In this document: in pieces, positions 1 to 45,246 of the stretch
Numbering within the stretch: the first letter of the stretch is position 1
Layout: each line of letters starts with the position of its first letter
DNA from: a virus
DNA length: 45,246 nucleotides
Direction: 5' to 3' (one strand)
IMG/VR virus record: IMGVR_UViG_3300009184_005663
Location: 1-45,246 of that record
The notes under the pieces: model-generated
What the model was told of the DNA's origin: nothing
Database searches by the model: none
What the model saw: only the letters and a program-made list of their open reading frames with translations
Translations under genes and position numbers: made by a program

Positions 1-802
1 AGATGGTTCAAGTGGAACTTCAGGTATAGATGGAACTTCAGGTTCAAGTGGTACTTCAGGTATAGATGGAACTTCAGGTTCAAGCGGTACTTCAGGTGAT
101 GGAACTTCAGGTTCAAGCGGTACTTCAGGTTCAAGTGGAACTTCAGGTTCAAGTGGTACTTCAGGTTCAAGTGGAACTTCAGGTTCAAGTGGTACTAGTG
201 GAATAGATGGTTCAAGTGGAACTTCAGGTTCAAGTGGTACTTCAGGTATAGATGGAACTTCAGGTTCAAGTGGAACTTCAGGTTCAAGTGGTACTTCAGG
301 TTCAAGTGGAACTTCAGGTTCAAGTGGAATTGGTACTGTAACTAATGTATCAGGCGTTTCACCTATAAATGTAAGTAATAATAGTAGTACTCCTTCTATA
401 AGTATAGATAATGCTGCATTAAATATACCAGGTATTGTATCAACAAGTGCTCAAACATTTAGTGGGGATAAAACTTTTGATGGTATTATAAAATTTATAA
501 AGCCTATTCAGAAAGGCAATGTAGAGATTATATCAATCAATACTACAATTACAACAACAAATAGTTGGTATATTTGTAATGGCAGTGGAACTATAACTAT
601 AACTTTACCAAATCCTGCATCATATTCAGGTATGGAATATCATATTAAAACTATAACAAATCAACTAGTAATTTCAGCATCATCAAATATTGTACCATTA
701 ATAGGTGGATCTCCTAGTACTAGCATTTTGCCAGCAGTTGCTGGTAGTTGGGTAACTCTTGTAAGTGATAATACAAATTGGATAATAATGCAATCAAACT
801 AG
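1..802 (+). CDS. Collagen-like fibre protein, 3' end (5' truncated by window)
   Basis: The frame is open from base 2 to the TAG at 800-802, giving 266 visible residues. The first ~110 residues are Gly-X-Y triplets made almost only of Gly, Ser and Thr (GSSGTSG), with occasional GIDGTSG units. The last ~155 residues are non-repetitive and rich in Ser, Thr, Asn and Ile, as in trimeric fibre tips. Collagen-like triplets are common in phage tail fibres and spikes, where they form triple-helical shafts. The protein is probably a virion fibre, like the two other collagen-like genes at the far end of the window. The N-terminus lies outside the window, so total length and attachment domain are unknown. 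The repeat has no Pro and no Lys, but every triplet carries possible O-glycosylation sites. Confidence 0.8.
2..330 (+). repeat. Tandem 18-bp repeats coding GSSGTS
   Basis: Imperfect 18-bp units (GGTTCAAGTGGAACTTCA and variants) run head to tail, interspersed with GGTATAGATGGAACTTCA units. They encode the collagen-like shaft of the truncated fibre gene. Near-identity at DNA level, including at third codon positions, indicates recent expansion by slippage or unequal recombination. Confidence 0.85.
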
Positions 803-807
803 AATTT

Positions 808-918
808 ATGATAAACAAAAAATTTAAAATTTTATTTATTTTTTTATTCTTTTTTATTCTTTTTATTCTTTTTTTAATTGGTATTTATGTTGCTGCATAT
901 TTATATTTGTTATTTTAA
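808..918 (+). CDS. Small hydrophobic membrane peptide (36 aa)
   Basis: An ATG six bases after the fibre stop opens a 36-residue frame ending in TAA. It starts MINKKF and continues as an almost unbroken run of Phe, Leu and Ile, so a single transmembrane helix with a short basic N-terminus is predicted. No Shine-Dalgarno motif is visible. Similar tiny hydrophobic frames lie at 29836 and 40466, the latter also beside a fibre gene. The T-rich DNA could produce such a frame by chance, so the call is tentative, and no function can be assigned. Confidence 0.4.
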   Translation: MINKKFKILFIFLFFFILFILFLIGIYVAAYLYLLF

Positions 919-1028
919 TAAATTTTAATTTAAACTCTATTAATGAAAACTATATTATGAAACTATTGCTTCTTTTTTAATAAAAATAAAAAATTTATAA
1001 GAAGTTATAAAAAATAAAAATAATAAAA

Positions 1029-1484
1029 ATGAAATTTAAAAAATTTAATGAATTTAATGAATTTAATGAATTTATTAACGAAGAAAATTCTATGTATACT
1101 GACAAATATGCAGATCTTACATTAAGCATTCTTCAAACATACGCACAGTGTAAAATGTTACATTGGGGGACTTTGTCATATTCGCAACATGTTACGTTTT
1201 GTTCATTTATGAAAGAATTTGATAAATTAGGAGATTCTTTAATTGAATCTATTATGGGTAAATATGGAAGACCTTTAATTAAAAGTTCTAATATTGAAAT
1301 TTTAGATTATACGCAAATAAATATAAATTTATATTTTAATAATTTAAATGAATATTTTACAAATTCTATTAATTTATTTAATCCTAAAGAAAAGAATGAA
1401 GATATTGTAAACATTTTAGCTGAAATTATTGCATTAATTAGTAAAACGCGATATCTTCTTACTCTAAATGAAAATAAAAATTAA
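1029..1484 (+). CDS. Helical protein, possibly ferritin/Dps-like (DUF5856-like)
   Basis: This 151-residue protein is predicted to be mostly helical. Its core (residues ~28-80) contains YAQCKMLHWGTLSYSQH followed by a Phe/Asp/Leu-rich helix ending MGKYGRP. It resembles phage proteins grouped as DUF5856, whose LHW-containing helix recalls Dps/ferritin-like folds. That link is from memory of the family and not proven here. The N-terminus carries a triple Asn-Glu-Phe repeat produced by a 9-bp tandem repeat (AATGAATTT), so a start within or after the repeat is possible; the ATG at 1029 is preceded only by an A-rich leader. It is followed 12 bases later by a membrane protein gene. Function is unknown. 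Confidence 0.6.
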   Translation: MKFKKFNEFNEFNEFINEENSMYTDKYADLTLSILQTYAQCKMLHWGTLSYSQHVTFCSFMKEFDKLGDSLIESIMGKYGRPLIKSSNIEILDYTQININLYFNNLNEYFTNSINLFNPKEKNEDIVNILAEIIALISKTRYLLTLNENKN

Positions 1485-1496
1485 TCTTTAATTTAT

Positions 1497-2387
1497 ATGA
1501 ATACACACAACAAATTGATACATTGGTTTATTATTGGAACATTTGTAATGCTATACATTCTAGTTTCATTAATATCAACTATTCACGTTATAGAATTTTT
1601 TGAATTATCTAATGATAGATGGCTTGCTATAACTTTAGCAATAGCTTTTGAGATAGGGGCATCTGCGTCTTTAGCATCTATTATAGTTTTAGATAAAATG
1701 AATAAATGGATAGTATGGTCTTTGTTTTTTATATTAACTGCAATGCAAGCTATGGGAAATACTTACTATGCATTTAGCAATTTACATGATTATCAAGGAT
1801 GGATCGATTTATTTGGTCTTAATGAAGAAGAACCTATTTATCAAAAAAGAATTTTATCTATAGTAAGTGGAGCTATCTTACCGTTAGTTGCACTTGGATT
1901 TATTAAAGCTTTAGTAGATTACATAAGACCTAATCAAAATTCAGACACTTCAGAGCCTACACAAAGCCCGGATAAGACACCAACTACGCTAGAACCTACA
2001 CAAAACCTGGATAAAACACCAACTACACTAGAATCTACACAAAGTCTGGATGAGACAGTAGCTAATTTAAATGTGTCAGAATTGGAACCTGTTGATTTAA
2101 ATACATCAGAGTCTGTAGATAAAGAAGTAGATGCAGAACACAATTTAATTGTAGAACCTTTTCTGCATGGAACTAAAAAAAATTTAGTTGATATAGATAG
2201 TTTTCTAGCCGCTTTAAAAATAATTAATAGTGAACGCAGTGAAGTAAAAGAGACTCAAATTGAAGAGGCAAAAGAACAACAATTAATAACTGATATTTCG
2301 GAAGATTCTGTTAAAGTAGAATCTAATGAAATGCCTATTGAAAAATATTCTATTAATTATTCAGAAGAAGATGAAAAAAAAAAATAG
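1497..2387 (+). CDS. Multi-pass membrane protein with Thr/Pro-rich repeats
   Basis: The 296-residue frame has about four hydrophobic segments (roughly residues 7-31, 42-66, 72-93 and 122-140) and then a long polar tail. The tail begins with about three 14-residue repeats of the type EPTQSPDKTPTTL and continues acidic (Glu/Asp/Ser-rich). The topology suggests an inner-membrane anchor with a cytoplasmic or periplasmic tail; it matches no family I recognise. The frame stops at 2385-2387 directly after a run of eleven A's. A -1 slip there would add about 100 residues, described separately. The four-helix membrane domain might belong to a lysis or superinfection-exclusion protein, but nothing in the sequence proves this. 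Confidence 0.7.
   Translation: MNTHNKLIHWFIIGTFVMLYILVSLISTIHVIEFFELSNDRWLAITLAIAFEIGASASLASIIVLDKMNKWIVWSLFFILTAMQAMGNTYYAFSNLHDYQGWIDLFGLNEEEPIYQKRILSIVSGAILPLVALGFIKALVDYIRPNQNSDTSEPTQSPDKTPTTLEPTQNLDKTPTTLESTQSLDETVANLNVSELEPVDLNTSESVDKEVDAEHNLIVEPFLHGTKKNLVDIDSFLAALKIINSERSEVKETQIEEAKEQQLITDISEDSVKVESNEMPIEKYSINYSEEDEKKK
2374..2384 (+). other. A11 homopolymer, possible slippery site
   Basis: Eleven consecutive A's lie at the end of the membrane protein frame, one base before its TAG. A -1 slip (A AAA AAA type) or transcript slippage moves ribosomes into the frame that stays open to 2689. If the true count were ten, the ATG at 2371 would instead start an independent overlapping gene. Both readings, and a sequencing indel, fit the sequence. 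Confidence 0.5.
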
Positions 2388-2689
2388 AATATGAAGAATT
2401 TCCTCTTTTTCAACTTTTAAGTAGACCACAGCCTAAATACGCAAAGCAAAATGATAAAGAATCTAATATTAATAATTTTTTAGACAATAATGAAGATCAA
2501 AATTCAGTATCAATCATAAATAATTCATTTACAGTGTATGATAAAAATACTCACCAGTATGTACCAGCTTTAAATACTAAAGAAAACAATGTTGATATAT
2601 TTAATGATTCTGTTAGAATAATAGTACCTACTAAAAGTCCTATGCCAGGAACAGGTAATAGATATTTTAAAAGAGGCTCTGCAGGTTAA
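2375..2689 (+). CDS. Open frame after A11 tract (frameshift extension or separate ~105-aa gene)
   Basis: This frame is open from the A tract to the TAA at 2687-2689 but has no in-frame start near its beginning; the only in-frame ATG is close to the 3' end. The coded sequence is phage-like and non-random (begins KKKIEYEEFPLFQLLSRPQ, ends RYFKRGSAG), polar, and rich in Asn and Asp. As a -1 extension of the upstream membrane protein it would lengthen that polar tail to about 400 residues in total. With one A fewer, ATG 2371 would start it as a gene of its own (MKKKIEYEEF). No family is recognised. I favour a real coding region because the frame is open for 315 bases in AT-rich DNA. Confidence 0.55.
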   Translation, partial: KKKIEYEEFPLFQLLSRPQPKYAKQNDKESNINNFLDNNEDQNSVSIINNSFTVYDKNTHQYVPALNTKENNVDIFNDSVRIIVPTKSPMPGTGNRYFKRGSAG

Positions 2690-2793
2690 TCTAAGAATAC
2701 TTGTATTATATAATATATGATATTATATCCATATACAAAAAATGAATTACGTGGCTACTCTTAACATTTAACATACTTTTCATAAAAATTATT
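2690..2793. other. AT-rich spacer with a 9-bp inverted repeat
   Basis: This non-coding stretch precedes a strong terminator. It contains a perfect inverted repeat, ATATAATAT-ATG-ATATTATAT, at 2708-2728. At this base composition it could be chance, a weak hairpin or an operator. No gene or convincing promoter is seen. Confidence 0.3.
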
Positions 2794-2836
2794 AAATGAC
2801 AAAATGTCAAAAAAATGACATTTTGTCATTTTTTTT
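2794..2836 (+). terminator. Strong Rho-independent terminator
   Basis: A perfect 16-bp inverted repeat (arms 2794-2809 and 2816-2831, core TGACAAAATGTCA) with an A6 loop runs directly into T's up to 2836. It separates the membrane-protein block from the hsp20 gene. Each arm is itself partly palindromic (TGACA/TGTCA), so a regulatory role cannot be excluded. Confidence 0.85.
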
Positions 2837-2905
2837 AAAATTGGCATATTTTTTGTATATTATTAATTAATAGGAATTTTCCTAATAATAAAAAATAATA
2901 GTATT

Positions 2906-3268
2906 ATGTACACACACATTCCTCTTACTTATTTTACTTACACTACTTCATCTGATAGTATTTTTGATGAAATACACAGCTATGATGAAATTGCTAAAAT
3001 AAGTAAAACTAAAAATGGTTATGAAATTAACTGCATTCTTCCAGGCTATGACAAAGAAGATATTAAAATTTCAATTGAAAAAAATAATCTTATAGTTTCA
3101 GCAGCTTTTGAAAAAGAAGAATATTGGAAAAAGAATTTTTCTAAAAAAATTAATCTTCATGACGATGCTGATATTTTATTGTCTACTGCAAAATTAGAAA
3201 AAGGAATTCTTTCAATTATTGTTCCATTTAAACCACATGAAAAACCAATAGAAATAAAAATTGCATAA
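2906..3268 (+). CDS. Hsp20/alpha-crystallin small heat-shock protein
   Basis: This 120-residue protein fits the short phage-type Hsp20 family. A variable N-terminus of ~35 residues is followed by an alpha-crystallin domain (about 36-118). The domain shows the expected NGYEINCILPGYDKEDIKIS strand, an ISIEKNNLIVSA segment, and the late hallmark AKLEKGILSIIVP, a variant of the A-x-x-x-n-G-x-L motif. Small heat-shock proteins are ATP-independent holdases that keep unfolding proteins soluble; phage versions presumably protect virion assembly. The gene starts a new unit after a strong terminator, with an A-rich leader. A large inverted repeat follows its stop. Confidence 0.9.
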   Translation: MYTHIPLTYFTYTTSSDSIFDEIHSYDEIAKISKTKNGYEINCILPGYDKEDIKISIEKNNLIVSAAFEKEEYWKKNFSKKINLHDDADILLSTAKLEKGILSIIVPFKPHEKPIEIKIA

Positions 3269-3283
3269 TTTTTGAAACTTTTC

Positions 3284-3333
3284 TTAAGTGTCATCTAAAA
3301 TTATAAATTAAAAAATAATTAGATGACACTTAA
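3284..3333 (+). promoter_or_regulatory. 15-bp inverted repeat hiding a start codon
   Basis: The arms TTAAGTGTCATCTAA (3284-3298) and TTAGATGACACTTAA (3319-3333) are perfectly complementary around a 20-base AT-rich loop. The right arm contains the ATG (3323-3325) of the next gene, so in RNA the start codon would be paired. There is no T tract, so this is not a classical terminator. It could control translation of the 65-residue gene, for example by melting or protein binding, or serve as a dyad operator. Confidence 0.65.
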
Positions 3334-3520
3334 TTTAGCACAAGCGCTCGGAGTTTTAGTACAATCCGCGCAATCCCATTTAGATGGTGAATTATTAACT
3401 AATGATGATGATATGCTTTTATTAAAAGAAGCTATTCAGTGTTTAGTAGAAACAGAAAAACAACTAGAAAATGAAAAAAAATCAGAATCAGAATCAGAAT
3501 CAGAAAAACAGCAAATATGA
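3323..3520 (+). CDS. Small acidic protein (65 aa), unknown
   Basis: The frame encodes 65 residues, predicted helical in the first two thirds (LAQALGVLVQSAQSHL) and ending in a low-complexity Ser-Glu repeat (SESESESE). The Glu/Lys-rich end looks like a coiled coil or disordered tail. No family is recognised. Its ATG is buried in the right arm of a 15-bp inverted repeat, so translation may be controlled by RNA structure. The stop overlaps the next start as ATGA at 3517-3520, implying translational coupling. Confidence 0.6.
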   Translation: MTLNLAQALGVLVQSAQSHLDGELLTNDDDMLLLKEAIQCLVETEKQLENEKKSESESESEKQQI

Positions 3521-3717
3521 AATGTATTAAAGCAATTAAATCTTCTAATGCCTTAGAAATAGGTACACTTGATAGAGTTGAAGACTCTATTGCTGAACTA
3601 AGAGTAAATACTGGATTTTGGCAATATATTTCAAAATTAGAATGGAAAAATAGTAAGCAAACAACCCAATCTGAAAATAAAAAACAAAAAAACAAAAAAA
3701 CAAAAAAACAAAAATAA
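3517..3717 (+). CDS. Small basic-tailed protein (66 aa), unknown
   Basis: The frame overlaps the upstream stop by ATGA and its own stop shares one base with the next ATG (TAATG at 3715-3719), so it sits in a coupled chain. Residues 1-45 look folded (IKAIKSSNALEIGTLDRVED then a short beta/Trp segment). The tail is a Lys/Gln/Asn low-complexity run coded by a CAAAAAAA-like repeat. Its length may vary by slippage. The first part could form a small beta barrel-like domain, but no family is recognised and no function is proposed. Confidence 0.55.
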   Translation: MKCIKAIKSSNALEIGTLDRVEDSIAELRVNTGFWQYISKLEWKNSKQTTQSENKKQKNKKTKKQK

Positions 3718-4280
3718 TGGAATCTCAAGATTTGCAAGTTACAGAACCTATAGTTGATAATTCATATATTGATAGACTAAAAGAAATATATCCTGACATG
3801 AAGGATATTAGTGAAATGACATTGTCAGAAGTAGTATCAGAAAGAGAAAAAATGAGTACTCTTTCTGATGAGTTAATGAAAAAAAGTCAAGAAAGAACAT
3901 ATCCTATACAAGTAGGATCTCATGCAATGGCTGGAAATCTAGTTAAAGTTTTAAATGAAAATTGTGACTGGACTGTATCAGATGCTGCAGTTTTAGTTTC
4001 AATGATGAATGACTTTAAAGATGCAAAAAAGAATGTTGATAAAGAAGGTAATATTCAATTAAGAACAGCAACTATTACTAGTTTATATCAATATCTACTG
4101 AAAATGAAAGGCAAAGGTTATTCATCAGCTATGAATTATTTAACAATTTTATCAAGTGTTGGCGGTAGTGTATCAGAAGCTGTAAAAAATATTCATGATG
4201 ACAATCAACTTCTAAAAGACGTTCATACATATCTTAGTACTCTTGATGATGAAAATGATAGAAGAAATGTTGAAGGCTAA
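3717..4280 (+). CDS. Helical phage protein (187 aa), unknown
   Basis: This is a 187-residue, largely helical, soluble protein with an acidic N-terminus. No signal peptide, membrane segment or catalytic motif is visible. Central residues (~65-150) form several amphipathic helices (GNLVKVLNENCDWTVSDAAV, then TITSLYQYLLKMKGKGYSS). The start overlaps the previous stop by one base. The pattern is typical of conserved phage proteins of unknown function. Position between small genes and the helicase gives no firm clue. Confidence 0.65.
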   Translation: MESQDLQVTEPIVDNSYIDRLKEIYPDMKDISEMTLSEVVSEREKMSTLSDELMKKSQERTYPIQVGSHAMAGNLVKVLNENCDWTVSDAAVLVSMMNDFKDAKKNVDKEGNIQLRTATITSLYQYLLKMKGKGYSSAMNYLTILSSVGGSVSEAVKNIHDDNQLLKDVHTYLSTLDDENDRRNVEG

Positions 4281-4316
4281 AAAGTCTTAATTTTTACTAC
4301 ACTTAAAACAAAAACT

Positions 4317-4571
4317 ATGACGATCTTTTTAGCAAAAAATGCAGAACATATTCCTATTTTAGTTACAACTTCATTTGAAGATATAAAAAAAGGATTAGAT
4401 GAATATTGTAATAATGCAGATTCTGAGTTTTTTTGTAATGATTCAAAATTTCCTAGTGAAAATGAATATGAAGGGTTTTTTATTTATAAAGCAAATATTA
4501 CGATAAGTGGAGTAACAATGACAGAAGAAAAATTCCACATATATTCTATGACTTTATATAAACCAAAATAA
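4317..4571 (+). CDS. Small protein (84 aa), unknown
   Basis: The 84-residue frame begins after a 36-base A/T-rich gap. It has an alternating alpha/beta look (MTIFLAKNAEHIPILVTTS, then an Asp/Glu-rich middle and a C-terminal strand pair ending YSMTLYKPK). Two cysteines lie in the middle. The last base of its stop is the first base of the next ATG (TAATG), indicating coupling. No family is recognised. Confidence 0.6.
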   Translation: MTIFLAKNAEHIPILVTTSFEDIKKGLDEYCNNADSEFFCNDSKFPSENEYEGFFIYKANITISGVTMTEEKFHIYSMTLYKPK

Positions 4572-4786
4572 TGGGATTTAATAAATGTTATTTACAAAAA
4601 TCGCATGTTAAATATTTATATGAAACAGGAGGAATTAAAGCAATAACAGATATGTTAGTTGTATATGATACTTTTAGTACTCAAGACTGTTTTTTTTTGT
4701 TAAATTTTACTTCAATAAATGAAATTAAAAAAGCTGAACCTGAAATAAAAGTCTGGTTATATACAACTGATAATGACAATAAATGA
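4571..4786 (+). CDS. Small protein (71 aa), unknown
   Basis: The 71-residue frame is coupled to the upstream gene by a one-base stop/start overlap and overlaps the downstream helicase gene by 14 bases. It starts MGFNKCYLQKSHVKYLYETG and ends in a polar TTDNDNK tail. No membrane segment or motif is visible. The tight coupling to a helicase suggests co-expression with DNA-metabolism functions, but no role can be named. Confidence 0.55.
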   Translation: MGFNKCYLQKSHVKYLYETGGIKAITDMLVVYDTFSTQDCFFLLNFTSINEIKKAEPEIKVWLYTTDNDNK

Positions 4787-6497
4787 CAGAATAGATCAAG
4801 TAGTTAATATTTATTTTAATAGCAATTTTTTATTTAGAATAGGGCAAAGAGAAGCTATTTTAGAAATATGTGAAACTTTCTTCAACAAATCAGCATCTAC
4901 TATTATTCTAGATGCTCCTACTGGAGCTGGTAAGAGTATGATTGCAATAATATCTTCTTTAGTTTTAAGTTCTTATGATAAAGAAGGTTATTTAATAGCT
5001 AGCGACTTAAGTTTACAGTCGCAATACGAAAAAGATATTATTAATCTAAACACAGGCTGGGGTTCTATTAAAGGTCTTGATAATTACAACTGTAATATCA
5101 ACGGAGAACAAATGTCTTTAAGTGAATGTCGAATTCGTAACCTTTCAATGCAACAAATTGTAAATCTTCCCTGTTTTTCAACATGTTCATATTATTACAA
5201 TAGAGATAAAGCTATAAATTCAAAAGTTTCTCTACTTAATTATAATTATTGGTTAATTCAAAGAAATTATGTTGAAAAAAAATTAAATGAAGAAGGTGGA
5301 ACTTCTCAGTTTAAAAAGAGAGATTTTATTTTCTTTGATGAAGCTCATAAAGTTGATGAAATAGTTCAAGATTATTTTGCGCCTCAAATAGATAAAGATC
5401 TTACCCAGCTATGTATGGAATTACAAAGTTTTCTTATAAAAGAAAACTACTCTAATCCAGGTCTTATTGAAAAAGACCTGGATGATTGTATTTATACGAT
5501 ATTTAATTCAATAGAAAAAAATGAACTTTTTTTAACTTTGCAAAATATTGATTTTGCTATTGTAAAAATTATAAAAAATACTAAAGAATTTAAAAAAAAT
5601 TTAAAAAATAATTATTCCATTGAAAAGAATATTAAAATACCTAAAAAATTTAAAAGAGCGCTATTTTTAATTAATCATATAGAGGATATACATTGTAAAA
5701 TAGAAGATTTTGTAGAAATTATTAAATTAGCAGGGATATATAATTTAGTGAAAATACCTAATGACCTTACTACTGTTTTTCAATGTTTAGATGAAACATA
5801 CCTTTTAGATTGGTTCTTTCATGAAAAAGCTCCATTTAAAATAATGATGTCTGCTACTTTTGGAAATTATTATAGTTATGCAAAAATAGCATCTTTAAAA
5901 AGTGCAAAAGTTATTTCACTAAAAACTGATTTCGATTATTCCCGATCTCCTATCTATTATAATAAGTCTCATAAACTTAACTTTAGAGATAAAGATAAAA
6001 ATATGCCTTATGTAATTGAAATGTTAGATAAAATACTTAAAAAACATGCCAATGATAAAGGAATAATTCACACAGGGTCTTATTATTTTTCTAATGAAAT
6101 ATTAAAAAAATCTAAATCTAAAAGAATTATAAATTATGAAAATTCAAAAACTAAAAAAGAAGCACTCGAAAAATTTTATCAATCTAGCAACGGCATTATA
6201 TGTGGACCTTCATTACTAGAAGGTTTAGATCTCTATGATGATTTAAGTCGTTTCCAGATTTTTTTTAAAATTCCATTTCCATCCCTTACTAACCCTATGG
6301 TAAAAGAAAAATTAAAAATTTCAAATGAATGGTATGATTGGAAAACTACAGTATCTATTTTGCAAGGCGTAGGTCGATCTATTAGAAATAAAGAGGATTG
6401 GGCTATTACTTATTTTTTAGACGCATGTTTTTGTGATATTTTGAAAAAAGAAAAATTTCCAGAAAGTTTTACAAAAAGAATAATAGAAAAAAATTAA
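4773..6497 (+). CDS. DinG/XPD-like superfamily 2 helicase with Fe-S cysteine set
   Basis: This 574-residue protein has the Rad3/XPD/DinG helicase layout. A Q-type segment (21-30, FRIGQREAIL) is followed by Walker A (47-56, LDAPTGAGKS) and four cysteines at 107, 119, 134 and 138 in the position of the XPD/DinG iron-sulfur cluster. Then come DEAH (189-192), MSAT motif III (359-362), and motif VI QGVGRSIR (531-538). Such enzymes are ATP-driven 5'-3' DNA helicases that use the Fe-S domain to split strands. A start at 4773 is the only ATG that gives the Q-motif in frame. It overlaps both neighbours and is directly followed by PhoH, suggesting one nucleic-acid metabolism unit. Confidence 0.88.
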   Translation: MTINDRIDQVVNIYFNSNFLFRIGQREAILEICETFFNKSASTIILDAPTGAGKSMIAIISSLVLSSYDKEGYLIASDLSLQSQYEKDIINLNTGWGSIKGLDNYNCNINGEQMSLSECRIRNLSMQQIVNLPCFSTCSYYYNRDKAINSKVSLLNYNYWLIQRNYVEKKLNEEGGTSQFKKRDFIFFDEAHKVDEIVQDYFAPQIDKDLTQLCMELQSFLIKENYSNPGLIEKDLDDCIYTIFNSIEKNELFLTLQNIDFAIVKIIKNTKEFKKNLKNNYSIEKNIKIPKKFKRALFLINHIEDIHCKIEDFVEIIKLAGIYNLVKIPNDLTTVFQCLDETYLLDWFFHEKAPFKIMMSATFGNYYSYAKIASLKSAKVISLKTDFDYSRSPIYYNKSHKLNFRDKDKNMPYVIEMLDKILKKHANDKGIIHTGSYYFSNEILKKSKSKRIINYENSKTKKEALEKFYQSSNGIICGPSLLEGLDLYDDLSRFQIFFKIPFPSLTNPMVKEKLKISNEWYDWKTTVSILQGVGRSIRNKEDWAITYFLDACFCDILKKEKFPESFTKRIIEKN

Positions 6498-7183
6498 TGA
6501 CAAAAATTTCAAACAAAAAGAAAATAACTTATAATTTTCAATCTCATTTAAATGAGATAAAATTAAGTGAAAGCCAGAAGATGCTATCAGATGCAATATT
6601 GCAAAATAATATAACATTTTGTACAGGCCCTGCAGGTACTTCTAAAACTTTTACTACACTATATACAGCATTGAGGCTTTTGAGTAAAGGTGAAATTAAA
6701 AAAATATTATTAACTAAGCCTATACAAGAATCAGGTGAAAAATTAGGTTATTTACCAGGTAATATTGATGAAAAAACAGCACCATATCTAGAAAGTTATG
6801 TATTAACTTTGCAAAAAATTATACCTGAAGAATTGGTAAAAAATCTCTTTGAATTTAAAATAATTGAATTTAGGCCTCTTGCGTTTATGAGGGGAGCCAG
6901 CTTTGACAATTGTTTGATGATTTTAGACGAAGCACAGAATACAATAGAGTCACAATTAATACTATATCTTACACGAATGGGAGAAGGCTCTAAGATTATA
7001 GTGACAGGTGATACAAATCAAATAGATATTAAACACCAAAATTCAGCTTTTGATTTATTCATTAAAATGATACATGATGTTGACGGTGTATATCATCATG
7101 AATTTAAACGTGCAGATATTGTTAGACATAAAATGCTTATTGAAATTACTGACAGATATGAAAAATGGAAAAATGATTTATGA
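6497..7183 (+). CDS. phoH: PhoH-like P-loop ATPase
   Basis: The 228-residue protein matches the PhoH family. Walker A is GPAGTSKT (44-51), with Ser in place of the usual Gly before the Lys. The family-specific KPIQESGEKLGYLPG follows (74-88), then Walker B LDEAQN (143-148) and TGDTNQID (170-177). PhoH proteins are widespread in phages, especially marine ones, and are thought to be ATP-dependent RNA helicases or nuclease-associated ATPases. The C-terminus lacks extra domains such as PIN or KH. The start shares a base with the helicase stop (TAATG). The stop overlaps the first glycosyltransferase gene by ATGA, so the sugar genes join the same transcription unit. Confidence 0.92.
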   Translation: MTKISNKKKITYNFQSHLNEIKLSESQKMLSDAILQNNITFCTGPAGTSKTFTTLYTALRLLSKGEIKKILLTKPIQESGEKLGYLPGNIDEKTAPYLESYVLTLQKIIPEELVKNLFEFKIIEFRPLAFMRGASFDNCLMILDEAQNTIESQLILYLTRMGEGSKIIVTGDTNQIDIKHQNSAFDLFIKMIHDVDGVYHHEFKRADIVRHKMLIEITDRYEKWKNDL

Positions 7184-7839
7184 AAATAGCGGTTGTTATT
7201 CCTACTAGAGGAGATAGACCAGAGTTTCTAAATCATTGTAAAAAAATGATTCATAGACAGACATATCCTCCAGATGAAATTATATTTGTAGACTACATAC
7301 CTGAAAAAAATAATCAAATAGATCTTACGAAACGATACCGTAGTGGTCTAAGCATGGCTATTAAAAAAAAATGTAACTATATAGTTTTTTGGGAAGACGA
7401 TGATTGGTATGATGAAAAATATATTGAATGGTCAATAAAGCAGTGGGAATATTGTGATAAGCCTGATGTATTTGGTATATCTTCTAGTTATTATTTTAAT
7501 ATAAAAATAATGAAAGGTGCCAAGTTTGATCATCCAGGGCGGTCTTCAATGTTTTGTACTAGTCTACACATAAAAGAAAATATTAATAAAGTTTGGACAT
7601 GGCCTCTAGATAGTGAAAGATTTTTAGATCTTTGGATTTGGAGAAAATGGAATACTCATAGTAAAAATACTGTAGATTTTACTGATAAAATATATACAAT
7701 TGGAATTAAACATGGGATAGGTTTAACAGGTGGAGGTGGACATGATACATCTTCTAATTTTTATACTGATACATACGATTCAGAATGGCTAAAAAGCCAC
7801 ATTGATGATTATTCATATAATTTTTATTGTTCATTATGA
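7180..7839 (+). CDS. GT-A (GT2-like) glycosyltransferase
   Basis: The 219-residue protein opens with a nucleotide-sugar binding strand (MKIAVVIPTRGDRPEF) and carries an acidic metal-binding motif EDDDW at 72-76, the DxD equivalent of GT-A enzymes. It is short, at single-domain length. The C-terminal part contains a glycine-rich HGIGLTGGGGHDTS segment whose His may complete the active site. The protein would transfer a sugar from a nucleotide donor in the cytoplasm; donor and acceptor are unknown. It is the first of eight consecutive glycosyltransferases. It overlaps PhoH by ATGA and the next gene by ATGA (7836-7839). Confidence 0.82.
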   Translation: MKIAVVIPTRGDRPEFLNHCKKMIHRQTYPPDEIIFVDYIPEKNNQIDLTKRYRSGLSMAIKKKCNYIVFWEDDDWYDEKYIEWSIKQWEYCDKPDVFGISSSYYFNIKIMKGAKFDHPGRSSMFCTSLHIKENINKVWTWPLDSERFLDLWIWRKWNTHSKNTVDFTDKIYTIGIKHGIGLTGGGGHDTSSNFYTDTYDSEWLKSHIDDYSYNFYCSL

Positions 7840-8516
7840 CGTTTGGGATAATTATTGCTACATATAAAAGACCTGATGGTAAAACTTTTTCATATTTAAG
7901 TAGAGCGCTTAGATCAATAAAAAGACAAACACATCAAGATTATTTAGTTTTATTAATAGGTGATAATTACGAAGATTACAGTGAGCTTTATAATATTAGT
8001 AAATATATTGATTCTGATAAATTATATTTAGAAAATTTACCAGTTGCAGTAGAAAGAGAAAAATATACAGGCTATTTATTATGGGCTTCAGGCGGTCTTA
8101 ATGCAATGAATCATGCAATAGATATTGGTTTATCTAAAGGCATTAAATATTTTTGTCATTTAGATCATGATGACTATTGGGCTCCTGACCATTTGTTTAA
8201 TTTTGAAAAATCTTTACAAGAAAAAGAATATCCATTTCTAGTTTCATATTCAACTTCTCCGGTATTTAAAAAAATTCTACCAGATTATAATAATACTAAT
8301 ATTTTACCAATTCCATTTGGAATGATACACTCATCTACATGTATGGATTTTCATTTCTTTCAAGAAAAATATAGAGATGTTTTTAAAGAAACAGGAACTG
8401 CAAGTCCGGCCGATGCTGATTTATGGGATAGATTAAATAAAATTATGGTTAAATTAAATTTAACAGGCAAACTAATTAAAAAAATAACTTGTTTTCATGA
8501 CATTGAAGGACATTAA
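7836..8516 (+). CDS. GT2 family glycosyltransferase
   Basis: I place the start at ATG 7836 (ATGA overlap with the previous stop) rather than the TTG at 7827, giving 226 residues. The N-terminal strand MTFGIIIATYKRPDG and LSRALRSIKRQTHQDYLVLL are classic GT2 features, and DHDD at 110-113 is the metal-binding motif. This is single-domain length with no membrane segment, so it is a soluble cytoplasmic transferase. It overlaps the fucosyltransferase gene by 20 bases. Donor and acceptor are unknown. Confidence 0.87.
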   Translation: MTFGIIIATYKRPDGKTFSYLSRALRSIKRQTHQDYLVLLIGDNYEDYSELYNISKYIDSDKLYLENLPVAVEREKYTGYLLWASGGLNAMNHAIDIGLSKGIKYFCHLDHDDYWAPDHLFNFEKSLQEKEYPFLVSYSTSPVFKKILPDYNNTNILPIPFGMIHSSTCMDFHFFQEKYRDVFKETGTASPADADLWDRLNKIMVKLNLTGKLIKKITCFHDIEGH

Positions 8517-9306
8517 TAATAAATCTTTTATTACTTTTAAGAAGTTAGGACTTTTTGGTAAATTAGGCAATCAGTTATTTCAAATAGCTGCTGCTGCTGC
8601 ATATGCAGAGGAACATAATATAGAATGCATTCTTCCGATATGGAAAAATATATGGACTGAAAATACTGACATGACCCATATTTTTAAAGGACCTTTTAAT
8701 ATAAATGCTAGTATTATTAACGCTAATGTTGAAAATTTTAAAGAATCTTCTATGGTATATTCTAAAATACCACAAAAAACAAAAATTAATATAGAAGGTT
8801 ATTTTCAAAGTGAAAAGTATTTTTTAAATAATTCAAATTACATTAGAAAAATATTTTCATTTAATGAAAAAATAAAAGAAGATGTAATTGTTAGAAATAT
8901 TGGTACTTTTGAAAAATCATGCGCAATACATGTTAGAAGAACTGATTATCTAAAATACCCAAATATACATCCATGTCTTGATATAGAGTATTATCGAAAA
9001 GCAATTCAATATATGAAAAGCTTTGGATATAATAAGTTTTTAATTTTTTCTGATGACCTAGATTGGTGTAAAAATAATTTCAATGGCAAAGAATATGCAT
9101 TTTCTGATAAAAATACAAAAAACTATGAGGATTTTATCCTTATGTCTTTATGTAGCTCTTACATTATAGCAAATTCTACTTTTTCGTGGTGGGTTGCATG
9201 GTTAAATGCTGACACTGAAAAGAAAATTGTTGCACCTAAAATATGGTTCGGACTAAATGGTCCACAAAAACATAATATTATCCCTGACAAATGGATGCAA
9301 CTATAA
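8497..9306 (+). CDS. Alpha-1,2-fucosyltransferase-like (GT11)
   Basis: The 269-residue protein shows the GT11 motif set. GKLGNQLFQ (21-29) is the N-terminal loop, GYFQSEKYF (101-109) is the middle motif, and HVRRTDY (145-151) is the GDP-fucose-binding HxRRxD motif. NSTFSWWVAWLN lies near residues 226-237. The length is close to that of bacterial alpha-1,2-fucosyltransferases. The enzyme would transfer L-fucose from GDP-fucose onto galactose or a similar residue. No GDP-fucose synthesis gene is visible, so the donor would come from the host. A second fucosyltransferase family (GT10) is encoded 3 kb downstream. Confidence 0.92.
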   Translation: MTLKDINNKSFITFKKLGLFGKLGNQLFQIAAAAAYAEEHNIECILPIWKNIWTENTDMTHIFKGPFNINASIINANVENFKESSMVYSKIPQKTKINIEGYFQSEKYFLNNSNYIRKIFSFNEKIKEDVIVRNIGTFEKSCAIHVRRTDYLKYPNIHPCLDIEYYRKAIQYMKSFGYNKFLIFSDDLDWCKNNFNGKEYAFSDKNTKNYEDFILMSLCSSYIIANSTFSWWVAWLNADTEKKIVAPKIWFGLNGPQKHNIIPDKWMQL

Positions 9307-9926
9307 AAATAAGCGTTGTCATGCCATCTTTTTTAGGAGAATATACTGTAGATTTTAATAAGTGTGCAACTAATAGAGAATTTAAACTAAAAAGAGCTAT
9401 AGATTCTTTTTTAATGCAGAGCTACAAAGAATCTGAATTAATTGTAATTAGTGATGGTTGTAATAAAACAGTAGATATAGTAAATGATGAATATACATCT
9501 TTTCTGATTACTAATAAAATAAAACTTGTCCAAATAGAAAAACAGCCGTTTTTCAGTGGCGTAGTTCGTTCAGAAGGTTTACAGAAATCGACAGGAGATC
9601 TTATATGTTATTTAGATTCTGATGATATATTAGGACCTTATCATTTAGAAGTAATAAGCTTATATTATGATAGATCAATGGATTGGATGTACTATGATGA
9701 TTTTTTATATGATGGAGAGAAAAAAATATTAAGAAATGTTTTACCTCAACATGGTAAAATTGGAACAAGTTCATTCTGTCATTTGTCAAAAACTAATGTT
9801 AAATGGCAAAATGGATATGGCCACGACTGGCTTACAATTAAAAAACTCTTAGGCCATAAATATGGAAAAATGAATACACCTGAATATTTAGTGTGTCACA
9901 TGTCAACAATAAATTTAGATTTTTAA
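9291..9926 (+). CDS. GT2 family glycosyltransferase
   Basis: The 211-residue protein has a GT2 fold signature: IKISVVMPSFLGEY at the N-terminus, LKRAIDSFLMQSYKESELIV, ISDGC, and the DxD-type LDSDD at 108-112. The short C-terminal part contains GHDW near residues 178-181, a plausible catalytic-base region. The start overlaps the GT11 gene by 16 bases, and its stop shares a base with the ATG of the next gene. Substrate is unknown. Confidence 0.87.
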   Translation: MDATIKISVVMPSFLGEYTVDFNKCATNREFKLKRAIDSFLMQSYKESELIVISDGCNKTVDIVNDEYTSFLITNKIKLVQIEKQPFFSGVVRSEGLQKSTGDLICYLDSDDILGPYHLEVISLYYDRSMDWMYYDDFLYDGEKKILRNVLPQHGKIGTSSFCHLSKTNVKWQNGYGHDWLTIKKLLGHKYGKMNTPEYLVCHMSTINLDF

Positions 9927-10576
9927 TGAATCAATTATTTAATAACTTCGATGCTATCTATGTAATTAATCTAGATTCAAGGCCTGATAGAATGAATGAC
10001 TTTAAAAAAGGTCTAATTTCCATAGGAATATCAGATTATGAAATAGATAAAAAAATTATTAGATTTTCTGGAATAGTTCCAGATAATGGACCTAGCGCAC
10101 TTGGTTGTACACTATCGCATCTCGAAATAGTAAAAAATGCAAAAGCGGCAGGCTACGAAAAAATCCTAGTTTTTGAAGATGATGCAATTCCATATTTAAA
10201 TGGAGTTAATCAAATAGATTTAGTAATAAAAGACATAAAAAACGAAGATTGGGACATTTATTATTTAGGATATAATTCACATCATCCTTTAGAACGTTAT
10301 TGTAAAAATTCACTAAAAGCAAAAGATTTATTTTCAACTCATGCAATTATATATAGATCTTCTTTTTTTGATAAATTTATCAATGATTATGAAAATGGTT
10401 TGATAGAAATATTTGACGTATGGCTTCGTTACAATGTACAAACTACTATGAAATGTTTGGCATCGTATCCAATGCTTTTTATTCAGAGCACTAGCTATTC
10501 AGATATAGAGAAAAAAAATGTAAATTATGATATTCAGATAGAAAGATATCAGAAATATACTTCGCATCTTTCCTAA
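9926..10576 (+). CDS. GT25 family (LPS-type) glycosyltransferase
   Basis: From ATG 9926 (TAATG overlap; a GTG at 9893 is possible but less likely) the protein has 216 residues. YVINLDSRPDR (12-22) and ALGCTLSHLEIV (58-69) followed by LVFEDDA (81-87) are the defining GT25 motifs, with EDD as metal ligand. GT25 includes LPS beta-1,4-galactosyltransferases and also the collagen-modifying galactosyltransferase domains of animals and giant viruses. The latter is notable because collagen-like fibres are encoded in this window. Which type this is cannot be told from sequence alone. Confidence 0.88.
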   Translation: MNQLFNNFDAIYVINLDSRPDRMNDFKKGLISIGISDYEIDKKIIRFSGIVPDNGPSALGCTLSHLEIVKNAKAAGYEKILVFEDDAIPYLNGVNQIDLVIKDIKNEDWDIYYLGYNSHHPLERYCKNSLKAKDLFSTHAIIYRSSFFDKFINDYENGLIEIFDVWLRYNVQTTMKCLASYPMLFIQSTSYSDIEKKNVNYDIQIERYQKYTSHLS

Positions 10577-10592
10577 AATTAACAGTTCTAAA

Positions 10593-11693
10593 ATGAAAAG
10601 TTCAGAAAACAAAAAAGAAGAAGATTCAGTGAGAAAAGCATCAATACCAGAAGATTTTAATTGGGAATGGTATTTAAAATTAAATCATGATTTAATAGAA
10701 GCTGGACTAAGTACTGAAAATCATGCAGTAACACATTGGTTAAGATGGGGTTTCTTCGAAGGAAGATCTTATGAAAAACCAAACCAGTACATGATTGATA
10801 GAATTGATACAGATAATCTAGACAATATTTTTGAGAAAAATGTAATAAATTACGATCATATTAAAACATCAGGAACTTTTATTCTTAATAATAAACAGAA
10901 TGCTTTTATTAATTTTATCATACCAGTAAGAGGCCGATCTAATTTTATTCAAAAAACAATAGAATCTGTAAAAAATGCAGTATATGAATTTGAAAAATCT
11001 TCTTTTTTTGGAGAAGTAAATATTACAGTATGTGAACATTCGGAGTCTCCTAAACATCAAGCTATATGTTTAAAATTAGATGTTGATTATATTTGGATAG
11101 AATCTAAAGAAAAATTCAATAAGTGTCTAGCTATGAATACTGCAGCTTTCTTTACACCTAAAACTAAATGGCTTCTATTTCATGACGTAGACTGCATTGT
11201 TAAATCAGATTTTTTTATTAACGTCTTTAAAAACATAGAAAGAAAAAAATGCGAAGCAATTCAAACATTTTCAGACAGAAGAGTACTATATCTAGATGAT
11301 AATAAAACAGATCAAGTTCTAAAAGGGCTTTTTGAAATTAATAATTTAGCGGAAGGCCCTGATGTCAAAGCAGGTACGCCTGGAGCTCCAGGTGGGTCTA
11401 TATGTATCACTAGATCGCTATTCTTTAAAATTGGCGGCTATGATCCTTATTATTTTGTTTCTTATGCACCTGAAGATATTTTCTTTTGGCGTAAAGCAGA
11501 AGTTTATGGAATTTTTGAAACATGTACATCTCCTAGAAATGAAATTTATCATTTAAATCATCTGAAAGTAAAGATAGATGGAGGAGAATTAATGGCAATG
11601 GAAATGTTAAAAATAAATTTTGAGAAACTTTCAATTGAAAAAAAGATAGAACTTCTTAATAAAATGAAAAATAATATCAGTAAATATGAATAA
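10593..11693 (+). CDS. Two-domain GT-A glycosyltransferase (GT7 C-terminal type) with N-terminal DWE-like module
   Basis: Of the 366 residues, ~20-60 form a small Trp-rich module (FNWEWYLKLNHDL, ending in WGFFEGR). That module is found attached to many glycosyltransferases of bacteria and large viruses. Residues ~105-340 form a GT-A domain with IIPVRGR (109-115), the metal motif DVD (198-200), and a galactosyltransferase-C-type region (267-298). That region includes GGYDPYYF and APEDIFFW, where ED is catalytic in GT7 relatives. It probably transfers a hexose or HexNAc. It is separated from the GT25 gene by 16 bases and overlaps the next gene by 8 bases. Confidence 0.85.
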   Translation: MKSSENKKEEDSVRKASIPEDFNWEWYLKLNHDLIEAGLSTENHAVTHWLRWGFFEGRSYEKPNQYMIDRIDTDNLDNIFEKNVINYDHIKTSGTFILNNKQNAFINFIIPVRGRSNFIQKTIESVKNAVYEFEKSSFFGEVNITVCEHSESPKHQAICLKLDVDYIWIESKEKFNKCLAMNTAAFFTPKTKWLLFHDVDCIVKSDFFINVFKNIERKKCEAIQTFSDRRVLYLDDNKTDQVLKGLFEINNLAEGPDVKAGTPGAPGGSICITRSLFFKIGGYDPYYFVSYAPEDIFFWRKAEVYGIFETCTSPRNEIYHLNHLKVKIDGGELMAMEMLKINFEKLSIEKKIELLNKMKNNISKYE

Positions 11694-12474
11694 TCTAAAA
11701 GAGTTTTCATCTTGGCATATAGGAGTTTCTAGTGAACATCCTGTAAATTTTTACGTAGATCATTCATGTTTAAAAGCAGGCGAAGGTTTAAATATTGCAT
11801 ATTTGATTGAACCTGAAGAAGTAATATCTAAGAATTTTTACAAAGAAGTAATAGAATTACAGGATAAATTTAAATATATTCTTACCGATAAGGAAGAAAT
11901 ACTGGATGCTTGTTCTAATGCAATTCTTTTTGAATATGGAACTACGTGGATGCCTACTAACCCGCATCTTGAAAAAACTTATGGTGTAAGTACGGTAATT
12001 GGTTTTAAACAGTTAGCTAAAGGACATCTAATAAGGCAAGAACTATGGAAGAGAAGATCAGAAATATTAATTCCTCAATTCTTTTATGCTAGCCAACATG
12101 GAGGACCTGCTCTTGAAGAAGACCATGAATTAAAATTAAATGATTACAACCGAGATCAACTATTTAAAACTCAATTTCATATTGTGATAGAGAATAAACA
12201 GACTAAATATTGGTTCACTGAAAAATTATGTGATTGTTTTAATTCTAGAGTAGTTCCTATCTATTATGGCGCAAAAGAAATAGGGAATTTTTTCGATACT
12301 TCAGGAATGCTGATTGCAAATAGTCTTGATGAAATTATTACAATTACAAATGAAATAACTGAATCTACCTATTCTCAACTAAAAGAAAGTATCTCTATTA
12401 ATGAAGAGAAAGTAAAGAAATATAATAAACTAGATAATAGACTTACTGAAAAAATAAAAGAACTTCTAAGATGA
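11686..12474 (+). CDS. Alpha-1,3/4-fucosyltransferase-like (GT10)
   Basis: The 262-residue protein contains the GT10 donor-binding signature: FHIVIEN (164-170), then YWFTEKLCDCF (175-185) and VVPIYYGA (189-196). These correspond to the GDP-fucose-binding region of alpha-1,3-fucosyltransferases. It is shorter than Helicobacter FucT (300-480 residues) and lacks heptad repeats, but the catalytic C-terminal half is complete. It lies in the same unit as a GT11 enzyme. It overlaps the upstream gene by 8 bases and the downstream gene by ATGA. Confidence 0.9.
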   Translation: MNNLKEFSSWHIGVSSEHPVNFYVDHSCLKAGEGLNIAYLIEPEEVISKNFYKEVIELQDKFKYILTDKEEILDACSNAILFEYGTTWMPTNPHLEKTYGVSTVIGFKQLAKGHLIRQELWKRRSEILIPQFFYASQHGGPALEEDHELKLNDYNRDQLFKTQFHIVIENKQTKYWFTEKLCDCFNSRVVPIYYGAKEIGNFFDTSGMLIANSLDEIITITNEITESTYSQLKESISINEEKVKKYNKLDNRLTEKIKELLR

Positions 12475-13226
12475 AAGCATGTGCAGTAATGTTACTACCT
12501 AATGATTTAGCATGGTCTCGATTAAACCAGAGTCTACCTCTGTTGAAACTAAATCTATTAGACAAATACCCTATTGACTACGTAATTTTTCATGAGGAGG
12601 GTTTCTCGGAAGATAATAAAAAGGAAATAAAAAATAGAATTAATGGTGTAATTTTTAAACAAATTAAATTTAATATTTCTAAATCTGCCAAAAATTTTAA
12701 ACCTCTCTGGAGTAATGATTGGAGTTTGGAAAAATGTACATCTTACGGTGGTATGTGTACATTTTTCACTAATGATATTTTTAAAATTTTAATAGAAATG
12801 GGCTATGATTATTATTTAAGACTTGATGATGATTCTTATCTATACGAAGATTTTGAAGAAAATCCTTTCGATAAAATGCATAGAGAAAATAAGTCTTATG
12901 GCTACTGTTTAAAAATTAAGGAAGCACCTCATGTAATACAGGGTCTCTTTTCTTTTATAAAAGAACATGTCAGTACTGATTATATTTTTGAAGATCCACA
13001 TTGGATCTATTATAATAATTTTGAAATAGTAGACCTCAAGAGATATTATAATGAACAAATAAAAGAAATATCTCAAAAGATTCATGAATCAGGAGGAATT
13101 TATTATTGGAGATGGGGTGATGCTCCTATTAGAACAATATTAGTTTCTATTTTTCTGCCAGGCGAAGTAATGAAATTTGACATTAATTACGAGCATCAAG
13201 GCATTAAAAATAAAAAATATAAATAA
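12471..13226 (+). CDS. GT15/KRE2-MNT1-like mannosyltransferase
   Basis: The 251-residue protein resembles the catalytic core of GT15 alpha-1,2-mannosyltransferases. It has an N-terminal strand (ACAVMLLPND), a conserved SYGGMCTFFTNDIF segment (91-104), and YDYYLRLDDDS (112-122) with the metal motif DDD. A late YYWRWGDAPIRT segment matches the family's W-GDAPxH/R region. GT15 is best known from fungi; related proteins occur in bacteria and large viruses. Family assignment is moderately certain, the GT-A fold more so. It is coupled upstream by ATGA. Confidence 0.75.
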   Translation: MKACAVMLLPNDLAWSRLNQSLPLLKLNLLDKYPIDYVIFHEEGFSEDNKKEIKNRINGVIFKQIKFNISKSAKNFKPLWSNDWSLEKCTSYGGMCTFFTNDIFKILIEMGYDYYLRLDDDSYLYEDFEENPFDKMHRENKSYGYCLKIKEAPHVIQGLFSFIKEHVSTDYIFEDPHWIYYNNFEIVDLKRYYNEQIKEISQKIHESGGIYYWRWGDAPIRTILVSIFLPGEVMKFDINYEHQGIKNKKYK

Positions 13227-13229
13227 AAA

Positions 13230-13913
13230 ATGGAAAAAGCAACAACAACAACATTTACTGATACTGTCAATGGCATAGATCTCATCATAATTGATGAAGT
13301 AAATTCAGGAACGCCTGCATGTGTTTTTAGAGAACTAAAAGAAAACTTTTACGGAATAGACAATTTGGACATTAAACAAGAAGATACTATACTTGATGTA
13401 GGTGCTAATACCGGAATTTTTTCTATTTATGCAAAAAAACTGTATGGGTGTAGGATAGTTGCATTTGAACCAGTCTCCGAGAATTTTGAAAATTTTAAAA
13501 AGAACATTATTTTAAATGGTTTTACTTTAGAAGATTTTGAAATTCACCAGGTTGCAATTACAAATAGAGATGGTGATATAATACAAATAGGAACTCCTAT
13601 TAATAATAGTGGAGGGTCTTCTGTATACTCGACAGTTCGGTTTCATCATGATATGGATAACATAACTTATACGTCAGAATGTGTCACTGAAAGTTTGAGA
13701 AAATATATTGACAATAGTTGTGTTTATTTAAAAATGGATTGTGAAGGTGGTGAATATGAAATCATACCAGATATTGTTGACAAGTTAAAGACTTTTAAAT
13801 GGATTGGTGCAGAGTTACATGTCTATACTCCTGATCATGATGCTACTGGACTTTTACGTATTATTAGAGAAAACTTCAATGGAGAACTCTATTCTGGAGT
13901 GATTAAACTATAG
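13230..13913 (+). CDS. FkbM family SAM-dependent methyltransferase
   Basis: The 227-residue protein has the FkbM Rossmann core. Motif I is DVGANTGIF (56-64), followed by the acidic AFEPVSENFENF loop and the late YLKMDCEGGEYEI motif. FkbM enzymes O-methylate hydroxyls of sugars and polyketides, and in surface-glycan clusters they cap or decorate saccharides. It closes the first glycosyltransferase block, three bases after the GT15-like gene, and is followed by a terminator. Two further FkbM domains are encoded in this window. Confidence 0.9.
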   Translation: MEKATTTTFTDTVNGIDLIIIDEVNSGTPACVFRELKENFYGIDNLDIKQEDTILDVGANTGIFSIYAKKLYGCRIVAFEPVSENFENFKKNIILNGFTLEDFEIHQVAITNRDGDIIQIGTPINNSGGSSVYSTVRFHHDMDNITYTSECVTESLRKYIDNSCVYLKMDCEGGEYEIIPDIVDKLKTFKWIGAELHVYTPDHDATGLLRIIRENFNGELYSGVIKL

Positions 13914-13959
13914 AAGAACTGCTGAGGAAATTTTAAAATTTAAAATAAGATTAAGATTT

Positions 13960-13992
13960 AAAGCTAAGGTGTAAACATTTTAGCTTTTTTTT
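13960..13992 (+). terminator. Rho-independent terminator
   Basis: AAAGCTAA (13960-13967) pairs with TTAGCTTT (13980-13987). Extra pairing inside (GTGT with ACAT, one wobble) extends the stem, and an eight-base T tract follows. It ends the first glycosylation block and precedes the Clp ATPase gene. Confidence 0.8.
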
Positions 13993-14020
13993 CTATAATA
14001 AAAAACAAAATAAAAAGATA

Positions 14021-16066
14021 ATGAGTAATTCTTTATTTGGTAGTTTAGAAGATGTATATGATGAAAAAAATAAACAAAATTCATCAAATGATATTCCTAT
14101 TAAAATTTCTAAAAAAACTCCTATTTTAGATAATTTTGGAAGAAATCTTACAGATTTAGCAGAAAAAAATCTACTAGATAATGTAATTGGTAGAGAATCT
14201 GAAATCCAGAGAGCTATTCAGATTCTCGGTAGAAGAAAAAAAAATAATCCAGTATTATTAGGTGAAGCCGGAACCGGAAAAACTGCAATAGTAGAAGGAT
14301 TGGCTATCAAAATCATTGAAGGCAAGGTGCCTATTTCACTACAAGGTAAAAAAATTTATACGATTGAGTTAACAAGTTTGGTAGCAGGATCTAAATATAG
14401 AGGTCAGTTTGAAGAAAGGCTAAAAGCCTTATGTGATGAATTAATTGCAAACCCTGATGTTATTATATTTTTAGATGAATTACATACTTTAGTAGGCGCT
14501 GGTAATTCTTCTGGGTCTTTGGATGCTGCAAATATTTTAAAACCTGCGCTTGCACGTGGTGAAATTCAGTGCATAGGGGCTACCACTTACAATGAATATA
14601 GAAAATATATAGAATCTGATCTTGCATTAGATAGAAGATTTCAAAAGGTAGTAATAAATCCTACTTCAGTTAGCGATACAATTCAAATATTAAAAAATAT
14701 TTGTAAAAAATATGAAGATCATCATGGAGTTATCTACTCTGATTATATTTTAGATATTTGCACTACATTAAGTGAAAAATATATTACAGATAGATTTCTT
14801 CCTGACAAAGCTATTGATATTATGGATGAAGTAGGTTCTCATATATTTATTAAAAATTCTTCATATCCTAAAGAAATTAAAGAATATGATGAAAAAGTAA
14901 AAAAGTATAAAGAGATGAAGACTGAAGCTGTACGTAAACAAAATTATGAAAAAGCAGCTAATTATAGAGATGAAGAAAAAAAAGCCCAAATTATCATTAA
15001 TGAGCTAAAAAATAGATGGGCTAGAGAAACAAAAAAGAATAAAGTAGAAATTAAAGAAGAAGATGTTTTAGAAGTTGTGTCTATGATGACAGGAATACCC
15101 ATTACTAATTTAACTGACGACGAAAATGAAAGACTGTTAAAAATGGGAGATTATTTAAAAACAAAAGTAATAGGACAAGAAGATGCAATTGATAAAATAG
15201 TTAATACTATACAAAGAAATAGAATTGGATTAGGTCTAAAAAACAAGCCAATTGGAAGTTTTATTTTTATAGGCCCTACTGGTGTAGGAAAAACCGAGTT
15301 AACAAAAGCAATTTCAGAATATCTTTTTCATTCAAAAGACTCACTTGTTAGAGTTGATATGAGTGAATATATGGAAAAATTTAATGTTTCTAAATTAATA
15401 GGATCTCCTCCTGGATACGTAGGACATGAAAATGGAGGGTTTTTAACAGAAAAAATAAAAAGAAAACCTTATTCTGTAATACTTTTAGATGAAATAGAAA
15501 AAGCACATCCTGATATTTATAATATTTTATTGCAAATTTTAGATGAAGGTCACCTTACTGATAGCTTAGGACGTAAAATTAATTTTAAAAATACACTTAT
15601 TATTATGACTTCTAATATTGGTATGAAAGAGGCCTCGGAATCATCTGCTATTGGATTTAATAATACAACAAAAGACGATGCAAAAAAAGTAATTATTGAA
15701 AAAAATATAAAAAAGACATTCTCTCCAGAATTTTTAAATAGATTAGATGAAGTTGTATTTTTTAATAAACTTGAACTTGATTCTATATCTAAAATTTTAA
15801 ATATTTATTTAGCAGATTTAGAAAAAAGAGTTAATGAGATAGGGTATAAATTACAGATATCAGATGATGTAAAATCTTTGATAATAAAAAATGGTCATGA
15901 TAATAAATTTGGTGCTCGTATCTTACAACGAACTATTCAAAAAATGATTGAAAATAAGATATCTGAAACTATTCTTAAGGAAAAACCTCAAAAAGGAAAA
16001 GTTTTTAAATTAGAATTAAAAAAAGGCACTATTGATCAAATAGACATTTTAATTAGGTCTAAATAA
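14021..16066 (+). CDS. ClpC/ClpA-like double AAA+ unfoldase lacking the Clp N-domain
   Basis: The 681-residue protein has two AAA+ modules. D1 has Walker A GEAGTGKT (81-88), Walker B IIFLDE (148-153) and the GSKYRGQFEERLK pore region. D2 has Walker A GPTGVGKT (418-425), Walker B ILLDE (487-491) and an arginine-rich sensor 2. A short middle region (~295-325) has the UVR-like EAVRKQNYEKAANYRDEE of ClpC, not the long ClpB coil. IGF at 544-546 matches the ClpP-docking tripeptide of ClpA/C/X. The ~150-residue Clp N-domain is absent and replaced by ~35 residues. No ClpP gene is in the window, so it may use host ClpP or act alone as an unfoldase. Confidence 0.92.
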   Translation: MSNSLFGSLEDVYDEKNKQNSSNDIPIKISKKTPILDNFGRNLTDLAEKNLLDNVIGRESEIQRAIQILGRRKKNNPVLLGEAGTGKTAIVEGLAIKIIEGKVPISLQGKKIYTIELTSLVAGSKYRGQFEERLKALCDELIANPDVIIFLDELHTLVGAGNSSGSLDAANILKPALARGEIQCIGATTYNEYRKYIESDLALDRRFQKVVINPTSVSDTIQILKNICKKYEDHHGVIYSDYILDICTTLSEKYITDRFLPDKAIDIMDEVGSHIFIKNSSYPKEIKEYDEKVKKYKEMKTEAVRKQNYEKAANYRDEEKKAQIIINELKNRWARETKKNKVEIKEEDVLEVVSMMTGIPITNLTDDENERLLKMGDYLKTKVIGQEDAIDKIVNTIQRNRIGLGLKNKPIGSFIFIGPTGVGKTELTKAISEYLFHSKDSLVRVDMSEYMEKFNVSKLIGSPPGYVGHENGGFLTEKIKRKPYSVILLDEIEKAHPDIYNILLQILDEGHLTDSLGRKINFKNTLIIMTSNIGMKEASESSAIGFNNTTKDDAKKVIIEKNIKKTFSPEFLNRLDEVVFFNKLELDSISKILNIYLADLEKRVNEIGYKLQISDDVKSLIIKNGHDNKFGARILQRTIQKMIENKISETILKEKPQKGKVFKLELKKGTIDQIDILIRSK

Positions 16067-16077
16067 AATTAAAAAAA

Positions 16078-16281
16078 ATGAAAAAAGTATTAACATTTTT
16101 AGGTTTATTTATTTTTTCTTCAGCTGTAACTCAAACTCTCATTAGAGTTAATTGGCCTATAACTTTTATAAATTTATTATCACTGTTATTGGACAATATA
16201 ATTTTATTCTTTTTTACTTTTTTAATTTCAGCTCCTGTTACTCTTATAATTTTAAAAAAAATAAAATTTAAAGACAACTAA
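16078..16281 (+). CDS. Small two-helix membrane protein (67 aa)
   Basis: The 67-residue protein has two predicted transmembrane helices (about 4-22 and 34-58) with short polar ends and a Lys-rich C-terminus. It begins 11 bases after the Clp gene and shares one base with the next start (TAATG). No family is recognised. The coupling to a second small membrane protein resembles lysis or envelope-protein pairs (holin or spanin type), but no lysin or lipobox is present, so this is only a possibility. Confidence 0.6.
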   Translation: MKKVLTFLGLFIFSSAVTQTLIRVNWPITFINLLSLLLDNIILFFFTFLISAPVTLIILKKIKFKDN

Positions 16282-16568
16282 TGATTAGTATAATTATTTC
16301 ATATATCTTATGCATTATTTATATTAAAATTAAAATGCATGAAAATTCTTCCCAAATTTTAGAAGAATTAAAATTAAAAATAGATAAAAATAATCTTGAA
16401 AATTTGATGAAGTTATCTGAAAAGGAGCAAACACCAATTTCATATAATGAAAATATAATTAAATATGAAGAATATATTGCAATATACACTGGCTATAGAG
16501 CTCTAAAATCTCCATTTGAAACTTTTGAAGATTTTTTATTTTTTTTAAAAAATGTTATTAATATTTAG
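16281..16568 (+). CDS. Membrane-anchored small protein (95 aa)
   Basis: The 95-residue protein has one N-terminal hydrophobic helix (residues 1-17, IISYILCIIYIK). A predicted coiled-coil segment rich in Lys, Glu and Leu follows (to ~50), then a soluble tail with Tyr and Phe. The layout (N-in anchor and helical ectodomain) is like inner-membrane spanins, but no matching partner is proven. It is translationally coupled to the upstream two-helix protein. No family is recognised. Confidence 0.6.
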   Translation: MISIIISYILCIIYIKIKMHENSSQILEELKLKIDKNNLENLMKLSEKEQTPISYNENIIKYEEYIAIYTGYRALKSPFETFEDFLFFLKNVINI

Positions 16569-16604
16569 AAACAAAACTTTTTTAATTTTCTTCATTCAAA
16601 TTAT

Positions 16605-18506
16605 ATGAAAATTGTTTTTATTACACCTAATCTTTCAACAGGCGGTATGCCTGAATATGTAAGAAGAAGTATTGAACTATTAAATAGAGAACAGAATACT
16701 GTTCTATTAATAGAAATGAGAACAGAATATGTTTTAAATGCCATAAGACAAAGAGTATTGGATCTAACTGGGATAGAACTATTCTCTGCAGAAAAAAGTT
16801 CTATTAAAGCCGTACAAAAAATTAAGGATTTTAATCCTGACGTTATTCATTTTACTGAGCCTTCGGAACAAGTTATTAATCCTGATTATCTATCTGAGAT
16901 TTATGTTGAAAATAGAACTTGGAAAATTATAGAAACCTGTCATGATTCTTCTTATCCTTTACAGTCTAAGCAATTTCTACCTGATAAATTTTTATTAGTT
17001 TCTCCTTTTCAAGTAAGAATGATGCAATCTCTTCAAATACCATCTGAATTAATTCAATATGATGTGCCAGAACTAGATAAAATTGATAAATATTTTTTAA
17101 TTAAAAAACTTAATTTAGATCCTAATAAAAAGCATATCTTTCAATTTGGTATTTTTTCACCTAGAAAAAATCAAAAAGAAACAGTAGAAATTGCAAAATT
17201 AATGATTAATGATCCAGTTCAATTCCATTTCGTAGGAAATACTGCTGATAGTTATTCATATTATTGGAAACCTATCTTAGATAATTTACCAAAAAATTGT
17301 AAATTTTGGGGTGAACATAAAGATGTACAGCAATTTTATTCAGTTGCAGATATGGTTATATTTCCATCTATTGAATTAATAGATGATAAAGAAACAAATC
17401 CACTTGTTATAAAAGAAACTATTAAATATAAAATACCTCTGTTTTTAAAAGATACTCCAGTCTATTTAGGAATGTATCCAGAAAATTCTAAGGTGACCTA
17501 TATGAAATCAACACACTATGATAATTATGTTCTTATTCAACAAATTTTAAAACTAAAACAAAAAGAAAATATGATTAAATTATTTTTTAACAAAGAAGAT
17601 AACAAATTAGAAATCTGGTCAGAGCAGGCAATTGGTAAAAAAATAATATCAGTTAAAGATATTGATTCAGAAGCAACTATCTATTCTTTTGATGTTGACT
17701 TTAGTACACCTGAACAGACTTGGTGGTGTAGACCTATTCCAATAGAACATTATGATTTTTATAATGAACCTACATTTACAGGCTTCTTAGTAGAAGTTTG
17801 GTCAGAAGATAAAACACACATAATAGAAAAAGAAACAATTTCTTTTAAAGAGTCTCAAGTAAAAAGAAAAATACCAGGTTTAGATGATTTTGAACCTATT
17901 TTTGTTAATTATGATCAATTTTTTGTTAAAAAAATATATGATAATTTGTTCGCTGGTGAAAGAATGAATAAAATTATAGATATAGGTGCGAATGTTGGTC
18001 TTTTTACACAATGGGCACTTGACAGATTTGGAAAAGATTCGAGTATTCTTGCTTTTGAACCTAATCCTATTGCAATTCAAGCATTTAAGAAAATTCACAG
18101 CCATAATGAAAATATATTTTTAATTGAAGCAGCCGTTGCTGATAAAGAAGGCGACATCTATTTAGGAATAGATCCAAATAATTCTACTACTTCATCTATT
18201 TATAAAAAAGAAAACCAAATAAGTATTAAAGCTGTTACACTGGCGGACTCTATGAAACAACATGGCTGGTTATCAGCAGATCTTTTAAAAATAGATATTG
18301 AAGGATGTGAATATGATGTTATTAATGCAATGACTGAATTTCCATTTAAACATTTATTAATAGAATTTCATGATAATGTTGGACAATTAGATAAAGTTTT
18401 GCAAAAGTTAAAAAATGAAGGATACCATTTAGAAATACGAAAAGAGGATACTCGATTTAGAGGATCTTCTGCTGATTATAAAGGGCTTATTATAGCTCAT
18501 AAATAA
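16605..18506 (+). CDS. Fusion: GT4-like glycosyltransferase + FkbM methyltransferase
   Basis: The 633-residue protein has three parts. Residues 1-315 are a GT-B fold (MKIVFITPNLSTGGMPEYVR at the N-terminus; FQFGIFSPRKNQKETVEIAK at 179-198; donor-side FPSIELIDDKETNPLVIKE at 253-271). Residues ~325-415 are a beta-rich linker. Residues ~430-633 are an FkbM methyltransferase with DIGANVGLF (459-467), AFEPN (483-487) and LLKIDIEGCEYDV. The fusion suggests a sugar is added and then methylated, or a methyl cap is placed on the chain. It starts the second glycosylation block after a short A/T-rich gap. Confidence 0.87.
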   Translation: MKIVFITPNLSTGGMPEYVRRSIELLNREQNTVLLIEMRTEYVLNAIRQRVLDLTGIELFSAEKSSIKAVQKIKDFNPDVIHFTEPSEQVINPDYLSEIYVENRTWKIIETCHDSSYPLQSKQFLPDKFLLVSPFQVRMMQSLQIPSELIQYDVPELDKIDKYFLIKKLNLDPNKKHIFQFGIFSPRKNQKETVEIAKLMINDPVQFHFVGNTADSYSYYWKPILDNLPKNCKFWGEHKDVQQFYSVADMVIFPSIELIDDKETNPLVIKETIKYKIPLFLKDTPVYLGMYPENSKVTYMKSTHYDNYVLIQQILKLKQKENMIKLFFNKEDNKLEIWSEQAIGKKIISVKDIDSEATIYSFDVDFSTPEQTWWCRPIPIEHYDFYNEPTFTGFLVEVWSEDKTHIIEKETISFKESQVKRKIPGLDDFEPIFVNYDQFFVKKIYDNLFAGERMNKIIDIGANVGLFTQWALDRFGKDSSILAFEPNPIAIQAFKKIHSHNENIFLIEAAVADKEGDIYLGIDPNNSTTSSIYKKENQISIKAVTLADSMKQHGWLSADLLKIDIEGCEYDVINAMTEFPFKHLLIEFHDNVGQLDKVLQKLKNEGYHLEIRKEDTRFRGSSADYKGLIIAHK

Positions 18507-18511
18507 TAGTT

Positions 18512-19582
18512 ATGAAAGATATTTTTTTAATAGATGCATATTTAAATACTGATAAAAACAAAAAAGTTTTTATTGAATCCATATCTAGAGTTAGAGATAT
18601 GGGTTTTAAAATTTTTCTTATAACTAATTTAAAACCTACTCCAGAAGTATTAGAAATAGTAAATTATTGTTTTTATGATGAAGAAAATAGGAATTTTTCT
18701 GATGATTTTGAAGAATATCCAAGCATTTCAGTTTTTTCATCAAATGGCGATGTTAGAATTCAAACAGAATCTTATCATAAACAAAAGCATTCGTTATCTG
18801 TTCATTCCAATATGTATAGAGGTTTTGAAATTTTAAAAACTCTAGGATATACTCATTGTTATAGAATGGAATATGATAGTTTAATTCATTATAATGATGT
18901 AGAAAAAATAAAATTAATACCACAATCTCTCGGCGATAAAAAAGCTATTTTTTATTTAGATAAAAATAATAAACATATTTTTTATCATTTATGGTATTGT
19001 GATATAGATTGGATGTTAAACACATGTACTAAAATTAGAAATGAAAATGATTATATTAAAAGAATAGTAGAAATTACAGGTAAACGGAAATTTCTGCCAG
19101 CTGAAGAATTTTTAGCTGAAGATTTAAAAAATAATTATGATGATGTTATTATTTTAGAAACAGTAGAAGGAAGTTTTAATTCAGAATTTCCACATACTAC
19201 TTGGAATAATGTAATTAGTGATCACACTAATGAAAAATTTAAAAATGGTTTCTATGGAGGAATTTTTAAAGTAGCACGAGATACTGAAAATGGTTTACAT
19301 ATTAAAGGCGATAAAGGTGCAATAGTAGCCTGGAATATAGGTTCAACTGAAGATAATTGGATTCATGTCACTTTTTTTAATAAAGATGGAAAAATTGATA
19401 ACATATTAAAACTGGAATTAAGTAGTAATGAAAGTTGGAAATCCCAATTTTTTGAATTTACTGAAAATTGTGAAGTTGAAATAAAATTAAGCAATGGAAT
19501 AGTTCATACATTTTTATTATGTAGAGAATTTCTTGTAAACACTAAAGATACAATAATTATTAATGAAAATAGTTCAGATTAA
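18512..19582 (+). CDS. Putative GT-A glycosyltransferase with C-terminal beta domain
   Basis: Of the 356 residues, ~1-240 look like a GT-A fold. A first strand is followed by an arginine-rich helix, and HCYRMEYDSLIHYND (115-129) has an acidic motif where DxD is expected. Residues ~245-350 form a beta-rich domain (GLHIKGDKGAIVAWNIG, then regular strands) like the linkers in the neighbouring GT fusions. No exact family is recognised. The context, between two glycosyltransferase fusions and overlapping the next gene by 20 bases, supports a sugar-transfer role. Confidence 0.6.
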   Translation: MKDIFLIDAYLNTDKNKKVFIESISRVRDMGFKIFLITNLKPTPEVLEIVNYCFYDEENRNFSDDFEEYPSISVFSSNGDVRIQTESYHKQKHSLSVHSNMYRGFEILKTLGYTHCYRMEYDSLIHYNDVEKIKLIPQSLGDKKAIFYLDKNNKHIFYHLWYCDIDWMLNTCTKIRNENDYIKRIVEITGKRKFLPAEEFLAEDLKNNYDDVIILETVEGSFNSEFPHTTWNNVISDHTNEKFKNGFYGGIFKVARDTENGLHIKGDKGAIVAWNIGSTEDNWIHVTFFNKDGKIDNILKLELSSNESWKSQFFEFTENCEVEIKLSNGIVHTFLLCREFLVNTKDTIIINENSSD

Positions 19583-21881
19583 TCCTGGTATTTTACCAAT
19601 CCCTCCTAATGGATGGGGTGCTGTAGAAAAAATTATTTGGGAATATAGTATAGTCCTTAGAAAGATGGGCTATTGTGTTGATATTAAATATTTAAATGAT
19701 ATTGATACAACTTATGATATCGTTCATGTCCACATGGCTAATTTAGCTATAGAATTAAAACATAGAAAAATACCCTATATTTTCTCAATGCATGATCACC
19801 ATGTAGTTTGGTTTGGTAAAGATTCTGACTGTTTTAAAAAGAATCTAGAAGCAATTGAAGGTTCAATTATATCATTCGTCCATGCTAAATTTTTAATTGA
19901 CTATTTTAATAGTTCAAAATTAGTTTATCTGGAACATGGCGTGAATATTGAAGAATATGCATATATAGAAAGAACTTTTAAAAAGCCTAAACTTTTATGT
20001 CTTGCAAATAATGGAATTCTAGAAAATCAATCACACGATAGAAAAGGATTTCGATATGCAATAGAAGCTGCGCACGCACTCGATTTGCCAATAACTGTAG
20101 CAGGTCCTAAAAATAATCAAAACTTTTTTAATCAAAATTTAGATTTATTAAATTATAAAAATTTAGATATTATTTATGATTTAAATCAAGAAGAATCTGT
20201 TAATATTTTTTCATCTCACGATATTTTCTTACATCTATCCGATCTAGAAGCAGGACATCCTAATTTAACTTTAATAGAGGCTGCGTCAACTGGAATGCCA
20301 ATAGTAGGATGTATGGAAACTTCAATGCCTGGATTAATATTAGCAAAAAGAGAAAAAGAAAATGTTATAGATGGGATACAGCAGGTAATAGATGCATATC
20401 CTATTTTATCTAAACTTTCTAGAGAAAATGCTGAATTGCATTCATGGAACGTAATAGTTTCTAAATTATTAGAACATTATCAAAATGCTTTAGGCTGGGA
20501 TATGTCTAAAAAAATGATAGATTCATATATAAATACACCTTTAGTACATAAACATAAAAAAAATTATAATCCATACATTGTTAAATTTAATCTTGCGCCT
20601 GACAATGTTAAAATTAATACTGAAATTAGTTTACCCGGAGCGGGTGTTTCTATTCTTTATAAAAAAGGAAATTTAATTAAAAACTTTTTTGATCATGGCC
20701 AAGAATCCAGAAAATGGTCTTCTGTAAATCACAGAGGAGAATGGATAGATTGGAATATAATTATAAAAAATGGTTCAACTGTTGTTAAAGAAATAACAAA
20801 TAGTCTAGAAAATAAAATAGTTGGAGTCAGTATTGAAAATGAATTTGATCTTAATATTTTACAATTATTTAAAATTGAAAAAAAATGTATTCTTGTTTTA
20901 ATAGGAAATTTTGATGATAATACGAAAAAGCTTATAAGAGAATTTGATATTTATTTTTATGATAAAGCTAAATCTTTAGACTATTGGTATTCATGGCCAA
21001 CTATTGTAAATTGGGAAAAAAGTTTAAATAGTGAAATTAAAGTAATAGATAAAAAAACTCTTTTGCGGTTAAGAAGCAAAGCACTAGGAGATACTATTGC
21101 ATTTGTTGAATCATGTCAAGCGTGGAAAGAAAAATGGAATGAAAAACCAACAGTATCTATTAATTCAGCTTTTATTGATATTTTTAAATCATACGATTTA
21201 GATTTTATTGATCATAATTTTAATCCTAGTGATTTTACCGATATTATTGTTTCAGACTATCATTTTAAAGATGCATTACAACATGGATTTCAACAAGATT
21301 TAGGATTAGATTTAGTTAAAAAAGTTCCTAATTTGAGATTTAAACCTAGTGCTAGACCTATCCAAAGTAAATATATCTGCTTTAGTACCCATTCTACAGC
21401 ACAGGCTAAAATGTGGAATTATCCAGAAGGCTGGGATATTCTTTGTAAATTGTTAAGGAAGGAAAATATTACCCCAGTATGTATTGATAGATATGAAAGT
21501 TTTGGAATTGAAGGGCACTGGAATCCAGTACCTAAGTCATCAGTTAAAAAAATAGGTATGCAATTTTCAGAAATAATGAATTTTATACATCATTCTGAAT
21601 TATTCGTTGGGCTTAGTAGCGGATTATCATGGCTATCACATGGGCTAGGTAAAAAAACTATTATGATTATTGGTCCAACTGCGTACGAATATGAAAAAGA
21701 TAATTATGTAATACAAAATAAAGATGTATGTCACTGTTGTTTTCATTCACCTGATTTATATCCATTCGATCCTGGCGATTGGATGTGGTGTCCTGTAAAT
21801 AAAGGTACTGATAAACATCATGAATGTACTAAAACAATTACACCAGAACAAGTATTTAATAAAATAATGTCAATTTTATGA
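19563..21881 (+). CDS. Bifunctional GT4 + TibC/Aah-like heptosyltransferase
   Basis: The 772-residue protein combines a GT4 domain (1-315) with a TibC/Aah-like autotransporter heptosyltransferase region (~335-772). The GT4 domain has GGWGAVE-like NGWGAVEKI at 16-24 and the donor motif HPNLTLIEAASTGMPIVG at 232-249. The second region has a beta-rich N-part, LRLRSKALGDTIAFVESCQA (501-520), GLSSGLSWLSHGLGKKTIMI (683-702), and a cysteine-rich tail. Cysteines 723, 726, 743 and 755 with DPGDWMWCP and KGTDKHHEC match the iron-binding cluster that defines TibC-type O-heptosyltransferases, which use ADP-heptose to modify Ser of beta-helical adhesins. A heptose kinase gene lies 2.4 kb downstream. Family call is strong; substrate is inferred. 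Confidence 0.85.
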   Translation: MKIVQINPGILPIPPNGWGAVEKIIWEYSIVLRKMGYCVDIKYLNDIDTTYDIVHVHMANLAIELKHRKIPYIFSMHDHHVVWFGKDSDCFKKNLEAIEGSIISFVHAKFLIDYFNSSKLVYLEHGVNIEEYAYIERTFKKPKLLCLANNGILENQSHDRKGFRYAIEAAHALDLPITVAGPKNNQNFFNQNLDLLNYKNLDIIYDLNQEESVNIFSSHDIFLHLSDLEAGHPNLTLIEAASTGMPIVGCMETSMPGLILAKREKENVIDGIQQVIDAYPILSKLSRENAELHSWNVIVSKLLEHYQNALGWDMSKKMIDSYINTPLVHKHKKNYNPYIVKFNLAPDNVKINTEISLPGAGVSILYKKGNLIKNFFDHGQESRKWSSVNHRGEWIDWNIIIKNGSTVVKEITNSLENKIVGVSIENEFDLNILQLFKIEKKCILVLIGNFDDNTKKLIREFDIYFYDKAKSLDYWYSWPTIVNWEKSLNSEIKVIDKKTLLRLRSKALGDTIAFVESCQAWKEKWNEKPTVSINSAFIDIFKSYDLDFIDHNFNPSDFTDIIVSDYHFKDALQHGFQQDLGLDLVKKVPNLRFKPSARPIQSKYICFSTHSTAQAKMWNYPEGWDILCKLLRKENITPVCIDRYESFGIEGHWNPVPKSSVKKIGMQFSEIMNFIHHSELFVGLSSGLSWLSHGLGKKTIMIIGPTAYEYEKDNYVIQNKDVCHCCFHSPDLYPFDPGDWMWCPVNKGTDKHHECTKTITPEQVFNKIMSIL

Positions 21882-22564
21882 TAAACAGTTGTATTGTAAT
21901 TCCATCAAGGCTAGAATCTCAAAGATTTCCTAATAAACCTTTAGCGATAATAGCGGGAAAAAGTATGATAAGACGTGTTTTAGAAAAGGGATTATTAAGT
22001 TCTGCTGAATTAGTTTTAGTTGCTACTGATAGTGAAAAAATATATGAAGAATGCAAAGGGCACTCAATACTGACCTGTGATTGTTCTAATGGCACTGAAA
22101 GACTTATTGAAGTAGCAAAAAAAATAAATGCTAGAGTTTATATTAATTTACAAGGCGATGAACCGTTAGCAAGCCCAGCTGATTTAAATACATTAATACA
22201 GAAGTGTAAAGAAATGTCAGGCATTCATACTCTAATGACAGATATATCAGGTGATGATATACATAATAGTAATGTAGTTAAGGTTCTCTGTAAGGCTCAT
22301 AGTGACTATAACCAATGTTTTCTTTTTTCTAGAACTAAAGAAAGTTCTTATAAGCATATTGGCATTTATGCTTTTGATAGAAAAACTCTTTTACAAATAA
22401 AAAAATTAAAGCCTTCTCCTAATTCTCTTAAAGAAAATTTAGAACAATTAACGTGGCTAGAATCTAATATTCCTATCTATTCTTGGTATACTTCTCATTT
22501 ATATCAAGCTGTAGATGTACCAGAAGATATAAATAAAGTGCTATCTATATTATCTCAAAAATGA
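21878..22564 (+). CDS. kdsB: KdsB-like CMP-sugar (CMP-Kdo) synthetase
   Basis: The 228-residue protein follows KdsB closely. PSRLESQRFPNKPL (9-22) is the CTP-binding loop, NGTERL (71-76) and NLQGDEPL (90-97) hold the sugar and the Mg-binding Asp. NVVKV, HIGIYAF, ENLEQLTWLE and AVDVPEDI follow in the proper order. KdsB activates 3-deoxy-manno-octulosonate (Kdo) with CTP for lipopolysaccharide synthesis; related enzymes use 8-amino-Kdo or similar acids. It is ~20 residues shorter than the E. coli enzyme. It overlaps neighbours by ATGA on both sides. The acid sugar donor it makes would feed a transferase in the cluster or in the host. Confidence 0.9.
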   Translation: MINSCIVIPSRLESQRFPNKPLAIIAGKSMIRRVLEKGLLSSAELVLVATDSEKIYEECKGHSILTCDCSNGTERLIEVAKKINARVYINLQGDEPLASPADLNTLIQKCKEMSGIHTLMTDISGDDIHNSNVVKVLCKAHSDYNQCFLFSRTKESSYKHIGIYAFDRKTLLQIKKLKPSPNSLKENLEQLTWLESNIPIYSWYTSHLYQAVDVPEDINKVLSILSQK

Positions 22565-23247
22565 AATTAGCCTGTATTATTCCAACTTATAATTTTTTAG
22601 AAGGAGTTAAAAGAATTGCACAATGGATTTCTAAAGAATACCATTTATCAGTTTCTGACTATAGAATTATAATAGTGGATGATCATTCAGATAGTATTTA
22701 TCGTTCTGATTTTAATCGATTAAGCAAACTTGAAAATTTTCATATTTTAAGTTCATCAGGTATTAGAAGTTTACGTTTATCAATTTTAACTGGATATGAC
22801 TATATAAAAGAATGGAATCCTGATTTAATTCATATTATAGAAACTGATGCAATGCCATCAACTTCAACGTTTCAAGCAATGTTAAGAGTATATCAAGAAG
22901 CTGCAGGAAATGTAGGATCTGTAAGTCCTATATATACATGGGCTGGTGAAAACTGCTATCCTACACATAAGCATTGGTTTTCTGATATACCAACTAGAGA
23001 AAATTTCTCAACTGGGCTTGTTAGAGAACCTGGTGAATGTGGAGTGCCTTTTCTTTTTAGTATTTGGAATCCTGCTGTATTTGAAATAATGAAAAATGAA
23101 AATTTACCTCATATCATGCATTTAGATTCATCATTTGGTGCAAGTGTGCACAAAGCAGGTTATCGTCATTTGCGTATTACTAATCACAGTATAGATCACT
23201 GGATGAAAGGCCGTCAATCAAACGCTTTAAAAATTTCTAAAAAATAA
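22561..23247 (+). CDS. GT2-like glycosyltransferase
   Basis: The 228-residue protein starts with MKLACIIPTYNFLEGVKRIA and IIIVDDHSD (36-44), typical for GT2. The metal motif position is occupied by IIETDAM (92-98), so the DxD is the variant ETD. The C-terminal part includes HLDSSFGASVHKAGYRH. It is coupled to the KdsB-like gene by ATGA and may use the CMP-linked product or another donor. Family is fairly certain, substrate unknown. Confidence 0.83.
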   Translation: MKLACIIPTYNFLEGVKRIAQWISKEYHLSVSDYRIIIVDDHSDSIYRSDFNRLSKLENFHILSSSGIRSLRLSILTGYDYIKEWNPDLIHIIETDAMPSTSTFQAMLRVYQEAAGNVGSVSPIYTWAGENCYPTHKHWFSDIPTRENFSTGLVREPGECGVPFLFSIWNPAVFEIMKNENLPHIMHLDSSFGASVHKAGYRHLRITNHSIDHWMKGRQSNALKISKK

Positions 23248-23251
23248 AAAA

Positions 23252-23740
23252 ATGGGACTTAATATAATTGCCGTTAATAAAATTAAAAAGGTTGCTGATT
23301 TCTATGAAAAAATAGAAAATATTAAAATAGAAGATGAGAAAAAATTAATAAGAGTTAAAGTAAATGCTTTTTTTTCTTCACATGATAATTTAGAATCTGG
23401 TATTTATGTATATGAAGGTGATGAAATAGAATTTAGTGGTCCATATTCTGAATATTCTGCATTTAGAAATATATTAGCAAATATTGCGCATTCAGTAAAT
23501 TGTGCTGAAATTTGGGCTAACTGCGACATATATAAAAATGGTGCTTTTTACGAACTTATTGATTTTTCAGATTGTGAAGGTGTTATTGGTCCAATTTCTG
23601 CATCTAAATTGTTATTAGATTTTAAAAAATACAGAGAAGATTTTTATAAAATTTCAAATAAATGGGATTGTGAAAATTATGAAAATTGGATAATTGCTCT
23701 AGATATAGCAAGTAGTGATGGGATGATAATTTTTTGTTAA
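23252..23740 (+). CDS. Unknown protein (162 aa)
   Basis: This is a 162-residue soluble, acidic alpha/beta protein. An N-terminal helix-rich region (KIKKVADFYEKIENIKIED) is followed by a strand-rich centre (IYVYEGDEIEFSGPYSEYSA) and a C-terminal part with ISASKLLLDFKKYREDFY. Six cysteines are scattered without a metal-binding pattern. No family is recognised. It follows the GT2-like gene after four bases and is followed by a hairpin and T tract, so it probably ends the second glycosylation unit. Confidence 0.6.
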   Translation: MGLNIIAVNKIKKVADFYEKIENIKIEDEKKLIRVKVNAFFSSHDNLESGIYVYEGDEIEFSGPYSEYSAFRNILANIAHSVNCAEIWANCDIYKNGAFYELIDFSDCEGVIGPISASKLLLDFKKYREDFYKISNKWDCENYENWIIALDIASSDGMIIFC

Positions 23741-23748
23741 TATATATT

Positions 23749-23773
23749 AAAAGAAACTTTTTTAGTTTTTTTT
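23749..23773 (+). terminator. Probable Rho-independent terminator
   Basis: AAAAGAAACT (23749-23758) pairs with AGTTTTTTTT (23764-23773) with a single G-T wobble and a T5 loop; the right arm doubles as the T tract. It is weak in GC but well placed after the gene ending at 23740. Confidence 0.5.
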
Positions 23774-23791
23774 ATAAAATAAAAAATAATA

Positions 23792-24319
23792 TTGAAAAAT
23801 CCAGTATCACGATTTCAAAGTTTTAAAAGCATTAAAGATAAAAGAAAAGAAATTGAAAATCTTGTCAATACCAAAAACCCTGTCCTTTATAAAGGACATA
23901 ATTTAGAAAAATATGTATCATCAATGATACTTCTATTTGAAAATTTAAATTTTAATCTTAAGCCATATCCTGAAGTTGAATTTTTAAGTGATACTACATA
24001 TAGTAATGAATTATTAGGGTATACCGGACATTATATTTTTGAAAAAAGTAAAATAATTATTTACACAAGCGGTCGTCACGTAAAAGATATTATGAGAAGT
24101 TTTGCTCATGAATTAGTGCATCATAACCAATTTATAAAAGGTTTTACATTAAGTAATGTTAATCAAATGAAACTTAATGATAGAATGTGGAGAGAAAAAG
24201 AAGAATTTCTAAAATATTTAGAAGATTATTCATATCTAGAAGGAGATGCATATCTTAAAGGAAATATGTTATTTAGAACATGGACTAATGCAATATCACA
24301 AAAATTAATTCAATTATGA
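23792..24319 (+). CDS. Zinc metallopeptidase-like protein (HExxH)
   Basis: The 175-residue frame starts at TTG 23792, the only start that keeps the conserved N-terminal helix; the first ATG lies ~45 residues in. Residues 101-115 contain MRSFAHELVHHNQ, whose HELVH (106-110) is a zinc-binding HExxH motif. A beta hairpin precedes it (IYTSGRH). A glutamate-rich segment after the motif (EEFLKYLEDYSYLEGDAYL) could supply the third zinc ligand. Such minimal metallopeptidase-like proteins occur in large phages with unknown targets. Activity is inferred only from the motif. Confidence 0.72.
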   Translation: MKNPVSRFQSFKSIKDKRKEIENLVNTKNPVLYKGHNLEKYVSSMILLFENLNFNLKPYPEVEFLSDTTYSNELLGYTGHYIFEKSKIIIYTSGRHVKDIMRSFAHELVHHNQFIKGFTLSNVNQMKLNDRMWREKEEFLKYLEDYSYLEGDAYLKGNMLFRTWTNAISQKLIQL

Positions 24320-25095
24320 AAATAACAGTCATAGGAGAAAAATGTATAGATGAATTTATCTATGGCAATTGTACAAGACTCAACCCCGAAGCACCTACAC
24401 CTGTTTTCGTAGAAAAACAAAAAAAAGAAAATTTAGGCATGGCTGCTAACGTTGTTGAAAATCTCCTAAGTTTAGGAGACATTACAATATTTAAATTTCA
24501 TCAACCAGAATCTCAAATAATTAAAAAGACTAGATATGTTGATGAAGTTTCAAACTATATTATGCTTAGAGTGGATTTAGAAGAAAAAGTTAAAAGAATT
24601 AAAATTAACGATACGCTTATTGAACAGATAAAATCATCAGATCTTCTTGTTATCTCAGATTATGACAAAGGATTTTTACATCCTGGTGATCTTGATATTC
24701 TAGCCAAAACTTCAAATATTTCTATCATAGATACAAAGAAAAATATTGAAAATACTTGGGCCACATCTTTTGATTTTATTAAAATGAATAAAAATGAATG
24801 GGAAAATCCAATGCATGTTAATAAGAATAATTTTATTGATAAGACTATAATCACATGTGGAAAATATGGTGCATCTTGGCGAAATAAAATGTATCATGGA
24901 GAAGAAGTTGAAGTAATGGATGTAGTAGGCGCAGGCGATTCTTTTTTAGCTGGATTTTCTCACATGTTTGTTAAAAGTAAAGATCCTGAAAAATCAATAA
25001 AATTTGGCAATTTAATAGCAGCTAACGCTGTAAAACAAAGAGGAGTTGTTAATAAAATTAATAATATTAAAGACATTTATGATAAAATCAAATAA
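24316..25095 (+). CDS. hldA: HldA/RfaE-like heptose-7-phosphate kinase (PfkB family)
   Basis: The 259-residue protein is a ribokinase/PfkB enzyme most like the kinase domain of HldE/RfaE. RLNPEAPTPVF (21-31) is the heptose-kinase signature, then GMAANV (41-46, normally GGAANV), KTRYV (71-75), SDYDKG (114-119), and the catalytic GAGDS (205-209). HldE phosphorylates D-glycero-D-manno-heptose 7-phosphate at C1 en route to ADP-heptose. It is ~55 residues shorter than usual because the segment after the GGAANV motif is compacted, and there is no cytidylyltransferase domain. The gene overlaps its upstream neighbour by ATGA. ADP-heptose is the donor expected for the TibC-like and GT9-like enzymes of this window. 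Confidence 0.85.
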   Translation: MKITVIGEKCIDEFIYGNCTRLNPEAPTPVFVEKQKKENLGMAANVVENLLSLGDITIFKFHQPESQIIKKTRYVDEVSNYIMLRVDLEEKVKRIKINDTLIEQIKSSDLLVISDYDKGFLHPGDLDILAKTSNISIIDTKKNIENTWATSFDFIKMNKNEWENPMHVNKNNFIDKTIITCGKYGASWRNKMYHGEEVEVMDVVGAGDSFLAGFSHMFVKSKDPEKSIKFGNLIAANAVKQRGVVNKINNIKDIYDKIK

Positions 25096-25408
25096 ACATT
25101 TTAATAAAATAATTAAAGAATATAAAGATGCAACACGCATTGAAATTTGGGAAGGAGTTAGAGATAATTTTATTTTTGGTTTTTTAGGAGCCATTTTAGT
25201 TGTTTTTATTTCAACTCGATTAGATATTGCAGTTATATTAGGTTATATTTCTTATTATTATTTTATGGGAACTATTGTCAATCGTCCTAAATATACAACT
25301 TCTCTAGGAAGAATGATTATATTTCCATTGCCTTCTGCACTTGGTGCATTTACTGGTTATAAATTTGCTTATTATTTATATCAATATTTTACTTACGGAC
25401 AATTTTAA
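25079..25408 (+). CDS. Membrane protein (109 aa), unknown
   Basis: ATG 25079 (17-base overlap with the kinase gene) gives 109 residues. After a basic N-terminus (MIKSNKHFNKIIKEYKDATR) there are about two to three hydrophobic segments (IFGFLGAILVVFIST, IAVILGYISYYYFM, and ALGAFTGYKFAYYLY). No family is recognised. It may be an envelope protein acting on the host during infection; nothing more can be said. Confidence 0.6.
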   Translation: MIKSNKHFNKIIKEYKDATRIEIWEGVRDNFIFGFLGAILVVFISTRLDIAVILGYISYYYFMGTIVNRPKYTTSLGRMIIFPLPSALGAFTGYKFAYYLYQYFTYGQF

Positions 25409-25446
25409 AATTCTTCTAATTATAAACAACATTAAAATAAAAGTAT

Positions 25447-26079
25447 ATGGTATATGTATCGATAGATATTGAAACTTCTGGCTTAAATTTAGAAAAACAT
25501 AGTGTTTTATCTATCGGTGCGATTATAGAAGATACTAATAAAAAATTATCATTTCAAGAATGTCCAAAATTCAGTGCAATAATATTGCAAAATGAAATTG
25601 TTGGGTCTCCTCGTGCAATAACAATGAATAATGAAATAATTAAATCTATAGGTCAATATATTGAAGGTTCTGATGAAACAAAAGAAAACTTAAAAAAGAA
25701 TTCTGAATATAATTTTTATGAATGCGATGAAGTAATAAAGCAATTTTATTATTTTTTATATCAACATATTGAATTACATGATTCTAAAGAAAAACCAGTA
25801 ATAAATGGATCAACTAAACCTATAACTATTAATGTAGCTGGTAAGAATTTTGGAACATTTGACAAAATGTTTTTACAGAAACTTCCATGGTGGCAAAAAT
25901 TAATTAGAACTAGGCAAAGAATCTTAGACCCTGCTATTTTATGTGTAGACTGGAAAAATGATGAATCATTACCATCATTATTACAATGTAAAGAACGACA
26001 AAAACTTACAGGCTATGTATCGCATGACGCATTAAGTGATGCTTGGGATGTTATTGAAATATTAAGAAACTTCTATTAA
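25447..26079 (+). CDS. DnaQ-like DEDDh 3'-5' exonuclease
   Basis: The 210-residue protein has the three exonuclease motifs. Motif I is SIDIETSG (5-12; catalytic Asp7 and Glu9), motif II is AGKNFGTFDKMFL (131-143; Asp139), and motif III is HDALSDA (193-199; His193, Asp198). This DEDDh set is found in proofreading subunits, RNase T and oligoribonuclease. It lacks polymerase or helicase domains. A role in DNA repair, nucleotide scavenging or RNA turnover is possible. Confidence 0.88.
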   Translation: MVYVSIDIETSGLNLEKHSVLSIGAIIEDTNKKLSFQECPKFSAIILQNEIVGSPRAITMNNEIIKSIGQYIEGSDETKENLKKNSEYNFYECDEVIKQFYYFLYQHIELHDSKEKPVINGSTKPITINVAGKNFGTFDKMFLQKLPWWQKLIRTRQRILDPAILCVDWKNDESLPSLLQCKERQKLTGYVSHDALSDAWDVIEILRNFY

Positions 26080-26087
26080 TTAAAAAA

Positions 26088-26318
26088 ATGATATCAGAAA
26101 AAAGAAAAAAATATCTGCATGATAGATTTGCTAATTTGACTGAAGAACAAAAAGAAGAGCATAGAAGAAAAAGATTAGAAGATTATCATGCAATGTCAGA
26201 TTATGCTAAAGAAAAAGAAAAGAAAAGAAGAAGACAATATTATCTTAACAATAGAGAACATTTTATAGAAAAACAGAAAAAATACTATCAAAATAAAAAA
26301 ATGCAACTAATAGTCTAA
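26088..26318 (+). CDS. Small highly charged protein (76 aa)
   Basis: The 76-residue protein is almost entirely charged (Lys, Arg, Glu) with regularly spaced aromatic residues, e.g. RRRQYYLNNREHFIEKQKKY. It is predicted to be one long helix that could bind nucleic acid. Similar charged repeats are found next to HNH endonucleases in phages and giant viruses, but no HNH motif is present here. It starts 9 bases after the exonuclease and may work with it; this is inference. Confidence 0.55.
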   Translation: MISEKRKKYLHDRFANLTEEQKEEHRRKRLEDYHAMSDYAKEKEKKRRRQYYLNNREHFIEKQKKYYQNKKMQLIV

Positions 26319-26328
26319 AATAATAGAA

Positions 26329-27342
26329 ATGATAAATGGTAATTTAATAGGAATACATTCTCTAGTAACAGATTTTAATTTAAATAAAAATAGTCCTAAA
26401 AAATATTTAGAACACATATTACTTACGCAGATACTTAGTGCATGGTGGTGGAAAAAATTAAATGGTCCAATTCATTTATATACTACAGATTATGACGCTG
26501 AATTTTTAGAAAAAATAGGAATTTTAAAACTTTATGATTATGTAAATACAAAAGTTCTTACTGAAGAAAAACATATAAATTGGGCAGAATTTAAATCTGT
26601 TTGTAAGATGAAAGTTGCGGCTGAACAGCAGCAGTATCCTTTTGCTACTATTGATACCGATTTAATTTTAAGAACTCCACTTAATATATATGATTTAAAT
26701 GATCTTACTTTTTTATATACTGAAATATATCTTCATAAAAATCATCCGTCGCTTAATTCTTTAGGAAAAAGAGAAGGCTATGAATTTCCTGACTTTGCAA
26801 AAAATCAAGTAGATCTTATTAATACAAGTTTTCTCGTATGGTCTAATCCACAGTTAGTTAGAGACTATTGGAGGTTTGCATACGATTATATTAAAGATAA
26901 TAATGGTAAAAATAAAGAATTTAATTGGGCTAATACTAGTGAATGGAAACATTTATTTGTTAAAAAACTTTTAACAAATTTAATTGAAAAAGATAATTAT
27001 AGTACATCTTCACTTTTCCCTCTACAATATGCAGAAGATACAGAAACATGGTTAAATAAAGGTGAACCTCAAAATTTCTTAAAATTTCAAAATGATATAG
27101 GTTTTGATTTTTATCATTTATGGAAAGAAAAAACAGCATTTTATGATTTTAGAACTCCTATTTGCACAGGAAATCAAATCAGAATTCTTTATCAGCTAAT
27201 TAAAGCTGTAAATGAATTACATGATATTCAATTAGATGAAATTATAGATGAAATTATTGTTTTTACAATTGAAAAAACTTACGAATTAGGTCTTAATGAT
27301 CTATATGAACTCAGAATAGTAAATAAACATTTATTAATATGA
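26329..27342 (+). CDS. Putative GT-A glycosyltransferase (DTD motif)
   Basis: The 337-residue protein shows a GT-A-like arrangement. A helix-rich start (KYLEHILLTQILSAWWWKKL) leads to PIHLYTTDYDAEFLEKIGI and the metal-type motif ATIDTDLIL (106-114). Further on come HINWAEFKSV (upstream of the motif) and NTSFLVWSNPQLV. These features resemble GT32- or DUF6734-like transferases, but the exact family is not certain. It starts the third glycosyltransferase group and is coupled to the next gene by ATGA. Confidence 0.68.
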   Translation: MINGNLIGIHSLVTDFNLNKNSPKKYLEHILLTQILSAWWWKKLNGPIHLYTTDYDAEFLEKIGILKLYDYVNTKVLTEEKHINWAEFKSVCKMKVAAEQQQYPFATIDTDLILRTPLNIYDLNDLTFLYTEIYLHKNHPSLNSLGKREGYEFPDFAKNQVDLINTSFLVWSNPQLVRDYWRFAYDYIKDNNGKNKEFNWANTSEWKHLFVKKLLTNLIEKDNYSTSSLFPLQYAEDTETWLNKGEPQNFLKFQNDIGFDFYHLWKEKTAFYDFRTPICTGNQIRILYQLIKAVNELHDIQLDEIIDEIIVFTIEKTYELGLNDLYELRIVNKHLLI

Positions 27343-28109
27343 TACTATTTACTCATACAACTCTTTCTGATAAAGAATGGAGCAAAACTTGTATTGAATC
27401 ACAGAAAGAATTTGCTGAAATTCATAAATTTGAACATTATGTATATGAAGATTTGAATATTTATGACAGGTCTCCAACATGGTCTAGATTTAGAGCTATG
27501 CAAGGTTGGATGTCAATGGTTGCTCCTGTGAATGAAATAGGAGTTTGGATGGATTCTGATTTAATGATAATGAATCCAGAATTTGATCTTAGAAAAATGT
27601 TAAATGATTTTAAATCTGATAATTCTGCAAAAGTAGGTTGTGTTTTTGCAATGAATGATTCTGTTGATTTAAGTCTAGTTTTTTTAAAATATAGTGCAGG
27701 CGCTAAGTCTTTATTTGAATATGGATGGAATGTAGGACGAGTTGAATCTAACGGTCTTCGTAGCGATAAATTATCTTTTGAATTAATGGCTAATGTCAAG
27801 CCTGATTCATTAAAAATACTTTCTCCATTGGATGTTCTTTCTAGATGGTATCCAATAGGCCCTAGTGATTTTTTTAATCAAAACATAAGTACTACACATG
27901 GTAAAGAAGGACTTTTATCTATTAAAAAACCTAAAGAAATACTAGAAGGTTTTAATAATCTTTATGTACCAGGCACATTTGCAGTTCACCTTAATGCTAA
28001 AGGCCCTTTGCTATTGCATATTTCAAATAATTTTAAAAAATATAGAGAAAAATTACAAGCAGATATATTAGAATCTAGAGAAATAATAAAAGAGTTAAAT
28101 AAATGGTAG
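27339..28109 (+). CDS. GT34-like galactosyl/xylosyltransferase
   Basis: The 256-residue protein has a GT-A fold with TWSRFRAMQGWMSMV (47-61) followed by VWMDSDLMIMNP (69-80). That pairing (W-xx-lxal-x-m then D-x-D) is the hallmark of GT34 enzymes of the GMA12/MNN10 type, which add galactose or xylose. The C-terminus has the HLNAKGPLLLH segment consistent with the H-x-x-(G) motif. No membrane anchor is present, so it is soluble. It overlaps the next gene by 7 bases. Confidence 0.72.
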   Translation: MILFTHTTLSDKEWSKTCIESQKEFAEIHKFEHYVYEDLNIYDRSPTWSRFRAMQGWMSMVAPVNEIGVWMDSDLMIMNPEFDLRKMLNDFKSDNSAKVGCVFAMNDSVDLSLVFLKYSAGAKSLFEYGWNVGRVESNGLRSDKLSFELMANVKPDSLKILSPLDVLSRWYPIGPSDFFNQNISTTHGKEGLLSIKKPKEILEGFNNLYVPGTFAVHLNAKGPLLLHISNNFKKYREKLQADILESREIIKELNKW

Positions 28110-29839
28110 TAATATGTATTACAAGAACAGCAGATCAATATCAAAAAACTTTTAACTATATTGATAGCCATTTATCGGATAATGCAGTATATTATATTAT
28201 TCCTCCTTGTGGAATTAATACAGTATTGCAAAATTCTAAAATTAAATCAGTAGCCATTGATGAATTAGGGTTGCATGAGACTTTATATGAAATATTTTCG
28301 TCTTTTAATGAAAATGAGAAAATAGTTATAGTACCAGAAACTAGAGTACCTACATCCGATTTTATTCAAAAGGCTTTAAATTCAGATCATGATGAATTCT
28401 TTTATGAAGAAGTTAATGGACTTTATGGAGGGTGGTTTAAAAATGGAACTTTTTTTCCATGTGGTGATAAAGAGTTAGATTGGATTAATATTAATTCTCT
28501 ATCTATAATAAAAACCAAAATTAATTTTTTATCATGGTTTCCAAGAATATCAATAAACCAAAAAAAAGCAGCAGTTCCTAGAATTTTAGTTTTTGGTGTT
28601 GAAAATCTTGAATTAAAAAGTATTCCTCGAGAAGGCTCTTTTGAATCTGATGAACTTGAAGTTTTTTCCTATCTTACATCTGAAAATGCTTCAAAAATAA
28701 TTGCTGAACTTGACCCAGACTGTATCATTACTGTTGGCGAATCAGAAAGATTATTTATGGAGATATTCTATCAACCAAGCTGGATACGCTTAAGATGGAT
28801 GCATGTAAATGAAATTTTACCTAATTTGGGTGAAGAGGCATATTTAAAAGCTATGGATGCAATGATTAGTGGAAAAAAAGAATATCCATTAATTAGTATC
28901 ATTACACCGATTAGAAATATTGGTGAAATGTTATGGCAAACTTATAAATCAGTATCAGATCAAACATGGTGGAATTGGGAATGGATTTTAATAAATGATG
29001 GTGATGATTTACTTACAGATGATATCGCAAAAGAAATATCTTCTCTAGAACCTAGAGTTAAATACTATAATATTTACCCTAGATCTAATTCTAAAGTAGG
29101 AGAAGCAAAATATAGAGGCTTTTCTTTATCAGAAGGTGATTATTTAGTTGAATTAGATCATGATGATATGTTAACACCTGAAGCTATTGAACTTGTGGCC
29201 TTAGCTTTTGAAAAATATCCAGATGCCGGTTTTTGTTATTCAAATTATGCTGAAGTAGATGCTGATTTTAATGATTTGTCTTATGGTGGAGATTCTTTTG
29301 CGTATGGATATGGATTATATTCAGTATTTGATTATAAAGGAACTCTTCATAGTGAACAACATACTCCGCATATTAATCCAATTTCAATTAGAAGTAATGT
29401 AGCAATGCCTAATCATCTTAGAGCCTGGACTAGGGATACTTATTTTTTAGCAGGTGCACATTGCAGAAGATTATCAGTAATGGATGATTTTGAATTATTA
29501 ATTAGAACATTTCTTGTATCAAAAATGATAAAGATAGATTGGATGTGTTATTGGCAATTCTATTATACAAATACAATAACAAATACCCAAAATCTTGTTA
29601 GAATGGATATTCAAAGAAGATCTAGAACAATATCAAATTTTTATAATTCAATGATTAAAAAAAGGTTTAATGAACTTGGTAAAATAGATTGGGCTTTTGA
29701 ACAAAATCCTGAAAATCCTCGAGATGCAAATCCAGTATTTGGAGAAGATGAAAATAGAGTTAATTATACTCTTAATAGAGAAATAATTGAACAACACCTA
29801 TACAATAGAAATATTATTACAATTTACAATAATAAATGA
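28103..29839 (+). CDS. Two-domain GT2 glycosyltransferase
   Basis: Of the 578 residues, ~260-500 form a typical GT2 catalytic domain: LISIITPIRNIGEMLWQ (263-279), a WILINDGDD strand (294-302), and VELDHDDML (349-357) carrying the metal site. Residues 1-255 are a different alpha/beta domain, possibly a degenerate second transferase domain (ICITRTADQYQ start). The protein ends with ~75 polar residues. It could extend a chain, but donor and acceptor are unknown. Its stop overlaps a tiny hydrophobic frame by ATGA. Confidence 0.85.
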   Translation: MVVICITRTADQYQKTFNYIDSHLSDNAVYYIIPPCGINTVLQNSKIKSVAIDELGLHETLYEIFSSFNENEKIVIVPETRVPTSDFIQKALNSDHDEFFYEEVNGLYGGWFKNGTFFPCGDKELDWININSLSIIKTKINFLSWFPRISINQKKAAVPRILVFGVENLELKSIPREGSFESDELEVFSYLTSENASKIIAELDPDCIITVGESERLFMEIFYQPSWIRLRWMHVNEILPNLGEEAYLKAMDAMISGKKEYPLISIITPIRNIGEMLWQTYKSVSDQTWWNWEWILINDGDDLLTDDIAKEISSLEPRVKYYNIYPRSNSKVGEAKYRGFSLSEGDYLVELDHDDMLTPEAIELVALAFEKYPDAGFCYSNYAEVDADFNDLSYGGDSFAYGYGLYSVFDYKGTLHSEQHTPHINPISIRSNVAMPNHLRAWTRDTYFLAGAHCRRLSVMDDFELLIRTFLVSKMIKIDWMCYWQFYYTNTITNTQNLVRMDIQRRSRTISNFYNSMIKKRFNELGKIDWAFEQNPENPRDANPVFGEDENRVNYTLNREIIEQHLYNRNIITIYNNK

Positions 29840-29925
29840 AAAAATATTTTTTTAATTCATGTTTTTTTATTATTTTTGTAATGAATTTATCTTTATTTAA
29901 ACTTAGATATATAAAAATATGGTAG
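29836..29925 (+). CDS. Possible small hydrophobic peptide (29 aa)
   Basis: An ATGA overlap with the upstream GT2 stop opens a 29-residue frame (MKKYFFNSCFFIIFVMNLSL, then a basic end) closed by TAG inside the next gene's start. A single transmembrane helix is predicted. The coupled start favours a real gene, but the T-rich DNA makes chance possible. Confidence 0.35.
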   Translation: MKKYFFNSCFFIIFVMNLSLFKLRYIKIW

Positions 29926-30272
29926 TAGCAATTATTGGATCTCGTAACTTTACAGACAAATCTTACATCTATAAGAAATTAGATTCTATTTTTCTATCTA
30001 ATAAGCCTGAACTTGTTGTTAGTGGTGGTGCAAAAGGTCCTGATCAAATAGGAATTAATTGGGCAACTAATAACGGTATAAAAATAAAAGAATTTTATCC
30101 AAGCTGGGATAAGTATGGAAAATCAGCAGGAGTGATTAGAAATACTCAAATTATTGAAAATTCTGATTTAGTTATTGCATTTTGGGATGGCTGTTCTAAA
30201 GGCACTAAAGATTCAATAGATAAAGCAAAAAAGCTAAATAAACAAGTTAAAATCATCTATCATAACAATTAA
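29919..30272 (+). CDS. SLOG-fold (YspA/DUF2493-like) nucleotide-binding protein
   Basis: The 117-residue protein matches the compact SLOG family related to DprA. GSRNF (7-11) is the first glycine motif, LVVSGGAKGPDQIG (32-45) the second, and WDKYGKSAGVIRN (63-75) the family signature. SLOG proteins bind nucleotides or nucleotide-derived ligands, and some sense signalling molecules in defence systems. In phages they are frequent and uncharacterised. It has an AT-rich leader and is followed by a hairpin terminator. Confidence 0.85.
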   Translation: MVVAIIGSRNFTDKSYIYKKLDSIFLSNKPELVVSGGAKGPDQIGINWATNNGIKIKEFYPSWDKYGKSAGVIRNTQIIENSDLVIAFWDGCSKGTKDSIDKAKKLNKQVKIIYHNN

Positions 30273-30315
30273 TTATTTTAAGTTTGTTTTAAACAATTAA
30301 AATAATTTTTTTTTT
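30271..30315 (+). terminator. Rho-independent terminator
   Basis: AATTATTTTAA (30271-30281) pairs with TTAAAATAATT (30297-30307); a ten-base T tract covers 30306-30315. The inner loop can pair partly (TTTG with AAAC). It overlaps the end of the SLOG gene and separates it from the next small genes. Confidence 0.65.
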
Positions 30316-30344
30316 AAATTAAACATAATAAATTAAATTAAACA

Positions 30345-30587
30345 ATGAAAAAGTATTATCAAGTACAAAACTATGGCAATGGATTCATCACTCATCAAGA
30401 AAATGAATCCGCTCACGTTGCAGGTTATCCAGGCGATATCTGGGTAACTGAAAATACAGCATGGGCTCAGAGAGTAAATGCAGTGGAAAAAACCAAAGAA
30501 GAAGCACAGACTATTGTAGATGCTGCAGTTGCGGCTTCTTATGTTCCACCTAATAGTACAACACCTGCACCTATTGTTTTACCTTAA
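30345..30587 (+). CDS. Small phage protein (80 aa), unknown
   Basis: The 80-residue protein starts MKKYYQVQNYGNGFITHQEN and has a central Trp-rich portion (DIWVTENTAWAQRV). It ends in a helix of Ala and Val followed by a Pro/Thr-rich tail (PPNSTTPAPIVLP). The composition resembles small virion or fibre-associated proteins. No family is recognised. It has a long A/T leader after a terminator, so it may start a new transcription unit leading into the oxygenase/fibre block. Confidence 0.6.
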   Translation: MKKYYQVQNYGNGFITHQENESAHVAGYPGDIWVTENTAWAQRVNAVEKTKEEAQTIVDAAVAASYVPPNSTTPAPIVLP

Positions 30588-30597
30588 AAAAATAAAA

Positions 30598-31281
30598 ATG
30601 AATAAAGAATTAAAAATCGCAGAAGATTTACAGGAAATTTTACGTGTTTTAAATGAAGAAGACGCACAAACCATTTTAGCATTAAAAGATGAATTAGTAG
30701 ATAACTGGCATAAAAAGCAGATATTCAGAACAGAGACTGAGATGAGAGTTTCCGTCTTGAATGACGCTAAACACCCTACCAATGCTTCTAAATATTGGCA
30801 GTCTGTGAGAGAGATGTCAGCACATTTTGATGCCTTGATGAATTTATCATTTGATTTGAGAAAGAATACGGTAGAGAAGTTAAGATATGATAGACAATTA
30901 GAGGATTGGATAGAAGATCCTGATACTCATAGATTTGACATAATGGAACTTGAAATTGATATTGATAGAAATATTTATGATAGGTCTTGTATGTTACAAA
31001 TAGCAAAAGATAGAGTTAGGGAATTAAGTTTATGGAGTACTATTAAAAAAGAATTAGATGATAATTCGTTTGATGCAGAAAATGTAAATACACATCAAGC
31101 CGAATCATTACACAGATATTTTGAAAATAGAGTAAAATCTTTAAATGACTCTTCAGCACCTGGTGAAATTATTAATGCAATGGGACCTTATTTATCTTTT
31201 AACCGATTAAAGACTGATGATGGCAAATTAAGGAATTTTCTAGGGGAAGTAACAGATGACAAGAAAAATAAGTTAAAATAA
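30598..31281 (+). CDS. Helical phage protein (227 aa), unknown
   Basis: I start this at ATG 30598, after an A-rich leader; a longer frame exists upstream but overlaps the previous gene with non-phage-like hydrophobic sequence. The 227-residue protein is predicted nearly all-helical and charged (KIAEDLQEILRVLNEEDAQT, LVDNWHKKQIFRTETEMR). No signal peptide or catalytic motif is visible. No family is recognised; a structural or regulatory role is possible. Confidence 0.65.
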   Translation: MNKELKIAEDLQEILRVLNEEDAQTILALKDELVDNWHKKQIFRTETEMRVSVLNDAKHPTNASKYWQSVREMSAHFDALMNLSFDLRKNTVEKLRYDRQLEDWIEDPDTHRFDIMELEIDIDRNIYDRSCMLQIAKDRVRELSLWSTIKKELDDNSFDAENVNTHQAESLHRYFENRVKSLNDSSAPGEIINAMGPYLSFNRLKTDDGKLRNFLGEVTDDKKNKLK

Positions 31282-31285
31282 TTTT

Positions 31286-32059
31286 ATGTTAACAAATTGG
31301 TATTCAAATAGTCATCAAATTTCTGATAATGTCAATGATTTTCATTGTTCAGATGATTTTTATACTGATTTAAAAACAATTAAAAATTTAGGAAGTATAA
31401 GAAACATTGAAGGCTCAATGGTTGACATAATTAGAAGTCATGGATGGGATTTTGCAATTTTTCATGAAATTTATAATTTGAAGTCATATTATGTTAATAA
31501 TTTTAAAATAAATAAAGGTGATGTTGTTGTTGATTTAGGTGCAAATATTGGTATATTTAATAGATGGGCATATTTAGAAGGCGCCGGTGAAGTTATATCT
31601 ATCGAGCCAGATAAAGAATATTATGAATTGCTTAAATTAAATGCAAATCCAAAATCTTATCTATTCAATAATGCAATAACAGATAATTTAGAGAATGTGA
31701 AATTATTTCATGGTAGGTGCTTAGGAGGTTCAAGTATATTAAATACGAGATATGAGGATACAAGTTACATGGTTGATTCTTTTTCATTAGATTATCTTTT
31801 TAATTTAAAAATCTTTACAAAAATAGATTTTTTAAAAATGGATATAGAAGGTAGTGAAATATTAGCTTTTAATGGTATATCCGATGATAATTTAATGAAA
31901 ATTAGTAATATTGTATTAGAATACCATCATAGTTTATTAAATTATGATGAAAATTTAAGAAAAAATTTAATAGAACGTTTAAATAATTTAGGATTTAATT
32001 TATACATATTAAAATATGAATTAAATAAAAGTTTACAAATGTTATATTTTTATAGGTAA
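31286..32059 (+). CDS. FkbM family SAM-dependent methyltransferase
   Basis: The 257-residue protein has VVDLGANIGIF (81-91) as motif I, ISIEPDKEYYE (104-114) as the acidic loop and FLKMDIEGSEILA as the late FkbM motif. A ~70-residue N-terminal extension precedes the core. O-methylation of a sugar hydroxyl is the usual activity. It opens the tailoring cassette of oxygenases and a sulfotransferase that leads directly into the fibre array. It starts five bases after the upstream stop. Confidence 0.88.
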   Translation: MLTNWYSNSHQISDNVNDFHCSDDFYTDLKTIKNLGSIRNIEGSMVDIIRSHGWDFAIFHEIYNLKSYYVNNFKINKGDVVVDLGANIGIFNRWAYLEGAGEVISIEPDKEYYELLKLNANPKSYLFNNAITDNLENVKLFHGRCLGGSSILNTRYEDTSYMVDSFSLDYLFNLKIFTKIDFLKMDIEGSEILAFNGISDDNLMKISNIVLEYHHSLLNYDENLRKNLIERLNNLGFNLYILKYELNKSLQMLYFYR

Positions 32060-32070
32060 AAATAAATTAT

Positions 32071-32652
32071 ATGAATTTTATTTATACAAAAAAAAATGCT
32101 TTATCAGCAAATACATGCCATCAGCTGATTAAAAATTTTGAATCATCTGAATTAAAACAGCCAGGTGTTTTATATGGTCCTAGTGGAATATCTTCAGATA
32201 GCGATAAAAAGTCAACAGACATAACATTTGACCCATCCTTCTTAAAAAAAGAAGGATGGGGTTTGTTATTAAATGAAGTAATTACAGTAGTTCAAAATGG
32301 AGTTTTAGACTATTTAAATAGACATTCTACTGCAATGACTAAAATGGATTCTATAGACTTATATACTTACTTTAATATGCAAAAGTATGAACCAAATGAA
32401 GGTTTTTATGGTTGGCATTGCGAAAGAGCAGGTGTAAAACATTCAGATAGATTGTTAGTATGGATGATATATTTAAATACTTTAACAGATAGAGGAGAAA
32501 CTGAGTTTTTCTATCAGCAACATTTTGAAGAACCTGAAAGAGGCAAATTAGTTATTTGGCCGTCAGATTGGACACATTTGCATAGAGGTGTTCCATCACC
32601 AACTCAGACAAAATATATTTTAACAGGGTGGTTTACTCACAATAAAGTATAA
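32071..32652 (+). CDS. 2OG-Fe(II) oxygenase (prolyl-hydroxylase-like fold)
   Basis: The 193-residue protein ends in a double-stranded beta-helix. YGWHCERAG (113-121) supplies the first metal His (116) with Glu118 in place of the usual Asp. IWPSDWTHLHRGVPS (162-176) supplies the distal His (169 or 171), and KYILTGWF (181-188) the 2-oxoglutarate-binding Lys/Arg. An N-terminal helical part (STCHQLI-like) is typical for P4H-type oxygenases. It would hydroxylate a protein side chain or a small molecule. It is the first of three oxygenase-like genes beside collagen-like and propeller fibres. Confidence 0.85.
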   Translation: MNFIYTKKNALSANTCHQLIKNFESSELKQPGVLYGPSGISSDSDKKSTDITFDPSFLKKEGWGLLLNEVITVVQNGVLDYLNRHSTAMTKMDSIDLYTYFNMQKYEPNEGFYGWHCERAGVKHSDRLLVWMIYLNTLTDRGETEFFYQQHFEEPERGKLVIWPSDWTHLHRGVPSPTQTKYILTGWFTHNKV

Positions 32653-32657
32653 AATTT

Positions 32658-33254
32658 ATGGAATTTTCAATACACGAAGAAAATTGGTTTTCAACTCCAG
32701 TATGGGAATCAGAGGTGACAAATGTAAATAATCAAGAAATAAAAGATTACTGCTTGTGGTTAAGAGATAATACAAAAGGCACTACTATATCAAATAGAGG
32801 AGGCTGGCACAGTAGTGAGATCATACAACCAATACCTGTTGATTTAACAAAACTATTTAATAATCTTGAAATATTTGTTAATCAAAATTGTTATAAGCAT
32901 ACAGGTATCGATAATTTAAAGTTTGGGAATTTTTGGGTTAATATTAATGAACCTGGTTCTTATAATTTACTACACGACCACCAAAACAGTATATTGTCTG
33001 GTGTATATTATGTATCAGTTCCATTTGACAATATGGGTGATTTGGTTTTACATAGAGGAGACACTGCACCATATTTTTTAAAATCAGACGTGGAGAGAAT
33101 TAGTACAAAAACAAATTCTTTTGTAGCTGTAAAAAAACCTTTAGAGTCTTTCTTTTATATATTTCCATCATGGGTTAAACATCATGTTGAATCTAATGAT
33201 TCACAAGGCGAAAGAATATCAATAGCATTTAATTTTGTTCCTAATAATAAATAG
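32658..33254 (+). CDS. TIGR02466-type 2OG-Fe(II) oxygenase-like protein
   Basis: The 198-residue protein has the order of features of the TIGR02466 family: W-x-N (FWVNINEPGSYN), LLHDHQNSILSGVYYV with the metal-site H-x-H, and FYIFPSWVKHHVESN carrying the distal His. RISIAFNF closes the barrel. These are putative 2OG-dependent oxygenases common in marine phages, with no known substrate. It is 5 bases downstream of a P4H-like gene and has a paralog immediately downstream. Confidence 0.82.
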   Translation: MEFSIHEENWFSTPVWESEVTNVNNQEIKDYCLWLRDNTKGTTISNRGGWHSSEIIQPIPVDLTKLFNNLEIFVNQNCYKHTGIDNLKFGNFWVNINEPGSYNLLHDHQNSILSGVYYVSVPFDNMGDLVLHRGDTAPYFLKSDVERISTKTNSFVAVKKPLESFFYIFPSWVKHHVESNDSQGERISIAFNFVPNNK

Positions 33255-33255
33255 T

Positions 33256-33894
33256 ATGAACCCACAAGTATTTTCACTGTTTCCAACACCTTTATATGTT
33301 GCAAATTACGATAAAGATTTAAAAAATGTAATTAATTATTTTGATAGTTGTGAGATGTTAGATACAAATAGTGGCTATGGAATGATTTCAAGTAATAGTT
33401 ATATTTTAGATAATCCTGTATGCAACGAATTAAATAAATTCTTAATGTCTTGTTTTGAAGATTTTGCAACAAATATTATGAGATACAGATTTAAAGAATT
33501 AGCATTTGCTCAATCTTGGTTAACTTATAAAAATCCAAACCAAATTCATAAGGCGCATACACATCCTAATACTTTATTAGCAGGAGTATTTTATTATGAT
33601 GCACATGAAGATGATGCAGCGATATGTTTTTCAAAAGAAGTAAAATCATTTAATAGGTCATATTTTGAGCCATCATTACATGATGATTATCAAAATCACG
33701 TCTTTTCACAAGAAGAAATTTACTACATGCCTAAGAAAAATGATTTTATTATTTTTCCATCATGGTTAACACATGGAGTGCCACCTAATAAAACAAATAG
33801 GACAAGAAAGGCGCTTGGGGTCAATGCTTTAACAAAAGGGACATTAGGTGATAAGGAAACAATTTCTGAAATAATTTTTGGTAGATACGTATGA
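33256..33894 (+). CDS. TIGR02466-type 2OG-Fe(II) oxygenase-like protein, paralog
   Basis: ATG 33256, one base after the upstream stop, is the best start (212 residues). The protein shows the same pattern: QSWLTYKNPNQIHKAHTHPN (first His pair), TLLAGVFYYDA, and FIIFPSWLTHGVPPN (distal His), followed by RKALGVNAL. It is a divergent tandem paralog of the preceding gene. The last bases overlap the sulfotransferase start by ATGA. Substrate is unknown; a virion or glycan target is plausible by position. Confidence 0.82.
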   Translation: MNPQVFSLFPTPLYVANYDKDLKNVINYFDSCEMLDTNSGYGMISSNSYILDNPVCNELNKFLMSCFEDFATNIMRYRFKELAFAQSWLTYKNPNQIHKAHTHPNTLLAGVFYYDAHEDDAAICFSKEVKSFNRSYFEPSLHDDYQNHVFSQEEIYYMPKKNDFIIFPSWLTHGVPPNKTNRTRKALGVNALTKGTLGDKETISEIIFGRYV

Positions 33895-34709
33895 AACAGA
33901 AAATATTTTTTAATTCAACACTACCTAGAAGCGGTAGCACATTACTTCAAAATTTGCTGGGACAAAACCCAGATTTCTATGTTACACCAACATCAGGTCT
34001 TATAGATTTGATGTTAGGCACACGAATAGGATATAATCAAAATTATGAATCAAAAGCTGGCGATGTTGAATTGTGGAAAGAAGGCTTTTATAAGTTTTGT
34101 TCACATGGAATAGAAGGTTATGTACGGTCACAAACAACAAAACCATATTATCTAGATAAAAATAGAGTTTGGGGATTTTACTATAATTTATTAGCACATA
34201 TTGTAGAAAAACCAAAAGTATTATATATGGTTAGGGATTTACCATCAATCTTTGCTTCAATGGAGAAGAAATTTAGGATGAATCCAGATAAAGATGATGG
34301 AACTATGGATAACATAAAAATGAAAGGAACAACAACTCATAAAAGAGTTGAATTATGGGCACAAACGCACCCTTTAGGTTATTCACTTGAAAAATTATAT
34401 CAGACATTATTAGATGGCACAGCTTCTAACTTTCTATTTATTAGATATGAAGATTTATGTATCAATCCTAATCATGTAATGAAAAGTATATATCAATATT
34501 TAGAGTTAGATGAATTTAAACACAATTTTCAACATATAAACCAAATAACAACTGAGAATGATGCAATACATGGAATATATGGAGATCATGTGATAAGACC
34601 ATCTTTACAAATGCTACCGAATGATTCAAAAGAAATATTAGGAATGCATACAATAGATTTAATTAAAGAGAATTATAAATGGTATTATGATTTCTTTGGG
34701 TATAAATAA
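33891..34709 (+). CDS. PAPS-dependent sulfotransferase
   Basis: The 272-residue protein has the 5'-phosphosulfate loop LPRSGSTLLQNLLG (11-24) and the 3'-phosphate motif YMVRDLPSIFASM (112-124), with Arg115 and Ser119 as ligands. It ends with an acceptor/dimer-like LFIRYEDLCINP segment, which is typical for sulfotransferases. PAPS would come from the host. It would sulfate a sugar hydroxyl or a protein. The gene sits at the junction between the tailoring genes and the first propeller gene, only 9 bases from it, so co-expression with the fibres is likely. Confidence 0.9.
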   Translation: MKQKIFFNSTLPRSGSTLLQNLLGQNPDFYVTPTSGLIDLMLGTRIGYNQNYESKAGDVELWKEGFYKFCSHGIEGYVRSQTTKPYYLDKNRVWGFYYNLLAHIVEKPKVLYMVRDLPSIFASMEKKFRMNPDKDDGTMDNIKMKGTTTHKRVELWAQTHPLGYSLEKLYQTLLDGTASNFLFIRYEDLCINPNHVMKSIYQYLELDEFKHNFQHINQITTENDAIHGIYGDHVIRPSLQMLPNDSKEILGMHTIDLIKENYKWYYDFFGYK

Positions 34710-34718
34710 AGATGAAAT

Positions 34719-35693
34719 ATGTCAAAATTACAAAGCACAGAAATAGTAGGTGTTGAAAATAGGCCAGCAACAATATGTTCAAATACGATGTGCATTTGGT
34801 TTGACACGACTAATTTAAGAACAGTCATTTCCTATTGTGGGTATGGCGGAGCATCAGTATGGTCAGCAGGTGGTGCCATAATAACAGGAAGACGTGAATT
34901 AGCAGGTCTTGGGACTCAAAATGCAGCATTTGCGGCTGGTGGTAATACAATAGCAGGAAGAACAGGAGTATCAGAAGAATATAATGGTGCAAGTTGGGCA
35001 ACAGGCGGTACATTAGCAACCGCAAGATATAGATTAGCAGGCGGCGGTTCACAGAATGAAGCATTTGTCGCTGCCGGTCGAACAACAAGTCCTGTTAATT
35101 TTACTGAAGAATATAACGGTGCAAGTTGGTCAGCTGGAGGTGCAATGATAAATTTTTGTAAAGTAAATTTAGCAGCGTCCGGAACCCAAAATGCTGGATT
35201 AGCAATGGGCGGTCAAGATGATCTTGGTAATTTTTGTTCAGCGACCACCGATGAATATGATGGGGCAAATTGGTCATCTGGAGGTACAATGAGTTCAGGT
35301 AGACAAACGCTAGCAGGAACAGGAACGCAGAATGAAACATTAGCAATGGGTGGTTTTATAGCTGCAGTTGCGTCATGTACAGAAGAATATAATGGAACAT
35401 CTTGGTCAACAGGCGGTGTAATGACAACAGCAAGACGTCAATTAGCAGGCGGCGGTACACAAAATGCAGCTTTTGTTACTGGCGGGTGTACTACTGCTGT
35501 TACTACAGCAACAGAAGAATACAATGGGGCCAGCTGGTCATCTGGCAATGTTCTATCCTGTGCTAGAGGGTGCTTAGGTAGTGCTGGCGACATAACAAAT
35601 GGATTAGCATTTGCAGGTGGAAATAATTCATATATAAGATGTACTGAAGAGTATAGCGCAGCACTGGCGATAATAGATAAGATAATATTATAA
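34719..35693 (+). CDS. Kelch-like beta-propeller fibre protein 1
   Basis: The 324-residue protein has a ~42-residue N-terminal module (MSKLQSTEIVGVENRPATIC, then CIWFDTTNL and ISYCG) followed by six ~44-residue blades. The blade pattern is W-S-x-GG-x-(M/L)-x-x-(A/G)R, LAG-x-GTQN, and (T)EEYNG-(T/A)S. Such repeats have the kelch hallmarks of a GG pair, YNG and W, so a six-bladed propeller is predicted. The tail ends LAIIDKIIL, shared with paralogs. Propellers on phage fibres may bind glycan receptors. This copy is the most diverged in the array (third blade altered, last blade lacks GTQN). Confidence 0.85.
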   Translation: MSKLQSTEIVGVENRPATICSNTMCIWFDTTNLRTVISYCGYGGASVWSAGGAIITGRRELAGLGTQNAAFAAGGNTIAGRTGVSEEYNGASWATGGTLATARYRLAGGGSQNEAFVAAGRTTSPVNFTEEYNGASWSAGGAMINFCKVNLAASGTQNAGLAMGGQDDLGNFCSATTDEYDGANWSSGGTMSSGRQTLAGTGTQNETLAMGGFIAAVASCTEEYNGTSWSTGGVMTTARRQLAGGGTQNAAFVTGGCTTAVTTATEEYNGASWSSGNVLSCARGCLGSAGDITNGLAFAGGNNSYIRCTEEYSAALAIIDKIIL

Positions 35694-35708
35694 AATAAGA
35701 TAAAGTAA

Positions 35709-35830
35709 ATGGCTAAATTACAAAGTACAGAAATAGTAGGAGTTGCAAATAGGCCAGCAACAATATGTTCAAATAGTGTTTGTATGTGGTTTGATACAAC
35801 TAATACTAAAATGGTTTTTTCGTATTGTGG
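35709..35830 (+). repeat. 122-bp direct repeat, copy 1 (shared with 36663-36784)
   Basis: The first 122 bases of this propeller gene, coding the N-terminal module up to SYCG, are base-for-base identical to the start of the next gene. The blade parts then diverge abruptly. Confidence 0.95.
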
Positions 35831-36647
35831 TTTAAGTGGTGCTGGTATATGGTCAGCAGGTGGTGCTTTAAGTATTGCTAGAGAATGTTTAGCTGGTGCA
35901 GGAACACAAAATGAATCATTTGTAGCAGGCGGCTTTTTTATTACAAATATATCAAATACTGAAGAATACAATGGTGCATCGTGGTCTGCTGGTGGTGCAT
36001 TACTAAATGCAAGACATGGTGCAGGTGCAGCAGGCACTCAGAATGCAGGACTTACTATGGGAGGGCCTTCTCTATCATGTACTGAGGAATATGATGGCGC
36101 TACTTGGACTGCTGGCGGAGTTATGATAACAGCAAGAAGAGGTCTTGCAAGCGCAGGCACACAAAATGAAGCATTTGCAGTAGGCGGTATAGGCGGAACT
36201 GGATGCACCGAGGAATATAATGGTGTAAGTTGGTCAGCCAGTAATGCATTAGGTACTGCAAGGGCTTGGTTAGCTGGAGCTGGAACTCAGAATGTAGGTC
36301 TTGTGATGGGCGGCTTTGTTGCAAGTAGTCTAGCGTGCACTGAAGAATATAATGGTACAAGCTGGTCAGCCAGTAATGCATTAGGCACTGCAAGGTATTC
36401 GTTAGCTGGAGCAGGCACACAAAACTTAGGTCTTGCTACAGGAGGTCGTTTAAATACATCATTATCATGTACTGAAGAGTATAATGGTACATCATGGTCA
36501 GAAGGTGGATCATTAATAACTGCACGAATGGGATTAGCAGGCTCAGGATCACAGTTTTCTAGTCTTGTAGCTGGTGGGTTTTCAAATACAACTGTAACAT
36601 GCACTGAAGAATACATTAAATTAGCTAATGTAGATATTAGTATTTAA
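35709..36647 (+). CDS. Kelch-like beta-propeller fibre protein 2
   Basis: This 312-residue paralog has the same N-terminal module (KLQSTEIVGVANRPATIC) and six blades. Blades 4 and 5 share the odd WSASNALGTAR start instead of WSAGG, pointing to internal duplication. The last blade has GSGSQFSSL where others have GxGTQN. The C-terminal tail is LANVDISI. Its first 122 bases are identical to the first 122 of the next gene, so the two have exchanged sequence recently. Confidence 0.85.
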   Translation: MAKLQSTEIVGVANRPATICSNSVCMWFDTTNTKMVFSYCGLSGAGIWSAGGALSIARECLAGAGTQNESFVAGGFFITNISNTEEYNGASWSAGGALLNARHGAGAAGTQNAGLTMGGPSLSCTEEYDGATWTAGGVMITARRGLASAGTQNEAFAVGGIGGTGCTEEYNGVSWSASNALGTARAWLAGAGTQNVGLVMGGFVASSLACTEEYNGTSWSASNALGTARYSLAGAGTQNLGLATGGRLNTSLSCTEEYNGTSWSEGGSLITARMGLAGSGSQFSSLVAGGFSNTTVTCTEEYIKLANVDISI

Positions 36648-36662
36648 TTAAAAATATAACTT

Positions 36663-36784
36663 ATGGCTAAATTACAAAGTACAGAAATAGTAGGAGTTGC
36701 AAATAGGCCAGCAACAATATGTTCAAATAGTGTTTGTATGTGGTTTGATACAACTAATACTAAAATGGTTTTTTCGTATTGTGG
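36663..36784 (+). repeat. 122-bp direct repeat, copy 2
   Basis: This is identical to 35709-35830 and codes the N-terminal module of the third propeller protein. Confidence 0.95.
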
Positions 36785-37622
36785 GTATGGTGGAGCAGGC
36801 ACTTGGTCAGCAGGGGGTGCAATGATAACCGCAATGTATGCTTTAGCAGGGGTAGGTACACAAAATGAAGGACTTGTTGCAGGAGGTGCATTAGTAAATA
36901 CAGCTGTATCATGTACAGAAGAATACAATGGTACATCATGGTCAGCAGGAGGGGCATTAGCAACAGGAAGATATCAATTAGCAGGAGCGGGTTCACAGAA
37001 TGAAGGACTTGTAGCAGGAGGGGGTAGCGGTGGAGTTTGTTCGTGCACAGAAGAATATAATGGCACATCTTGGGCAGCAGGGGGTGCAATGATAACAGCA
37101 AGAAGATTATTAGAAGGAGCAGGAACTCAGAATGAGGCATTTGTAGCAGGAGGTTTTACAAGTGTAAATTTATCTTGCACTGAAGAATATAATGGAACAT
37201 CATGGTCAGCAGGAGGTGGACTAATAACTACAAGAAGAAATTTAGCAGGAGCAGGTACACAGAACGTAGGACTTGTAATGGGAGGTTTAACAAATGTACA
37301 AGTATCATGCACAGAAGAATATAATGGCACATCTTGGGCAGCAGGGGGTGCAATGATAACAGCAAGATATACTTTAGCAGGAGCAGGAACGCAAAATGAA
37401 GCCTTTGTTGCAGGAGGTTATACAGATGTAATTGTAACTTGTACAGAAGAATATAATGGCACATCTTGGGCAGCAGGGGGTGCATTATCAGTTGGAAGAT
37501 ACCAATTAGCAGGAGCAGGGTCACAGGCCGCAGGACTTGTAGCAGGAGGTTATAATGTTGCAAATTTATCTTGTACCGAAGAATACACTAAACCATTAGC
37601 AATAATAGACTGTATTAAATAG
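36663..37622 (+). CDS. Kelch-like beta-propeller fibre protein 3
   Basis: The 319-residue paralog has the N-terminal module and six regular blades (WSAGGAMITA.., [22 protein letters not shown]). It is the most regular copy. Within it, 60-base segments at 37044-37103 and 37308-37367 are identical, showing very recent blade duplication or conversion. The last blade has GAGSQAAGL and ends SCTEEYTKPLAIIDCIK. It is predicted to form a six-bladed propeller on a short anchoring module. Confidence 0.87.
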   Translation: MAKLQSTEIVGVANRPATICSNSVCMWFDTTNTKMVFSYCGYGGAGTWSAGGAMITAMYALAGVGTQNEGLVAGGALVNTAVSCTEEYNGTSWSAGGALATGRYQLAGAGSQNEGLVAGGGSGGVCSCTEEYNGTSWAAGGAMITARRLLEGAGTQNEAFVAGGFTSVNLSCTEEYNGTSWSAGGGLITTRRNLAGAGTQNVGLVMGGLTNVQVSCTEEYNGTSWAAGGAMITARYTLAGAGTQNEAFVAGGYTDVIVTCTEEYNGTSWAAGGALSVGRYQLAGAGSQAAGLVAGGYNVANLSCTEEYTKPLAIIDCIK

Positions 37623-37632
37623 AATATAAAAC

Positions 37633-38592
37633 ATGGCAAAATTACAGAGTAGTGAAGTTGTTGGAGTTGCAAATAGACCAGCAACAATATGTTCAAATAC
37701 GATGTGCATTTGGTTTGATACAACTAATTTAAAAACGGTTATTTCCTATTGTGGGTATGACGGAGCAGGAGTTTGGTCAACAGGAAGTGCAATGATTTCA
37801 GTAAATATAGGATTAGCAGGCGCAGGAACTCAGAATGAAGGTCTTGCTATGGGTTCTAATATTAATCTTAATACAGAAGAATATAATGGCACCTCTTGGT
37901 CAGCTGGTGGTAATATGATAACAACAAGAGTAAGTGCGGCAGGAGCAGGAACACAGAATGCAGGACTTTTAATTAGTGGTGGTAATACTAATGCTACTGA
38001 AGAATATGATGGTACTACTTGGGCAACTGGTGGTAATGTAATAATTAGAAAAGGATATTCAGCAGGAGCAGGAACACAAAATGAAGCTCTTGCAGCTGCA
38101 GGATCTGTAGACTTTATTAGTAATACTAATACTTGTACAGAAGAATACGATGGGACATCATGGTCAACAGGATGTACAATGATAACAGCAAGAGCTTATT
38201 TAAGAGGTGTTGGAACGCAGAATGTAGGACTTGCAGCAGGTGGATACAATTCTGCTGGGGCCTGCGCATGTACAGAAGAATATAATGGCACCTCTTGGTC
38301 AGCTGGTGGTAATATGATAACAGTAAGAAGTCAATTAGGAGGTGCAGGATCGCAAAATTCTGGGTTAGTATTTGGAGGCAAAAATAGTTCAAATTTTAAT
38401 TCGGCTATTACTGAAGAATACAATGGGACATCATGGTCAACTGCTAATACATTAATAACAGCAAGAAGATTAATAGGTGGTACAGGTACACAAGGATTAG
38501 GATTAGCATTTGGTGGGTGTGTAAGTGCTTCAGTTTCCTGCACTGAAGAATACACTAAAGCGTTAGCAATAATAGATCGTATTTTATCATAA
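37633..38592 (+). CDS. Kelch-like beta-propeller fibre protein 4
   Basis: The 319-residue paralog has six blades. Its N-terminal module (KLQSSEVVGVANRPATICSN, CIWFDTTNLKTVISYCG) is closest at DNA level to the first gene of the array (ICSNTMCIWFDTTNL coded alike), not to its immediate neighbour. Blades 1-3 lack the usual Cys before EEYNG. Tail LAIIDRILS is conserved with paralogs 1 and 3. It starts 11 bases after the upstream stop. Confidence 0.85.
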   Translation: MAKLQSSEVVGVANRPATICSNTMCIWFDTTNLKTVISYCGYDGAGVWSTGSAMISVNIGLAGAGTQNEGLAMGSNINLNTEEYNGTSWSAGGNMITTRVSAAGAGTQNAGLLISGGNTNATEEYDGTTWATGGNVIIRKGYSAGAGTQNEALAAAGSVDFISNTNTCTEEYDGTSWSTGCTMITARAYLRGVGTQNVGLAAGGYNSAGACACTEEYNGTSWSAGGNMITVRSQLGGAGSQNSGLVFGGKNSSNFNSAITEEYNGTSWSTANTLITARRLIGGTGTQGLGLAFGGCVSASVSCTEEYTKALAIIDRILS

Positions 38593-38629
38593 ATCAATTT
38601 ATAGATATTTGAATATATAATAAAATAAC

Positions 38630-39466
38630 ATGGCTAAATTACAGAGTAGTGAAATAGTAGGTGTTGCAAATAGACCTGCAACGATATGTGTAAATACTGT
38701 TTGTTTATGGTTTGATACAACTAACCTAAAACCAATGGCATCTTATTGTAGTAGGAGTGGAGCAGGTACTTGGTCAGCAGGGGGTGCATTGATAACGGCA
38801 AGATATGGTATTGGTGTTATGGGGACACAAAATGAGGCATTAGCCGCAGGTGGGTATCAAAATACAGTTGTTGGAGTTAGTTGTACAGAAGAATATAATG
38901 GAACATCATGGGCTGTAGGGGGTGCACTTATAAATGCAAGATTATACCTTCCTGGGGCAGGTACACAAAATGAAGGACTTGTAGCAGGAGGTTTTACAAA
39001 TGTAAGCTTAGCTTGTACAGAAGAATACAATGGCACATCATGGTCAACAGGGGGTGCGTTAGCAACGGCAAGACATGCTTTAGCAGGAGCAGGTACACAA
39101 AATGCAGGACTTGTAGCAGGAGGTGCTGGCCCTTTATCATGCACGGAAGAATATAATGGTACATCTTGGTCAGCAGGAGGTGCATTAATAAATAGCAGAT
39201 ATGTAGTATCAGGAGCAGGTACACAAAATGAAGCATTTGTAGCAGGAGGCGTTACAACTGTATCTGTATCATCATGCACAGAAGAGTATAATGGAACATC
39301 GTGGTCATCAGGTGGAGCAATGATAACTGCAAGAGGATATTTATCAGGTGCAGGGTCACGAGGTGCTGGACTTGTTGTAGGTGGATATACTAATGGAAAT
39401 CCTGGTCTTGCTTGTACAGAAGAATACCTAAAATCATCATACACAATAGTAGATTGTATCTTATAA
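38630..39466 (+). CDS. Kelch-like beta-propeller fibre protein 5 (five blades)
   Basis: The 278-residue paralog has the N-terminal module ([20 protein letters not shown]) and only five blades, about 44 residues fewer than its neighbours. The last blade retains the terminal form (GAGSRGAGL) and the tail YTIVDCIL, so an internal blade has been lost rather than the end. A five-bladed propeller or an altered oligomer would result. The spacing to the upstream gene (37 bases) is larger than between the others, and an AT-rich leader precedes the ATG. Confidence 0.85.
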   Translation: MAKLQSSEIVGVANRPATICVNTVCLWFDTTNLKPMASYCSRSGAGTWSAGGALITARYGIGVMGTQNEALAAGGYQNTVVGVSCTEEYNGTSWAVGGALINARLYLPGAGTQNEGLVAGGFTNVSLACTEEYNGTSWSTGGALATARHALAGAGTQNAGLVAGGAGPLSCTEEYNGTSWSAGGALINSRYVVSGAGTQNEAFVAGGVTTVSVSSCTEEYNGTSWSSGGAMITARGYLSGAGSRGAGLVVGGYTNGNPGLACTEEYLKSSYTIVDCIL

Positions 39467-39494
39467 TTTACGTATAACAAAAAATAGTTTTAAT

Positions 39495-40370
39495 ATGAAT
39501 AAATACATTGTTTGGCACATCCAAGGTGGATTAGGAAAGAATGTTGCAGCAACAGGATTACCAAAAACAATAAAAGAAGTGTATAGTGACAGACAACTTA
39601 TAATGGTTGTATCCTATCCCGAAGTTTTCCTAAACAATCCCTATGTTGATAGAGTGTATCCGTTAGGTAATTGCCCCTACTTTTACGAGGATTTTATAGA
39701 GAATAAAGACGCTCTCGTTTTTAGACATGAGCCATATCATCAAACAGGTCATATACATAAGAATAAGCATTTGGTAAGCAACTGGTGCGACCTATTAAGT
39801 ATTCCTTATGAGAACCAGACTCCTCAGCTTTATCCTAACTATGCAGAAAAAGTAAATGCTAAAAAATGGTTTAGGGATAAGCCTGTCATCGTATTACAAA
39901 CATCTGGTGGTGAATTAGAATCAAAGACTACTTATTCATGGTGTAGGGACATGCCACAAGATATTGCGCAATTAGTTGTGGACAAATATAAAGATTCTCA
40001 TCATATATTTCATATATCACGAAGAGGAGGTTATATTTTAAATGGAGTAGAAAGAGTTGATATGAAATTATCTAATATGGAATTATTTAGCATGTTGACT
40101 GTATCATCTAAGAGATTTTTAATTGATTCATCTTTACAACATGCAGCAGTTGCTATTAATTTACCATCTACTGTATTTTGGATTGGAACATCTCCTCAAG
40201 TTTTTGGTTATGGTATTCATACAAATATCGTGGCAAATAAGATTAATAATAAGAATCATTTAATTGGTTCTTATCTGTTTGATTTTCAGTTTGACTATAA
40301 TGTACACGAGTGTCCATATAATAGTTTGGAAGAAATGTTTGATCTGGAAAAAATTATTAATATGTTATGA
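39495..40370 (+). CDS. GT9-like glycosyltransferase (heptosyltransferase fold)
   Basis: The 291-residue protein has a GT-B-like organisation seen in GT9. The N-terminus YIVWHIQGGLGKNVAATGL (4-22) resembles the G-x-G-(D/K) donor-domain loop, the middle has VIVLQTSGGE (131-140), and the C-terminal signature is FLIDSSLQHAAVAINLPSTV, then FWIGTSP. GT9 members typically move heptose from ADP-heptose. The gene lies between the propeller array and the S74 fibre, an unusual place for a transferase unless it acts on fibre proteins or host glycans. The first half of the gene is visibly richer in C and G than the second, suggesting a mosaic origin. Confidence 0.75.
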   Translation: MNKYIVWHIQGGLGKNVAATGLPKTIKEVYSDRQLIMVVSYPEVFLNNPYVDRVYPLGNCPYFYEDFIENKDALVFRHEPYHQTGHIHKNKHLVSNWCDLLSIPYENQTPQLYPNYAEKVNAKKWFRDKPVIVLQTSGGELESKTTYSWCRDMPQDIAQLVVDKYKDSHHIFHISRRGGYILNGVERVDMKLSNMELFSMLTVSSKRFLIDSSLQHAAVAINLPSTVFWIGTSPQVFGYGIHTNIVANKINNKNHLIGSYLFDFQFDYNVHECPYNSLEEMFDLEKIINML

Positions 40371-40386
40371 AAAAATAGTAAACATA

Positions 40387-40450
40387 GATAGAATTAATCT
40401 ATCAGGAAATATAAAAGGCTTATTAGTTTCTAGTTGGACTAATAAGCCTT
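40387..40450 (+). terminator. Two tandem hairpins, probable terminator/attenuator
   Basis: Hairpin 1 is GATAGA-ATTAA-TCTATC (40387-40403). Hairpin 2 is a perfect 13-bp stem AAGGCTTATTAGT / ACTAATAAGCCTT (40415-40427 and 40438-40450) with a 10-base loop. No T tract follows, so it may pause, process or terminate weakly. It separates the GT9-like gene from the fibre genes. Confidence 0.6.
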
Positions 40451-40465
40451 AAATTATATAATATA

Positions 40466-40621
40466 ATGACATATAAAAAAGATAAATTCAATTTTAATAA
40501 ATTTTTATTAATTGTATTAAAAATTAGCATATTATTAATATTAATATTTATAATATTTTTATTATTAATATCTTATGCAATTATCTATTTTATTCAATCT
40601 GCAATATCTTTTTTTATTTAA
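40466..40621 (+). CDS. Small membrane peptide (51 aa)
   Basis: The frame encodes 51 residues: a basic start (MTYKKDKFNFNKF) and a long Ile/Leu-rich segment (LLILIFIIFLLLISYAIIYF) that predicts one transmembrane helix. It sits between a hairpin pair and the S74 fibre gene, as the 36-residue peptide follows the first fibre. No family is recognised. The T/A-rich DNA makes chance possible. Confidence 0.45.
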   Translation: MTYKKDKFNFNKFLLIVLKISILLILIFIIFLLLISYAIIYFIQSAISFFI

Positions 40622-40644
40622 AAAGTAATAAATAAAATAAAACA

Positions 40645-42057
40645 GTGGCCGGTTATAAAATTATCAATACAGGTGGTATAGGTCTTCAGACGGATAATGA
40701 AGGAGTTAGTATTCCTACTGCAAATGGCACAAGCGGTTTAAGAACTATAGGAACTCCTACAGGATCTATTATTTTTAATTTAGAAGATAATCAATTATAT
40801 TCATTTAATGGAACTTCATGGTTAAAAACAAATACCAGTGGATCTAGCGGCACGAGTGGATCTGCTGGATCAAATGGTACTGCTGGATCTAGTGGTACGA
40901 GTGGATCTAGTGGTACTGCTGGATCTAGTGGTACGAGTGGAATATCTGGCCCTCAAGGGTTACAGGGACCAATTGGTCCTCAAGGAGCAACAGGACCACA
41001 AGGAGCAATAGGACCTCAAGGGATATCTGGACCGCAAGGTTTACAGGGACCTATTGGTTCAGCAGGAACATCTGGCTCTTCAGGGACAAGTGGAACATCT
41101 GGTTCTTCAGGAACAAGTGGAACATCTGGTGCAACAGGAACAAGTGGAACATCTGGTGCAACAGGTCCACAAGGAGCACAAGGCCCAACAGGAACAACAG
41201 GTCCACAAGGTCCACAAGGAGCGCAAGGCATAGCCGGCACGAGTGGTTCTAGTGGTACTCGTGGTTCTAGTGGAACAAGTGGTTCTAGTGGAACAGCAGG
41301 CACATCTGGCGCAACAGGCCCGCAAGGAGCACAAGGTCCAACCGGATCAACAGGTCCAACCGGAACAACAGGTCCACAAGGAGCACAAGGTCCAACCGGA
41401 TCAACAGGTCCACAAGGAACACAAGGTCCAACCGGATCAACAGGTCCACAAGGAGCACAAGGTCCAACCGGATCAACAGGTCCACAAGGATCTGCTGGAT
41501 CTAATGGAACAACAGGTCCACAAGGAGCACAAGGTCCAAGTGCAGGAATAACATCATATACAAACCCAGCCGACAATAGAGTATTAACATCGGTATCATC
41601 TACAGCAATAAATTCTGAAACTAATTTAACTTTTGATGGAACCACTTTAACGGTTGTTGCAGGTGATTTAAAAATAACAGCAGGTTCAATTTCAGTAGGA
41701 GGTAATATAGCAAATAGTGCAACCGATGGTAGAATTGATGCAAGTAATGATATTGTAGCATTCTCAACATCAGATAGAAGATTAAAAGATAACATAAAAA
41801 ATATTGAAAACCCAATTCAAAAAATATTAAAACTAAATGGTGTTGAATTTGATTGGAATGAAGATTATTATAAAATTCATGGTTATGAGGGAAATGACAT
41901 TGGTGTGATTGCTCAAGATTTAAAAGATGTATTACCACAAGCATTAAGAATAAATGATAGTGGATATTATGCAGTTAGATATGAAAAAATTATACCATTA
42001 CTTATTGAATGCATTAAGGATTTAAATAGTGAAATAAAAATACTAAAAGAAAAATAA
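40645..42057 (+). CDS. Collagen-like tail fibre with C-terminal S74 intramolecular chaperone
   Basis: The GTG at 40645 opens a 470-residue protein. The N-terminus ([20 protein letters not shown]) and PTGSIIFN, then LYSFNGTSW, form the attachment module. Residues ~70-305 are collagen-like triplets: GTSGSSG blocks, then GPQG, and [12 protein letters not shown] units repeated in 36-bp DNA blocks. The C-terminus is a Peptidase S74 domain: SDRRLK (376-381) holds the Ser/Lys pair of the autocleaving chaperone, followed by [15 protein letters not shown] and [20 protein letters not shown]74 domains trimerise fibres and then cut themselves off. The N-terminal module is repeated in the gene at 43122. 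Confidence 0.92.
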
Positions 42058-42058
42058 A

Positions 42059-43045
42059 ATGCCTTTACCAAGTAGCGGACAAATATCATTTTCACAATTA
42101 GCAGCTGAATTAGGTAACGCATGTTTAAATGTAAGTCTTAGAAGTTATTCCGCTTGTGCCAATTTAACATCTCCTGATAGCATTATTGAGTTGTATGGGA
42201 AATCTTGTATACCTATATATGGTGGAGCAGGTGTCTGGTCAGTAGGGGGTGCAATGATAACTGCAAGACGTTCATCAGGAGGAGGAGGAACACAAAATGA
42301 AGTATTTATAGCAGGAGGTTATAATGGAGCTAATCTTTCTTGCACAGAAGAATATAATGGCACATCTTGGTCAGAAGGTGGTGCATTGTCTACAGCAAGA
42401 CATGCGTTATCAGGAATTGGAACACAAAATGCAGGACTTGTAGCAGGAGGTTATCCAGGTTACTCTAACACAGAAGAATATAATGGCACATCTTGGTCAA
42501 CAGAAAGTTCATTGATAACAGCAAGAGGATATTTAGCAGGTACAGGTACACAGAATGCAGGACTTACAGCAGGAGGTATTACACCACCTACAGTATCAGG
42601 TACAGAAGAATACAATGGTACATCTTGGTCAACAGGAGGTATATTGATAACTGCAAGATATGGGTTAGTAGGAATGGGCACACAAAATGCAGGACTAGCA
42701 ACAGGAGGGTATGCTGGTGGAAATCTATCATGCACAGAAGAATACAATGGTGCATCATGGTCAGAAGGCGGCACATTGATAATAGCAAGAGCATATTCAG
42801 CAGGTGCAGGAACACAGAATGAAGGACTTGCTATAGGAGGTTATGGAACTCCTGTATATGTTTCTTGTACAGAAGAATACAATGGTACATCTTGGTCAGC
42901 AGGGGGTGCTTTGATAACAGCAAGATGGGCGTCAACAGGAGCAGGGTCACAGGGCGCAGGACTTGCAGCAGGAGGTTATAGAAATACTTCTGTCTCGTGT
43001 ACAGAAGAATACAACAAATCAATCATAGGAAAATGTTTAGGATAA
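42059..43045 (+). CDS. Kelch-like propeller fibre protein 6 with tail-type N-terminus
   Basis: The 328-residue protein has a different N-terminal module: PLPSSGQISFSQLAAELGNA and then SPDSIIELYGKSC. This is typical of phage tail-associated proteins (SSGxISFSxL, ending with LYGKS). It then carries six kelch-like blades like those at 34.7-39.5 kb ([12 protein letters not shown], Gx[14 protein letters not shown]). The last blade has GAGSQGAGL. The tail ends KSIIGKCLG. It starts one base after the S74 fibre stop. The same blade set on two different N-termini shows that the propeller is a portable module. Confidence 0.85.
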   Translation: MPLPSSGQISFSQLAAELGNACLNVSLRSYSACANLTSPDSIIELYGKSCIPIYGGAGVWSVGGAMITARRSSGGGGTQNEVFIAGGYNGANLSCTEEYNGTSWSEGGALSTARHALSGIGTQNAGLVAGGYPGYSNTEEYNGTSWSTESSLITARGYLAGTGTQNAGLTAGGITPPTVSGTEEYNGTSWSTGGILITARYGLVGMGTQNAGLATGGYAGGNLSCTEEYNGASWSEGGTLIIARAYSAGAGTQNEGLAIGGYGTPVYVSCTEEYNGTSWSAGGALITARWASTGAGSQGAGLAAGGYRNTSVSCTEEYNKSIIGKCLG

Positions 43046-43057
43046 AATTTAAAAACA

Positions 43058-43102
43058 ACAAGTAGTGGATCAATATCATTTTCTCAAACAATACATCCAT
43101 AA
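43058..43102 (+). pseudogene. Remnant of a tail-type N-terminal module (SSGxISFSQ)
   Basis: In frame from 43058 the bases read TSSGSISFSQTIHP and then TAA. This matches the start of the preceding fibre (PSSGQISFSQ) at both protein and DNA level (AATATCATTTTCTCAA versus AATATCATTTTCACAA). It has no start codon and stops after 14 codons. It is best explained as a leftover of a duplicated or replaced fibre gene. Confidence 0.6.
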
Positions 43103-43121
43103 AGAAAATAAATTATAAATT

Positions 43122-45246
43122 TTGGCTGGATATAAAATTATTAATACGAGTGGTATAGGTCTTCAAACCGATAATGAAGGACTCTCTATCCCTATTACAA
43201 CCAATATTAATTTGCTGAGTACTAGTGATATACCTACCGGTTCTATTGTTTTTAATACAGCGGATTCTCAACTATATGGATTTAATGGAACTAGTTGGAT
43301 TAAATCAGATACTAGTGGAACAAGTGGTTCTAGTGGGACAACGGGTTCTTCTGGAACTAGTGGTTCTAATGGAACAGGCGGTTCTTCTAGAACTAGTGGT
43401 TCTTCTGGAACAAGTGGAATTCAAGGCCTTCAAGGAGAACAAGGATATATTGGTCCACAAGGTGCAATCGGCCCACAAGGAATACAAGGCTCTATTGGGC
43501 CGCAAGGCGTACAAGGCATACATGGGACAAGTGGTTCTAGTGGGACAAATGGTTCTAGTGGGACAAGCGGTTCTAGTGGAACAACAGGTACAAGTGGAAT
43601 AGCAGGTCCACAAGGCCTACAAGGCAACACTGGACCACAAGGCAGCACTGGGCCGCAAGGTATACAAGGACTTATTGGACCACAAGGCATACAAGGTTCT
43701 AGTGGGACAAGTGGTTCTAATGGGACAAGTGGTTCTAGTGGGACAAGTGGTTCTAGTGGAACAAGTGGTTCTAGTGGGACAAGTGGTTCTAGTGGGACAA
43801 GTGGTTCTAGTGGGACAAGTGGAATAGCTGGTCCGCAAGGACCACAAGGACCACAAGGTGTAAGTGGAACAAATGGTTCTAGTGGGACAAGTGGAATTAT
43901 TGGGTCTCAAGGCCCGCAAGGACTGCAAGGCATACAAGGCCCGCAAGGCTTGCAAGGTGCAGCAGGCCCACAAGGTTTGCAAGGTGCAGCAGGCCCACAA
44001 GGTTTGCAAGGTGCAGGAGCAAGCACAGTCTCTTCCGAATCAAGGCCTTCTCCCATAAATGCAGATCAAATGTGTTTATGGTTTGACACAACAAATAAGA
44101 TGCCAATGGTTTCTTACTGTATTAACACATCATTAGTAGGTGCTTGGTCAGCAGGGGGTGCATTGATAACAGCAAGAGGTTATTCATCAGGAGCAGGAAC
44201 ACAAAATGCAGGACTTGCTTTTGGTGGGACTAATCTATTAACTTGTACTGAAGAATACAATGGTACAAGTTGGTCAGTAGGGGGTGCAATGATAACAGCA
44301 AGATATGCTTTGGCAGGCGCAGGAACACAAAACGAAGGTCTTGCAGCAGGTGGTTTTACAACTGTAGCAGTATCATGTACTGAAGAATATAATGGCACAA
44401 GTTGGTCATCAGGTGGCGCAGTTATAACAGTAAAATATTTTTGTGCAGGAGCAGGTACGCAAAATGCAGGTCTTACTATGGGAGGAGCTCCTGCTCCTTC
44501 ATTATGCACAGAAGAATACAATGGCACATCTTGGTCAGTAGGTGGTGTAATGATAAACGCAAGACAACTATTAGCAGGTGCGGGAACACAAAATGCAGGA
44601 CTTGCTATGGGAGGTACTTACAATGTTACTTTATCTTGTACAGAAGAATACAATGGTACATCTTGGTCATCAGGAGGTGCTTTGATAACTGCAAGGCATT
44701 ACCTAGTAGGAGCAGGAACACAAAATGAAGGACTTGTTTTTGGGGGGTATACGGGTGTGAGTATGTCTTGCACAGAAGAATACAATGGTACATCTTGGTC
44801 AACGGGTGGTGCATTAGCAACTGCACGTTATGGTCCATTTACAGGAGCAGGTACACAAAATGCAGGTCTTGCAGCAGGAGGTACAGCAGGTGGTGTTACT
44901 AGAACTTGCACAGAAGAATACAACGCACCAACCGAAATTGTTGACCGTAGTTTAGACTCATCATATATTACAGCAGAATATTCAGAACGACCTAACTTAG
45001 TTGATACAGGAATGTGTTTGTGGTATGATAGAGAAAACAATGTACCGATGATTACCTATAAAGGAGGTACACTATTAATTGGTGCTTGGTCAGCAGGTGG
45101 AGTTTTAATAACAGCAAGAGCTACTTTAGCAGGCGCAGGTACACAAAACGCAGGACTTGCAATAGGAGGTTTTGGCGCGGGCAGCAATTTATCATGCACT
45201 GAAGAGTATAATGGAACAATATGGTCTGCAGGAGGTGCTTTAATAA
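43122..45246 (+). CDS. Mosaic fibre: attachment module, collagen-like shaft, two kelch-like propellers (3' truncated)
   Basis: From TTG 43122 the frame is open to the window end (708 codons). The N-terminus ([19 protein letters not shown], then PTGSIVFN and GFNGTSWIK) copies the S74 fibre module. Residues ~65-305 are collagen-like, alternating GTSGSSG and GPQGxQG blocks. Then [19 protein letters not shown], a cousin of the propeller N-terminal module, leads into a six-bladed propeller. A linker with [19 protein letters not shown] starts a second propeller, of which about 1.3 blades are visible. The TTG start is supported by alignment with the GTG start of the S74 gene. The C-terminus lies outside the window. 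Confidence 0.85.
43695..43820 (+). repeat. Seven tandem 18-bp units (GSSGTS)
   Basis: GGTTCTAGTGGGACAAGT is repeated seven times with only two substitutions (one AAT for AGT, one GGA for GGG). It codes collagen-like shaft triplets in the mosaic fibre. Near-perfect DNA identity implies recent expansion. Confidence 0.9.

Follow-up and report, generated by a model that had tools for sequence, protein, structure and literature searches.

A GT4-TibC fusion enzyme recurs in very large phages and may sugar-coat their own fibres

Introduction

Phage glycosyltransferases (GTs) are usually explained by modification of DNA or of the host surface. Here, we ask what is glycosylated by a phage locus in which about two dozen sugar-handling genes (24 glycan genes) adjoin fibre genes. 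The locus lies in 45,246 nt of viral DNA (IMG/VR record IMGVR_UViG_3300009184_005663; "the window" in the following). Its glycan genes are all found on the + strand at 7180-40370, as originally predicted, with frequent start/stop overlaps. That prediction was of an assembly line for a fucosylated, methylated and perhaps sulfated glycan, and left open whether it decorates virion fibres or the host surface. We now favour the virion because of the homology to TibC, the recurrence of the respective genes by G-[ST]-S fibres or tail sheath genes and the lack of predicted membrane segments, with host-surface remodelling as the less likely target.

The glycan region is part of a large freshwater tailed phage, whose host is most likely a member of the Bacteroidota. 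That it belongs, as had been predicted, to a phage and not to a host island is supported by the fibre 40645..42057, which matches PHROGs tail-fibre families, including baseplate/long-tail-fibre families at its C-terminus, and by the tail sheath, tube, terminase and portal genes of the window's relatives. Fibres and GTs stand together in the window itself; structural genes adjoin only in the relatives. A chimeric assembly is disfavoured, since another IMG/VR contig (G001) matches nearly the whole region at about 100% identity. The record LR756500 shares a helicase and KdsB with the window yet is without TibC.

Results

Profile and structure comparisons identify the central gene as a GT4 domain fused to a TibC-type bacterial autotransporter O-heptosyltransferase (BAHT) domain, the latter predicted in the C-terminal half of the protein (19563..21881; genes are named by their start position and all features in this text are on the + strand). 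With Pfam, the GT4 part scores above and the GT9 half below the cut-off. The NCBIfam model TIGR04414 matches with E 3e-49 and 167.9 bits (under its cut-off of 200), TibC in the PDB is found with E 1e-27, and the top 21 Foldseek matches from the PDB are all TibC. The TIGR04414 match starts only at position 72; with regard to the N-terminal beta-barrel region, the structure model has seven strands at 347-423, of mixed confidence.

Using the catalytic, donor and iron-finger residues of TibC (PMC4358343) as reference, we aligned 56 sequences, i.e., the window enzyme and 55 phage proteins extending into the TibC domain. None of them varies at K230, W305, the four iron-finger Cys or the Asp that pairs with D110. 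In the window enzyme, D510, T612, K616 and W690 correspond to TibC D110, T226, K230 and W305 (with D510-D110 as a deduced pairing), and the iron-finger Cys C723, C726, C743 and C755 to C339, C342, C358 and C370. Arg occupies the position of the adenine-contacting TibC R286 in 29/56 sequences; it is replaced by Ile in the window enzyme and by Met in that of the syntenic record G002, and it is absent from each of the four records that have an HldA-like kinase. The sugar donor and its supply are therefore uncertain, and we do not assert that HldA feeds ADP-heptose to TibC. Both the donor sugar and the acceptor protein discussed below are those that we infer for 19563.

That is, the phage enzyme shares with BAHTs (TibC, AAH; TIGR04414) the catalytic domain, the iron-finger Cys and the catalytic Asp and Lys, and it may also share a beta-barrel-like domain predicted ahead of the catalytic domain. 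In contrast to BAHTs, which heptosylate Ser of an autotransporter, it is fused to GT4, is encoded by a phage and next to fibre/tail genes, and has lost R286 in the window protein.

The GT4-TibC enzyme is found again in numerous very large phages. A scan of viral contigs provides 160 candidate stretches coding for a relative (of the 80 listed, most are full length), and the TIGR04414 cut-off is exceeded in 36/40 records, nearly all of which were picked as relatives. The same approach for 84,980 bacterial/archaeal species genomes, with GT4-TibC search patterns that would miss stand-alone bacterial TibC, gives 2 matches, both on phage-like contigs in Flavobacteriales MAGs, where GT4 and TibC are encoded by two different ORFs. 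The conserved cassette comprises a predicted GT4-FkbM fusion (16605..18506; PF00534 and PF05050; homologue in 72 of the 80 listed loci), usually a GT-A-like gene (18512..19582; homologous domain in 48/80) and GT4-TibC. For 18512, which has no Pfam match, the AlphaFold model (pLDDT 81) suggests a probable GT-A glycosyltransferase with a C-terminal beta-sandwich; Foldseek relates it to galactofuranosyl- and xylosyltransferases (weak GT-A matches) and to the Wzt carbohydrate-binding domain, with low TM-scores. A tail sheath gene is found shortly downstream of the cassette in many records, and one locus (L027) has RmlD and UDP-galactopyranose mutase genes within it. Among the papers found to mention both phages and TibC, none is about a phage TibC-type enzyme by title/abstract.

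Two fibres of the window are candidate acceptors, namely the collagen-like 40645 introduced above (78 GXY triplets) and the collagen-like and kelch fibre 43122..45246 (74 GXY triplets; open at the contig end). Pooled, they have Ser/Thr in 59% of their GXY triplets. The translation of 2..802 provides the C-terminal part of a further collagen-like fibre with GTS/GSS repeats, also open at the contig end. Kelch-like fibre proteins are recognised from ORFs and repeats at 34719..39466 (five in tandem; 34719 matches phrog_27227, which is without assigned function in PHROGs) and at 42059..43045 (53% homologue near the cassette in the record G031). The GT4-TibC fusion and the collagen-like Ser/Thr repeats were both absent from the original prediction.

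Within the window, about 19 kb separate 19563 from its closest GXY fibre. Among 10 contigs, 4 have a GXY fibre at most 3 kb from the cassette (0.71 expected; P 0.003); the distance is 99 bp in a phage of 735 kb, and 1.7 kb in the cultured Microcystis phage Mel-JY01, which has its collagen-like protein at 635-3052 and a structural protein at 3065-4591. The cassette often abuts collagen-like fibres, with triplets mostly of G-[ST]-S type, or the tail sheath, and 8/11 records having GXY fibres show Ser/Thr in 84-100% of the triplets. When contigs are picked solely by a repeat of 10 protein letters, TibC is found in 21/50 vs. 0/40 random contigs (Fisher 4e-7), where the control consists of random 14-mer contigs (40 records, each 20 kb or longer) that are not matched for phage lineage. 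For repeat-selected contigs of at least 100 kb, TibC is present in 8/9. Four PhoH relatives searched alongside the control records are left out of the Fisher statistic; PhoH as a matched control gave five loci, and a backwards-codon control pattern (14 contigs, mostly short) was not used. Mel-JY01, LR756504, G005 and G007 carry TibC and are unmatched by the strict repeat pattern, which misses AGY serines and mixed arrays. The predicted link between glycan genes and fibres is supported.

Sixteen GTs had been predicted in the window, of which 13 have profile support. Pfam cut-offs are reached by 16605, 19563 and nine further genes, i.e., the GT2-like 7180..7839 (PF00535, 23.4 bits vs. cut-off 23.3) and 7827..8516 (PF00535, E 1.8e-7), the GT11 gene 8497..9306 (fucosyltransferase family; PF01531, E 3e-28; phrog_2644 glycosyltransferase, E 2e-58), the GT2 gene 9291..9926 (PF00535, E 1.6e-11; homologue with 41% identity in LR756501, the phage of 735 kb), the GT25-like 9893..10576 (PF01755, E 2e-7), the GT2/GT7-like 10593..11693 (PF00535, E 4e-6; PF05679, E 0.004, below cut-off), the GT15 gene 12471..13226 (yeast KRE2/KTR-type mannosyltransferase family; PF01793, E 4e-24; Kre2p 1s4n, E 3e-15; no match as query against INPHARED), the GT34-like 27339..28109 (PF05637, E 4e-6) and the two-part GT2 protein 28103..29839 (PF00535, E 4e-20). 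Slightly under the cut-off are the GT10-like 11686..12474 (fucosyltransferase family; PF00852, E 2e-4, 21.5 bits vs. 23.9) and the GT2-like 22561..23247 (PF00535, E 8e-4; 71% in G002). While 18512 is GT-A-like by fold, the last two are barely supported, namely the putative GT 26329..27342 (no profile support, no Pfam or PDB match; paralogues in G002) and the putative GT9-like 39495..40370 (a single weak heptosyltransferase match, NF008204, E 0.043; no PDB relative found). The latter has a GGLGK motif invariant in 5 homologues and a homologue (57%) that adjoins the cassette in G031.

The 80 listed loci are without homologues of the genes at 7180-13226, and KdsB and HldA homologues are found in one of them each. 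As relatives share only some of the 24 genes, assembly line is too strong a term for the complete set. The locus could also be a mosaic, in which the cassette would glycosylate virions, and the lineage-specific block 7180-13913, like KdsB/HldA, would serve host-surface or other chemistry. We consider this somewhat unlikely, given that GT11, GT25 and GT10 homologues are present elsewhere in several cassette-bearing records and that GT9, oxygenases and a kelch fibre are repeated beside the cassette in G031. Such a mosaic overlaps with the glycosylation of virions and differs from it only in the role of the accessory genes.

The predicted sugar-activation and tailoring genes are all above Pfam cut-offs. 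The former are the KdsB-like CMP-sugar synthetase 21878..22564 (PF02348, E 3e-30; NF003952, 188 bits vs. cut-off 193) and the HldA-like PfkB kinase 24316..25095 (PF00294, E 3e-16; TIGR02198, E 1e-32, 113 bits vs. cut-off 345). Both are LPS sugar pathway genes, such that the GTs might instead remodel host LPS/capsule during infection, e.g., to block superinfection. This has been proposed for pelagimyophages, i.e., T4-like aquatic phages with rfaE whose host recognition cluster is a variable island that likewise joins tail fibres and many GTs; unlike our reading of the window, PMC7029224 interprets that cluster as host-surface (LPS O-chain) modification, and its passages on the cluster mention neither TibC nor glycine-serine-threonine fibres. 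For the window, we regard host-surface remodelling as unlikely: no membrane segment is predicted in any of its glycan genes, none of these genes matches a flippase, polymerase, ligase or priming transferase in Pfam, the central enzyme has retained the iron finger and its family is one of protein O-heptosyltransferases, and in many lineages the cassette has fibres or the tail sheath as neighbours.

Of the three FkbM domains, two form the methyltransferases 13230..13913 (PF05050, E 8e-12) and 31286..32059 (PF05050, E 2e-16) and one is the fusion partner of GT4 in 16605. They are complemented by the sulfotransferase 33891..34709 (PF13469, E 4e-17) and three 2OG-Fe(II) oxygenases, i.e., the prolyl-hydroxylase-like 32071..32652 (PF13640, E 3e-11; P4H structures weakly, E 0.012), 32658..33254 (PF13759, E 2e-23; TIGR02466 above cut-off) and 33235..33894 (PF13759, E 3e-18; a 69% homologue adjoins the G031 cassette). 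The predicted fucosylation and sulfation are guesses at the family level, and no fucose-nucleotide gene is seen within the window.

Phage GTs elsewhere decorate modified DNA bases, and the three oxygenases could provide the hydroxymethylated bases for such a DNA hypermodification. It is highly improbable here, as PF13640/PF13759 are the families found with no TET/JBP-type Pfam match, the oxygenases adjoin fibres and we noticed no gene for a base hydroxymethylase. The presence of GT25, a P4H-like oxygenase and collagen-like fibres within one region would also fit Pro/Lys hydroxylation and glycosylation of collagen in the animal/mimivirus manner. This is very unlikely, too, and the animal-type hydroxylation was rejected, since the GXY triplets of the window have neither Pro nor Lys at Y.

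Discussion

On sequence grounds, we lean towards the reading that the cassette-bearing phage glycosylates its own virion proteins with soluble machinery. The recurrence of the TibC-type enzyme in very large phages, often by giant glycine-serine-threonine fibres, makes it probable that these phages sugar-coat their own particles. The window region would then be an island for fibres and their decoration in a large tailed phage, whose soluble enzymes would modify virion proteins in the cytoplasm while particles are assembled. As a first step, which we propose tentatively, the TibC domain would transfer a sugar (heptose or a relative) onto the Ser/Thr of the fibres' G-[ST]-S arrays. GT4 domains and accessory GTs would lengthen this sugar, FkbM enzymes would O-methylate the glycan, and oxygenases and sulfotransferase may modify glycan or fibre. 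It is conceivable, if equally tentative, that many phages at the upper end of the size range, the 735 kb one among them, have a dedicated GT4-BAHT O-glycosylation system that gives giant (G-[ST]-S)n collagen-like fibres extended methylated glycans, i.e., mucin-like bristles.

To our knowledge, no BAHT has been reported for the glycosylated mycobacteriophages. According to the description of Freeman 2023 in PMC12619734, their glycosylated virion proteins are those of the capsid and the tail tube, i.e., targets that differ from the candidate acceptors of the window. Moraphages (PMC12619734) are large aquatic phages as well, with mostly Bacteroidota hosts and four core GT groups; virion glycosylation is mentioned there, the window is not assigned to them, and the main text has no word starting with "heptos" or "collagen". 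Chloroviruses such as PBCV-1 (PMC5408694, PMC7826918) are also large DNA viruses with their own GTs and atypical virion glycans, but in contrast to the window phage they have eukaryotic hosts and carry N-glycans on the major capsid protein.

Sugar-coated fibres, if true, would matter for adsorption, for the stability of virions, for grazing and for the evolution of receptor binding. With a known protein-GT family and a recognisable candidate acceptor, virion glycosylation in large phages becomes directly testable; the cultured phage Mel-JY01 carries both the TibC-type enzyme and the candidate acceptor.

Gene content and origin of the window

The window, a fragment (virus record of 45,246 bases) that is repeated nearly whole in contig G001 at about 100%, is by its sequence phage DNA, because the collagen-like fibre starting at 40645 matches tail-fibre families and, with its C-terminus, baseplate and long-tail-fibre families. 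Every glycan gene lies on the plus strand, and start/stop overlaps are common. Sixteen glycosyltransferase genes had originally been predicted. Here, 11 reach the Pfam cut-offs and 2 fall just under, while those starting at 18512, 26329 and 39495 are weak or lack a profile. That is, 18512 matches no profile, and its predicted model gives weak GT-A matches plus a beta-sandwich resembling the carbohydrate-binding domain of Wzt (TM-scores low); support for 26329 (putative glycosyltransferase) and 39495 (GT9-like) stays weak. The KdsB-like, HldA-like, FkbM, oxygenase and sulfotransferase assignments were borne out by Pfam matches above cut-offs.

The phage also carries a gene of the GT15 (yeast KRE2/KTR-type) mannosyltransferase family (12471-13226), without a match among 50,697 phage records. 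Five kelch-like repeat proteins stand in tandem at 34719-39466, likely a fibre-diversification array. A ClpA/B-type ATPase gene (14021-16066) lies within the glycan cluster and has homologues in two cassette-bearing contigs.

A GT4-TibC fusion enzyme

The protein encoded at 19563..21881 (+) joins an N-terminal GT4 half to a C-terminal half assigned to TibC, a protein O-heptosyltransferase (PMC4358343), by profile (168 bits, under the cut-off of 200), by sequence (E 1e-27) and by its predicted fold, for which the top 21 Foldseek matches are TibC. Among 2.9 million viral contigs scanned, 160 candidate stretches encode a relative, of which 80 were retained as loci. The same approach applied to 84,980 species genomes gave two matches, both phage-like contigs within Flavobacteriales MAGs with GT4 and TibC in separate ORFs; both scans were seeded from GT4-end motifs and thus cover GT4-linked TibC, being uninformative on stand-alone bacterial TibC. 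Loci L097 and L098 are apparently phage MAG contigs labelled Winogradskyella and Flavobacteriales, the former with tail sheath and tube homologues.

In 40 records hand-picked for size and variety, as were the fetched contigs (the tail-sheath and HldA searches used the same 40), the heptosyltransferase family TIGR04414 matched 39, and 36 passed its curated cut-off. We aligned the window with 56 distinct phage proteins, one of which stops before the domain, leaving 56 usable sequences. All of them retain the Asp aligned to D110, K230, W305 and the four iron-finger Cys. The position of the adenine-contacting R286 is Arg in 29/56 and Ile in the window.

The cassette and its structural neighbours

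The GT4-FkbM gene (16605) has a homologue in 72/80 GT4-TibC loci, the 18512 domain in 48/80, for the most part in adjoining genes; relatives' coordinates were called with a simple ORF finder, the contigs are fragments and many loci are closely related. Several lineages have a tail sheath gene directly after this cassette or a few genes on, with terminase and portal beyond; in L030 (12225-16139), the sheath gene immediately after GT4-TibC encodes 1304 aa, of which the last 350 residues give the match. In other lineages, the cassette adjoins a collagen-like fibre, the candidate acceptor. The distance to such a fibre is 99 bp in LR756501, a phage of 735 kb, and 1.7 kb in the cultured Microcystis phage Mel-JY01. 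Such a fibre lies <3 kb from the cassette in 4/10 contigs vs. an expectation of 0.71 if genes were placed at random (P 0.003), where the unit of this and the following association test is the record, not an independent evolutionary event. Further neighbours are GT9, oxygenases and a kelch fibre (G031); L027 holds RmlD and UDP-galactopyranose mutase genes within the cassette.

In Mel-JY01 (PP395634; locus L454, same coordinates), a plus-strand ORF of 805 codons at 635-3052 contains 129 collagen-like GXY triplets, where the annotation places a minus-strand ORF (739-2298); its GT4-TibC protein (4750-8430) is annotated as FkbM methyltransferase.

In another set of contigs, the sole selection criterion was a coding stretch for [10 protein letters not shown] (strict repeat). 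TibC scored above cut-off in 21/50 of them vs. 0/40 randomly drawn contigs, all 20 kb or longer and of unmatched lineage (Fisher 4e-7), and the domain was present in 8/9 selected contigs of at least 100 kb. Among 11 named large phages, three carry TibC, one of which (LR756501) is the only one with the strict repeat; the other eight have neither. Ser/Thr-bearing triplets make up 84-100% of the GXY runs in 8/11 records with such fibres, with lower values for G002 (65%), the window (59%) and G008 (47% of 19 triplets only).

Proposed virion glycosylation and donor supply

A simple hydropathy scan predicted no membrane segment in any glycan gene, nor did Pfam assign one to a flippase, polymerase or ligase family. 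This fits direct glycosylation of virion proteins in the cytoplasm, a proposal in which the donor sugar, the residue that accepts it and the sequence of transfers are inferred. HldA-like kinases were found in four records (G001, G002, G007, G018; window 24316-25095), all without the TibC R286. Since they occur only alongside this loss, a heptose supply for TibC is not established. Next to its HldA, G002 encodes an HldE C-terminal-type adenylyltransferase, whose score is likewise below cut-off.

Relation to known islands and host

Host-recognition clusters of pelagimyophages combine tail fibres with glycosyltransferases and have been interpreted as O-chain modification (PMC7029224). Moraphages have four core glycosyltransferase groups, with virion glycosylation mentioned (PMC12619734), and the main text of that paper contains neither 'heptos' nor 'collagen'. 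The word 'glycosyltransferase' is absent from the examined text of the 735 kb phage paper, and a literature search for phages with BAHT (the TibC-type heptosyltransferases) or TibC gave no paper that, by title and abstract, is about a phage TibC. The island type of tail fibres and glycosyltransferases is therefore already known, while the links to BAHT and to the fibre appear new relative to the papers searched.

For the helicase of the window, the nearest relatives belong to an uncultured huge phage and to Prevotella, Chryseobacterium, Sphingomonas and Tenacibaculum phages. Together with the Flavobacteriales origin of both bacterial MAGs with cassette contigs, these relatives make a Bacteroidota host likely but not proven. 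The cassette is present in a Microcystis phage, too.

Follow-up and report, generated by a model that had tools for sequence, protein, structure and literature searches.

The closest described relatives of the protein considered here are the autotransporter heptosyltransferases TibC and AAH (BAHT; TIGR04414; PDB entries 4RAP and 4RB4), bacterial enzymes that attach heptose to adhesins. In TibC, D110 is the catalytic base, T226 and K230 contact the β-phosphate, W305 contacts heptose O4 and R286 contacts adenine N1, with activity being abolished or largely diminished when R286 is mutated to Ala. P300 is a stereoselectivity site that is occupied by Ser in AAH, and iron is bound by cysteines 339, 342, 358 and 370 (Yao et al., 2014; PMC4358343). 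Lipopolysaccharide (LPS) heptosyltransferases I–III (GT9, PF01075) are more distant, sharing with our protein the GT-B fold and remote sequence similarity. BshA, MshA and SdgB belong to the GT4 family and have the same fold as its N-terminal half at 15–20% sequence identity; SdgB glycosylates Ser-Asp repeats in proteins, and an SD peptide is named in the title of entry 7vfm. The glycosyltransferases (GTs) of phage host-recognition islands are usually taken to act on host LPS or on phage DNA. In mycobacteriophages, virion proteins are decorated by GTs that the phages themselves encode (as cited in PMC12619734), as is likewise proposed below; the glycans there are on the C-termini of capsid and tail-tube proteins, and no TibC-type enzyme is mentioned in that account. 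One uncultured Caudovirales phage protein with the same kind of domain (A0A6J5SVC1) is already named 'Glycosyltransferase Aah/TibC' in the database, a name with which no acceptor is proposed, and a search of open PMC text yielded no publication on TibC-like phage enzymes.

We analysed a window of 45,246 bases, an IMG/VR virus record that is a fragment with many glycosyltransferase and fibre genes (Table 1). It contains an intact, complete ORF whose product is almost certainly related to the TibC/AAH family and is probably a two-domain protein glycosyltransferase. The ORF overlaps its neighbours at both ends, as in an operon, its stop overlapping the start of the kdsB-like gene. The upstream neighbour, which is 61% identical to its copy in L003 (a 62% relative), matched no family in our searches and may, judged by eye, be a GT-A enzyme.

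Table 1. Features of the 45,246-base window discussed in the text.
Feature	Position	Strand	Evidence or remark
Ser/Thr-rich collagen-like fibre, 5' end missing; candidate acceptor	2..802	+	repeats
GT4 + FkbM methyltransferase, in cluster	16605..18506	+	family matches, blastp
Uncharacterised 356 aa protein, overlaps fusion gene	18512..19582	+	kept in synteny in L003
Fusion glycosyltransferase: GT4 half + β domain + TibC/AAH-like half	19563..21881	+	772 aa
GT4 (GT-B) domain, residues 1-312	19563..20498	+	PF00534; VIA; conserved residues
Eight-strand β domain, residues ~338-423	20574..20831	+	DSSP of model
TibC/AAH-like catalytic domain, residues ~496-772	21048..21878	+	profile match, conservation
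CMP-Kdo synthetase-like (kdsB-like) cytidylyltransferase	21878..22564	+	NF003952 188 bits, cut-off 193
Heptose-7-phosphate kinase-like protein (HldA/RfaE domain I)	24316..25095	+	TIGR02198 1e-32, below cut-off
Collagen-like tail fibre with Peptidase_S74 chaperone domain; candidate acceptor	40645..42057	+	PF01391 1e-35, PF13884 5e-16, tail fibre PHROGs
Collagen-like stalk + repeated heads, 3' end missing; candidate acceptor	43122..45245	+	repeats

A preliminary description of this DNA had read the gene as a GT4 transferase fused to a TibC/AAH-like enzyme, and both halves of that reading are borne out. PF00534 matches residues 160–255 (3.6e-6, 27.1 bits against a gathering score of 26.4), structure comparison with VIA gives a Z of ~27 to BshA, MshA and tll1591, and E229, H232 and E239 are invariant across homologues of the GT4 half. 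The search against the autotransporter heptosyltransferase family that had been recommended returned TIGR04414 (hepto_Aah_TibC, NCBIfam) over residues 486–771 (E = 3e-49, 167.9 bits), though below the curated cut-off of 200 bits; on sequence grounds the protein is best described as a homologue of this family and not an equivalog member. TibC was the sole match in a phmmer search of the PDB, and a profile built from six phage relatives covers the catalytic domain of TibC in full (9e-70). The 'heptosyltransferase motifs' noted earlier hold for the TibC family but only weakly for GT9 in general, with PF01075 reaching 20.4 bits, below its gathering score of 22. Together with the top Foldseek match given below, these scores rule out assignment to a plain GT9 family, and sequence and predicted fold alike disfavour such an enzyme acting on LPS, which had been named as the refuting case; the LPS heptosyltransferases differ further from the fusion protein, which has iron-finger cysteines and a TibC-type β domain.

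The active-site residues D110, T226, K230 and W305 of TibC correspond to D510, T612, K616 and W690, and the P300/S294 selectivity position holds a Ser (S685), as it does in AAH. The cysteines of the preliminary description (C723, C726, C743 and C755) are found at the positions given there and align with the four iron-finger cysteines of TibC in order. In an alignment of 63 sequences that share less than 90% identity, no row lacks any of the four cysteines, K616 or W690, and D510 is missing from a single row, which is gapped. Since the search patterns left out C723, C726, D510, K616 and W690, this conservation is more than chance, although C743 and C755 were in part included. R286 is replaced by I671 (Ile); Arg is present at this position in 9/57 phage members versus 8/9 bacterial members.

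An AlphaFold2 (AF2) model of the fusion protein (18 sequences, pLDDT 82, pTM 0.45) has TibC as its top-ranked Foldseek structure (1.2e-20), so that the proposed structure prediction supports the family relationship; the cysteine region itself was modelled at a pLDDT of 53–80. Over the full chain the Foldseek r.m.s.d. to TibC is large (~12 Å over 470 columns); in a second look, VIA aligned 4rb4_B over model residues 339–772 (Z of 25.6) with an r.m.s.d. of 4.2–5.3 over 307–314 residues. The β domain, in a protein that has no match to PF21129, occupies the place of the N-terminal β-barrel of TibC in the model and precedes the catalytic domain in both proteins. Apart from the GT4 fusion and the loss of R286, the fusion protein differs from TibC/AAH in its surroundings: no autotransporter was recognised among the window ORFs, whereas one adjoins the TibC-like gene of Enterobacter L303.

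TibC-like domains are rare in INPHARED, where they occur in 4 of 50,697 records, namely two 735-kb and one 636-kb uncultured phage records and Microcystis phage Mel-JY01. The Mel-JY01 protein (WWT39291; L005:4747-8430) is annotated only as an FkbM methyltransferase and ends in a TibC-like domain; its gene adjoins an ORF of GTSGTRGTSGSSG repeats, with GTSG-repeat ORFs nearby. In IMG/VR, at least 527 confirmed stretches encode relatives of the domain. TIGR04414 matches all 60 members tested, 34 of which also have GT4-type Pfam domains. About 20 members show the GT4–β–TibC architecture, their N-termini resembling MKI.Q..PG...IPPNGWGA.EKIIW. Only midpoint rooting was applied to the tree, in which the classical enzymes, those of Commensalibacter, Enterobacter, Pandoraea and Paraburkholderia, group in a single clade (100/100) that lies among phage sequences. 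The fusion protein falls outside it, in a separate phage clade that also holds L003 and short forms lacking the fusion; GSSG repeats occur within 10 kb of two of these short forms, L013 and L014. Two gammaproteobacterial MAGs, L093 and L094, also fall outside the classical clade. In TibC, a β-hairpin thumb joins dimers into the dodecameric ring. This thumb segment is 26 residues long in the classical clade and 25 in that of the window, where the length is TibC-like and the tip differs (IEGHWN in the window versus QGFVWN in TibC); most phage members, as well as L091, L093 and L094, have a shortened segment of 15–18 residues. Because thumb length and tip vary in this way, the TibC ring is unlikely, as judged from the sequences, to be shared by all members.

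The evidence on the acceptor is comparative. Ser/Thr-rich Gly-X-X runs of at least 21 residues (composition S 0.41, G 0.33, T 0.19) lie within 10 kb of 23/50 non-redundant TibC-like loci versus 1/67 PhoH control loci (p = 1e-9), which may lie away from fibre regions; where any Gly-X-X run is present, it is of the Ser/Thr-rich type at 23 of 28 TibC-like and one of seven PhoH loci (p = 0.002). In records longer than 60 kb, taken whole, a strict DNA pattern for five Gly-[Ser/Thr]-[Ser/Thr] repeats was found in 25/30 TibC-like records against 4/25 PhoH controls (p = 6e-7), one of these four controls also carrying a TibC-like domain, and the reversed five-repeat pattern was found in none of the long records. 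The remaining five of the 30 have the domain and lack the strict repeat; some repeat tracts extend to 2,760 residues (L023). At loci of 2OG oxygenases, used as a second control, domain and repeat occurred together nine times (mostly in near copies), the domain alone once, the repeat alone never and neither 64 times. Close adjacency of gene and repeat was considered and rejected: repeat density is flat between 0 and 10 kb from the gene, and we therefore claim linkage at the level of the genome or island only. In the reverse direction, a TibC-like domain was present in 11 of 120 short repeat stretches, so that for many repeat proteins no such enzyme is encoded close enough to fall within the same stretch.

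The bacterial members bear on whether a common phage lineage accounts for this association. In L094, a 112 aa lipoprotein-like repeat ORF lies 107 bp from the gene of a thumb-less TibC-like transferase (the pair at L094:3596-5178), and in L093 two lipoprotein-like repeat ORFs lie within ~2 kb of the gene of another such transferase (together at L093:7683-10855), all built of the same Ser/Thr-Gly repeat as the phage fibres. Neither context looks phage-like, and descent from a common phage lineage therefore accounts less fully for the association; a survey of 369 bacterial genomes in the class of L093 recovered only the two seeds. With slightly less than even confidence, we propose a large, hitherto barely recognised virus-borne TibC/AAH branch, most of which lacks the thumb and the adenine-reading Arg, that O-glycosylates Gly-Ser/Thr-Ser/Thr collagen-like repeats of phage fibres and, in some bacteria, of small lipoproteins, the classical autotransporter heptosyltransferases being one branch among mainly phage sequences.

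The window itself encodes three Ser/Thr-rich collagen-like fibres, and the phage's own collagen-like fibres are probably the acceptor. The preliminary description had pointed to fibres, which stands as likely, and to β-rich repeats, the kind found in TibA/AIDA-I, in place of which the comparative evidence favours a Ser/Thr-rich collagen-like fibre. Our best explanation, to which we assign a probability of roughly 0.55, is that the TibC-like half primes Ser/Thr residues of these fibres and that the GT4 half extends the glycan; here we infer the acceptor, the donor and the order in which the two halves act. D510 would activate the Ser/Thr hydroxyl in Gly-(Ser/Thr)-(Ser/Thr) repeats and the TibC-like half would transfer the first sugar, probably heptose from an ADP-linked or other nucleotide donor, in D,D or L,D form, given the Ser at the selectivity site. 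The GT4 half and the products of neighbouring GT and FkbM genes would then lengthen and cap the glycan prior to assembly of the fibre into the virion. Other phages (L015, L024, L037, L040, L062, L063, L067 and L080; blastp) have the GT4 part of the GT4–FkbM gene joined directly to a TibC-like domain, and in L006, the ninth of the nine proteins compared, the same link is found with a neighbouring gene, which links both window genes to one pathway. Such phages may thus sugar-coat their own fibres, and dense O-glycosylation of these repeat fibres would offer a testable role, other than the usual ones, for such GTs in hundreds of uncultured phages, including those with genomes of 636–735 kb. It would also explain a common fibre repeat sequence and suggests a new class of acceptor for the TibC fold.

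Two other acceptors have to be weighed against the collagen-like fibres. The GT cluster spans positions 7180–29839 and includes the kdsB-like and heptose kinase-like genes; such a cluster could serve another glycan, and its remodelling of host LPS or capsule against superinfection would follow the published reading for pelagimyophages (PMC7029224) and the way in which GTs of host-recognition cassettes are usually interpreted in marine phages. We regard modification of the host surface as unlikely, since the TibC-like half belongs to a protein-modifying subfamily and not with LPS heptosyltransferases I/II, and since the family is associated with Ser/Thr-rich fibres and, in bacteria, is paired with repeat lipoprotein-like ORFs. 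Paralogous fibre-like genes of repeated units (EEYNGTSW family, PHROG 27227, function unassigned) occupy 34719–39466 and 42059–43045. That they, or another virion protein, are the acceptor seems more improbable still: several genes of Ser/Thr-containing repeats do lie near the cluster, TibC/AAH act on β-rich repeats (PMC4358343) and the chain encoded at 43122–45245 carries both repeat types, but the comparative association, drawn from diverse phages and bacteria, was found for Gly-X-X repeats, the type surveyed.

The heptose claim is least secure on the side of the donor, because the Arg whose Ala mutant is impaired in TibC is lost. ADP-heptose is a plausible donor on sequence grounds; a transferase of TibC fold with new specificity, using another nucleotide or sugar, is a doubtful but weightier alternative than the two above and is compatible with a fibre acceptor. 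The scarcity of Arg among phage members and the adjoining CMP-sugar (kdsB-like) gene speak for it, and against it stand the retained heptose-binding W690 and phosphate-binding T612/K616, the heptose kinase-like gene in the window and the side-by-side homologues of heptose kinase and heptose-1-phosphate adenylyltransferase in L003, which score below curated cut-offs. Adenylyltransferase homologues occur in 10/30 TibC-like records versus 3/25 controls, a weak difference. GmhA was found in one of 55 records, the 636-kb phage; these phages thus do not generally encode a complete heptose pathway and would have to draw most of the precursor from the host.

Several other genes lie around the fibres. 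Between the fibre genes, positions 39495–40370 encode a protein that looks like GT9 by eye, has no family match and is a candidate second fibre-modifying transferase. A sulfotransferase gene (33891–34709; PF13469, 4e-17) adjoins the fibre genes, and just upstream of the fibres are three 2OG-Fe(II) oxygenases (32071–33894; PHROG 61 and 81), which might conceivably hydroxylate the collagen-like repeats. The window also encodes an Hsp20 (2906–3268) and a phage ClpA/ClpB-like ATPase (14021–16066) that is shorter than cellular ClpB.

Follow-up and report, generated by a model that had tools for sequence, protein, structure and literature searches.

Kelch proteins in phage virions (PMC5259590) and the exchange of fibre tips are already known. 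In phage vB_PcaM_CBB (CBB_550, CBB_552 and CBB_554), and among the virion structural proteins of Noxifer and PhiPA3, proteins with the kelch fold occur in more than one copy and at least one has been detected in virions, CBB_552 by mass spectrometry of CBB particles (PMC5259590). Their similarity to the proteins described here lies at the level of the fold only (12-18% identity), and the available text of the CBB paper describes neither socket types nor head exchange (PMC5259590). The pelagimyophage host recognition cluster is, as here, a T4-like island of fibre genes and glycosyltransferases beside structural genes; the word kelch has 0 occurrences in that paper, which does not describe a slotted array (PMC7029224). 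When tail-fibre tips or host-recognition modules are exchanged, for example in Alteromonas phages, recognition parts recombine among distant phages, as here, and there the fibre reportedly moves with its chaperone (PMC10579305). What changes in the kelch array, by contrast, is whole small propellers, each exchanged inside a short gene with conserved ends, and a genome carries several such genes in tandem. Set against the open-licence literature that was searched, this socket and head architecture appears to be new.

We analysed a virus record of 45,246 bases (the window), probably a fragment, from a T4-like phage of water, which carries the array at 34719-39466. Our reading, held at a probability of roughly 0.6, is that the array is a set of host-recognition heads forming a multi-slot adhesin. 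Each gene joins a six-bladed kelch head to a conserved socket, which consists of some 43 residues at the N-terminus and a C-tail of some 15. The sockets fall into three types or more (A, B, C), and related phages keep these in a fixed order. The original prediction described five consecutive paralogs, each with an N-terminal module of about 42 residues and five or six blades, and all of this was borne out, as was its description of a multi-gene system. Five open reading frames lie on the + strand, separated by 10-37 nt. Kelch gene 1 (34719-35693, 324 aa) is slot A-like, with a socket of 43 codons (34719-34847), a six-bladed head and the C-tail AALAIIDKIIL. It is followed by gene 2 (35709-36647, 312 aa), whose N-terminus is of slot B; gene 3 (36663-37622, 319 aa), of slot B at both the N- and the C-terminus; gene 4 (37633-38592, 319 aa), whose N-terminus is of slot A; and gene 5 (38630-39466, 278 aa), of slot C at both ends. 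The socket types in order are therefore A, B, B, A, C, and the blade counts, with split units read together, are 6, 6, 6, 6 and 5. Genes 1, 2, 4 and 5 are 57-68% identical to gene 3, far above chance, and all five share the module of about 43 residues, M(A/S)KLQS(T/S)E(I/V)VGV.NRPATIC.N..C.WFDTTN....SYC.

Two further copies had been proposed downstream, and both do carry propellers, but neither is a plain repeat of the array genes. Kelch gene 6 (42059-43045, + strand) has a six-bladed propeller as in the array and, in place of the module, a different N-terminus (MPLPSSGQISFSQL...). Kelch gene 7 (43122-45246, + strand) has both the WFDTTN module and, after it, one full propeller (about 44028-44945) followed by an incomplete one, but these are borne on a collagen-like fibre, and the gene is cut by the window end. 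Relatives have three kelch genes where the window has five, and the window array is therefore an expansion. Its gene 5 has one blade fewer than its slot C counterparts in relatives (316-324 aa). Contig L001, an independent and near-identical assembly with one substitution across 16.6 kb, has the same array, so the missing blade is not a sequencing slip. The single substitution falls in kelch gene 2 and is uninformative on population variation.

The original prediction had proposed structure prediction of one array protein as a check, and this returned a propeller. The AlphaFold2 model of kelch gene 3 (mean pLDDT 92, pTM 0.85, 38 sequences in the alignment) was matched by Foldseek to KLHL17, KLHL12, NS1-BP, KEAP1 and SAKe6 at E of about 1e-15, and VIA-align superposed it on kelch domains with Z of 31-32 and rmsd of 1.9-2.5 A (KEAP1: Z 31, rmsd 1.9 A over 239 residues). 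The gene 3 product is thus predicted to be a kelch propeller, a closed ring of four-stranded blades with kelch topology. No window propeller exceeded the cut-off of Pfam Kelch_1, the sole match being gene 6 (16.1 bits, cut-off 20.1), and the kelch proteins of the window, all seven of them, match phrog_27227, a PHROG of no assigned function (E 5e-37 to 3e-52). Judged by the model, the window propellers are sequence-divergent members of the kelch fold. They have the fold, the blade repeat and the GG and Trp positions in common with KEAP1, KLHL12 and the designed SAKe6, but are only about 20% identical to them, stand alone without a BTB domain and have a scaffold motif of their own.

The array lies in a tail-fibre region, both in the window and in the gene neighbourhoods of relatives. 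Between 16.6 and 34.7 kb the window encodes methyltransferases, glycosyltransferase-like genes, three 2OG-Fe(II) oxygenases (32071-33894, with starts at 32071, 32658 and 33235) and a sulfotransferase (33891-34709) directly upstream of the array. A 291-aa gene (39495-40370) follows directly downstream; it had no Pfam or PHROG match and is glycosyltransferase-like by eye only. Next comes a collagen-like fibre with a Peptidase_S74 (endosialidase-type) chaperone domain (40645-42057). These genes, like p80 (30345-30587) and p227 (30598-31281), are on the + strand, and relatives keep the sequence of p80, then p227, the oxygenases, the sulfotransferase, the kelch genes and the 291-aa gene. In the contig L002 a kelch trio lies at about 9-12 kb, between gp23 at the contig start and a sheath gene located at 26.1 kb; such relatives are therefore T4-like myoviruses. 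In L048, a quite different small phage, a kelch trio stands straight after the head and tail genes. The same propeller is also found on collagen-like fibres with tail-fibre PHROG matches. A surface placement of the array products is supported only indirectly, through this fibre-gene neighbourhood, the propellers on collagen fibres and the kelch protein in the virions of another phage. Among the named phages of INPHARED the matches were weak, to Paenibacillus phage phiERICV and Synechococcus phage S-SKS1.

Two small genes recur beside the array. For p80, of about 80 aa, a sequence search with queries drawn from kelch loci found a kelch gene in 78 of 80 loci, within 500 bases in 72, figures that cover the best 80 matches and not remote p80 relatives; one of the two remaining loci is cut at a contig edge. 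No consistent family in Pfam or PHROGs and no consistent PDB match was found for p80, a putative attachment or assembly partner of the kelch proteins. The conserved helical protein p227 often adjoins kelch arrays, but is less faithful than p80 (a kelch gene in 60 of 80 loci). An obligate partnership of p227 with kelch genes was rejected, the gene also standing, without kelch, beside small replication-type genes, sulfotransferases or a terminase-like gene. Its predicted structure gave no significant PDB match.

To separate sockets from heads we compared four relatives with exactly three kelch genes each (L002, L005, L006 and L007). The N-terminal 43 residues were 94.8% identical within the same slot and 76.7% between slots, and the C-tails 86.5% and 52.5%, respectively, whereas the propellers showed no slot signal (59.8% within the same slot, 59.5% between slots). 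The comparison across related genomes, which the original prediction had called for, thus gave slot-specific ends and propellers without a slot. Recombination and fast selection were distinguished through codons that encode an identical amino acid. At these, same-slot identity was 89.7% in the socket (confidence interval 84.8-93.9) and 93.9% in the C-tail, but in the propeller only 57.2% (54.0-60.5), against 58.9% for other slots and 59.3% for paralogs within a genome; genes flanking the array in the trio genomes gave 64-92%. A pattern of silent sites that diverge in the middle of the gene and are kept at its ends would not be expected from point mutation alone, and because silent sites are scrambled mid-gene while the ends are conserved, we conclude that recombination at the conserved ends exchanges the heads. 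This exchange was seen among relatives; the window itself hardly differs from L001, its only near twin.

Individual pairs of genomes display such replacements directly. L110 and L136 are 91-93% identical on both sides of one kelch gene, within which the alignment breaks off at codon 41 and picks up again close to the C-tail; the adjoining kelch gene retains its head. L109 and L119 show a similar pattern within one kelch gene. When genome pairs were ordered by identity of the p227 anchor, 10 of 18 gene pairs looked swapped at an identity of 0.83-0.93 and 0 of 5 at 0.96 or above, counts that are not independent since pairs share members. Between L109 and L116 there is a clean in-frame deletion of 47 codons, equal to one blade, which offers a model for the five-bladed kelch gene 5. 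The earlier description of the system as recombining therefore holds for these relatives, both in the exchange of heads between conserved ends and in the loss of one blade. Movement of single blades, sought by nearest-neighbour comparison, was rejected, with few convincing non-homologous cases and mostly short matches.

Variation within the heads is concentrated on few positions. Across 152 blades, variability peaked in eight columns: 13 and 14 (after a conserved Arg), 31 (after GG) and positions within the BC loop (35-47), which varies in length too. Mean entropy was 3.22 bits in these eight columns and 1.12 bits elsewhere; the associated p-value of 6e-6 is descriptive, the columns having been picked after the entropies were seen. 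In an alignment to SAKe6, a designed kelch protein which we take to be derived from KEAP1, the Ser and Gly of 'RSG' and the Tyr of 'GGY' fall on columns 13, 14 and 31. KEAP1 contact residues were assigned to blade columns by KEAP1 residue numbering. The ligand contacts of KEAP1 are Ser363, Gly364, Arg415, Ser508, Gly509, Ser555 and Ala556, together with Ser602, Gly603, Tyr334, Tyr525, Tyr572, Arg483 and Phe577 (PMC4931237). They coincide with the variable positions of the phage propellers, and by this alignment the variation within blades sits at what are predicted to be ligand-binding positions. Columns 13, 14 and 31 are dominated by Tyr, Gly, Arg, Ser and Phe, a composition that may resemble that of many binding sites.

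Receptor-binding heads are the most likely role of the array products, and a decoration layer is the main rival. Judged by the aligned genes, the kelch proteins would join a fast, recombining ligand-facing part to a conserved attachment part, as is to be expected of receptor-binding heads. The heads would bind a host surface glycan or protein, with a ligand-binding face to which each blade contributes its BC loop and the loop that follows the conserved Arg; the positions concerned vary almost freely on a nearly fixed scaffold. Whole heads are swapped where the conserved ends recombine, and a blade is gained or lost where the blade repeats recombine with one another. Attached to the virion and filling their slots jointly, the products would probably hold different positions rather than replace one another. 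What counts against recognition heads is that the kelch proteins stand alone, without a shaft, an S74 domain or a recognised virion-attachment domain, a composition that capsid decoration fits too. The module might instead dock the propellers on lattice sites of capsid or tail sheath, giving a layer of mixed composition with weak multivalent adhesion, like Hoc or Ig-domain decorations. The absence of a shaft, the position of the array near gp23 in the L002 and L003 contigs, the three lattice sites that could match three socket types, and the whiskers that phage CBB, itself with kelch proteins, bears along its tail (PMC5259590) all suit such a layer. We nevertheless consider it unlikely, though deserving of real weight, given that adjoining collagen-like fibres carry the same head, that in the T4-like relatives whose contigs were examined the array has fibre and glycan genes around it, and that host recognition accounts for fast head turnover at least as well.

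Three further explanations are less probable still. Kelch domains usually mediate protein binding and non-structural genes adjoin the kelch genes in some relatives, as would suit intracellular or released binders (KEAP1-like adaptors, decoys or counter-defence proteins) diversified against host or competitor targets. Such a non-virion role is quite improbable for genes that have capsid genes on one side, sheath genes on the other and fibre genes as neighbours, whose domain is also fused to collagen fibres, and whose counterpart is present in CBB virions (PMC5259590). A strongly constrained scaffold lets even unrelated-looking heads align well, and it could be argued that the heads were saturated by rapid point mutation under selection while function kept the sockets, with no exchange at all. 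This is very improbable, since synonymous codons of the heads, and not those of ends and flanks, differ equally within and between slots, and the boundaries in L110 and L136 are abrupt; for these genomes the reading is already contradicted. Enzymatic activity on host glycans, of the galactose oxidase or glycosidase type, is barely credible. The kelch fold is common to galactose oxidase, and BFVD matches of the propeller include proteins so named, but the conserved residues (W, GG, GTQN and EEYNG) recur in every blade and none is unique to one blade, unlike a catalytic centre.

The proposal that the array provides alternative heads gained no support in the sense of expression switching. In 16 related records, mostly genome fragments, neither a reverse transcriptase (PF00078) nor a resolvase/invertase (PF00239) was matched, so that neither a diversity-generating retroelement nor invertase switching is supported by these records; no convincing pair of inverted repeats flanks the array, and its genes follow one another on a single strand at 10-37 nt. 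Since the ends are slot-specific, several different proteins may well be made together. A T4 late promoter (TATAAATA) was likewise rejected, with 15 matches against 14.65 expected, so that the match at 34701 before gene 1 is not evidence.

If heads and sockets function as we propose, a widespread group of uncultured phages would recognise hosts through a kelch scaffold whose face and sockets are readable from sequence, and head type would become a candidate predictor of host range in metagenomes. It would also supply many natural variants of one binding scaffold, of a fold used for the designed SAKe proteins, and make the reason for keeping several paralogous adhesins per phage testable. p80 merits attention, having no assigned family and yet standing near kelch genes in nearly all of its best matches. 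With the odds somewhat against it, we tentatively raise an antibody-repertoire-like recognition: a fixed six-blade scaffold with one hypervariable face, whole-head exchange, at least three dedicated sockets filled together and p80 as partner, spread through both T4-like and small phages whose hosts belong to different phyla.

Some hints concern the hosts. A Shine-Dalgarno-like motif precedes 0 of 45 window genes and 0 of 75 genes in six T4-like relatives; as 0.46 of 45 would be expected by chance in A-rich leaders, the signal lies in the contrast between groups and not in the zero itself. Among small kelch phages the motif is present in L048 (6/18 genes), L052 (3/9), L110 (6/12), L103 (5/10) and L121 (9/16), and in the gp23-bearing contig L054 in 2/11. 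Bacteroidota have typically lost Shine-Dalgarno use, and three of the eight relatives traced in genome collections are in MAGs of Flavobacteriales.

A Shine-Dalgarno-like motif was found upstream of none of the 45 genes in the window and none of 75 genes from its T4-like relatives (L002, L005, L012, L022, L026 and L037), whereas the small kelch phages (L048, L110, L121 and L103) do use such a motif. This contrast suggests that the kelch propeller module may cross host phyla; the window phage itself possibly has a host among the Bacteroidota.

The family of p80 (30345-30587, + strand), a small gene encoding about 80 residues, follows the pattern ..GKGFITHED..GYPGNVWV...VEKTKAEAQAIVDA...LP; no consistent match to this family was found in Pfam, PHROG or PDB, yet kelch genes lie nearby in 78 of the 80 loci that best match the p80 sequence. 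The product of p227 (30598-31281, + strand) is all-helical and conserved, with no match to a known fold found, and its gene neighbors kelch arrays, sulfotransferases or, in L104, a terminase-like gene. Three 2OG-Fe(II) oxygenases (32071-33894) could hydroxylate the collagen repeats of the nearby collagen-like fibres, one with Peptidase_S74 (40645-42057) and one with a kelch propeller (43122-45246).

Both the window and its near-identical twin contig L001 stop within this last gene (43122-45246 in the window, 14460-16745 in L001), inside its kelch repeats, as expected if such repeats break assemblies. An enrichment of Kelch repeats in long-read data over assemblies is noted in PMC9238414. Several long antisense ORFs (34825-39480, - strand), the longest of 207 residues, cross the kelch genes, track their repeat codons and look like mechanical artefacts. 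Among the near-identical contigs L085, L086 and L087, the kelch ORF measures 1083 nt at L085:14856 and in L087 and 711 nt at L086:14856, the short form being a possible truncated copy or assembly error.
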